IMG/VR virus record: IMGVR_UViG_3300022818_000014
Span: 1-26,302 of that record
Reading direction: 5' to 3' (one strand)
From: a virus
Length of the DNA: 26,302 nucleotides
A program made the position numbers and the translations under genes. The notes under the pieces were generated by a model that worked only from the letters and a program-made list of their open reading frames with translations, was not told the DNA's origin and did not search any database. Numbering within the stretch: the first letter of the stretch is position 1; each line of letters begins with the position of its first letter. This document shows positions 1-26,302 of the stretch, piece after piece.

Positions 1-55
1 AAATCAAAATAGCCTATATATAAGCCATTGACATTCGATTGACGGGTGGGGGGTC
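1..55. repeat. 55-bp direct repeat, copy 1
   Basis: Bases 1-55 are identical to 1357-1411 in the same orientation, and the match stops at base 56. It may extend left of the window. It contains two TTGAC motifs and a G-rich run near its 3' end. The copies bound a 1.36-kb segment. Its function is not clear; it could be a terminal or packaging repeat, a recombination site, or an assembly-graph loop. Confidence 0.9.
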
Positions 56-105
56 TGATGTATCTAGCAATTGAGTCAATTTAAGGCTTTTTAGGCTGTT
101 TTTCG

Positions 106-124
106 CTTGTCAGCCCTTGACAAG
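106..124. promoter_or_regulatory. Inverted repeat overlapping -35 (possible operator)
   Basis: CTTGTCA, five bases, then TGACAAG form a perfect 7-bp dyad whose right arm contains most of the -35 box of the promoter at 117-145. A protein bound here would block RNA polymerase. A weaker version (TGTCA, seven bases, TGACA) overlaps the -35 at 1609. Confidence 0.45.
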
Positions 125-145
125 ATTTTTATTCTATGATAGAAT
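117..145 (+). promoter_or_regulatory. Sigma-70 promoter for the lysis-like genes
   Basis: TTGACA (117-122), a 17-nt spacer and TAGAAT (140-145), preceded by a TG-containing extended -10. The expected start is near 152, leaving a roughly 110-nt leader before the first gene at 265. The leader has a 12-bp palindrome (TCAAGGCCTTGA, 167-178) and a hairpin at 205-222, so control after initiation is possible. Confidence 0.65.
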
Positions 146-166
146 AGGGATAGTGAGATGAGAAAG

Positions 167-178
167 TCAAGGCCTTGA
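167..178. promoter_or_regulatory. 12-bp perfect palindrome in the leader
   Basis: TCAAGGCCTTGA is fully self-complementary and lies about 15-26 nt after the predicted transcription start, a usual place for a repressor site. No regulator is identified in the window. Confidence 0.35.
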
Positions 179-204
179 AAATACAAAGAGTTATCGGGGC
201 ACAG

Positions 205-222
205 GCGGGAGGATAATCCCGC
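205..222 (+). other. Leader hairpin
   Basis: GCGGGA (205-210) and TCCCGC (217-222) pair around a 6-nt loop, 43 nt upstream of the first gene. No T-run follows, so it is more likely a leader RNA structure than an intrinsic terminator. Confidence 0.45.
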
Positions 223-264
223 AACTAAAAATAACGGAGTTTAATTAATTAAAATAAAAACAAA

Positions 265-378
265 ATGGAAAAAGTCAAAGAAGTATTACGGGTGTTGTTT
301 TATGTAGTATTGGGCGGATGTATAGCTTTAGGCTATCATATCGCATACACCAATTACATAGACCAATTACATTTCTAA
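265..378 (+). CDS. 37-aa single-pass membrane protein, holin-like
   Basis: A 37-residue protein with a short charged N-terminus (MEKVKEVLR), one hydrophobic helix at about residues 8-27 and a short polar tail. It is the first gene after the promoter at 117-145, and its stop lies 11 nt before the proposed start of the lysozyme-like gene at 390. A small membrane protein directly before a muralytic-like enzyme suggests a holin or membrane anchor, but that is from position only. No Shine-Dalgarno is seen; the leader is AT-rich like most genes here. Too small for a homology claim. Confidence 0.5.
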   Translation: MEKVKEVLRVLFYVVLGGCIALGYHIAYTNYIDQLHF

Positions 379-389
379 ATAATGGCGGT

Positions 390-737
390 ATGGCGGTTTT
401 ATCGCAAGATATCACTAGCATACAAGTCAAGCAGGTTGGGGCAGGGAATAAGTCGCAAGACTCTTTGCCCCTATCTGAAATCGTCAGGCGGATTATTATC
501 TTAGAATCATCAGCGGGGCGTAATAACTTTAGTAGGTGCGAATCAATAGGGAAATATAATCGGTCAGGATATGGAATACACGGCGGAAAGTGGATATGCT
601 TTGACACTAAAGAAGAAGAAGAAAAAGCAATCGGTAAATGGTTTGAAAATAAAATGCAATCGATGACACTAGAACAAGCTTTGAAAGTGTATAACTCTAT
701 TAATCCCAACTATTTAAGTAATTTTTTAAATTTATAA
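390..737 (+). CDS. Small lysozyme/transglycosylase-like protein
   Basis: I place the start at ATG 390 (115 aa), because the in-frame ATG at 318 lies inside the preceding 37-aa gene and its extra residues look non-coding. Residues 34-65 hold the motif region: a hydrophobic helix then ILESSAGRNN, with Glu39 in an E-S-S context typical of lysozyme/SLT-fold catalytic glutamates, followed by a G-K-Y-N-R-S-G-Y-G-I turn. Two cysteines (50, 70) could pair. The C-terminal helix has ALKVYNSINPNYL, recalling the Tyr-Asn element of lytic transglycosylases. There is no signal peptide, so export would need the upstream membrane protein, or the enzyme rides in the virion. Catalytic role is inferred from motifs only. 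Confidence 0.55.
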   Translation: MAVLSQDITSIQVKQVGAGNKSQDSLPLSEIVRRIIILESSAGRNNFSRCESIGKYNRSGYGIHGGKWICFDTKEEEEKAIGKWFENKMQSMTLEQALKVYNSINPNYLSNFLNL

Positions 738-741
738 TTAT

Positions 742-897
742 ATGGACGAAAAAATGCTTTTGATGTTTGAAGCTGAGAATGAGATACTGGATATCATAGA
801 CAATGCGGATAAATTTACTAGGGGAGATTTGCAAGGTGCTTTAGAGGCACAACTAATGATATTAATAAATAAAGTAGAAGAGGAGGTAATCAAATGA
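742..897 (+). CDS. 51-aa acidic hypothetical protein
   Basis: Starts MDEKMLLMFE and reads 51 residues, mostly predicted helix and strongly acidic at the C-terminus (KVEEEVIK). It begins four bases after the lysozyme-like gene, and its stop overlaps the next start in an ATGA junction at 894-897. No function is recognised. Its last codons contain AGGAGG (881-886), which serves as the ribosome-binding site of the next gene. Confidence 0.45.
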   Translation: MDEKMLLMFEAENEILDIIDNADKFTRGDLQGALEAQLMILINKVEEEVIK

Positions 898-1029
898 CTA
901 AATATCTAAGCTATAATCAATTGTGCTACTTGCTGAATATGAATCCCGTGCTATATAGGAAACATTAAAAAACGCCTAACTAATTATGGCACATTCGCCA
1001 TAGATAGATATAGGCTAAACGATTTCTAA
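894..1029 (+). pseudogene. Small HTH-like gene split by a frameshift
   Basis: ATG 894 has the only textbook Shine-Dalgarno noted here (AGGAGG, 881-886, 7-nt spacing). The frame reads MTKYLSYNQLCYLLNMNPVL and stops at 966-968. The +1 frame from about 952 continues plausibly through YIGNIKKRLTNYGTFAIDRY to a stop at 1027-1029. Joined, they give a roughly 45-aa protein resembling a short excisionase/helix-turn-helix fold. Either the gene is broken by one indel, the base calls are wrong, or the downstream frame is chance. A regulatory gene would suit this position. Confidence 0.35.
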
Positions 1030-1089
1030 AGCCTTACAGCTCATTTAAAGAGGTCAAAAAACGCTTAAAGACTTAAAAACGCCTAAAAG
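967..1089 (+). repeat. Three iteron-like AAAAACGCYTAA repeats
   Basis: Short direct repeats occur at 967-979, 1056-1070 and 1074-1089, each with an A-run followed by ACGCCTAA or ACGCTTAA; the last two are about 18 bp apart. Such repeats can be binding sites for replication initiators or regulators. The first lies inside the possible small HTH gene. Low complexity could also explain them. Confidence 0.3.
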
Positions 1090-1356
1090 AAAAATAAAAG
1101 AGAATAAGAGAGTATTACTAAGATAGCATAGGATAAGATATAGGATAGTAGTTAGTTATTGGTTTACCTGTTCTAGTGTCTAGTTATCTGTTAGTGTCCG
1201 TATATACATATCACACACAAAACAAACTACAAAATAAAAACATACACAACATAGCACGACATACAACACAACACGCACATAGCACAGACAAAGGCTTGTC
1301 TATGCAATACACAAGGGTCTGCCAATGTATATTTGGCGACACATAGCAAAATATAT
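1030..1356. other. Gene-poor stretch, A/C-rich
   Basis: No credible coding frame is visible on either strand. It begins A/G-rich and turns A/C-rich on the + strand at about 1200-1290. One small hairpin occurs at 1286-1301 (AGACAA, loop AGGC, TTGTCT). The skewed composition between the two direct repeats could mark a replication, packaging or recombination region, but nothing specific is proven. Confidence 0.5.
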
Positions 1357-1411
1357 AAATCAAAATAGCCTATATATAAGCCATTGACATTCGATTGACG
1401 GGTGGGGGGTC
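1357..1411. repeat. 55-bp direct repeat, copy 2
   Basis: A perfect copy of 1-55, located roughly 230 bp before the zinc-protein gene and 500 bp before the small terminase, where many phages have cos, pac or terminal-repeat sequences. A hairpin (GGACT, TAGG, AGTCC) follows at 1419-1432. Confidence 0.9.
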
Positions 1412-1608
1412 GCCTGAAGGACTTAGGAGTCCCTTAACCGAAAAAATTTGATGAATGTGGAACGACATAATATAAAAACTTAAATTATTTTTTCTATAAA
1501 AAACACTTTCCCCTATTAAAAATATTATTTTTTCCTAAAATATCCATCTGGGACTTAAAAATACTTTGGCTTAACTAAGCCCTTTAAATATAGGGACTGT
1601 CAGTATGC
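1412..1608. other. AT-rich intergenic region with dyads and a weak promoter candidate
   Basis: No gene is seen. It holds a hairpin at 1419-1432, a weaker promoter candidate TTGATG-17-TATAAA (1448-1476), T/A-rich DNA to about 1550, and the 14-bp palindrome GGCTTAACTAAGCC at 1568-1581, which lies 27 bp upstream of the strong -35 box and may be an operator. Confidence 0.45.
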
Positions 1609-1637
1609 TTGACAAGAATTGAAATCTGTGCTATAAT
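1609..1637 (+). promoter_or_regulatory. Consensus extended -10 promoter, leaderless
   Basis: TTGACA (1609-1614), 17-nt spacer, TATAAT (1632-1637), with TG directly before the -10 (extended -10). The ATG at 1644 is 7 nt after the last -10 base, where transcription should start, so the mRNA is predicted to be leaderless. The spacer (..AATTGAAATCTGTG..) is nearly the same as in the minus-strand promoter at 15433-15461. It probably drives the packaging/structural operon. Confidence 0.85.
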
Positions 1638-1643
1638 GCGTAT

Positions 1644-1847
1644 ATGAAGACTGAAAAACGCAAATGTTCTATCTGTGGTTCGAGGTCTGGATACGAAAAC
1701 CCCATTGGGGTATGTTTCGAGTGTGAGAAAGACTTCTGCTACGAACACCTACACTGCCTACAATTTAAAGTAGGCATGAAAGTTCTTGAACCCTTAAGAG
1801 ATGTTTGTGATGATTGTCAAAAGTTGTGGGGATATAGAATTTACTAG
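1644..1847 (+). CDS. 67-aa zinc-binding protein
   Basis: A short protein with paired cysteines: C8/C11 (CSIC), C24/C27 (CFEC), C32-H35-C38 and C55/C58 (CDDC), enough for two zinc sites in a treble-clef or RING/B-box-like arrangement. It is first in the operon driven by the promoter at 1609-1637, and its ATG coincides with the expected transcription start. The role is unknown; DNA binding near the packaging genes or regulation are both possible. The gene is followed by a hairpin at 1868-1881 and a smaller one at 1894-1906 before the small terminase gene. Confidence 0.7.
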   Translation: MKTEKRKCSICGSRSGYENPIGVCFECEKDFCYEHLHCLQFKVGMKVLEPLRDVCDDCQKLWGYRIY

Positions 1848-1867
1848 AACCCCCCCTGGAACGAATC

Positions 1868-1906
1868 CTCTCGTAGGAGAGAAACGTTTTAAATGCCTTT
1901 GAGGCA
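1868..1906 (+). other. Two small hairpins between zinc protein and terminase
   Basis: CTCTC/GAGAG (1868-1881, loop GTAG) and TGCCT/AGGCA (1894-1906, loop TTG). Neither has a proper T-run, so they may tune read-through, or affect the translation start at 1916, rather than end transcription. Confidence 0.35.
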
Positions 1907-1915
1907 GTTATATGT

Positions 1916-2332
1916 ATGGAAGATATTTTAAACGAACCTGAGGCCGTTTCTGAGGTCAAAGGAAAGAAGGGAGGTTTCAGAATTGGTGCTGGTCGTAAAG
2001 CTGGTTCCAAGAATCTGGTTTCAATAAAGAAAGCTATTTTAGAATACATGTCTCCCCAGGAACTTCAGAACCTGGTGAATAGACTCAAGAAATGGGCTAA
2101 GACCGATAAGAAAGTCGCTATGTTCTTAGCGGAACAAGTCTTCGGTAAAGCCAAGACCTCTGGCTCCGTACAAGTCGGTGGTGCGGTTATGCACATCGGG
2201 AAGATGTTAGACGAATTAGAATCCCAAAAATTCATTAAAATTCCTAAAGAAGAATATCATGTCGGAGACATTAGACCCGAGACTCCTGTCGAAGGAGTGG
2301 AGATTGAGAAATCTCTACCAAATCAAAGATAA
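1916..2332 (+). CDS. terS: Terminase small subunit (likely)
   Basis: A 138-aa protein directly before and overlapping the large terminase gene by 74 bp in another frame. Residues 19-33 read GGFRIGAGRKAGSKN, a basic glycine-rich N-terminal motif typical of phage small terminases and related DNA-binding proteins. A helical middle (about 35-80) and an extended C-terminal tail follow. The small subunit recognises the packaging site and feeds DNA to the large subunit. The call rests on motif and position. The start is the ATG at 1916, just behind a hairpin and without a Shine-Dalgarno; another ATG six bases upstream is out of frame. Confidence 0.75.
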   Translation: MEDILNEPEAVSEVKGKKGGFRIGAGRKAGSKNLVSIKKAILEYMSPQELQNLVNRLKKWAKTDKKVAMFLAEQVFGKAKTSGSVQVGGAVMHIGKMLDELESQKFIKIPKEEYHVGDIRPETPVEGVEIEKSLPNQR

Positions 2333-3806
2333 GGAATCTTGTCGGGTCAAGTTTGTTCCTAATCGTGCTCAACAGCACTTCATGGAGAATCGACATTCTC
2401 GCAATATTTTACTTAAAGCACGGCAGCTCGGTTATACGACACTTGAAGCTATTGATTGCCTAGATGATGCTCTCTTTACCAAGAACTACTCAGCCCTAAT
2501 GGTTAACTACGAAAAGGAACTAGCTGAGGATATTTTTAAAAATAAGATTTACTTCGCATGGGAAAACTTCCCTGAAGCTTTAAAGGCTCTTTACAAGGTA
2601 GACGCTGAACGAGCTAACCAGTTAGTCTTCGACTTTGGAGATAAAACATTTTCTACTATCGCTGTCAGAGCTTCTGGACGTTCTGGAACTCACAATCGAG
2701 TCCATGTTTCTGAATTAGGGAAGATGGCTAAGAAGTATCCCGACAAGGCTCGTGAAGTTCTTGAAGGAACTATTCCTTCTGTTCCTATGAGTGGTCGAGT
2801 AGATATTGAATCTACTGCTGAAGGTAATTATGGGATGTTATACGATATGTTCTGGGAAGCCTGGAATCGTCAGCGAGCCCCACATCCTACAGAATACAAA
2901 GCTTTTTTTTACAACTGGACTTGGGACGATGCAGAAATCGCCCAGATAAGAACCATCATCCCTGTAGGGGAAATGGACCAGTCTAAGATTTTTTTAGAAT
3001 ACCAAAAGAAACACGAACTCACCGACAAACAGATTACCTACTACTACCTTAAATGGTTGTCTTTAAAAAAGAATTGGAACGCCCTACATCAGGAATACCC
3101 CACTACCCCAGAAGAAGCCTTTGTGGGTTCGGGTCATTCGATGTTTGATGAGACAGTAATCACTAACTTACTGAAACGCTCTCATAGCGGATTAGTAGAT
3201 GGTGATTGGATTTTTTACGAACCTTATATAGATAAATACCACTACGCCTTAGGAATCGATGTTGCGGAGGGCGTGGGACAAGATAGCTCAACGATTGTCG
3301 TTATATGCTTTTCAGAGAAACGAGCCAAGGTAGTCGCTGAGTATGCTTCAAATAAAATACCTCCTGATATTCTGGCTTATGAAGTTAAACGGGGAGCAGA
3401 GAGATACGGCAATGCGATTGTCGCAGTCGAAAGAAATAATCACGGTCATACGACCATTTCAACTTTAAAAGGAATGTATTCGAATCTTTATACTGAGGTC
3501 AAAGACGACCTAGTGGAAGATAAGATTACAACCAAGTATGGCTGGCTGACTACTGGAGCTTCAAAACCCAAAATGATGTTTGAACTCAAGGATGCAGTTG
3601 AAAACAATTTAATCGAAATACCTTCTAGGAATATCCTAGAAGAACTAAGAACTTACGATAAGGAAGATGTAAGTGTCACTCGTTTTGAACCCACCCAAAC
3701 TAAACATTGGGACCGAGTAATGGCACTAGCTATCGCTTATCAGATGCGGTCATTCGCCTTTGATACGGAGATGGAAATCATTCCTTTCGCTAGGGAAACA
3801 TATTAA
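2259..3806 (+). CDS. terL: Terminase large subunit
   Basis: A 515-aa packaging motor with both expected domains. The N-terminal ATPase has a Walker A-like KARQLGYTT (residues 53-61), a Walker B-type strand RVHVSE ending in Glu152, and a coupling-like ESTAEG (184-189). The C-terminal RNase H-like nuclease shows its acidic residues in order: Asp334 in LGIDVAEG, Glu391 in VAVERNNHG and Asp485 in KHWDRVMALA. The enzyme uses ATP to move DNA into the prohead through the portal and cuts the concatemer. It overlaps the small-subunit frame (start 2259, before its stop at 2332), suggesting coupled translation. Length is normal and the gene looks intact. Confidence 0.93.
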   Translation: MSETLDPRLLSKEWRLRNLYQIKDKESCRVKFVPNRAQQHFMENRHSRNILLKARQLGYTTLEAIDCLDDALFTKNYSALMVNYEKELAEDIFKNKIYFAWENFPEALKALYKVDAERANQLVFDFGDKTFSTIAVRASGRSGTHNRVHVSELGKMAKKYPDKAREVLEGTIPSVPMSGRVDIESTAEGNYGMLYDMFWEAWNRQRAPHPTEYKAFFYNWTWDDAEIAQIRTIIPVGEMDQSKIFLEYQKKHELTDKQITYYYLKWLSLKKNWNALHQEYPTTPEEAFVGSGHSMFDETVITNLLKRSHSGLVDGDWIFYEPYIDKYHYALGIDVAEGVGQDSSTIVVICFSEKRAKVVAEYASNKIPPDILAYEVKRGAERYGNAIVAVERNNHGHTTISTLKGMYSNLYTEVKDDLVEDKITTKYGWLTTGASKPKMMFELKDAVENNLIEIPSRNILEELRTYDKEDVSVTRFEPTQTKHWDRVMALAIAYQMRSFAFDTEMEIIPFARETY

Positions 3807-4031
3807 ATGGAAGATGAAATAGTCGAAAAGATAAGACTGATTGATGGAATAGAACAGGTTGAGTACTGTCCATCTCAAGATGGAAAATTAGTGTCATTTA
3901 TTTTTCGTGCTAACGGAGATAAAAGATATGGAGGTTCTATTGGTGTACAAGATGGAAAATTAAACAAAGAAGATTTAGATGTATTTTTAAACGCAATTAA
4001 GGCCACTATAAATGGAAACAAAGAAAATTGA
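3807..4031 (+). CDS. 74-aa hypothetical between terminase and portal
   Basis: Starts directly after the terL stop codon and overlaps the portal start by 20 bp (TGA stop at 4029-4031). The sequence alternates beta-strand-like stretches (QVEYCPSQDGKLVSFIFRA) with a C-terminal helix (EDLDVFLNAIKATI), suggesting a compact alpha/beta fold. No family is recognised. Close packing with both neighbours suggests translational coupling and a packaging- or head-related role. Confidence 0.65.
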   Translation: MEDEIVEKIRLIDGIEQVEYCPSQDGKLVSFIFRANGDKRYGGSIGVQDGKLNKEDLDVFLNAIKATINGNKEN

Positions 4032-5949
4032 GTACCCAGAAATGGTTACCAAGTTTGTAAACTATATCAGTACTCACGCTCAGGGAACAATTAACCTGAC
4101 AGATGAGGTATCTTACAATCAGAAAGATGTTATTAAAGATAACATTTTAGATAGGAATTTTAAATTCTCTGTACCTTTATATTCAGATGGAGATGAAAAG
4201 ACCTACTTCTCGATACCTTACATTTTAGCAGATGCGGTTTATAGAAACACCGATTTAGATACTAAAGATATCCAGATTAAATCTGACAACCCAGCGGCGA
4301 TTGATTGGATTCCCCTTATTCGTGGTGGAGTTAGAAACTACCTAAAGACTTCTCACTACGAGGATTTAATGAATGACATCCGTAAAGAACTGATTGATAT
4401 GGGTCACGTCATCACCAAGGAAGTTGATGATGATACTAAGATTGTTAGCCTTTTAAATATTGTTCGCCCAGCAGATTCGATTGATATCCAAGATGGAGGA
4501 TGTGCAGAAGCTGTGTATATGTCTTGGGAACAAATGCAATCCAACAAAGAAGCCTGGGGTGATTCTTGGAAAGAAGTTGTAAAACTAAAAGAGATAATGG
4601 ATTCTGTCCAACGCAAGACCTTTAGGGTTTATGAGTTTTGGACTATAGATAAATTTAAAGTAGCGGGTGAAGAAAAAGAAACCAAGGGTTGTATCAAATT
4701 TTTAGACAATACCATGGTGGAAGCGGAAGTTCCGCAAGACCCAGCCAACTGGTTCCCCTATGTAGTATTGGAAAAATTCTCAACTCCTTATACCGAAACG
4801 ATTAAGGGAGAACGATTAAAGAAACTTAAAAAAGCTGGATTGATTCGTGGTGTTGACCAACTACCGATTTATCCTTACGAAGAACAAGCCTTGATAAAAG
4901 TTCTAGGACGATGGATGGGTATGGGTTATTACGAACTACTCAGAAACGAAGGCAAGGCATTTAATAAGACGATGAACTCTAAACTCCGTTATGATGACCT
5001 TTTACATAAGGGAGTTACGGTTCACACAAAAGCTCCATTTGGTTCTAACCAAAAGGGTTCTGGACGAGGATTAGAAGCGGACATTATGAATCGCATCCAA
5101 ACTGGAACTATGATTTCTATTAAAGCAGGAGAAAAGATAGAACGTTTAAATCTTGGAACTTTGACAGCGGACTTTTTAGCAACAGCAGAAAAATGGTTTG
5201 AACTGGCCAGACAAAAAGTTGGCATCTCTCAAACAGCTGTGGCTCAAGCCCTGCCAAGTTCTACTCCAGCTACCACTGCTGTCATTAACGAGAAGCAAGC
5301 TAAGAACGCATTTGATATTGTTAATGAACAGCAGGGAATATTTTTTGAAAGACTATTCTCTCGGTTCAAGATTAAGACAATTATCGAAGCCTTAACCCAA
5401 GAAGAGTGGACTAAGATTATAGGAGACCCCGATGAACTAGCTCGTATGGAAGAAGCCTTTGTTCAGAACCTAGTGAACTCAAAAGTTCAAGAAGCGGCTG
5501 ACCTAGGTAAGTTTGTTCCAGAAGGTTCTTCAATGCCACCCGAAGAATTAGATAAGATTGGAATGGCAGTTAAAACAATGAGGGCAAGACAAGGTGGACA
5601 AAGACAAGCCCAGTTTAAAGAGTTTAAAGATGACTTGATTAAAAACTTCGACTTCTTTATTTCGTTCTACATTACTGATAACTCTTTTGATAAGAACGCA
5701 ATTTTAAGAGCGATTCAAGAAGCTATCAACTCGGTGGTACAAAACCCAATGAGCGAACTAGATGCTGACAAACTAACCGAAGCTAAACTCGACTTAATGA
5801 ATTTAGATATCTCTTCTTACAGAAAATCTCCAGAAAGAATAAGAGCAGAGAGAGAACAAGCTATTGCAGCGGCTCAAGGTGGAACAGCAGTTAATCCTGT
5901 TGAGTCGGCGGCAAAAACATTTGGTCAAAATAATACTCAGACAGCCTAA
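4012..5949 (+). CDS. Portal protein
   Basis: 645 aa, directly downstream of the terminase and upstream of scaffold- and capsid-like genes, the canonical portal position. The length and mixed alpha/beta sequence with a long helical C-terminal half fit dodecameric portals of the larger (podovirus-type) class. The C-terminal region, after about residue 560, is helical and rich in Glu/Lys/Gln, ending in an Ala/Asn/Thr-rich tail (AAKTFGQNNTQTA). The portal forms the head vertex that docks terminase and later the adaptor. No single diagnostic motif is visible; assignment depends on synteny, size and general sequence character. The stop overlaps the next start as TAATG. Confidence 0.82.
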   Translation: METKKIEYPEMVTKFVNYISTHAQGTINLTDEVSYNQKDVIKDNILDRNFKFSVPLYSDGDEKTYFSIPYILADAVYRNTDLDTKDIQIKSDNPAAIDWIPLIRGGVRNYLKTSHYEDLMNDIRKELIDMGHVITKEVDDDTKIVSLLNIVRPADSIDIQDGGCAEAVYMSWEQMQSNKEAWGDSWKEVVKLKEIMDSVQRKTFRVYEFWTIDKFKVAGEEKETKGCIKFLDNTMVEAEVPQDPANWFPYVVLEKFSTPYTETIKGERLKKLKKAGLIRGVDQLPIYPYEEQALIKVLGRWMGMGYYELLRNEGKAFNKTMNSKLRYDDLLHKGVTVHTKAPFGSNQKGSGRGLEADIMNRIQTGTMISIKAGEKIERLNLGTLTADFLATAEKWFELARQKVGISQTAVAQALPSSTPATTAVINEKQAKNAFDIVNEQQGIFFERLFSRFKIKTIIEALTQEEWTKIIGDPDELARMEEAFVQNLVNSKVQEAADLGKFVPEGSSMPPEELDKIGMAVKTMRARQGGQRQAQFKEFKDDLIKNFDFFISFYITDNSFDKNAILRAIQEAINSVVQNPMSELDADKLTEAKLDLMNLDISSYRKSPERIRAEREQAIAAAQGGTAVNPVESAAKTFGQNNTQTA

Positions 5950-6197
5950 TGGTTAAAAAAGAAATAGACAAAGTAAAACAAGCCGAACAATTTATGACGG
6001 CTTGGAGAAATTCAGATTTCTATGATTTTGTCATAGAAGTAATTGAAACTGAATTAAGGGCTGAACATTTAAATGTGGCGATGTTTAAATCTATGGATGA
6101 AGGAACTCCCCTTTCAAATGAAGAGGTTGGTCAAATGGCCAAGATAGAGTTTCAAGCCAATTTAAGAATACAAAATATCAAAGACGCTTTAGAATAG
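5949..6197 (+). CDS. 82-aa helical hypothetical
   Basis: Translationally coupled to the portal through a TAATG overlap. The protein is almost all helix, charged and without cysteine or membrane segments (for example FVIEVIETELRAEHLNVAMF). Similar small helical proteins are common between portal and scaffold genes, but no function can be named. Its TAG stop overlaps the first bases of the degenerate tRNA at 6196. Confidence 0.65.
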   Translation: MVKKEIDKVKQAEQFMTAWRNSDFYDFVIEVIETELRAEHLNVAMFKSMDEGTPLSNEEVGQMAKIEFQANLRIQNIKDALE

Positions 6198-6266
6198 CAG
6201 GTGAGTGTAATGGCAGCACGGATGGCTCATAACCATCAAGAAGCAGTTCGACTCTGATACCCGCAA
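6196..6266 (+). tRNA. Degenerate tRNA-Met (anticodon CAT)
   Basis: A cloverleaf can be drawn: D stem 6205-6208/6216-6219 with a GG-containing loop, perfect anticodon stem GATGG/CCATC (6221-6225/6233-6237) around CTCATAA with anticodon CAT at 6228-6230, a 4-nt variable loop, and a T loop TTCGACT (6247-6253) on a stem with one mismatch. The acceptor stem (6196-6202/6259-6265) has two mismatches (A-A, A-C) and position 8 is G instead of the usual T. CCA is not encoded. It may be a decaying or atypical phage tRNA for Met, or for Ile if the C is modified to lysidine. Confidence 0.6.
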
Positions 6267-6297
6267 CAAATCCTTTAATAAATTAACAAAAAAAAGC

Positions 6298-6849
6298 ATG
6301 ACGGATTTAAACCAAGATGAGGACATCGAAAAAGATGAACCCTTAGAAGGAGAATCTGATGACCTAAATTTTCTCGATGAGGAGAAAGAAACTCAGAAAC
6401 CTCTAGAAGAACAAGATGCTACGGCACTTGAAATCTTCAACAAAAAAGTCGGGAAGAGTTATAAGTCGTGGGATGATGTCTCTAAAAGCGAAAAGCAAAG
6501 AGATATCGACTTCGCTAAGAAAGGAAATGAGAAACCATTAGTTGAAAAACCAATGTCTTCTGAAATTTCCGAAAGATTACTCAGAGTCGAACAACCAGAG
6601 TCTAAATTTATGATTGATGAAATCAAAAAAGACCACCCTGGAGAAGACCCTTATAAGTATTGGAATAGTTCCGAATACTATCGTAAGGAAGCTAAGGCGA
6701 GAGCTGAAGCTGAAGAGAACAAGAAAAGGATTGCAAATCCCTCAGGTAACTCGGAGGGACAACCAGTGAAAGACCCCATGAGCCAAAAGTTCATGAAGAA
6801 CTTTCCTCCTGCTATTGAAAAAGCTATGAAACGCATGGCCAAGAGTTAA
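6298..6849 (+). CDS. Scaffold-like acidic protein
   Basis: 183 aa, between the portal and the head genes. The first 60 residues are very acidic (MTDLNQDEDIEKDEPLEGES), followed by a helical charged middle and a basic C-terminus ending in KAMKRMAKS. An acidic, probably disordered N-terminus with a basic helical C-terminal capsid-binding end is the usual build of phage scaffolding proteins, which guide procapsid assembly and then leave. Assignment is from order and composition, not from a conserved motif. Its leader is A-rich and has no Shine-Dalgarno. Confidence 0.6.
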   Translation: MTDLNQDEDIEKDEPLEGESDDLNFLDEEKETQKPLEEQDATALEIFNKKVGKSYKSWDDVSKSEKQRDIDFAKKGNEKPLVEKPMSSEISERLLRVEQPESKFMIDEIKKDHPGEDPYKYWNSSEYYRKEAKARAEAEENKKRIANPSGNSEGQPVKDPMSQKFMKNFPPAIEKAMKRMAKS

Positions 6850-6872
6850 TCTAAGAAATTAAAATAATTTAA

Positions 6873-7280
6873 ATGGACTTCAAATTAAGAAATGGTGAAC
6901 AAGTCCGAACTAATAAAGCTGTCAAAGCTTCCGCAACTGTTATTGAAGCTGGAGACCTTGTAACTTTATCTTCGGGTTTAATCATCAAAGCTGTTGCTGG
7001 TTCTACAGAGTTAGCCTATGCCCCTCATGGAGCGGCTGCTGGTGAAACTTTAGTGGACGTAACAGTTGGTGACGACTTTGAATTAGTCGGAACTTCCGAT
7101 GCTGTTTTTGCAGTGACGGACAAAGGTGCAATCGTTGATATGGTTGTAACCGCAACCAAGCAATATATTGACAAGGGTGAATCTACAACCAATGTCTTTA
7201 AAATTGCTATCGACAAAGATGCTGGTATCGTTGGTTCAGCGGCTGGTGTTGTTGTTAAATTGTTAACACCTCTCTTCTAG
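6873..7280 (+). CDS. Capsid decoration-like protein
   Basis: 135 aa, rich in beta-forming Val, Ala, Gly and Thr. Starts MDFKLRNGEQVRTNKAVKAS and includes a GDLVTLSSGLIIKAV stretch, similar in style to small beta-rich head-decoration proteins that bind the outside of HK97-fold capsids. It lies directly upstream of the major capsid gene, a common place for decoration proteins. No catalytic residues or cysteines. The exact family is not recognised, and a DUF2190-type protein is a fair alternative. Confidence 0.55.
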   Translation: MDFKLRNGEQVRTNKAVKASATVIEAGDLVTLSSGLIIKAVAGSTELAYAPHGAAAGETLVDVTVGDDFELVGTSDAVFAVTDKGAIVDMVVTATKQYIDKGESTTNVFKIAIDKDAGIVGSAAGVVVKLLTPLF

Positions 7281-7315
7281 GTAAATAGAAGCTAATTAAA
7301 AACTAAATTAAACTA

Positions 7316-7711
7316 ATGAGCGATTACGCATATTCAGCGGTCAAAGGTGTCAAAGAATCCTTTGATTTAGCTAGTAAAGCTTCTATCCTCGAATATAAAG
7401 ATTCAAGAATCTTTAATTTCGAGCAAACCCAAGAATGGACTGAAATTTTCAATTCCACAGAAGGTTTGACAGGAGCTAAAGAATTGGCAGATGCAGAAAC
7501 TCCTCCTACTCTTTCTGAAGAGGAAGGATACCAAGTTTCTCTGTCAAACAAAAGATTCGGTGGAGCTATTGAAATCACCGAGACCGACAAAATGAAAGCG
7601 GGAGATAGCACAACTATGATTGATAAATTCCTCGAAAGACAAAGAAATGACCTGATTCAAGACAACAGGAATCTTTTCTTGAGGAAACTGCAAACCAGAA
7701 TTTCTTGTTAG
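7316..7711 (+). CDS. Major capsid protein, N-terminal part (gene interrupted by inversion)
   Basis: The first 122 residues (7316-7682) look like a normal HK97-fold capsid N-terminus: an N-terminal helical arm, then EEEGYQVSLSNKRFGG, EITETDKMKAGD and a helix ERQRNDLIQDNRNLF. At base 7682 the frame enters a segment that reads sensibly only on the other strand, and the + frame ends after ten unrelated residues at 7711. The missing middle lies inverted at 7683-8074 and the C-terminus resumes at 8076-8237. As shown, the + strand cannot make a full capsid protein. The start ATG has an A-rich leader without a Shine-Dalgarno. Confidence 0.85.
   Translation: MSDYAYSAVKGVKESFDLASKASILEYKDSRIFNFEQTQEWTEIFNSTEGLTGAKELADAETPPTLSEEEGYQVSLSNKRFGGAIEITETDKMKAGDSTTMIDKFLERQRNDLIQDNRNLFLRKLQTRISC
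7667..7682 (+). repeat. 16-bp inverted repeat, left arm, in capsid gene
   Basis: AGGAATCTTTTCTTGA is the exact reverse complement of 8075-8090. The arms sit at the points where capsid coding switches strand, so recombination or template switching between them explains the inversion of the 392 bp in between. Confidence 0.9.
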
Positions 7712-8074
7712 CAGCAGTGATATAAGGAGTTTCGATAAGAGTATATTCACCCTCATAGATGTTTATATCAGCAACAGAGGTAGGAGTCATTCCGTGCATA
7801 CCAAAAAGCTTTTTGGCTTCTCGGGCGGCATCAGAACCTTTCTTCACGATAATCGTGTCGAAAGTGATAGGAAGAGGTTTTCCGTTAGCATCAACAAATG
7901 CACCACCGTAATCTTCCAAATCGTCAATAGCGTCTTGTCCGAAGACAGCCGTTCCTGAGTTAACGAAAGTATTTCCTGTTGATTTATAGACGTGAGTACC
8001 GCAAAGGGCAATACCGTCTGGGGCTAGGTAATAAGTTCCAGCAAAAGCATCATTGAGCATCAAAAAGATGTTCG
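7683..8074 (-). pseudogene. Major capsid protein, middle segment, inverted
   Basis: Read on the minus strand from 8074 down, this gives about 130 residues of capsid-like sequence: NDAFAGTYYLAPDGIALCG, a YGGAFVDANGKPLPITFDT stretch, IIVKKGSDAAREAKKLFG, PTSVADINIYEGEY and ETPYITAANKKFWFAV. An open frame spans 8078-7614, but only bases 8074-7683 look like capsid. Flipping it back between the 16-bp repeats joins it in frame to the N-terminal part (RNLFLTNIFLMLNDAFAG). On the other side the join to the C-terminal part is off by one nucleotide, compatible with one extra G in GAGGAAAC next to the left repeat. No minus-strand promoter was found. Confidence 0.85.
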
Positions 8075-8090
8075 TCAAGAAAAGATTCCT
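8075..8090 (-). repeat. 16-bp inverted repeat, right arm, in capsid gene
   Basis: TCAAGAAAAGATTCCT, the perfect reverse complement of 7667-7682. Beyond the arms similarity continues only imperfectly (GGAAAC against CGAAC). No recombinase gene lies nearby. Confidence 0.9.
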
Positions 8091-8237
8091 TTGTATGTTG
8101 GTATTTCAAAAATGCCTTCTATGAATGAACCGATTGTTCAGAATAACGAAGCTGTTCGCAGCAACGTTACTGGATATTGGAAACAAGGTATCCGTTGTTT
8201 GCCTTTGGGCTTCTACGGTTCCCAGGGTTCTGCCTAA
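8076..8237 (+). pseudogene. Major capsid protein, C-terminal part
   Basis: An open + frame of 53 codons ending at TAA 8235-8237: it includes PLYVGISKMPSMNEPIVQNN, then EAVRSNVTGYWKQGIR and a Gly/Ser tail, the typical capsid P-loop and C-terminus. It has no start codon of its own that would make a useful protein; an internal ATG occurs at 8111. With the inverted segment restored and one base removed, the three parts give a protein of about 306 aa, a normal HK97-type capsid length. Confidence 0.82.
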
Positions 8238-8241
8238 TTTA

Positions 8242-8255
8242 GACTTATCTAAGTC
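8242..8255. promoter_or_regulatory. 14-bp palindrome after the capsid gene
   Basis: GACTTATCTAAGTC matches the palindrome GGCTTAACTAAGCC at 1568-1581 at 11 of 14 positions (form GRCTTAWCTAAGYC). Either a hairpin with a 2-nt loop, or a shared protein-binding site. Confidence 0.3.
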
Positions 8256-8270
8256 AAAACTTTGGGTAGT

Positions 8271-8323
8271 GGGAGGGATTTATTTCCCTCCCCATCCCAT
8301 ACTACCTTGGCGTAATTCCAAGG
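8271..8323 (+). terminator. Double hairpin after the capsid gene
   Basis: A GC-rich 8-bp stem GGGAGGGA/TCCCTCCC (8271-8292, 6-nt loop), with extra flanking complementarity (GTAG/CTAC), is followed by CCTTGG/CCAAGG (8305-8323). There is no clear T-run, so it may be a partial terminator or an mRNA 3'-end stabiliser that lets the capsid message be more abundant than the downstream genes. Confidence 0.5.
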
Positions 8324-8340
8324 TCTAGAAAAATATTATT

Positions 8341-8586
8341 ATGTATACAAAAAAAATGATAACTACTGGTGGTAGTTATTGGGTAAAAAAATCTGATGGA
8401 ACATTAGTTGAGGTTATAGATGAAAATGGATACTGGGTTGGACCAGACATTACCTCTACTTCCCCATCTTCTTCTGGAAGCTCTTCAGTTTCTACATCTG
8501 CTTCTGAAAGCCCATCAAGTTCAGTATCAAGTTCTTCGAGCGGTTCGGTATCTAGTTCAGTTTCTTCTAGCCCTTCAGCTAGTTAA
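8341..8586 (+). CDS. Serine-rich head-region protein A
   Basis: 81 aa in two parts. Residues 1-36 form a small beta-type domain (GGSYWVKKSDGTLVEVIDEN then GYWVG). Residues 37-81 are a low-complexity tail in which every second residue is serine; the others are S, T, V, P, A, G or E; it ends SSSPSAS. It is the first gene after the capsid hairpins, so a surface protein such as a head fibre or decoration is plausible. The tail resembles the (Ser-X)n repeats of O-glycosylated serine-rich adhesins. It is a tandem paralogue of the next gene. No signal peptide. Confidence 0.75.
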   Translation: MYTKKMITTGGSYWVKKSDGTLVEVIDENGYWVGPDITSTSPSSSGSSSVSTSASESPSSSVSSSSSGSVSSSVSSSPSAS

Positions 8587-8604
8587 TTAATAATCTAAAT
8601 TATT

Positions 8605-9018
8605 ATGACCCACAAATATAAGGTGGTAGCTGATAGTTATTGGGTAGAAGAACCGAACTCAAGAAAGATGAGAAAAGTAATTGATGAAAATGCACGTTGG
8701 TGTGGACGTAGAATAGTTTCTACCTCCGTCAGTTCATCTGCTTCAGAGTCTATTTCTACTTCGAGTTCTATATCAGAATCTCGCAGTTCTTCAGTTTCTA
8801 CCTCGGCCTCAAGTTCTCTATCAAGAAGTTCTTCGATTTCAACAAGTGCATCTGGTTCTATTTCGAGTTCAGTCTCGAGTAGCATCTCTGCATCTGTATC
8901 TCCAAGTACTTCAGTATCGAGTTCAAGAAGTTCTTCGGTATCTGCTTCATCTTCGATATCAGATTCTGGGAGTTCTTCTCCGAGTTCTTCGGTATCAAGT
9001 TCTCCTTCAGCTAGTTAA
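8605..9018 (+). CDS. Serine-rich head-region protein B
   Basis: 137 aa, paralogue of the preceding protein: its N-terminus (DSYWVEEPNSRKMRKVIDEN, then ARWCG) aligns with SYWVKK..VIDENGYWVG. The serine-rich tail from residue 39 is about twice as long and ends in the same SSSPSAS. The variable positions include R, D and E as well as I, V, T, A and G. The DNA ends of both genes share CTTCAGCTAGTTAA. Likely a virion surface protein and possible substrate for the encoded glycosyltransferases. The starting ATG follows a short AT-rich leader. Confidence 0.75.
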   Translation: MTHKYKVVADSYWVEEPNSRKMRKVIDENARWCGRRIVSTSVSSSASESISTSSSISESRSSSVSTSASSSLSRSSSISTSASGSISSSVSSSISASVSPSTSVSSSRSSSVSASSSISDSGSSSPSSSVSSSPSAS

Positions 9019-9058
9019 ACACTTATTCGGTTCGTTAATTTTTAGCGAATCGGACTAA

Positions 9059-9361
9059 ATGCCTAATATGAAAATAAAGGACAGAATAGTTATTCTCAAC
9101 ATCCTACCTCAACAGGGTAATTTTACTACTCTAACAGTCAAACACGACTTAGTAGAAAAGATTAAAATCACTCAAGAAGAAATTAAAGACCTTGAGATGG
9201 GTGAGGAAAGTGGAATGATTAAATGGAATGTGGATAAAGACATAGACAAAGAATTTGACCTGACTGATTTAGAAAAGAAACTCATCAAAGATACACTGAA
9301 AGAACTGGATGAAAAGAAACAACTCAATGACGATACATTTAATTTACTAAAACTATTCTAA
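9059..9361 (+). CDS. 100-aa hypothetical head-region protein
   Basis: Starts MPNMKIKDRIVILNILPQQG (a second Met at codon 4 is also possible). The N-terminal half looks beta-type; the C-terminal half is a charged two-helix segment (DLTDLEKKLIKDTLKELDEK). Small proteins with this strand-then-helices build are common in the head-to-tail region of tailed phages. It is coupled to the next gene by a TAATG overlap. No function is recognised. Confidence 0.65.
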   Translation: MPNMKIKDRIVILNILPQQGNFTTLTVKHDLVEKIKITQEEIKDLEMGEESGMIKWNVDKDIDKEFDLTDLEKKLIKDTLKELDEKKQLNDDTFNLLKLF

Positions 9362-9585
9362 TGCAATTCTTTAAGTACAATGGTCAATGGTTGACCACTG
9401 ACCAAATGAGAAAAGTGCGTGAAAGACTTACCAAGGAAGCAGAGAGGTTTTGTCCATATTGTGTTTCAGCTGCCATGAGGCATCTGAAAGATTGTCCAAC
9501 AAAACTTCCAGACTTCAACGTAGAAACTACGCACAAATTAACAGAAGAGGAAAGAGAAGAAATAATAAAAAAAAGAAACTCTTAA
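9361..9585 (+). CDS. 74-aa zinc-finger-like protein
   Basis: Contains FCPYCVSAAMRHLKDCPTK (about residues 30-48): Cys31, Cys34, His41 and Cys45 could bind one zinc. The rest is charged and helical, with a Lys/Glu-rich C-terminus. It starts at the TAATG overlap with the gene before. Found among head genes, so it may be a small structural or DNA-binding protein; the role is unknown. Confidence 0.6.
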   Translation: MQFFKYNGQWLTTDQMRKVRERLTKEAERFCPYCVSAAMRHLKDCPTKLPDFNVETTHKLTEEEREEIIKKRNS

Positions 9586-9613
9586 AAGTAAACTAATTAA
9601 ATAATAATAAACA

Positions 9614-9994
9614 ATGAAAAACGTGAGACAGTTGGTTCCTCTAAATGAGGTAACATCAACAACCGTATCTGGTCCGATAAATATCAGATATGCAAAAAAG
9701 GCTACTTTTTTATTCGAAAGGTCTAGCCATGTAAGTGGAAGTTCTATTTTCAGTGTCCAGGCTTCTGTGGCTGGAAAAGAAGGAAGTGATTTTGTTCCTA
9801 ATGTGAACATGATTTCTAATGATGTCAATAATCATTCCCAAACAATCGAAAGAACCATTAACCCAGATTTAGTGGCTGACGGAAAGAAAGTTCTAGCACT
9901 AGACTTGGAAAACTTCTCCTATGATTACATCCAAGTAAAAGTTACTATGACTGGTTCGGGGAAATCGACCTGTAAGATGATTGTTTTAGAGTAA
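9614..9994 (+). CDS. 126-aa beta-rich putative virion protein
   Basis: Predicted beta-sandwich: alternating hydrophobic strands (INIRYAKKATFLFER, SIFSVQASVAGKEGSDF, YDYIQVKVTMTGSG) and no long helices, typical of minor head or decoration proteins. It lies between two small head genes and the connector. No catalytic motif, no signal sequence. Its start ATG follows an A/T-rich leader with no Shine-Dalgarno. Confidence 0.6.
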   Translation: MKNVRQLVPLNEVTSTTVSGPINIRYAKKATFLFERSSHVSGSSIFSVQASVAGKEGSDFVPNVNMISNDVNNHSQTIERTINPDLVADGKKVLALDLENFSYDYIQVKVTMTGSGKSTCKMIVLE

Positions 9995-10012
9995 TTTCTT
10001 AAAAAGAATAAC

Positions 10013-10750
10013 ATGACGCTTGCAGAAATTCGGGCTAAGGCTCGAAAGTATACACGCACAACTGCTGCTAATTATATTGATGCAGACTTAGACACGGATA
10101 TCAATCTTGCCTATGGAGAAGTCTGGATGATGATTCTTGAAGCTGAAGGGTTTAAAAATATGGGTGGAGACTTTAAAGTTCTCGACCTTGAAAATACTAC
10201 AGGTTTAGACCCTCAAGACCTTGGTTATTATGGAGAGTATCCATTTCCATCCATTGCTCTTGACTTAGAAGAAGTTTATCTTAAGTATGATTCAGCCGAT
10301 GATTATGTCAAAGCTGATATCGTAGACAAAAGTGAAATAAGTTCAGAAATGTTCAATGATAATGGGATTTATAGTAAATATTCTCCCAGGGTTTTTGTGT
10401 ACCGTGATTCTTTCTTTATCCGACCATTGCTTACTGACACTACTGTCGTAGATGGGATAAAACTTCTAATCCAGCAAAGACAAAAGATTATCGTTGCTAG
10501 TTTAAGTGTTGACCCAGCTGTGGCTGCCAATCAAGTCTTAACTCCAGAATTTGAATCTAACTTCCATAACCTTATTGCTTTAAAGGTTGCTCAAGATTAT
10601 TACCTTGTCTATCCAGATAAATATAATCCTCGTATCGACAAGAAAACCCAAGAACTAGAATCTCAAATCATATCTTTCTACCAAGACAGACATCCTGTGA
10701 CTAAAAGGATTAGAGCAAACATTTATGATAGGGGATTAAGGAATTGGTAA
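10013..10750 (+). CDS. Head-tail adaptor (connector) protein, likely
   Basis: 245 aa, first gene after the head cluster. The N-terminus MTLAEIRAKARKYTRTTAAN then YIDADLDTDINLAYGEVW is typical of phage adaptor proteins that dock under the portal: a helical core, a beta-rich middle and a C-terminal helical region (FESNFHNLIALKVAQDYYLV). Such adaptors are found in podovirus-like phages. Portal, capsid and adaptor order supports the call. Exact family not verified. Confidence 0.65.
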   Translation: MTLAEIRAKARKYTRTTAANYIDADLDTDINLAYGEVWMMILEAEGFKNMGGDFKVLDLENTTGLDPQDLGYYGEYPFPSIALDLEEVYLKYDSADDYVKADIVDKSEISSEMFNDNGIYSKYSPRVFVYRDSFFIRPLLTDTTVVDGIKLLIQQRQKIIVASLSVDPAVAANQVLTPEFESNFHNLIALKVAQDYYLVYPDKYNPRIDKKTQELESQIISFYQDRHPVTKRIRANIYDRGLRNW

Positions 10751-10752
10751 CA

Positions 10753-10767
10753 TTGACAAGTGGTCAA
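10753..10767. promoter_or_regulatory. TTGAC/GTCAA dyad
   Basis: TTGAC, five bases, GTCAA forms a perfect 5-bp dyad in the gap before the gene at 10816. It carries a TTGACA -35-like box, but no good -10 lies 16-18 nt downstream, so it is more likely an operator-like site or chance. Confidence 0.25.
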
Positions 10768-10782
10768 AATCATTAGCTCTTT

Positions 10783-10797
10783 AAAACCAGTGTCTAG
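10783..10797 (+). repeat. Inverted repeat, left flank of gene 10816
   Basis: AAAACCAGTGTCTAG pairs with CTAGACACTGATTTT at 11117-11131, 14 of 15 positions. The two arms exactly enclose one small gene, so they may mark a recombination cassette or form a long-range RNA stem. Confidence 0.6.
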
Positions 10798-10815
10798 TCA
10801 AGTCAAGTAAAAGTT

Positions 10816-11106
10816 ATGTCAAAAGTTTCAAGTCCAAAAATGCCTTACGATATTACAAATTGTAAGGAAACAAAATTGGGGTTTAGCCCAATAAAATCAC
10901 AGTTAAATTTCTTGAAAGGCAAAGTTTTAACAGTTATTGACGCCTCAATCCAAGATGAAATCCAAAGAAAAGCAATCAAGGATTTAATCCATAACGCTTT
11001 TGAAGAACAAATTGACTGGATTTATCAATTATGCGGATTGCCATCTACTCCTGATACTATGGATATTAGCGAAGAAAAAAACTACGAACAAAAAATAATA
11101 GGATAA
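10816..11106 (+). CDS. 96-aa helical protein, cassette gene
   Basis: Short N-terminal segment (MPYDITNCKETKLGFSPIKS) followed by two helices: LKGKVLTVIDASIQDEIQRK and AIKDLIHNAFEEQIDWIYQL. The IDASI..QRKAIKDLI pattern occurs in small phage proteins, and a helical hairpin of this size recalls phage cyclic-nucleotide sponges such as Acb2, but I cannot confirm that. The gene stands alone between two 15-bp inverted repeats and separates the connector from the glycosylation island, as an accessory (moron-like) gene would. No Shine-Dalgarno. Confidence 0.6.
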   Translation: MSKVSSPKMPYDITNCKETKLGFSPIKSQLNFLKGKVLTVIDASIQDEIQRKAIKDLIHNAFEEQIDWIYQLCGLPSTPDTMDISEEKNYEQKIIG

Positions 11107-11116
11107 TTAAAACTTC

Positions 11117-11131
11117 CTAGACACTGATTTT
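11117..11131 (-). repeat. Inverted repeat, right flank of gene 10816
   Basis: CTAGACACTGATTTT, reverse complement of 10783-10797 with one mismatch. It lies just after the cassette gene and before the first glycosyltransferase. Confidence 0.6.
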
Positions 11132-11157
11132 AGAAAACTATAAAAAATAAAAAAAAT

Positions 11158-11985
11158 ATGCGACTTTCGGTAATTATTCCAAGCTATAAAGATGAATTAT
11201 TGAGAAAGACTGTAGATAGTTTATTGGAAAATTCAGGGATTGGTAGTGAATTGGAAATTATAGTTGTGATGGACGGCTGGTGGATTAACCCACCCTTAAA
11301 ACCCGACAAACGAGTTAAGATTATCCATCTTACGGCTAATCGTGGTATGAGAGGAGCTATCAACGCTGGGGTGTCTATCGCACAAGGTGAATACATTATG
11401 CGGATGGACGAACACCAAATGGTTGGTCCAGATTACGATAGAATCCTCATTGATACTTGGGAAAAACACGGAATAGCAGATAATTGCATTGTAACTCCCA
11501 GAAGATACCAATTGGACACCGAACAATGGAAGATAATGGATATTCCACCCATAGACTACGACAGAATGATTATCCAGGAATCTCGTCAGAAGTTTAGTGG
11601 ATTAGAAAGTCGTGGAACAGCCAAGACTCGTGCCAATATAATGATAGATGAAACCTTTGGTATGCAGGGTTCTTGCTGGATAATGAAAAAATCTCATTGG
11701 GATAAAGTAATAGTGGAACTTGACGATGTGAACTATGGACCCTTATACACTGACTCAATAGAGATGCTCTTTAAAACTTGGAAGGTTGGAGGAAAGTTGA
11801 TGGTTAATAAAAATACCTGGCACGCCCATCGTCATAGAGACTTTAAACGCAGTCATAATGATGGAAGTCCAGAAAATCCATCTCGCAAGGAAGAGGCATT
11901 TGCTTACTCCCTCAAAACTTGGGGCAGCTACTTTCACGAGATAGATGGTAAGAAAATAAATGTATGGCCTCCGATATCACAATAA
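11158..11985 (+). CDS. GT2 glycosyltransferase, polypeptide GalNAc-transferase-like
   Basis: 275 aa, GT-A fold. MRLSVIIPSYKDE opens the nucleotide-sugar fold; Asp39 lies in VVMDGWW; the metal-binding motif is D84-E-H86 (DxH) in MRMDEHQMVG rather than the usual DxD. The C-terminal part GSCWIM..., SIEMLFKTWKVGGKLMVNKN and a W-H-A-H-R-H segment match in order the acceptor-side motifs of polypeptide GalNAc-transferases (GT27). These enzymes add sugar to Ser/Thr of proteins, which would fit the serine-rich virion proteins here. The same architecture recurs in the gene at 15455. The donor sugar cannot be read from sequence. Overlaps the next gene by 22 bp. Confidence 0.8.
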   Translation: MRLSVIIPSYKDELLRKTVDSLLENSGIGSELEIIVVMDGWWINPPLKPDKRVKIIHLTANRGMRGAINAGVSIAQGEYIMRMDEHQMVGPDYDRILIDTWEKHGIADNCIVTPRRYQLDTEQWKIMDIPPIDYDRMIIQESRQKFSGLESRGTAKTRANIMIDETFGMQGSCWIMKKSHWDKVIVELDDVNYGPLYTDSIEMLFKTWKVGGKLMVNKNTWHAHRHRDFKRSHNDGSPENPSRKEEAFAYSLKTWGSYFHEIDGKKINVWPPISQ

Positions 11986-12665
11986 TTCTGTTGACTAATA
12001 ATCGTCTACCAATCGCCTGGCAGAAATTTCATAAAGAACAATTACTGAAATCTGCTGGAGACATACCTATTATATCAGTCTCTCAAAAAACAATGGACTT
12101 GGGAACTAACCTAATCCAAGACCAACCACCTTCAAAACCAAATATCTTTTATCAGTTAATGAGAGGGATGAGATTAGTTAAGACGAAGTATGTAGCAGTT
12201 TGTGAGGATGACACGCTATACAGCCCAGACCACTTTACTTTTCGCCCTCCAGAAGATTCTTTCGCATATAATAAACACCGTTGGAGTTTATATTCCTGGA
12301 ATCCAATATATCATTTAAAAAATTGGATTAAGACTGGAGCAGTTCTGATTGCTCCCACAAAGTTAGCTTTAACCTTACTATCAGAACGCTTTACAAAATA
12401 TCCAATGGGTGGAGAGATGCCACTAGGGATGTGTGGAGAACTAGGAGTCTACGAGAAAGAATTAGGACTGGAAGTAAGAAAAGTTATTACCTTTAGTTCA
12501 CAAAACCCAGTTATCCAATTAGACACAGACTACTTTACAAAAATAAACGAAACCAAGGAGACTGTCGAAAGACGACATAAAAAATCTCTTGGAGAAATAA
12601 AAGCTCTATCGGTTCCATACTGGGGTGAAAGTAAAAATTTAGTTAGATATTTCAATGAGGAATGA
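11964..12665 (+). CDS. GT-A-like glycosyltransferase, copy 1 of a duplicated pair
   Basis: 233 aa. Opens with ITIILLTNNRLPIAWQKFH and has an acidic metal-type motif E81-D82-D83 in YVAVCEDDTLYSPDHF, as in GT-A transferases. Paralogue of 13655-14344 (shared KTKYxAVxEDDTLYxxDHF, RWSL(Y/F)SWxPIY, GELG). Function: probably sugar transfer to a glycan begun by another enzyme; donor and acceptor unknown. Its TGA stop overlaps the next start region (ATG 12655), showing tight coupling. Not clearly a member of a named GT family from sequence alone. Confidence 0.72.
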   Translation: MASDITIILLTNNRLPIAWQKFHKEQLLKSAGDIPIISVSQKTMDLGTNLIQDQPPSKPNIFYQLMRGMRLVKTKYVAVCEDDTLYSPDHFTFRPPEDSFAYNKHRWSLYSWNPIYHLKNWIKTGAVLIAPTKLALTLLSERFTKYPMGGEMPLGMCGELGVYEKELGLEVRKVITFSSQNPVIQLDTDYFTKINETKETVERRHKKSLGEIKALSVPYWGESKNLVRYFNEE

Positions 12666-13137
12666 ATATAAAAATTTCAGACCAGAGTTTGCCTCTCACT
12701 ATCCAATTTTAGTAAAAGCAATCCAGTCTACTACTGGACCAGTAATGGAGCTGGGGACAGGTATGTTCTCAACTCCACTTCTTCACTGGTTATGTTTAGG
12801 GAGAAAGTTAGTCAGTTGCGAGAGTCATCCCGAGTACATAGAATTTGCCAAACAATACGAAACATTATTTCATAAAGTTATTAAAATTGATAACTGGCTG
12901 AAATTACAACTAGAAAAATATAGTGTAGTTTTTATAGACCACACTCCCACACCCAGGAAACGAGGAGATGACGCAATAAGATTCACAGACGCAGAACTAG
13001 TAGTCCTACACGATACAGGAAGACATGAAAGTAAATATGGATACGAAAAAGTCTTTCCACTTTTTAAATACAAATACGAAAAAAACAACACTACGGTTTT
13101 AAGTAATTCTATCGATGTAAGTAAATGGATAATATAA
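12655..13137 (+). CDS. SAM-dependent methyltransferase-like, copy 1
   Basis: 160 aa, Rossmann-type. Motif I is MELGTGMFSTPLLHWL (Glu32 to Gly36), the next acidic residue is Glu56 in SCESHPEYIEFA, and VVFIDHTPTPRKRGDDAI forms a later strand-loop. It is a paralogue of the adjacent 13125-13658 gene. The motif I is ELGTG, a relaxed version, so SAM binding is likely but the substrate is not known; glycan or sugar O-methylation would fit the neighbouring transferases. Overlaps both neighbours. Confidence 0.68.
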   Translation: MRNEYKNFRPEFASHYPILVKAIQSTTGPVMELGTGMFSTPLLHWLCLGRKLVSCESHPEYIEFAKQYETLFHKVIKIDNWLKLQLEKYSVVFIDHTPTPRKRGDDAIRFTDAELVVLHDTGRHESKYGYEKVFPLFKYKYEKNNTTVLSNSIDVSKWII

Positions 13138-13658
13138 AAGAAGCAGAAAAAACAGGATACGAACCACTTACTGAAGGATGGAACCTAGACTTCGGATGGT
13201 CAACCCATCTTCCAATGTTAATTAAAACAGTCTTACATTCAGATAAACCAGTTATAGAATTTGGTGCGGGGATTTATTCAACTCCCATACTACATTGGTT
13301 GTGTGAAGAAAGAGGAATTGAACTTATCACTTATGAGAATGACCCGATATGCTATAACTTCTGCAAAGACTATGCTTCTAAAAACCACAAAGTTATTTTT
13401 ATAAAAGATTGGGATGAAATCCCACTCGATAAACAATACGGAGTTGTCCTAATAGACCATGTTCCCTTAAAAAGACGAGGTGTGGATGCAATTAAGTTTA
13501 AGGACAATGCTGATTATATCGTTCTCCATGATACGGGTATTCCTCGTAAGTTCGGATATCACAAAGTATGGGAACATTTTAAATACAGACACGATTGGAA
13601 AAAGTTTCATCCATTTACTTCAGTTGTAAGTAATAAAAACTTAGACTTCTTAAAATGA
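13125..13658 (+). CDS. SAM-dependent methyltransferase-like, copy 2
   Basis: 177 aa, paralogue of the preceding gene: VIEFGAGIYSTPILHWL corresponds to VMELGTGMFSTPLLHWL, and VVLIDHVPLKRRGVDAIKF to VVFIDHTPTPRKRGDDAIRF. Motif I is EFGAG (45-49), the second acidic site Glu71 lies in ITYENDPICY. The N-terminus is about 15 residues longer. It sits back to back with its twin, followed by the second GT, and its TGA stop overlaps the next ATG. Expected cytoplasmic enzyme, substrate unknown. Confidence 0.68.
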   Translation: MDNIKEAEKTGYEPLTEGWNLDFGWSTHLPMLIKTVLHSDKPVIEFGAGIYSTPILHWLCEERGIELITYENDPICYNFCKDYASKNHKVIFIKDWDEIPLDKQYGVVLIDHVPLKRRGVDAIKFKDNADYIVLHDTGIPRKFGYHKVWEHFKYRHDWKKFHPFTSVVSNKNLDFLK

Positions 13659-14344
13659 GTGAAACAACGATAATATATTTAACCCAAAACTTACTTACAG
13701 ATGGGTGGATGGATTATCAGAAAAAAGTTCTTTTAGATTCTATTAGTGAGGATACTCCAATTATAGTTATTTCAAGAAAACCAACAATCGTCAGAAATAA
13801 AAATGATATAAATATAATTCAAACAGAACCATCAAGTGCGTCAAATGTTTATTGGCAAATGCTTAAGGCGGTTAAATTAGCAAAGACAAAATACATTGCA
13901 GTCGCAGAAGACGACACGCTTTATTTCAGAGACCACTTCAATTTTATTCCCAAGAGAGAGGACACATTTTATTATAACTGTAGTCGATGGTCATTATTTT
14001 CCTGGTCTCCAATATACTCCTGGAGAGATAGAAAAACAAATTGTTGCTTAGTGGCTAACCGAGAATTAGTTCTTGAAGCACTAGAAGAAAGATTCGCTAA
14101 ATATCCCAATGGTACTCCTCCAAACGCAACGGGAGAACTTGGTAGGTCAAGAACAGATAGATTACTCGGACTTACTAAAAGAAAAGAAGCATATTTTTAT
14201 ACTAATAATCCCATCATTCAGATTGACCATGAATTTGGTTTAGACGATAGGGCTAAAAGACATCGTAAGAACTGGGGAAGTTTGAGAGCGTATTCAATCC
14301 CAACATGGGGACCAGGTAGTGAAATTTTAAAACATTTTAATTAA
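13655..14344 (+). CDS. GT-A-like glycosyltransferase, copy 2 of a duplicated pair
   Basis: 229 aa, homologous to 11964-12665. The motif E85-D86-D87 lies in KTKYIAVAEDDTLYFRDHF, followed by RWSLFSWSPIYSW and GELGRSRTDR. The order GT, MT, MT, GT mirrors the copies around the centre of the block. The two transferases are diverged, so they probably act on different sugars or positions. Starts at an ATGA overlap and is followed immediately by a methyltransferase at 14345. Confidence 0.72.
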   Translation: MSETTIIYLTQNLLTDGWMDYQKKVLLDSISEDTPIIVISRKPTIVRNKNDINIIQTEPSSASNVYWQMLKAVKLAKTKYIAVAEDDTLYFRDHFNFIPKREDTFYYNCSRWSLFSWSPIYSWRDRKTNCCLVANRELVLEALEERFAKYPNGTPPNATGELGRSRTDRLLGLTKRKEAYFYTNNPIIQIDHEFGLDDRAKRHRKNWGSLRAYSIPTWGPGSEILKHFN

Positions 14345-14881
14345 ATGGAAAAAGAATTTACGAAATATTCTACGCATCACGATTACCATTGGAAAATGTA
14401 TCAGGATTTTAATACGAAGTACCATCGCCACGCTGACCGAGTTAAAGAATGGATTAAAGAAGAATCAGTTTTAGATATAGGTTGTGGAGACGGAAAGATA
14501 ACTTCTATGTTAAACGCCACGGGGATTGATAACGATGCAGAGGGAATTAAATTAGCTCAGGAACATGGGGTCAACGCTTTCCTAGGAGATGCCTATAAAC
14601 TTCCTTTCGGAGCAGAAACATTTGAATCAGTTTTCATTGGAGATGTTTTGGAACACATGGAACGACCTTTACAAATACTTAAAGAAGCTTACAGGGTTTG
14701 CCGAAAATACTTATATGTCGCAGTTCCTATTCCAGGGATGCAAAAAGACCCGTTTCATATAAACGAGCCTAATGCACAAGAACTTAAACTTTTAGTTGAA
14801 ACTGCTGGATTTAAACTTGAAGGAGAAATTTTAGAAGTCAGACAGGATAAGAGGTATTATGCAAAATTTCTCAAGATTTAA
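14345..14881 (+). CDS. Class I SAM methyltransferase (type 11-like)
   Basis: 178 aa with the classical motif I VLDIGCGDG (42-50), motif II region ATGIDNDAEGIKLA, acidic GDAYKLPFGAETFE and SVFIGDVLEHMERP, a normal Methyltransf_11 architecture. It is unlike the two neighbouring methyltransferases and better conserved. Substrate: possibly a sugar, given the flanking glycosyltransferases. It closes the + strand block, directly after the GT (1-nt spacing); its TAA stop overlaps the stop of the convergent minus-strand gene at 14878. Confidence 0.8.
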   Translation: MEKEFTKYSTHHDYHWKMYQDFNTKYHRHADRVKEWIKEESVLDIGCGDGKITSMLNATGIDNDAEGIKLAQEHGVNAFLGDAYKLPFGAETFESVFIGDVLEHMERPLQILKEAYRVCRKYLYVAVPIPGMQKDPFHINEPNAQELKLLVETAGFKLEGEILEVRQDKRYYAKFLKI

Positions 14882-15117
14882 AAAACCAGATAATCGTTTT
14901 CTACCACGTCACCTTTAGAAAGTATCCAAGTATGGTCTTTTCCATCTCTAAAGATATGAAGGAAATCTCCTTCAAAATGTCCGTACTCTGACTCTGGCCA
15001 AGCCTCACGCTGTATTCTTTTATTAGAAACCGCTTCTTGGATAGCCTCTCCAAATGTTAGTAGTTTTTCTACCTCTTCAACTGGCAGGGGTGAAGAAGAT
15101 ACTTCTGCTTCTTGCAT
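14878..15117 (-). CDS. Tad2-like (DUF2829) protein, putative anti-Thoeris sponge
   Basis: 79 aa. After a short acidic N-terminus, residues 20-42 read LTFGEAIQEAVSNKRIQREA, the FGEAI...G/N-K..-R..W pattern of the DUF2829/Tad2 family, followed by FLHIFRDGKDHTWILSKGDV and ENDYLVF, where the family usually has (S/G)D..A.DW. Tad2 proteins bind the signalling nucleotide made by Thoeris defence and so protect the phage. It lies in a minus-strand cassette inside the glycosylation island, 5 nt after the upstream gene, with no start signal of its own. Tad2 binding needs a check because the terminal Asp-Trp is here Asp-Tyr. Confidence 0.6.
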   Translation of the reverse strand: MQEAEVSSSPLPVEEVEKLLTFGEAIQEAVSNKRIQREAWPESEYGHFEGDFLHIFRDGKDHTWILSKGDVVENDYLVF

Positions 15118-15122
15118 AGTTT

Positions 15123-15425
15123 TTATTTTAAATAATTAATTACAAAACTTCCAGTCTGCGGCTCCACCCAAATTCCGACCCACGCATGAACTACATTGTC
15201 CTGTTTAGCTGTTTTTGGGCTCTCGCCAATTTCTATCTCAGATTGTATCCCATATTTAGAAAGTTCTCTCACCAAATCTTCAGAAAAATTTTTACAGACA
15301 TAGTTATCCGTATATTTCCTATTAGCTATCTTCCTAATGGAATATTCAAGTGGTATGTATTTACCCAAGAAAAATAGTTGAGTAATTACCAATATCAACA
15401 AAATACCCGAAATTATTTTATACAT
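15123..15425 (-). CDS. Membrane-anchored Cys/His protein, transglutaminase-like
   Basis: 100 aa. An N-terminal hydrophobic segment (residues 4-22, KIISGILLILVITQLFFLG) is followed by a domain with Cys44 in NYVCKNFSEDLVRELSKYGI and His80 in VVHAWVGIWVEPQTG, plus Glu88. A Cys near the N-terminus, a later H-A-W and an E-P-Q strand are the arrangement of small transglutaminase-like cysteine enzymes, so a Cys-His(-Glu) site is possible. The membrane segment would place it outside or as a membrane protein. It starts at the predicted transcription start, 7 nt after a TATAAT box, and is the first gene of the minus-strand pair. Confidence 0.55.
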   Translation of the reverse strand: MYKIISGILLILVITQLFFLGKYIPLEYSIRKIANRKYTDNYVCKNFSEDLVRELSKYGIQSEIEIGESPKTAKQDNVVHAWVGIWVEPQTGSFVINYLK

Positions 15426-15432
15426 ATAACTA

Positions 15433-15461
15433 ATTATATCACAGATTTTAATTTATGTCAA
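15433..15461 (-). promoter_or_regulatory. Minus-strand extended -10 promoter, leaderless
   Basis: On the minus strand: TTGACA (15461-15456), 17-nt spacer ending in ATCTGTGA, TATAAT (15438-15433), then 7 bases to the ATG at 15425. It is almost identical to the promoter at 1609-1637 and drives the two minus-strand genes. It overlaps the start region of the + strand GT at 15455, so the divergent units share DNA. Confidence 0.85.
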
Positions 15462-16447
15462 GGAAAAAATACACATTGAGTATTATCATCGCATCGAGAA
15501 ATGAAGAATTTTTAGCAAAAACTGTTGAAAATATAATAGAAAATAAGAATGATGATACCGAAATTATAGTTGGATTGGATGAGAAATGGGCTAAGCCACC
15601 ATTAGTAGACCACCCAGATGTCACGATTTATTATGTACCAGTATCATTGGGTCAAAGAGCTATGTGTAATCAGTTGTGTCGACTTTCTAAAGCCAAGTAT
15701 ATTATGAAGCTTGATGGTCATTGCACGGTTGATAAAGATTTTGATAAGAAAATGATAGAGGGGTTCAAGGAGACTGGCGACAATGTGATTGCAATTCCAA
15801 GTATGTATAATCTACACGCATTTTCATGGAAATGCAAGAAGTGTGGAATGAAATGGTACCAGGGACCGACACCTACTCATTGTATGAGCGGAGAACATGT
15901 CGAGAACCCTAACTGTGATAACACAAGACACTTTGAAAAGAAAATAGTTTTTAAACCCAGATGGAATAGAAGAACAGAATTTTGGAATTTTGATAATGAT
16001 TTGCATTTTCAATACGACAATGGAAGAAAAAAAAGACCAGAATCACAAGGTCAGATAGTAGATACTATGAGTTGTATTGGAGCTTGTTGGATGGTTACCC
16101 GTGATAAATATTGGGAACTTAATTTAAATGATGAAACGTTTGGTTCATGGGGGCAGATGGGCACAGAATTAAGTTGTAAAATACACTTAACTGGAGGAAG
16201 AATGGTTGTTAATAAAAATACATATTTTTCGCATCTTTTTAGAACACAAAAAGACTTCGGATTTCCCTACCCTCAAAGTAATACGCAAGTTAATAACGCA
16301 AGAGAAAAGAGTAAGGAGTTATTTATATATAAAGGATTTAAAGGACAGATTTATCCAATTTCCTGGATGATAGAAAAATATTGGCCAGTTAGTAATTGGA
16401 CTCAAAAAGATTTAGACGAGATTAAGAAAGTTGAATTTAAACCTTAA
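15455..16447 (+). CDS. GT2 glycosyltransferase with zinc ribbon, GalNAc-transferase-like
   Basis: 330 aa. LSIIIASRNEE opens the GT-A fold; D87-G-H89 in MKLDGHCTVD is a DxH metal motif. The C-terminal half has IGACWMVTRDKYWELN, FGSWGQMGTELSCKIHLTGG and VVNKNTYFSHLFR, parallel to the WGGEN..E.SFR.W.CGG..H...H region of polypeptide GalNAc-transferases. A zinc ribbon, with cysteines at 127, 130, 143 and 154, is inserted between. It is a longer relative of the gene at 11158. A role in attaching sugar to Ser/Thr of the serine-rich virion proteins is inferred. The start could also be TTG at 15476, just before SIII; I keep ATG 15455. Confidence 0.8.
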   Translation: MSRKKYTLSIIIASRNEEFLAKTVENIIENKNDDTEIIVGLDEKWAKPPLVDHPDVTIYYVPVSLGQRAMCNQLCRLSKAKYIMKLDGHCTVDKDFDKKMIEGFKETGDNVIAIPSMYNLHAFSWKCKKCGMKWYQGPTPTHCMSGEHVENPNCDNTRHFEKKIVFKPRWNRRTEFWNFDNDLHFQYDNGRKKRPESQGQIVDTMSCIGACWMVTRDKYWELNLNDETFGSWGQMGTELSCKIHLTGGRMVVNKNTYFSHLFRTQKDFGFPYPQSNTQVNNAREKSKELFIYKGFKGQIYPISWMIEKYWPVSNWTQKDLDEIKKVEFKP

Positions 16448-16916
16448 ATTTATCTGGAGAAAGATTATGAACTCGTCTATATTTTTCTCTAGCAAAGGTT
16501 GCATCACAAATCTTACACGGTCTTTTCCCAAATTTGTTTTTAGTAGATGGAAGTGGATGTCCATTCTTACAATGAGTTTTCCTGGCATTAATGGAACTTA
16601 CTGAATTTCCCCTAAGCATATTAAATCTATGAGATACAAGTCTCAAATGTGATGGATTAACACACGCCTTATTCTCGCATATATGGTCAAGTATGGGAAT
16701 ATCCCTATTAGCAACTTTAGGATTAGGTATTGGTCCATATATCCACGCATACATAATTCTATAAACTAACGCTTTCGGACCACGAAATCTGACACGACCA
16801 TATCCCTGCCCATTCTTATTACCAATCCAATTCCAACAACTATCCGTAATTTCTATTTTAGAAAATATACGTTCAAGGATTCCATTATCTAAATTTTCCA
16901 CAACTAACATATCCAT
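16437..16916 (-). CDS. HNH endonuclease, free-standing, homing type
   Basis: 159 aa. An N-terminal NUMOD-like or recognition segment (SCWNWIGNKNGQGYGRVRF) is followed by the HNH core: LDHICENKACVNPSHLRLVS with Asp77-His78, Asn87 and His90, and cysteines 80/85 for a structural zinc; then NMLRGNS and a C-terminal zinc site (C116, H120, C134, C137). Such HNH_3 enzymes are self-spreading genes that cut related genomes. It lies on the minus strand between the GT and the fibre genes and overlaps the GT end by 11 bp. It has its own promoter and leaderless start, independent of the phage operon. Confidence 0.9.
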   Translation of the reverse strand: MDMLVVENLDNGILERIFSKIEITDSCWNWIGNKNGQGYGRVRFRGPKALVYRIMYAWIYGPIPNPKVANRDIPILDHICENKACVNPSHLRLVSHRFNMLRGNSVSSINARKTHCKNGHPLPSTKNKFGKRPCKICDATFAREKYRRVHNLSPDKFKV

Positions 16917-16922
16917 ACTCTA

Positions 16923-16951
16923 ATTATATCACAATTTTAAATAAAAGTCAA
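16923..16951 (-). promoter_or_regulatory. Minus-strand extended -10 promoter of the HNH gene, leaderless
   Basis: On the minus strand: TTGACT (16951-16946), 17-nt spacer ending TTGTGA, TATAAT (16928-16923), and the ATG 6 bases later (16916). Same layout and near-identical sequence to the promoter at 15433-15461 over TAATTATATCACA on the + strand. Confidence 0.85.
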
Positions 16952-16985
16952 CATTAAAGAATTAGAATAATAAATTTATAAATAT

Positions 16986-18476
16986 ATGACAGATACAGGA
17001 GCAATATCACCAGGAACAGTAATAGATGGTTTTAACGTACAGTTAATTACAAGTGCTGATGATGGTTATGGACAAACTGGTGGTGGATATGGATTATATT
17101 CAGGAAGTTATACTGTTGTTGGTCAATCATTTGCTGGAAATGGTTCTGTATTAGATAGCGTTAAATTTCTTTTGAATAAGTCTGGTTCTCCAACAGGAAA
17201 CGCAGTCGCTAAAATTTATACTCATTCTGGTACTTTTGGAACTAATTCACTTCCAACAGGTTCTCCATTAGCTACTTCTGATAATCTTGACGTTACTACT
17301 CTTAGTACTTCTCGTTTACTTAAAACATTAACCTTTTCTGGAACAAATAAAATACTTCTTAGTTCAGGAACTAATTATATTGTCGTTTTTGAATTTTCTG
17401 GAGGAGATTCTTCAAATTATGTAAAAATAACCGAGAATTTTGATGGTTCTTGGAGTGGAAATATCTGTTATTACGGAGGTTCTTGGAGTTCTAGTTATTT
17501 AGAAGATTTAATTTTCTATATATATGGTGGAATCGGAACCGTAGCGTGGACTAACCCCGATAACGCTAAGGTGAGTGATAATGTGTATGCGACAGCAAGT
17601 GGTGCTAAACCGTGGACTTCTCATTATCTCAAAGCAACCAATTTTGGTTTTTCTATTCCAAGTGGTGCAATAATAAATGGTATTTTAGTTGAGATAGAGG
17701 AAAAAGGGTCCACCCCGAGTCCGGCTCACGAAAGTGCAATAAAAATAGTAAAAGCAGACGGAACAATCGGGACAACAAATAAATCAACAGGAGCAACTTT
17801 ACCAAGTTCTGATACTTATATTTCTTACGGTTCTGACTCTGATTTATGGGATGAAACTTGGGATGATACTAAAATAAATGACATAGATTTTGGAGTTGTT
17901 TTTTCCATTGCTGGTAATGGTGGAACTGGTGGGTATGTTGACCACATCCGCATCACGGTTTATTACACGGAAACAGGTTCAACTTCAACCTCCATCTCTA
18001 GTTCTATATCTAGTTCCATTTCAACATCGGTTAGCAGTTCTCTAAGCTCTAGTATCTCAGCCTCTCCTTCTGCAGGATATCAAGACTACACTAAAGGAGA
18101 TTATGTTTCCCTACCCTCTAATAATACAGACCTAACCAACATTTTTACTGAGCAAGAAATAACCGATGTAGCGACTAAAGATAATGTAAGAGTTTCTCAA
18201 GATGGAACAGGATATGTTTTACATCAATTCAAAGACTTTGTGGGAAACGCCTTAAATATAACTCTGGAATGGGAAGGACAAACCAATGAGGATTGTTCAT
18301 TATCTCCAGTTCTTTTACAGATATATAACCAGATTACTACCAACTGGGATACGGTTGATACGGACAGCTCTAGTCCAGCTGATACCGACTTTACTTTAAC
18401 TGGAACTGTTAATTCGACAAACTATCAAGACGCAAGTTCTGTTATAAGTTGTCGGGTTTATCAGCAACTTGTCTAA
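16986..18476 (+). CDS. Putative tail fibre / host-binding protein with serine-rich linker
   Basis: 496 aa with separate beta-rich domains: residues 1-180, jelly-roll/CBM-like (SGSYTVVGQSFAGNGSVLDS); about 180-330, a second beta domain with NPDNAKVSDNVYATAS and ILVEIEE; then a serine-rich stretch of about 33 residues (..SSSISSSISTSVSSSLSSS..) ending in SASPSA; then a C-terminal beta domain to the end. This build suggests a surface protein that binds host glycans, with the serine-rich segment as spacer and possible glycan carrier. It follows the HNH gene on the + strand and opens the tail region. No signal peptide. Confidence 0.6.
   Translation: MTDTGAISPGTVIDGFNVQLITSADDGYGQTGGGYGLYSGSYTVVGQSFAGNGSVLDSVKFLLNKSGSPTGNAVAKIYTHSGTFGTNSLPTGSPLATSDNLDVTTLSTSRLLKTLTFSGTNKILLSSGTNYIVVFEFSGGDSSNYVKITENFDGSWSGNICYYGGSWSSSYLEDLIFYIYGGIGTVAWTNPDNAKVSDNVYATASGAKPWTSHYLKATNFGFSIPSGAIINGILVEIEEKGSTPSPAHESAIKIVKADGTIGTTNKSTGATLPSSDTYISYGSDSDLWDETWDDTKINDIDFGVVFSIAGNGGTGGYVDHIRITVYYTETGSTSTSISSSISSSISTSVSSSLSSSISASPSAGYQDYTKGDYVSLPSNNTDLTNIFTEQEITDVATKDNVRVSQDGTGYVLHQFKDFVGNALNITLEWEGQTNEDCSLSPVLLQIYNQITTNWDTVDTDSSSPADTDFTLTGTVNSTNYQDASSVISCRVYQQLV
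17977..18074 (+). repeat. Serine-rich (X-Ser)n module in the fibre
   Basis: Encodes a tract with Ser at nearly every second position and I, V, L, T, A, P at the others, ending in SASPSA. The coding DNA uses mixed Ser codons, so there is little exact DNA repetition. Confidence 0.75.
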
Positions 18477-18495
18477 TAATTTAAATTAAAATATT

Positions 18496-18645
18496 TTGAG
18501 TGATTGCAAGGTAACTTGTCCAAAGTGCGGAAAAGAAAGGGTTGTTTCTCGTGCTATGGTAAATCTTATCAAAAGGGAAGGAACTACCCTCGGAATGAGA
18601 TTGCAACACTATAATTGGTCATTAAATAAAGCTTTAACTTATTAA
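18496..18645 (+). CDS. 49-aa zinc-ribbon-like protein (TTG start)
   Basis: Reads from TTG 18496: SDCKVTCPKCGKERVVSRAM, then VNLIKREGTTLGMRLQHYNW and SLNKALTY. Cysteines at 4, 8 and 11 (C...CPKCG) make a half zinc ribbon; the second pair is missing, so it may be a truncated zinc-binding protein or a remnant of a homing-endonuclease-type gene. No ATG fits the N-terminal zinc part. It lies in the gap between the fibre gene and the next tail gene. Coding is supported by full use of the frame to TAA 18643-18645 and by its motif only. Confidence 0.5.
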   Translation: MSDCKVTCPKCGKERVVSRAMVNLIKREGTTLGMRLQHYNWSLNKALTY

Positions 18646-18648
18646 TAT

Positions 18649-19347
18649 ATGGACACAAAAATTTCAGCCTTAACCGCCGCTACCGCAGCCGCAGGTGCAA
18701 ATGAGATACCTATTAACGAAGCGGGAGTAAATAAAAAGATAACCGTAGCTCAAATAGCAACTAAAGTTCTTACTCCTGTGGCTAATTTTGTCTTGACTCA
18801 AAACTCGGTAGCCGCTTTAACTTCGGAAGAAACTGGAGCGATAGTCAATACGCTTTACTTAAAAACAGGCAACGTCGGCATCGGGACGATAGCGCCAGCA
18901 GAAAAATTAGTCGTATTTGAAAATGGAACACGCGGTGTAGTTCAAATTGGAGGTTATGGAGCCGTGGGAACTATTTATTCAGCAGGTGATGTAGTTTTAG
19001 GAAAAAATGTAAAACCAACAGAGGGCGCTGTTAGCGGTATGCAATATATGGTTACGGGGACTGCGGGAGGCACTGCGATAAGGATGGGCGCTACCAGTGG
19101 CATACAATTTCATATTTTAGCGGGTTCAGTGACGGCGGGAGATGCGTTTACAAGTGAGGTTATGAGAATCACAAGCGCAGGCAACGTCGGCATCGGGACG
19201 ACGGCGCCGGGGGCGAAATTGGATTTGCCAGCATCAACAGCCACAGCAGGAACAGCATCGTTAAAAATAAACGCAGGTGTAGGTTTAACAGTCCCCGTCG
19301 CTGGATGTATGTTCTTCGATGGAACTGATTTATTTATAGATGTTTAA
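18649..19347 (+). CDS. Tail fibre/tailspike-like protein with GNVGIGT repeats
   Basis: 232 aa. Starts MDTKISALTAATAAAGANEI, a common phage fibre N-terminus, and has two copies of the GNVGIGT.AP.(E/A)KL motif, which occurs in modular tail fibre proteins of many phages. The coding DNA of these copies (18868-18896, 19180-19208) matches at 27 of 29 positions and is GC-richer than its surroundings, suggesting a recently exchanged module. The C-terminus ends DGTDLFIDV. A receptor-binding or fibre-tip role is inferred. Confidence 0.6.
   Translation: MDTKISALTAATAAAGANEIPINEAGVNKKITVAQIATKVLTPVANFVLTQNSVAALTSEETGAIVNTLYLKTGNVGIGTIAPAEKLVVFENGTRGVVQIGGYGAVGTIYSAGDVVLGKNVKPTEGAVSGMQYMVTGTAGGTAIRMGATSGIQFHILAGSVTAGDAFTSEVMRITSAGNVGIGTTAPGAKLDLPASTATAGTASLKINAGVGLTVPVAGCMFFDGTDLFIDV
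18868..18896 (+). repeat. GNVGIGT coding repeat, copy 1
   Basis: A 29-bp GC-rich repeat, matched at 27 of 29 positions by 19180-19208. It encodes the GNVGIGT-type turn of the fibre. Confidence 0.75.
19180..19208 (+). repeat. GNVGIGT coding repeat, copy 2
   Basis: Second copy of the 29-bp repeat; the two differences are T/C and A/G changes. Recombination between copies could delete or reshuffle the fibre middle. Confidence 0.75.
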
Positions 19348-19364
19348 TTATTTAATAAAAAAAT

Positions 19365-19637
19365 ATGGAATTAACAGACCAAGTAGTAACAAAAAAAGAC
19401 GACAACACGCTAAACGTGGTGAAATCTGTTCCCGTAAGTTTTGATTTTACGCCCGAATATCTGAAACAGCAAATAATCAACATTCAAACACAAAAAGAAA
19501 AAGACAACGCTCAGAGAGATTTAGAAATTGCAGAATGTGAAGCTTATTTAGTGGAATGTATTAAACTTGAAGTGGTGGAAAAACCAATAGAAGAAGTCGC
19601 TCCAATAGAAGCACCTTCAGAAGAAATTAAACCTTAA
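19365..19637 (+). CDS. 90-aa coiled-coil protein
   Basis: N-terminus MELTDQVVTKKDDNTLNVVK, then a probable coiled coil (about 30-65, including IINIQTQKEKDNAQRDLEIA) and an acidic Pro/Glu-rich tail (VEKPIEEVAPIEAPSEEIKP). Small proteins like this sit among tail fibre genes and may be fibre chaperones or accessory tail components. No domain is recognised. Closely spaced to both neighbours. Confidence 0.6.
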   Translation: MELTDQVVTKKDDNTLNVVKSVPVSFDFTPEYLKQQIINIQTQKEKDNAQRDLEIAECEAYLVECIKLEVVEKPIEEVAPIEAPSEEIKP

Positions 19638-19646
19638 TATAAATCT

Positions 19647-20360
19647 ATGGCAACTAGATACAAATTACCTAAAATACCAGTAGACGCTTCAATCGCTATC
19701 ACAGCGGCTAAGACTCTTACTGTTCCTTTAGACGCTTCTGTTAGTGGTTCTAATACAGGCGACCAAACTCTCCCCGTCAAAGCCACAGGAGCAGAAGTAA
19801 ACACAGGAACAGATGATGCGAAGTTTGCTACGGCTAAAGCGATAGCGGATAGTTATTTATACGCACCAGGAATTGTCCAAATGTTTGGAGGTTCTACCGC
19901 CCCTACTGGTTATCTGATTTGTGATGGGTCTGCTGTTTCAAGAACTACTTACGCTAATTTATTTGCAGTTATATCTACAACTTTTGGTGTTGGAGATAAT
20001 TCTACTACATTTAACATACCTGATTTCCGTGGTATTTTTCCCAAAGGGGCTGGAACGACTAACCGTGCAGTTGGAAAAGATGCTAGTGGAAATTTCTTTG
20101 CTGGTATTTTGGGAACTTATTTGACTGATAAAATGCAAGGTCATTGGCACTCAAAATGGTATCGTGGACTAATGACATCAGCAGCTGGAACCACTGAATC
20201 TTATGATGCTGGAAATAGAGCTGCAGTGGTAGCTCAAAATGCTAGTGCTTATGATGATTATGTGCGTCAACCAATTTCCGATGGTACAAATGGGACACCT
20301 AGAACAGGTCACACAACAGAACCTCAAAGTTTGGGTATAACATTTATTATAAAAACCTAA
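19647..20360 (+). CDS. Phage tail collar domain protein
   Basis: 237 aa. The collar domain is clear: IVQMFGGSTAPTGYLICDGS, then AVSRTTYANLFAVISTTFGV, GDNSTTFNIPDFRGIFPKG. This W/G-D-G-S plus F.(I/L)PD.RG pattern is the phage tail collar family, found in short-tail and fibre-tip proteins. The N-terminal 90 residues carry an Ala/Thr-rich linker region; the C-terminus ends LGITFIIKT. Probably a fibre or host-contact component. Followed by the duplicated start remnant at 20460. Confidence 0.85.
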   Translation: MATRYKLPKIPVDASIAITAAKTLTVPLDASVSGSNTGDQTLPVKATGAEVNTGTDDAKFATAKAIADSYLYAPGIVQMFGGSTAPTGYLICDGSAVSRTTYANLFAVISTTFGVGDNSTTFNIPDFRGIFPKGAGTTNRAVGKDASGNFFAGILGTYLTDKMQGHWHSKWYRGLMTSAAGTTESYDAGNRAAVVAQNASAYDDYVRQPISDGTNGTPRTGHTTEPQSLGITFIIKT

Positions 20361-20459
20361 CTACCCACAACCTGAATATCTTAATTAATAATAAAACACG
20401 ATTTTGAGCAAAGATAAAAAAGACCAATTTACTCCATTGCAAAGTTAAAACAATAATAA

Positions 20460-20495
20460 ATGCCTTCCTATATCCTACAAGAAGATAAAAAATAG
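20460..20495 (+). pseudogene. Truncated duplicate of the next gene's start
   Basis: ATG here reads MPSYILQEDKK and stops; the real gene 8 bases downstream begins MASYILQEDGF. The DNA CATATA/CTATAT-CTACAAGAAGAT is shared. A partial tandem duplication or a decayed first copy of the module is the simplest reading. Confidence 0.6.
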
Positions 20496-20503
20496 TTAAA
20501 TGA

Positions 20504-22864
20504 ATGGCCTCATATATACTACAAGAAGATGGATTCAAAATACTGCTTGAAGATGGAAGTGGTAGTCTCTTGTTGGAACCAGTTTCTTCTCCAAGTTCTT
20601 CTATATCAGTCTCTATATCCTCTAGCCCTAGCATATCTACTAGTATTTCTGCAAGTCCTTCTCCCTCTACAAGTATAAGCAGTTCTCCCAGTATTTCTAC
20701 AAGTATCAGTAGCTCTTTGTCAACTTCAATAAGCACTTCTCCTTCGATATCTACTTCTATATCGAGCAGCATATCCGCAAGTCCTTCGATTAGTACCTCT
20801 ATTTCAGAATCTCCGAGTATTAGCACATCTATTTCCACTTCTCCAAGTTCTAGTATTTCTACTTCCCTAAGTTCGTCTGTATCCTCCTCTCCGTCTATAT
20901 CCTCTAGTATCTCATCTTCTCCGAGCCCAACGGGAAGTAGTATTTCTACATCACCATCATCGAGTATCTCTAGTTCAGTTTCTACTAGTATCTCTAGCAG
21001 TATTTCACAGAGTCCTTCGATTTCAACAAGTATTTCTAGCTCTATTTCAAGCTCTGTATCTACGTCAATTTCTAGTTCTCCATCCATATCTATTAGTGCG
21101 AGTCCTAGTATTTCTACATCTATAAGTTCTTCGATAAGTTCATCGATAAGTAGTTCGGTTTCTGCATCACCTTCCACTTCTATCTCTTCATCCCCATCGC
21201 CAAGCACTTCGATATCTGTATCTCCGTCTTCTAGTATCTCTACGAGTATATCGTCTTCTATATCGACTTCGGTTAGTGCTAGTCCGTCAATCTCGACATC
21301 TATATCATCCAGTCCGTCTATAAGTACGTCTATATCAACTTCTGTCTCTACATCTCCGAGTACTTCTATTTCAACATCTTTATCAAGTTCTGTTTCGTCT
21401 TCTCCATCAATTAGTACCTCTCTTTCTAGTTCGGTATCCTCAAGTCCTTCAATATCAATCAGTTCATCTCCATCTTCTTCAATCTCATCTTCACCGTCTC
21501 CCAGTACATCAATATCAGCCTCACCCTCAACTAGTCCATCGACAAGCATCTCTGCCTCACCGTCTATTTCCATAAGTGCTTCTCCAAGTATTTCTACTTC
21601 TATTAGTAGTTCTATCAGTTCTAGTATTTCGACATCTGTTTCATCTTCGCCATCTATTTCAATATCATCTAGCCCCAGTATATCCACTTCTATTAGTTCC
21701 AGTATTTCGGAATCTCCTAGCATATCAATATCGAGTTCAATATCTTCAAGTATATCCGCAAGCCCTTCTGTTAGTTCTAGCCCAAGTAGTTCAATATCAA
21801 GTTCTATTTCTAGTTCTATTTCTGCTAGTCCCTCAGCACCTATTACACTTATTTTACAAACAGATTACTGGAATGTAATCATAATAGATACTTACTCACC
21901 TTCAGCGTCTATCTCAACTTCTCCGAGTATATCTATATCTGCTTCGCCTTCAGTATCTATTTCTAGTAGTGTTTCAACATCTCTTTCTTCTTCGATTTCA
22001 AGTTCTATTAGTTCTTCGCCATCTATTAGTTCGTCTATCAGTTCATCTCCCTCGATTTCCACATCCATATCCAGTTCAAAAAGTTCTTCACCGAGTAGTT
22101 CAGTCTCTAGTAGCATTTCAACTTCAATATCCGCATCCCCGAGTATTTCTACAAGCATATCAGTAAGTCCTAGTAGTTCTATATCTTCTTCTATCTCAAG
22201 TAGTCCTTCGATTTCTTCAAGTATCTCGACTTCCATTTCCACATCTCCGAGTATCTCGATATCTAGTTCTTTGTCTTCTTCTGTTTCAAGTTCACCATCG
22301 CCAAGTACCTCAATTTCTTCAAGTATCTCGAAATCACCAAGTCTAAGCCCATCTATTTCAGTAAGTTCAAGCCCATCATTATCACCATCTCTTTCGATAA
22401 GCACCTCAATTTCAACAAGTCCGTCTTCGTCAATTTCTTTTTCAATTAGTTCTAGTATATCTAGTTCTCCATCTATATCCACCAGTATTTCCAGTTCTAT
22501 CAGTTCTTCAATAAGCGTTTCCCCATCAAGTTCAATATCCTCATCAATATCAGCCAGTCCCTCTCCTAGTTCTTCAATTTCCTCCTCTCCAAGTACCTCA
22601 CCAAGTACGAGTATTTCCAGTAGTCCCTCCACTTCAATATCTTCCTCTCCCTCACCGACAGCTGAAGACCACATTTTTAACTACGAAAAACCAAACCAAC
22701 CCCATTACGTTAATCACGGTAAACCCAATCAACCAATTTATATCTACCTTAATAAACCAGGACAACCTGTTTACACTAACCACGCTAAACCAACTATCGT
22801 AATTTACATCAACCACACCAAACCTAATCAACCAACTTATAGGAATATTAAACGCCCAATATAA
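20504..22864 (+). CDS. 786-aa serine-rich repeat virion protein (mucin-like)
   Basis: Three parts. The N-terminus MASYILQEDGFKILLEDGSG, then SLLLEP, is the short LLEDGSG module common in phage proteins. Residues 28 to about 720 form two long (X-Ser)n tracts, nearly perfect alternation of Ser with I, V, L, P, T, S, A and few others, split by ITLILQTDYWNVIIIDT. The C-terminus has five 11-residue repeats of the KPNQPxYxNHx type. There is no signal peptide or sortase motif, so it should be a virion component. The tracts strongly recall serine-rich repeat adhesins and mucin domains and are the best candidate acceptor for the encoded O-glycosyltransferases. All six Ser codons are mixed, which lowers DNA repetition. 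Long antisense frames here are composition artefacts. Confidence 0.8.
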   Translation: MASYILQEDGFKILLEDGSGSLLLEPVSSPSSSISVSISSSPSISTSISASPSPSTSISSSPSISTSISSSLSTSISTSPSISTSISSSISASPSISTSISESPSISTSISTSPSSSISTSLSSSVSSSPSISSSISSSPSPTGSSISTSPSSSISSSVSTSISSSISQSPSISTSISSSISSSVSTSISSSPSISISASPSISTSISSSISSSISSSVSASPSTSISSSPSPSTSISVSPSSSISTSISSSISTSVSASPSISTSISSSPSISTSISTSVSTSPSTSISTSLSSSVSSSPSISTSLSSSVSSSPSISISSSPSSSISSSPSPSTSISASPSTSPSTSISASPSISISASPSISTSISSSISSSISTSVSSSPSISISSSPSISTSISSSISESPSISISSSISSSISASPSVSSSPSSSISSSISSSISASPSAPITLILQTDYWNVIIIDTYSPSASISTSPSISISASPSVSISSSVSTSLSSSISSSISSSPSISSSISSSPSISTSISSSKSSSPSSSVSSSISTSISASPSISTSISVSPSSSISSSISSSPSISSSISTSISTSPSISISSSLSSSVSSSPSPSTSISSSISKSPSLSPSISVSSSPSLSPSLSISTSISTSPSSSISFSISSSISSSPSISTSISSSISSSISVSPSSSISSSISASPSPSSSISSSPSTSPSTSISSSPSTSISSSPSPTAEDHIFNYEKPNQPHYVNHGKPNQPIYIYLNKPGQPVYTNHAKPTIVIYINHTKPNQPTYRNIKRPI
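20585..21838 (+). repeat. First long (X-Ser)n tract
   Basis: Encodes about 418 residues with Ser at every second position over long runs; phase breaks are rare (PTG). X is mainly I, V, L, P, T, S, A. It ends in SASPSA, the same signature that ends the tracts in three other genes. Not an exact DNA repeat, but rich in recurring short words such as TCTAGTATTTCT. Confidence 0.85.
21896..22654 (+). repeat. Second long (X-Ser)n tract
   Basis: About 250 residues after the non-repetitive spacer at 21839-21895, starting SPSASISTS. Same alternating pattern, with rare K, F or other residues at X, ending SSPSPTAEDH before the C-terminal 11-residue repeats. Confidence 0.85.
22688..22852 (+). repeat. Five 33-bp (11-aa) C-terminal repeats
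   Basis: Five consecutive units encode KPNQPHYVNHG, KPNQPIYIYLN, KPGQPVYTNHA, KPTIVIYINHT and KPNQPTYRNIK. Conserved K-P at the start and Tyr at position 7; the fourth unit has diverged. Likely a rod-like or docking domain; family unknown. Confidence 0.85.
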
Positions 22865-24345
22865 TGAAACTATACGGAAATTTTTTCAAAGGCATCGGAT
22901 TGTCACGCAGAGTGCAATCAGGCTTCGATGACCTTACAAATTGTGATGTCTGGTCAGAACTCGGTGCTTTGAAGTGCCAAAAAGCTTTAACTAAAAAATC
23001 AGGTTCAGTTATTACTGCTGGATGTTATCGAGCTGTCGCTCCAGATGGAACGACTTACTTTTTCTCTAAAACTGATGGAATGATTTGGAAACGTTCCGTA
23101 GCTGGAGTTTATTCCTATGTGCGTGTAAACGCTGTGGGTTCTTCAAGTTCTTCACTATCTTCCTCACCATCGGCGACCCGTTCTGCATCTTCTAGTATTT
23201 CTATAAGTTCTTCTCCATCCACATCAGTTTCTTCATCTCTATCAGTGTCCGCCTCAGTTTCAACTTCAGGGTCTACCTCAATTTCTAGTTCCATTTCAGC
23301 TTCAATTTCTCCCTCACCATCAAGTGGTGGGGATACAGGTGGTCATAAAGGAGCTAATTATTACAATGGATGTATTTTTTATACTACCGATACCTATTTA
23401 GGAAGATATACTATCGCTACAGATTCTTGGAATGATTTCTTCCAACTCTTAACTCCAGGAGTGCCTCACGCTATCGAACAGTTTGACTTAATGATGTATA
23501 TTACTAATTCTAAAGACATTGCTCAGTTAGACGATGCTGGAGTATTTTCTTCTTCTGGTTTAGACTTACCAACTGAACATCGAACTACCGCCTTAATTCC
23601 ATACGGAGATGACCTTTTAACATTGTCTAATCCTGGAGATTATATTAACGACTCAGCTATCTACCGATGGAACACCTATGCAGATTCTTGGACTGTTAAA
23701 GACGCTATTAAAGGAACGGACGCTTATGCCTTCTTAGACGCTGATAATAATGTATTTGTTATCTGTCTAAGTGGAGCTATTTATTATTACAATGGTTCTA
23801 AATTGGATATTTTCTCTTACATTCGTAATCCATATCCAACCGAAGGACATCAACTTACTACTAACTTCCAAGGAGTACCTCTGGTAGCCAATGGTGGAAA
23901 GATTTATTCTCTCTACAGAAAGACTCGTGATTTAGACGTAGCTTTAGTGGGAGAATACACTTGTTCTGCTGGTGAAAGTGCTACTATCGAATCTATTGTA
24001 GCTTGTGGCGAACAACTCCTGGTAAACTGGACTAATAATGGAGATGCTGGAGTAGATGAGATTGATACTAATTATTTTGCTAACGCCAGAGTTATTACTC
24101 CGAGATTTGAAAGAGGTTCTGTGGTTAAGGTTGATTACGAAGATTTAAATGGTGCTGAAATTGGAATTTACTCTCGTAAAGATAAGGAATCCAATTGGAC
24201 TTCACACGAAACTTTAGATGACACGGATAAACATTATGTTCGCACAGTTGATGATATGATTCACGAATCAGGTGGACAAGTCCTCGTTACGATTACTCCT
24301 TCCGGAACAGAGTCTCCGATTATTAATGATATAAAAATAGAATGA
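22864..24345 (+). CDS. Beta-rich tail protein with serine-rich insert (nozzle-like?)
   Basis: 493 aa. The first 90 residues (MKLYGNFFKGIGLSRRVQSG, then FDDLTNCDVW) and the rest after 155 look like one repeated-strand protein, with recurrent beta-propeller-like units (GCIFYTTDTYLGRYTIATDS, ALIPYGDDLLTL, SGAIYYYNGSKLDIFSY). Tail nozzle proteins of podoviruses have such propellers, but the assignment is by style and position only. Residues 93-154 are a serine-rich (X-Ser)n insert that interrupts the fold at a probable surface loop. Starts at ATGA-type overlap with the previous gene and ends by overlapping the next ATG. Confidence 0.6.
   Translation: MKLYGNFFKGIGLSRRVQSGFDDLTNCDVWSELGALKCQKALTKKSGSVITAGCYRAVAPDGTTYFFSKTDGMIWKRSVAGVYSYVRVNAVGSSSSSLSSSPSATRSASSSISISSSPSTSVSSSLSVSASVSTSGSTSISSSISASISPSPSSGGDTGGHKGANYYNGCIFYTTDTYLGRYTIATDSWNDFFQLLTPGVPHAIEQFDLMMYITNSKDIAQLDDAGVFSSSGLDLPTEHRTTALIPYGDDLLTLSNPGDYINDSAIYRWNTYADSWTVKDAIKGTDAYAFLDADNNVFVICLSGAIYYYNGSKLDIFSYIRNPYPTEGHQLTTNFQGVPLVANGGKIYSLYRKTRDLDVALVGEYTCSAGESATIESIVACGEQLLVNWTNNGDAGVDEIDTNYFANARVITPRFERGSVVKVDYEDLNGAEIGIYSRKDKESNWTSHETLDDTDKHYVRTVDDMIHESGGQVLVTITPSGTESPIINDIKIE
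23140..23325 (+). repeat. Serine-rich insert in the tail protein
   Basis: Encodes about 62 residues (SSSSSLSSSPSATRSASSSI and on to SASISPSPSS) placed between two parts of a beta-rich domain. Two phases of alternation are joined by ATRS. Confidence 0.8.
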
Positions 24346-25439
24346 CAGATTTAGACATTAATCAAAAATCTACCAATACTGGCGATACGTTGGGTTCAAC
24401 AAGCTCAGAAGCATCAGATGTCAAGATTCTGAAGGTTGGAGCTGGGTCTACGGTATTCTACACCGACAAAGAAGGTTCTCGTTGGGGTTCGATTAAATTT
24501 GAAGATGCTAATGCTTTTATTAAAACAGACGGTTCTTTTAAGTTTAAAGCTGCTGATGGTTCAATAATAATGGACTCTCTGGGAGATGGTGGGAACTTTC
24601 TCAATGTCATCAATTCTGCTTTAAACACTTCTTCTAAAAAGATTCTTACTGATTTTACTTTTGAATCTACTGACTACTCGGGAGCCTTCAAAGCTGGTAA
24701 TCCCACTTGGGATGAAAATACTGGTTTAATCACTGGTGGTTCAGGAGTCTTAATTAACGCTGCTGGAATCCTGGGGGCTAACGCTGGTGTAGCTACCTTT
24801 ACTTTAGACGCTGCTACTGGTAATGCAACTTTCGCAGGAACTCTTGCGGCTGCTACAGGAACGATTGGAGCTATTACTTTAGCTTCGGGAGGAAACATTA
24901 AAGCTGGTAAAACTGCCTATACCGATGACACTAACGCTGGATTCTGGTTGGGATTAGTTACTGGAGTGGCTAAATTTAATTTAGGTGCTTCGGCAACCAA
25001 ATATTTTCATTATGATGGTACGGATTTTACCTTAACTGGTGGAGATGTTCAAACTAATGTATCTGGATACCGACTAAAAATGAATTCTGCTACTAATAAA
25101 TTTGAGTGTTTAAACAATGATACTGTTTTGGGATATTTTACTACCAGTGCGGATGGCAATGTGATTATAGCGGCTAACGATGATGTTTATTTCTGGGCTG
25201 GAGGGGCGGCAAGAGCACACGTCGGTTCTGGTGGGGTATTTTCAACAGATTTTCGGTGTAGTGATAATTATAAATCTTCTGATGGAAGTAATGGAGAAGG
25301 AATCTCATCCGTTCACATGGTAACTTACGTTGGTTATAATAGTGGTGGTAATCACAATTATCGTAAAGATAGGACACTTACATTTAAAAACGGGTTATTA
25401 ACAAGTATTAGCGGAGAATCAGGAGAAATAAATTGGTAA
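24342..25439 (+). CDS. Tail fibre/tip protein
   Basis: 365 aa. The middle carries repeating motifs of phage tip proteins: DAATGNATFAGTLAAATGTI, GAITLASGGNIKAG, YTDDTNAGFWLGLVTGVAKF and YFHYDGTDFTLTGG. The C-terminus has a separate domain ending TLTFKNGLLTSIS. The GFWLG..G.AKF.LG...Y..YDGT pattern is widespread in host-contact tail proteins of siphoviruses and podoviruses. Starts inside the previous stop (ATGA). A role in host contact is inferred. Confidence 0.7.
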   Translation: MTDLDINQKSTNTGDTLGSTSSEASDVKILKVGAGSTVFYTDKEGSRWGSIKFEDANAFIKTDGSFKFKAADGSIIMDSLGDGGNFLNVINSALNTSSKKILTDFTFESTDYSGAFKAGNPTWDENTGLITGGSGVLINAAGILGANAGVATFTLDAATGNATFAGTLAAATGTIGAITLASGGNIKAGKTAYTDDTNAGFWLGLVTGVAKFNLGASATKYFHYDGTDFTLTGGDVQTNVSGYRLKMNSATNKFECLNNDTVLGYFTTSADGNVIIAANDDVYFWAGGAARAHVGSGGVFSTDFRCSDNYKSSDGSNGEGISSVHMVTYVGYNSGGNHNYRKDRTLTFKNGLLTSISGESGEINW

Positions 25440-25440
25440 T

Positions 25441-25716
25441 ATGTTTAAAAAATATATCATAAACATTTTCATAAGTATCGACCAGTTAATTAACACAATC
25501 CTGGGTGGGGACATGGACATGACCCTATCAGCTAGGTTAGGAAGAAATTATCGTGGTACTTGGATGGAAAGATTTGTCGACTGGTTGTTTCAATGGCAAG
25601 GAAATGAAAATGGGCATTGTGAAAATGCTGATTGGTGGGAAAGTGACGAGGGAAAGGATGCGATAATTGCTTTGTTAAAAAAATATGAGAAAAATAATAA
25701 TAATACTACTGCTTAG
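25441..25716 (+). CDS. Small conserved phage membrane-associated protein
   Basis: 91 aa. A hydrophobic N-terminus (KKYIINIFISIDQLINTILG) may associate with the membrane; then GGDMDMTLSARLGRNYRGTW, MERFVDWLFQWQGNENGHCE. The DQL.NT.LGGD.D.TLS.R pattern with W-, H- and C-containing C-terminus is a recurrent small protein in phages and is often found near tail and lysis genes; its role is not known. Frequent database labels such as a helicase are not supported by the sequence. Confidence 0.55.
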   Translation: MFKKYIINIFISIDQLINTILGGDMDMTLSARLGRNYRGTWMERFVDWLFQWQGNENGHCENADWWESDEGKDAIIALLKKYEKNNNNTTA

Positions 25717-25972
25717 CTTATTTCCCCTAACCACTTTTGCTGGAACAACCTTGTATTCTAAAACTAATAAACTTCCCAATGGTTTAAGAGTATGTGCTTT
25801 AAAAAATGATAAACCAAAGATAAGCACACAGAATAAAAAAGTTCATCTCGATAGAGAATGTTGTTTAGATAATCGAGAAATTCCTAACCCAAGATGTTAT
25901 TATCCCACAAAGTATCAAAAGTTAATAGATAAATATAATACTAAATTAAACACATGGCCGAAGCTATATTAA
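25685..25972 (+). CDS. Secreted small cysteine protein
   Basis: 95 aa with a classical signal peptide: MRKIIIILLLSLFPLTTFAG, cut probably after Ala19. The mature part is basic, with four cysteines (near RVCALK, ECCLDN, PRCYYP) that could form disulfides outside the cytoplasm. Starts inside the previous gene's last codons (frame change, 32-bp overlap). May act in the envelope during lysis or entry, for example spanin-like, but no family is recognised. Confidence 0.6.
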   Translation: MRKIIIILLLSLFPLTTFAGTTLYSKTNKLPNGLRVCALKNDKPKISTQNKKVHLDRECCLDNREIPNPRCYYPTKYQKLIDKYNTKLNTWPKLY

Positions 25973-26302
25973 ACTCGACTATGACAGCTTCAGAGGCAAA
26001 GGGTATCCTTGATTCACTAGGAATCAACTACAATGATGTTCTGAGTTCGTCAAACATAGCCCAAACGATAAATCAACCAGCTACCTCACCTGATGACCTT
26101 TTGGGTATCCGCAGGGATATCTATGCTTCAGCAGGAGTGGGTACAGCTCAAACAGCTTACCAGGACGCTACTAAGGCGTATCAGGATGCTCAGAACTCTT
26201 TAAATACCTCTAATCTTCAGCTTAGAAATAGGCCTGTTTCGGTTTCTAAATTTACTGGTCAGATTGCTCAGAACACGATGGTTAATGAACAAAACATTAA
26301 TA
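25954..26302 (+). CDS. Virion protein, 5' part (truncated by window end)
   Basis: 116 complete codons, open at the right edge. Sequence begins MAEAILNSTMTASEAKGILD and continues SLGINYNDVLSSSNIAQTIN, LGIRRDIYASAGVGTAQTAY, QDATKAYQDAQNSLNTSNLQ. Helical with coiled-coil-like heptads and Ala/Gln/Asn/Ser-rich, as in internal virion or tail proteins; the exact role cannot be fixed from the fragment. It overlaps the previous gene by 19 bp. Confidence 0.6.
   Translation, partial: MAEAILNSTMTASEAKGILDSLGINYNDVLSSSNIAQTINQPATSPDDLLGIRRDIYASAGVGTAQTAYQDATKAYQDAQNSLNTSNLQLRNRPVSVSKFTGQIAQNTMVNEQNIN

Follow-up and report, generated by a model that had tools for sequence, protein, structure and literature searches.

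The major capsid gene in a 26,302-nt stretch of viral DNA (hereafter the window) changes strand twice, and its middle segment lies inverted between two perfect 16-nt inverted repeats. The question raised by this locus is whether the inversion is a programmed switch, a defective variant of the virus or an error made while the DNA was copied or assembled. The window is incomplete and comprises positions 1-26,302 of IMG/VR virus record IMGVR_UViG_3300022818_000014, from an uncultured bacterial virus. It was compared with 40 IMG/VR contigs bearing a related capsid gene, and the nearest intact relative (L003/L011; 14.4-kb contig IMGVR_UViG_3300014208_000353) served as the reference for alignments.

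The original prediction placed the capsid sequence on the plus strand up to 7682, on the minus strand from 8074 to 7683 and again on the plus strand from 8076. This layout was confirmed, as the relative aligned in three consecutive pieces in the order plus, minus, plus: residues 1-125 at 7316-7690 on the plus strand (82% identity), residues 103-256 at 8135-7674 on the minus strand (74% identity), and residues 255-307 at 8076-8234 on the plus strand (83% identity). The perfect 16-bp inverted repeats predicted at the strand changes were also found. The two arms, 7667-7682 and 8075-8090, are exact reverse complements, fall exactly on both strand changes, and form the longest perfect inverted repeat of the window with arms within 1 kb. 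When the window was subjected to 200 dinucleotide shuffles under the same 1-kb limit, a perfect inverted repeat of at least 16 nt arose anywhere in only two of them. The features of the locus are listed in the table.

Table. Features of the split capsid gene (positions in the window)
Feature	Positions	Strand	Remarks
Capsid N-terminal part, residues 1-122, including the native left arm	7316..7682	+	82% identity to L011 residues 1-125; same start MSDYAY...
Left arm AGGAATCTTTTCTTGA, native coding RNLFL, putative left switch point	7667..7682	+	In frame; relatives RNLFL / RNYFL / KNLFL
Inverted capsid middle, 130 codons	7683..8074	-	81.5% (106/130) identity to L003; no stops; dN 0.132 / dS 1.05
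Right arm TCAAGAAAAGATTCCT, exact reverse complement of the left arm	8075..8090	-	QEKIP vs REKNP in L003
Capsid C-terminal part, frame differs from that of the flipped middle	8076..8237	+	83% identity to L011 residues 255-307

The capsid pieces of the window gave one weak PHROG match and matched no Pfam family. Since the capsid family has no sequence match in the PDB, the fold was compared instead; the phage collection likewise held no match to the capsid middle. The HK97 fold consists of an N-arm, an E-loop, a spine helix, and A and P domains. The AlphaFold2 model of the intact relative L003 (pLDDT 86) matched HK97, encapsulin and phage capsids in the PDB with E-values down to 2.8e-9, and capsid proteins in a viral library with E-values down to 5e-16. 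These matches confirm the earlier identification of the gene as a major capsid gene; the modelled fold makes its product the HK97-fold major capsid protein of a tailed phage. Upstream lies a large terminase gene (PF17289). The gene itself resembles those of Mu gpT-like and HK97-fold capsids through this fold and through the 26 relatives, 24 of which matched PHROG 4523 (major head and protease protein) and three the Mu gpT family PF10124. Unlike them, the gene in the window is divided between both strands and stays out of frame after flipping, and its family is a diverged one of environmental contigs. The family is also encoded in L057 (JAAXWV010000137.1), a Candidatus Roizmanbacteria MAG contig, which hints at CPR hosts for the wider family and does not establish the host of the window phage. 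One relative, L055, has a further incomplete copy of the family, covering profile positions 136-223 and 292-308, at the start of its locus and upstream of the full copy.

Related phages carrying the intact gene, a comparison proposed at the outset, showed what the normal arrangement is. The capsid was a single uninterrupted full-length plus-strand ORF in 38 of the 40 related contigs and was cut by contig ends in the other two; the inverted state was found in none of the 40. The longest inverted repeat inside the capsid genes of the relatives was 7-13 nt. The gene order is kept in the relatives, and all other genes of the window that have relatives are intact and collinear.

Several further features of the window were recorded. 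Ser-rich repeat proteins (S-I-S, S-P-S, S-T-S), the largest of 786 aa, are encoded at 8341-8586, 8605-9018, 16986-18476, 20504-22864 and 22864-24345, and for the ORFs at 8341 and 8605, the N-terminal 37-39 residues are conserved in L011. A cluster of sugar- and methyl-transfer genes (11158-16447), partly conserved in L012, lies inside the structural region; it includes a family 2 glycosyltransferase gene at 11158 with a similar gene at 15455, a methyltransferase gene at 14345, and the duplicated pairs 11964/13655 and 12655/13125. The HNH endonuclease gene at 16437-16916 on the minus strand probably encodes a free-standing homing endonuclease.

The flipping of positions 7683-8074 was expected to restore the N-terminal junction in frame, and it did so, the joined sequence reading RNLFL-T-NIF (RNLFL to T-NIFLMLND) as in the relatives. 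However, the C-terminal junction, and hence the gene as a whole, was not restored. The flipped middle runs out of frame into ...FWFAVSSRKDSFVCWYFKNAFYE* and then stops, with loss of the conserved C-terminus, whereas the true C-terminus, QEKIPLYVGISKMPSMNEP..., sits in a different frame. The distance from FWFAV to the next conserved Leu codon is 19 nt in the flipped window versus 21 nt in L003. Because of this frame break between the flipped middle and the C-terminus, the segment is not the exact inverse of an intact gene. Judged from the sequence, a precise reversible inversion cannot leave both the loss of frame and the 2-nt shortening.

These results bear on the view that a reversible DNA inversion, of the inverton or invertase type, turns capsid production on and off. 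The perfect 16-nt inverted repeat located precisely at both ends of the segment speaks for such a switch, but the frameshift at the right junction with a stop before the conserved C-terminus, and the relatives lacking both the repeat and the inverted state, speak against it. The search for an invertase gene elsewhere in the genome, which the original prediction had suggested, gave none either in the window or among 13 related records, of which several span 40-49 kb: the resolvase/invertase profile PF00239 was matched in 0 of these 14 records, and the tyrosine recombinase profile PF00589 in one, the contig of L028. Promoter-like sites in the region were at the level of shuffles (two versus 2.2), and with no terminator present, an invertible promoter in the segment was rejected. 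A programmed switch is therefore contradicted by the unrestored ORF, the homogenised-looking arms described below, the search of the incomplete window, which yielded no recombinase, and the relatives without inversion or repeat, and we regard it as very improbable. Equally hard to credit is a version in which the phage reversibly inverts the middle of its capsid gene to switch particle formation and repairs the imprecise ends by a further step. The tail-fibre G segment of Mu is an invertase-driven phage switch, and it is similar in that a stretch of DNA bounded by inverted repeats, within a region of structural genes, is turned round. The window differs in that no invertase was found in it, the flip gives no functional gene, the relatives lack the repeats, and the protein affected is a capsid protein rather than a host-range module.

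The origin of the two arms was examined by comparison with the relatives. The left arm encodes RNLFL in frame, as native sequence would. At the position of the Ile encoded in the right arm, the residue is Asn in 19 of the 38 readable relatives, Ser in 16, Thr in two and Ile in one. Because 37 of 38 relatives carry Asn, Ser or Thr there, the right arm looks overwritten by left-arm sequence, as judged from relatives at 80-84% protein identity, and it appears to have replaced a native right site that would have been 18 nt long. The reverse complement of the left arm of the window fitted the L003 capsid gene best at the homologous right site (14/16; next best 11/16), which would place a near-repeat at hand as a priming site, and the left and right sites probably already resembled each other, by chance, when the event occurred. 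At the left site of L003, the sequence differs from the left arm of the window. Given this difference and the absence of an inverted repeat longer than 13 nt in any related capsid gene, the perfect repeat is best read as a product of the event and not as a pre-existing recombination site. Exact 33-34-nt probes for both capsid flanks, run against the viral contig collection, found no copy of this virus with a native right site, although such a search may miss near-identical records.

Taken together, the capsid gene most probably owes its rearrangement to a polymerase that switched templates twice in succession at a near-perfect inverted repeat present by chance. After copying the left arm, the growing strand would jump to the opposite strand at the similar right site, copy the middle backwards and then the left arm a second time, and jump back just downstream of the right site. 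Such a path would leave the spacer inverted and both arms as identical left-arm copies; the native right site would be lost, the length altered by 2 nt and the capsid gene dead. Two-hop switching between non-identical inverted repeats is known to invert the spacer and homogenise the arms (PMC8604942), and the inverted spacer bounded by inverted repeats that characterises template-switch inversion is present here. The inversion in the record is best explained by a known error process. The geometry, the loss of frame and the intact genes of the relatives are observed, and both the hops and their setting, in the tube or in the cell, are what we infer. A hairpin at each junction alone was rejected (folding z-scores of -0.31 and 0.98).

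The substitution pattern against L003 indicates the age of the event. The dN and dS of the inverted middle (table) are close to those of the C-terminal part (dN 0.148, dS 1.07) and the neighbouring gene (dN 0.169, dS 1.05); the N-terminal part has a dN of 0.133 with saturated dS. As constraint on the inverted part matches that on its flanks and no stop interrupts it, the event must be very young or have arisen in the tube. An old decayed prophage gene was rejected, since the inverted part is under purifying selection of the same strength as the flanks and the neighbouring gene.

Two of the other options named in the original prediction, which made no choice among its readings, fit these data well: an inversion made during amplification and a defective variant. 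Either setting explains the sequence. DNA amplification or library preparation is mildly favoured over a rare defective genome, by reasoning, because a genome without a capsid is not expected to dominate a population and the rest of the contig is undamaged. A defective variant carried by living virus genomes, with the inversion formed in vivo by template switching during phage replication or microhomology repair, is a less likely reading. Template switches at short inverted repeats are documented in replicating cells, and phages were the first setting for which they were proposed (PMC8604942); the assembler would also have needed real DNA spanning the junctions. Against this, a genome of this kind cannot build a shell by itself, and the window showed no second capsid copy; to appear as the consensus, it would need to be more abundant than the intact form; and the capsid gene shows no decay beyond the event while everything else is intact. 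A pure assembly mis-join, made without any chimeric DNA molecule, is less likely still. The assembly is imperfect at the left end, where the contig starts with an exact 55-nt repeat, the end mark of a de Bruijn graph with k=55. However, the 16-nt repeat is shorter than common assembler k-mers (21 and more), so that such a false join needs junction-spanning reads, and an assembly error would not place a copy of the left arm at the right site. The 55-nt direct repeat itself (window positions 1-55 and 1357-1411) is followed by different sequence after each copy; as 55 nt is a common assembler k-mer length, a branch in the graph probably marks the start of the contig, and a loop, a tandem copy or an alternative path may account for positions 1-1356.

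Read as a chimera, the locus is mainly a warning that inversions at short perfect repeats in contigs of uncultured viruses can mimic phase-variation switches. Two cheap tests discriminate between them: does the flip bring back the ORF, and do both arms derive from one parental arm? If the event truly occurred in vivo, it would add a long-spacer case from a phage to the examples of template-switch mutagenesis.

Hops of the type proposed here also occur in multiple displacement amplification (MDA): inversions made up 85% of the 475 mapped chimeras, the joined sites usually lay less than 10 kb from each other, and complementarity of 2-21 nt served for priming (PMC1855051). The window is similar to these in that its segments lie close together and the complementarity falls within this range. 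In contrast, the usual MDA chimera has one junction and an intervening deletion, whereas the window has two linked junctions and keeps nearly all of the sequence, which counts against the proposed double switch. The template-switch inversions known in yeast coding genes are also far shorter (2-5 bp substitutions), and this too counts against it. In yeast REG2, a 5-bp arm became a perfect 16-bp repeat as the spacer was inverted (PMC8604942). The window differs from REG2 in its spacer of 392 nt versus a few nt, in the destruction of the protein and in the additional 2-nt length change; similarly to REG2, however, it has an inverted spacer between short inverted repeats, an imperfect arm apparently made perfect, of 16 bp in both cases, and an altered coding gene.

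Follow-up and report, generated by a model that had tools for sequence, protein, structure and literature searches.

The window, that is, the whole stretch of DNA analysed here (26,302 nucleotides of the IMG/VR virus record IMGVR_UViG_3300022818_000014), carries five genes, designated below by their first nucleotides (8341, 8605, 16986, 20504 and 22864), with perfect runs of 16-150 Ser in which Ser occupies every second residue. All runs are in frame (Table 1). Genes 8341-8586 and 8605-9018 both lie behind the capsid gene, and the products of the tract genes are predicted to be virion proteins solely from synteny with genes for terminase, portal, capsid and tail. The initial annotation had reported Ser at nearly every second position in these five genes, and this is borne out, in frame, in each of them. 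It had also described two blocks in gene 20504; the tract is indeed present, but it comprises three perfect runs, since a one-residue phase slip at PTGS divides the first block and a 20-residue linker, resembling linkers of records L281 and L312, sets the last run apart. No Pfam or PHROG domain, Ig fold included, matched those window tract genes that were scanned, and by reading the tract is of low complexity. Two long minus-strand open reading frames (20347-21723 and 21892-22674) were rejected as genes, being mirrors of the tract with alternating Glu and Asp.

Table 1. Ser-alternating tracts and sugar-enzyme cassette of the window.
Feature	Position	Strand	Details
Ser-alternating tract, 22 Ser	8455..8583	+	gene 8341-8586, aa 39-81, C-terminal part; end SPSAS
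Ser-alternating tract, 50 Ser	8719..9015	+	gene 8605-9018, aa 39-137, C-terminal part; end SPSAS
Ser-alternating tract, 16 Ser	17979..18071	+	gene 16986-18476, aa 332-362, internal, between two domains
Run 1, 57 Ser	20588..20926	+	gene 20504-22864, aa 29-141
Run 2, 150 Ser	20939..21835	+	gene 20504-22864, aa 146-444
Run 3, 127 Ser	21896..22654	+	gene 20504-22864, aa 465-717
Short run, 6 Ser	23140..23172	+	gene 22864-24345, aa 93-103, tract start
Main run, 24 Ser	23182..23322	+	gene 22864-24345, aa 107-153
Glycosyltransferase family 2 (GT-A)	11158..11985	+	Pfam PF00535, E 3.7e-20
GT-A-fold glycosyltransferase	11964..12665	+	no Pfam match; AlphaFold model pLDDT 79
Methyltransferase-like protein	12655..13137	+	sequence reading; no family match
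Paralogue of 12655-13137	13125..13658	+	
Paralogue of GT-A-fold protein 11964-12665	13655..14344	+	44% identical in A4
Methyltransferase	14345..14881	+	Pfam Methyltransf_11, E 1.3e-15; ortholog in L567 contig
Glycosyltransferase family 2	15455..16447	+	PF00535, E 1.3e-10; bait of reciprocal tests

Between the head and tail genes lies a cassette (11158-16447) that encodes four GT-A-type glycosyltransferases and methyltransferases. The model of the 11964-12665 product gave 281 PDB matches at E<=0.001, and among the matches listed almost all were GT-A glycosyltransferases. For the 15455 glycosyltransferase, the phage record collection contained no match. Cassettes of relatives additionally hold a DegT-type aminotransferase (E 5.5e-80), a nucleotide-sugar dehydrogenase and more methyltransferases; the order in L331, for example, is capsid, tract gene, GT2, methyltransferase, HNH, glycosyltransferase, methyltransferase-like, GT2 fusion and DegT aminotransferase. 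The fusion (L331, 4942-6579) is a single protein that joins a 15455-type GT2 to an 11964-type GT-A. An HNH endonuclease gene on the minus strand (16437-16916) adjoins the last glycosyltransferase of the window and was not found at the corresponding position of the L567 contig; genes of the HNH type are recurrent in the cassettes of relatives.

Other features of the structural cluster were noted. A tRNA-Met gene (CAT; 6196-6267) lies between 5949-6197 and 6298-6849. The major capsid gene is split, with its middle part on the minus strand (ORF 7614-8078), and the reversed segment (7667-8090) is bounded by inverted repeats of 20 bases (7667-7686 and 8071-8090). The gene is intact in L009 and in the L567 contig, and the split in the window is either an assembly error or a real inversion.

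When residues were shuffled within each tract (1000 tries), the longest run averaged 6-10 Ser, and the observed length was never reached for any of the five genes. In the window, the positions between Ser are mainly occupied by I (27%), S (23%), P (16%), T (13%), V (8%) and A (6%). Their earlier description as beta-branched, Pro or Thr thus leaves out Ser and Ala. Neighbouring intervening residues are rarely identical (12 observed versus 65 expected in gene 20504), and the same avoidance is seen in most other tract loci (z about -3 to -17); the DNA is thereby kept from becoming a perfect 6-base repeat. Among all loci, S-P-S terminates 81 of 106 runs, while Pro accounts for 30% of all intervening residues (binomial 2e-22). 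In the L273 family, the tract genes that follow the capsid gene have a conserved end past the last Ser, namely SPSFP, SPSLPF or SISFP. The proposal that alternation places all Ser on one face of the chain would hold only for a beta-extended chain.

Selection on this pattern was examined in a second phage family, identified through its capsid protein, where a tract gene stands immediately behind the capsid gene in 73/73 loci with enough sequence. Its tracts contain 14-192 Ser and are borne by a conserved N-domain about 100-125 residues long; for the tract gene of the L273 family, fold comparison of this domain gave no confident match (best Z 4.2 over 39 residues). Codons were compared in six non-redundant pairs (L477/L478, L273/L478, L515/L518, L527/L536, L273/L490 and L519/L522). 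The 610 aligned tract Ser codons showed 292 synonymous and 0 non-synonymous differences, whereas residues between them showed 188 synonymous and 146 non-synonymous differences. Since Ser is never lost while the residues between vary freely, it is the protein pattern, rather than a DNA repeat, that is under purifying selection. The L490 tract has six residues fewer than the L273 tract; as this difference is even, the register is kept.

One could suppose that the tracts arose by repeat slippage or as an assembly artefact, as their low-complexity protein sequence might suggest. The codon comparison and the occurrence of the same tracts in independent assemblies contradict this, as does the DNA of the window itself, where tract copies are only ~40-58% identical at the best-matching 6-base steps and TCN and AGY codons are mixed at the window-wide proportion (AGY is 117/446, or 26%, of tract Ser codons and 27% elsewhere), which argues against a recent DNA repeat. 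We regard such an origin as scarcely credible.

To see how widely the tract occurs, IMG/VR was scanned with sequence patterns; together with L009, which was reached through its portal protein and was the only relative found by portal searches, this yielded 38 records with convincing tracts and a GC content of 0.37-0.66. Tracts were retained only if the intervening residues were diverse and the reading frame plausible, since the first, TC-periodic scan retrieved mostly poly-Ser, Gly-Ser or antisense acidic repeats. A scan of IMG/VR with a P-I-T-I pattern returned 18 loci, none with a convincing tract, and ORFs from a scan of GTDB genomes were mostly indistinguishable from the antisense of acidic repeats, with L446 alone being used. 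Judged conservatively by shared non-glycosyltransferase genes, the 38 records and the window form at least 15 groups.

The contexts of the tract differ. In L088, a predicted major tail protein is fused to it (PHROG match, E 3.4e-21); it also sits within a gene near the L088 capsid gene and within the L264 homologue of that gene, and elsewhere it forms a C-terminal tail. In gene 16986, the segment preceding the tract is similar to tail proteins from two Manatee Spring phages without tracts, and the segment following it shares 53-55% identity with L281 and L312; as the two flanks resemble different relatives, the tract lies where two domains meet. Among relatives with long contigs, the nearest is that of the L567 contig (48.4 kb), whose synteny with the window extends from terminase up to and including the glycosyltransferase cassette. 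Both tract genes that follow the capsid gene are retained there (22 and 62 Ser), and their orthologs in L009 carry tracts as well. The L567 ortholog of gene 22864 is 63% identical, with the flanks joined directly and the tract cleanly absent. The counterpart of gene 20504 has 60 Ser in its tract compared to 334 and a different N-terminus, and shares the conserved C-terminal KPNQPxY repeats and KRPI end that follow the tract (22655-22861). Neither of the refuting circumstances named in the initial annotation came about: most tracts are retained in relatives, and the frames are undisturbed. The many unrelated contexts, the empty site in the 22864 ortholog and the shared S-P-S end agree with the earlier view of the tract as a transferable domain. 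We conclude that the tract is inserted as a module and placed in the structural gene cluster.

Unbiased gene clustering identified GT2 as the family commonest to tract loci (16/39 versus 2/~305 controls, the controls being loci fetched by the same pattern scans and not perfectly matched to tract loci). The family of the 12655-13137 protein was found in 5/38 tract loci and 1/305 control loci. On whole records, Pfam GT2 was over cut-off in 25/38 tract records and 4/50 controls; for records of at least 20 kb the numbers were 18/21 and 4/45 (Fisher 1e-9), related phages here not being independent and falling into 15 conservative groups. In the reciprocal direction, a bait alignment led by the 15455 enzyme retrieved 469 relatives in IMG/VR, and tracts were present at 70 of the best 80 loci, where 136 tract genes lay on the same strand and 0 on the opposite one, at a median distance of 1.2 kb. 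Several of the ten loci without tracts are truncated or short. The second capsid family had glycosyltransferase genes in 35/35 loci with 4 kb downstream. Thus, the tract and the GT-A glycosyltransferase/methyltransferase cassette are tightly linked in both directions. GT2 was not detected on the contigs of two tract carriers, L312 (59 kb) and L313 (55 kb).

Dense, even and invariant Ser with variable small or hydrophobic neighbours, together with linked glycosyltransferases, led us to propose O-glycosylation of the tracts. Other roles of the two partners were considered. The tracts might be extended spacers that carry no modification, either entropic bristles or flexible linkers, and have been selected for solubility and reach, with the glycosyltransferases serving otherwise; their location at domain joints, in loops and at C-termini and the two carriers without GT2 would fit this. 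However, a spacer does not need invariant Ser, yet Ser is constant while the residues between vary, and the same-strand, two-way linkage to the cassette would be left unexplained, so that we consider it unlikely. Phage glycosyltransferases that act on the host envelope or on phage DNA are well known. The cassette, which includes sugar-nucleotide enzymes, could likewise serve receptor masking, seroconversion or DNA modification and adjoin tract genes through shared late expression. Against this, it is located inside the structural cluster, often tens of bases from a tract gene, and its enzymes are missing from nearly all control loci, 42 of which have terminase genes (such an enzyme is present in 1/42). 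This role therefore appears even less likely than that of a spacer. Finally, a dense array of alternating Ser could be the target of any Ser modification, phosphorylation included; glycosyltransferases are, however, prominent among the families common to tract loci and no recognised kinase family was seen, which makes modification other than by sugars highly improbable.

Serine-rich repeat (SRR) glycoproteins offer the closest parallel to O-glycosylated tracts: they contain alternating-Ser regions, are linked to glycosyltransferase genes and are O-glycosylated in the cytoplasm (PMC6973325). The likeness to streptococcal serine-rich repeats that had been pointed out earlier is exact in grammar, i.e., in the alternation of Ser (PMC6973325). 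In GspB, Fap1, SraP, PsrP and L. reuteri SRRP, Ser alternates with A, V, T, E and L, tract length is variable, and several glycosyltransferase genes adjoin the acceptor gene (PMC6973325); here, too, Ser alternates, tract length varies and glycosyltransferase genes are clustered with the acceptor gene. The differences are that the acceptors here are phage structural genes with Pro- and Ile-rich residues between Ser, that the enzymes are GT-A family 2 types plus methyltransferases, and that direct reading of the tract ends inspected revealed no cell-wall anchor motif. The initiating GtfA (TIGR02918) was over cut-off in 0/25 records, and the accessory Sec component SecA2 (TIGR03714) was found in 0/25 records, the window record itself being incomplete; on these two proteins, membership in the SRR glycoprotein system fails. 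The absence of GtfA, the L312 and L313 tracts without GT2 and the ten glycosyltransferase loci without tracts all count against glycosylation.

Phage-encoded glycosylation of virions has a precedent in mycobacteriophages (Che8 and others; Freeman et al. 2023, as cited in PMC11652166 and PMC11256854), whose own glycosyltransferases reportedly O-glycosylate capsid or tail proteins and create a glycan shield. As in such phages, glycosyltransferases are here encoded inside the structural region; there, however, modification reportedly falls on the capsid and tail proteins as such, whereas here several proteins carry dedicated Ser-alternating acceptor tracts. T4 Hoc-type Ig-like domains (PMC10385173) resemble the tract in being a promiscuous surface module of variable number on capsid and tail proteins, but they are folded domains, while the tract is of low complexity and has a partner enzyme cassette. 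The literature searched, which covered few subscription journals, contained no report of serine-rich repeats in phages or of their phage-encoded glycosylation.

With the glycosyltransferase cassette, overlooked in the initial annotation, the likeness to SRR glycoproteins becomes a mechanism. By analogy with them, we estimate at roughly three in four the probability that the phage cassette O-glycosylates the Ser-rich tracts of predicted virion proteins, giving rise to bristles. The cassette glycosyltransferases would put sugars on the regularly spaced tract Ser, presumably in the cytoplasm and ahead of assembly, and the methyl and amino-sugar genes would complete the glycan. The tracts would thus become stiff, sugar-coated bristles on head and tail, and such a coat may shield the particle or aid sticking to the host or surroundings.

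Relatives of the 15455 glycosyltransferase at 46-52% identity were present in 5/379 genomes from the phylum to which the Woesebacteria genome that yielded L446 belongs (Patescibacteria group); among 398, 400 and 395 genomes from three further phyla there were none. Since the L446 genome was picked for its tract, the fair count is 4/378. Tract genes adjoin 4/5 of the Patescibacteria cassette loci. With gene names assigned by reading, L563 is phage-like, while L562 and L565/L566 are found among chromosomal-looking genes; the contigs L562, L565 and L566, which have the cassette and a tract gene, may represent surface proteins or prophage remnants. Judging from these cassette relatives, the host of the window phage is probably a member of the Patescibacteria, for which, to our knowledge, few phages are known. 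It is conceivable, though we hold it to be rather doubtful, that a dedicated glycoprotein-brush system exists in Patescibacteria phages, with a mobile acceptor module and its own glycan cassette, common to host chromosomes and making phage and host surfaces alike by exchange or mimicry.

If the O-glycosylation of tracts is true, hundreds of uncultured phages (the 469 bait relatives in IMG/VR) would build their particles under dense bristles O-glycosylated by enzymes that they encode themselves. Unannotated structural and glycosyltransferase genes would receive a testable assignment, and odd low-complexity phage proteins would be accounted for. The cassette would also constitute a compact set of enzymes that O-glycosylate proteins according to a simple acceptor grammar, and would provide a lead to phages of Patescibacteria.

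Follow-up and report, generated by a model that had tools for sequence, protein, structure and literature searches.

Long serine-rich repeats that are glycosylated by co-located glycosyltransferases (GTs) are known from the SRRPs (GspB, Fap1, PsrP, and L. reuteri SRRP), in which the GtfA/GtfB pair primes glycosylation and SecA2/SecY2 carries out export (PMC6973325). With regard to the enzymes, DxH variation is confined to GT27 and GT60, both of which are Ser/Thr-polypeptide families (PMC7185993). Solved GT27 enzymes are GalNAc-T1, T2, T4, T7, T10, T12, PGANT9, and Toxoplasma T3.

The window, i.e., the whole stretch of DNA analysed here, is a 26.3-kb fragment of an uncultured tailed phage. Its structural genes flank two DxH glycosyltransferases (named GT1 and GT2 below), two EDD-motif GT-like proteins, and three methyltransferases, one of which is certain (Table 1). 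We consider it probable (roughly 0.7) that these genes constitute a dedicated phage-borne O-glycosylation cassette, which uses the serines of (X-Ser)n tracts as acceptor and also serves tract proteins of Patescibacteria. What phages and these ultra-small bacteria share here is probably a mucin-like system for glycosylating proteins.

Table 1. Tract genes and cassette genes in the window
Feature	Position	Strand	Basis or remark
Short (X-Ser)n protein	8341..8586	+	directly 3' of capsid gene; ~37-aa head, 22 X-S pairs up to end
Short (X-Ser)n protein	8605..9018	+	~37-aa head, 50 X-S pairs up to end
GT1: DxH GT-A glycosyltransferase, GT27-like fold (predicted)	11158..11985	+	PF00535, invariant D84/H86/H224, AF2 model
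EDD-motif GT-like protein, cassette family 1	11964..12665	+	conserved family, invariant D83
Putative class-I methyltransferase-like protein	12655..13137	+	family pattern; longer relative's marginal Methyltransf_24 match
Putative class-I methyltransferase-like protein, paralogue of 12655-13137	13125..13658	+	44% identity to 12655-13137
Second EDD-motif GT-like protein	13655..14344	+	44% identity to 11964-12665
SAM-dependent methyltransferase	14345..14881	+	Methyltransf_11 1.3e-15
GT2: DxH GT-A glycosyltransferase, GT27-like fold (predicted)	15455..16447	+	A3 profile, AF2 model
Beta-rich tail-region protein, central (X-Ser)16 linker	16986..18476	+	C-terminal domain common to other tract proteins
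Main mucin-like protein, 786 aa, 52% Ser	20504..22864	+	334 X-S pairs, three blocks
Tail-region protein with inserted (X-Ser)24 tract	22864..24345	+	weak relative in L074

Both DxH enzymes proposed by the initial annotation are encoded by intact ORFs (275 aa for GT1 and 330 aa for GT2) and match Pfam Glycos_transf_2 (PF00535) at 3.7e-20 and 1.3e-10, respectively. The DxH motif is invariant in the family alignments A1, A2, and A3 (D84/H86 in GT1, D87/H89 in GT2), as is a C-terminal His (H224 and H260); these metal ligands of GT27 are thus kept, and they align to the DAH and GHVFR segments of GalNAc-T1. In single-sequence searches, GT2 found polypeptide GalNAc-transferases at the top of the PDB matches (phmmer; 1xhb, E=1.9e-4, residues 201-303), and the best matches of GT1 were ordinary GT2-family enzymes. 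When the A3 profile, which represents the family of the window's GT2, was compared with PDB, the first 15 matches were all GalNAc-Ts (E=4e-16). The fold comparison with GT27 that the initial annotation had recommended gave the same picture: for the AlphaFold2 models of GT1 (pLDDT 86.8) and GT2 (pLDDT 91.8), the top 50 PDB fold matches were all polypeptide GalNAc-Ts, with best E-values of 9.8e-15 and 1.4e-14. The models, together with the sequence profile for GT2, place both GT-A catalytic domains closest to solved GT27 and support a predicted GT27-like catalytic fold in both enzymes.

The resemblance to GT27 holds for the catalytic fold and the DxH/His site; strict membership of the family is rejected. 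The family alignments have WGxQGxE (family of GT2) or DSxEM (family of GT1) in place of the WGGEN-type Gal/GalNAc-T motif, a donor/acceptor motif of which only part (WG..G.E) is kept, and both proteins are shorter and stop after the catalytic domain, with no lectin domain. Donor and acceptor may therefore differ from those of GT27. In longer homologues, a GT-like or dehydrogenase domain takes the place of the lectin domain: several homologues of GT2 have as fusion partner either an EDD/EHD GT-like domain, as read from sequence, or a UDP-glucose/GDP-mannose dehydrogenase, which is expected under stepwise glycan assembly. The label that fits best is a predicted GT27-like O-glycosylation cassette.

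The other cassette enzymes vary in how clearly they can be assigned. Two further GT-A enzymes had been proposed (11964-12665 and 13655-14344); their EDD motif and genomic context suggest such a nature, and neither has a Pfam match, or a PDB match even by profile search. The family of 11964-12665 has members at 27 viral loci, 35 genome loci, and 0/211 control loci, and its invariant aspartate lies within EDD/AEAD. Among the three methyltransferases listed at first, the one at 14345-14881 (60% identity to a Patescibacteria chromosomal protein in L278) is the sole solid assignment by sequence. The small proteins at 12655 and 13125, for which no PDB relative was found, are putative members, supported just through the Methyltransf_24 match of a relative; the family pattern of the former is ELGSG..FSTPLLHW..D(H).

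All five (X-Ser)n proteins described earlier are present. Their longest perfect alternating runs are, in gene order, 22, 50, 16, 150, and 24 units, far above the maxima of 11, 11, 5, 18, and 6 reached by same-composition shuffles (500 trials); serine makes up 6.2% in the remaining window genes that were checked. Among the 446 tract serines, all six codons occur, TCN and AGY alike, in proportions nearly as elsewhere, so the X-Ser pattern has been maintained by selection at the protein level, and a DNA-level repeat artefact or recent DNA repeat is ruled out. Pfam and PHROG searches gave no name for these proteins, and 20504-22864 matches the NCBIfam model NF033849 ('serine-rich protein') below the cutoff of that model. 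The C-terminal domain of 16986-18476 shares 53-56% identity with tract proteins of three other loci (L215, L208, and L265), and the locus holding the relative of 22864-24345 also carries GT and tracts.

The cassette adjoining serine tracts recurs in dozens of other phages. In a sample of viral records retrieved with a DNA pattern that matches P-S-[VILMF]-S tracts, with whole records searched, the GT family was found in 44/73 records whose tract proved genuine (tract-positive) vs 0/39 whose tract did not (tract-negative), among the matches listed (Fisher p=7e-12), which bears out the co-occurrence that the initial annotation had set as a test. For records of at least 20 kb, the counts are 34/46 vs 0/30, again among the matches listed. 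On the same basis, 29 of the 73 tract-positive records have no member of the family; most of these are short, and 12 are at least 20 kb. PF00535 is somewhat commoner in the long records of this kind than in tract-negative ones, and other GTs may accordingly be at work in some tract phages; this excess is too slight for generic GT2-family enzymes to serve as the explanation. Conversely, 14/16 loci fetched by GT1 homology have a tract gene. GT and tract lie on one strand in 48/48 viral loci having both, with a median gap of 350 bp and at most 2 kb in 42/48, a proximity partly favoured by the fetching of loci with flanks of max 10 kb. Other alternating-serine sequences (SG, SR, SW, and poly-S) yielded this GT family in 0/60. 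The viral loci are not generally mis-called bacterial chromosome: phrog_2 terminase is present in 29/48 GT-bearing records and tatC in 0/48, whereas tatC is present in both Patescibacteria genomes tested.

This tie to tracts, and not to tailed phages generally, weighs against a reading in which the cassette enzymes, GTs and methyltransferases alike, alter the host cell envelope (O-antigen/capsule-like conversion or superinfection exclusion) and the tracts are no more than flexible spacers of tail proteins. Phage-borne GTs frequently act in this way, and GT1 has a weak PHROG match to GtrB-like O-antigen conversion (2e-5); in addition, surface-sugar genes of Patescibacteria phages have been interpreted as host-adhesion AMGs (PMC12911398). 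Envelope remodelling nevertheless appears unlikely, as the best fold matches are polypeptide GTs and a pairing of GT and tract on bacterial chromosomes would be unexpected.

Such a pairing is observed. Cellular relatives of the cassette are almost all from Patescibacteria (CPR), on whose chromosomes it adjoins a giant (X-Ser)n gene; a GT2-type gene is followed by an (X-Ser)n ORF within 3.5 kb in 21/38 loci, a count in which many contigs end soon 3' of the GT gene or inside the tract. These copies have tatC near and no capsid genes near, and those N-termini of their tract proteins that were read showed no signal peptide. The common factor is therefore the tract, not the virion, and a mucin coat on virions, as proposed at first, is too narrow a use. 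In trees, phage and CPR copies interleave. The cassette was found in 4/287 Patescibacteria genomes at E<=1e-40, which points to an accessory trait. A parallel with actinophages had also been drawn; an actinophage origin is rejected, since GT2 has no relative in the phage collection searched and the cellular relatives are Patescibacteria.

Because it is the shared denominator of cassette loci, the serine tract is the likely acceptor. It counts against this reading that GT27 stands in one clade with chondroitin-polymerase-like GT2-family and GT7 enzymes acting on sugars (PMC7185993). The cassette might instead glycosylate virion proteins outside the tracts, the latter merely marking the same phage group, as the glycans on capsid and tail-tube C-termini of mycobacteriophages could suggest (Freeman 2023, as cited in PMC12619734). 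This is decidedly improbable, given that a non-cassette gene family is common to just 135/1275 pairs of GT-bearing viral loci and that the Patescibacteria copies adjoin a tract gene but not capsid genes. Modification of phage DNA, for which virus-encoded hypermodifying GTs are a precedent (Pyle 2024, cited likewise in PMC12619734), is scarcely credible: the families scanned included no recognisable partner gene for base modification, the closest folds are polypeptide GTs, and the linkage to serine tracts or chromosomal loci would be left without a reason.

Under the favoured reading of tract glycosylation, GT1 and GT2 would put the first sugar on (X-Ser)n serines of phage head and tail proteins during infection, the EDD-motif proteins would lengthen the glycan, and the methyltransferases would cap it. 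Once glycosylated, the tracts may act on the virion as stiff stalks or brushes, mucin-like and covered with sugar. The cassette would likewise serve the giant (X-Ser)n protein that some Patescibacteria encode on their chromosomes, it may have been exchanged repeatedly between phages and Patescibacteria, and the virion coat would probably be like the surface of a Patescibacteria host. A broader proposal, held tentatively and at slightly less than an even chance, is a prokaryotic mucin-type O-glycosylation with GT27-like initiators and (X-Ser)n carriers, exchanged among Patescibacteria and their phages, in which the virion wears a host-like glycoprotein coat. The cassette GTs could be close to the prokaryotic stock that gave eukaryotic GT27 and GT60. 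If the broader proposal is true, mucin-type peptide O-glycosylation would not be just a eukaryotic invention, and phages and Patescibacteria would possess GT27-like enzymes that work in the cytoplasm and have serine-tract proteins as their dedicated carriers. It would also offer a concrete hypothesis for the surface cover of Patescibacteria epibionts and the access route of their phages, as well as compact soluble enzymes for producing mucin-like glycoproteins in bacteria.

Compared with known systems, the cassette GTs share with eukaryotic GT27 the GT-A fold, the metal site of DxH and C-terminal His, and the best profile or fold match. Unlike eukaryotic GT27, they have neither an N-terminal membrane anchor nor a ricin-type lectin domain, the family of GT2 has an inserted Cys-rich (zinc-ribbon-like) segment, and they would act in phage or bacterial cytoplasm. 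As in the SRRP systems, alternating serine repeats are accompanied by co-located GTs, whereas the window uses DxH GT27-like enzymes plus methyltransferases; its cassette genes include no GtfA/GtfB-type priming pair and no GT beyond the PF00535 type, and no SecA2/SecY2/Asp export genes were seen among the genes scanned in this fragment. Surface-modification AMGs are likewise carbohydrate genes in Patescibacteria-linked phages, but the accessible part of that report (PMC12911398) covers O-antigen sugar-nucleotide and lectin genes and mentions neither serine tracts nor GT27-like enzymes. Phage-encoded GTs also modify virion proteins in mycobacteriophages (Freeman et al. 2023, as cited in PMC12619734 and PMC11256854); there the glycans are on capsid and tail-tube C-termini, whereas here the acceptors are probably long serine tracts, and Patescibacteria have the cassette as well.

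The 26,302-base virus record has a G+C content of 32-42%. Its serine-rich proteins lie close to virion genes, and the cassette of the two DxH glycosyltransferases GT1 and GT2, two EDD-motif GT-like proteins, and three known or putative methyltransferases is placed between head and tail genes.

Features of the window and of fused GT2 homologues in related loci (L numbers)
Feature	Position	Strand	Basis or context
Terminase	2259-3806	+	PHROG terminase match
Portal-like protein	4012-5949	+	Position and weak relatives
tRNA-Met (CAT) gene	6196-6267		Between portal and scaffold-like genes; sole tRNA of window
Capsid region	about 7300-8120	+	Before the two short (X-Ser)n proteins
Two short (X-Ser)n proteins	starts 8341, 8605	+	After capsid region, followed by small head/tail genes
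Cassette	11158-16447	+	Between small head/tail genes and tail genes
Tail-collar protein	19647-20360	+	PHROG search
Three further (X-Ser)n proteins	starts 16986, 20504, 22864	+	Among tail genes
GT2-homologue fusions	L276:9986-12013, L148:5630-7234, L290:10007-11734		To UDP-glucose/GDP-mannose dehydrogenase or second EHD-motif GT-like domain

The five proteins with (X-Ser)n tracts listed in the initial annotation were confirmed. They contain perfect alternating runs (lengths of 22, 50, 16, 150, and 24, far above same-composition shuffles), in which X is mainly Ile, Ser, Pro, Thr, Val, or Ala. Two short proteins end in a tract, a third consists mostly of tract sequence, and in two larger tail-region proteins the tract is an insert or linker. 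All six Ser codons are used among the 446 tract serines, in proportions as in the rest of the window (codon entropy 2.32 bits in tracts versus 2.26 elsewhere). TCN and AGY codons are not interconverted by any single silent step; the presence of all six codons, both classes included, at window-like proportions therefore means that Ser at alternate positions is under protein-level selection.

The capsid-like gene (7316-8120) is split, its C-terminal part being a minus-strand ORF (7614-8078) inside a segment with 20-nt inverted repeats at its ends (7667-7686 and 8071-8090; 95% complementary). This points either to genuine invertibility of the segment or to an artefact of assembly or amplification. 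Another minus-strand ORF (16437-16916), HNH-like by eye, separates GT2 from the first of the tail tract proteins; its relatives adjoin a GT gene in two loci (L154 and L199).

The expected co-occurrence of GT family and tracts in relatives was borne out. An (X-Ser)n ORF was present within the fetched DNA of 14 of 16 IMG/VR loci found by GT1 homology. In the reverse scan, IMG/VR, whose records are fragments, was searched for the DNA pattern of P-S-[VILMF]-S-P-S-[VILMF]-S-P-S, loci of the P-S-[VILMF]-S scan whose match falls outside a Ser-tract frame served as the control, and whole records were searched with a GT profile (match at ≥100 bits). The pattern had at least 120 matches in IMG/VR; among those listed, the GT family was detected in 44/73 tract-positive (not found in the other 29) versus 0/39 tract-negative records (p = 7e-12; one weak 30-bit match in the latter), and in 34/46 versus 0/30 records of at least 20 kb. 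A looser Ser-pattern scan gave the GT in 3/15 loci with mixed hydrophobic/Pro X residues and in 0/60 with other alternating-Ser or poly-Ser sequences. Where viral loci hold both, GT and tract share one strand (48/48; median gap 350 bp). Non-cassette genes are common to just 135 of 1275 pairs of GT-bearing viral loci, which therefore do not represent a single phage lineage. In two tract-positive phage records (G054 and G079; loci L167 and L212), which lack the GT27-like family, there are several other GT2-family genes that score almost equally and may represent an alternative set for glycosylation. No published description of the cassette was found in a partial search of the non-preprint literature.

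When one genome from each species was scanned, the GT2 family was almost confined to Patescibacteria (CPR) assemblies, among them a chromosome record of 0.9 Mb (L275) and contigs of 0.74 Mb (L288) and 0.46 Mb (L293). In these loci, members of the GT, EDD-protein, and methyltransferase families seen in the window are grouped in one block together with a giant (X-Ser)n ORF. The window order (GT1, EDD protein, methyltransferase, GT2, (X-Ser)n) is kept in L278 and L277, whose GT1 is 58% identical to that of the window; the L278 methyltransferase is 60% identical to the one at 14345. A tree of 69 GT2 sequences has 13 phage/genome label changes, 8 or more of them required by supported branches, and the GT1 tree has 8, with at least 4 so required; these numbers estimate exchange rather than count it exactly, since some genome-collection contigs are perhaps phage fragments. 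On Patescibacteria genomes the cassette is an accessory island; the family is present in 4/287 sampled genomes. The cassette relatives, and they only, suggest Patescibacteria as a putative host, and the other window genes had no close cellular relatives in this analysis. tatC lies near several Patescibacteria cassettes (L275, L278, L288, and L290), and two of them also have nearby a short protein whose N-terminus is twin-arginine-like (L278, 5259-5525; L288, 945-1436). No signal peptide was found in the tract proteins read at these tatC-linked loci. Among 48 GT-bearing viral records, tatC was present in none and terminase in 29 (single terminase family searched).

The cassette tracks the serine tract in two settings, virion genes and a bacterial chromosome, which makes the tract the most parsimonious candidate acceptor. 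In several relatives, a GT2-type protein carries a fused EDD/EHD GT-like domain or nucleotide-sugar dehydrogenase, consistent with stepwise oligosaccharide assembly. The methyltransferases would cap the glycan, and glycosylation might proceed in the infected-cell cytoplasm before or during assembly, making export unnecessary. Candidate benefits are shielding, host-surface mimicry, and stiff stalks for adhesion.

Both GT1 and GT2 match Pfam Glycos_transf_2, and the DxH and C-terminal His are invariant in their family alignments (18 and 26 members). Searched against all PDB sequences, the GT2-family profile had polypeptide GalNAc-transferases as its first 15 matches (1xhb, 4e-16), above every bacterial GT, while the GT1 profile matched bacterial GalT1 first (6e-12) and GalNAc-T4 second (1.7e-10, across almost the full length). 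For the AlphaFold models of GT2 and GT1 (pLDDT 91.8 and 86.8), the top 50 PDB fold matches are exclusively GalNAc-transferases; query-length TM-scores of about 0.55-0.72 indicate a related fold, superposable only in part. In a family-wide study, the DxD to DxH change was specific to GT27 and GT60, which have polypeptide Ser/Thr O-glycosylation in common, and the metal in GT27 is bound by the C-terminal His (PMC7185993). Unlike GT27 members, GT1 and GT2 have neither the WGGEN motif nor the lectin domain and are for this reason not filed in that family. By predicted function, GT1 and GT2 most likely work like GT27 enzymes.
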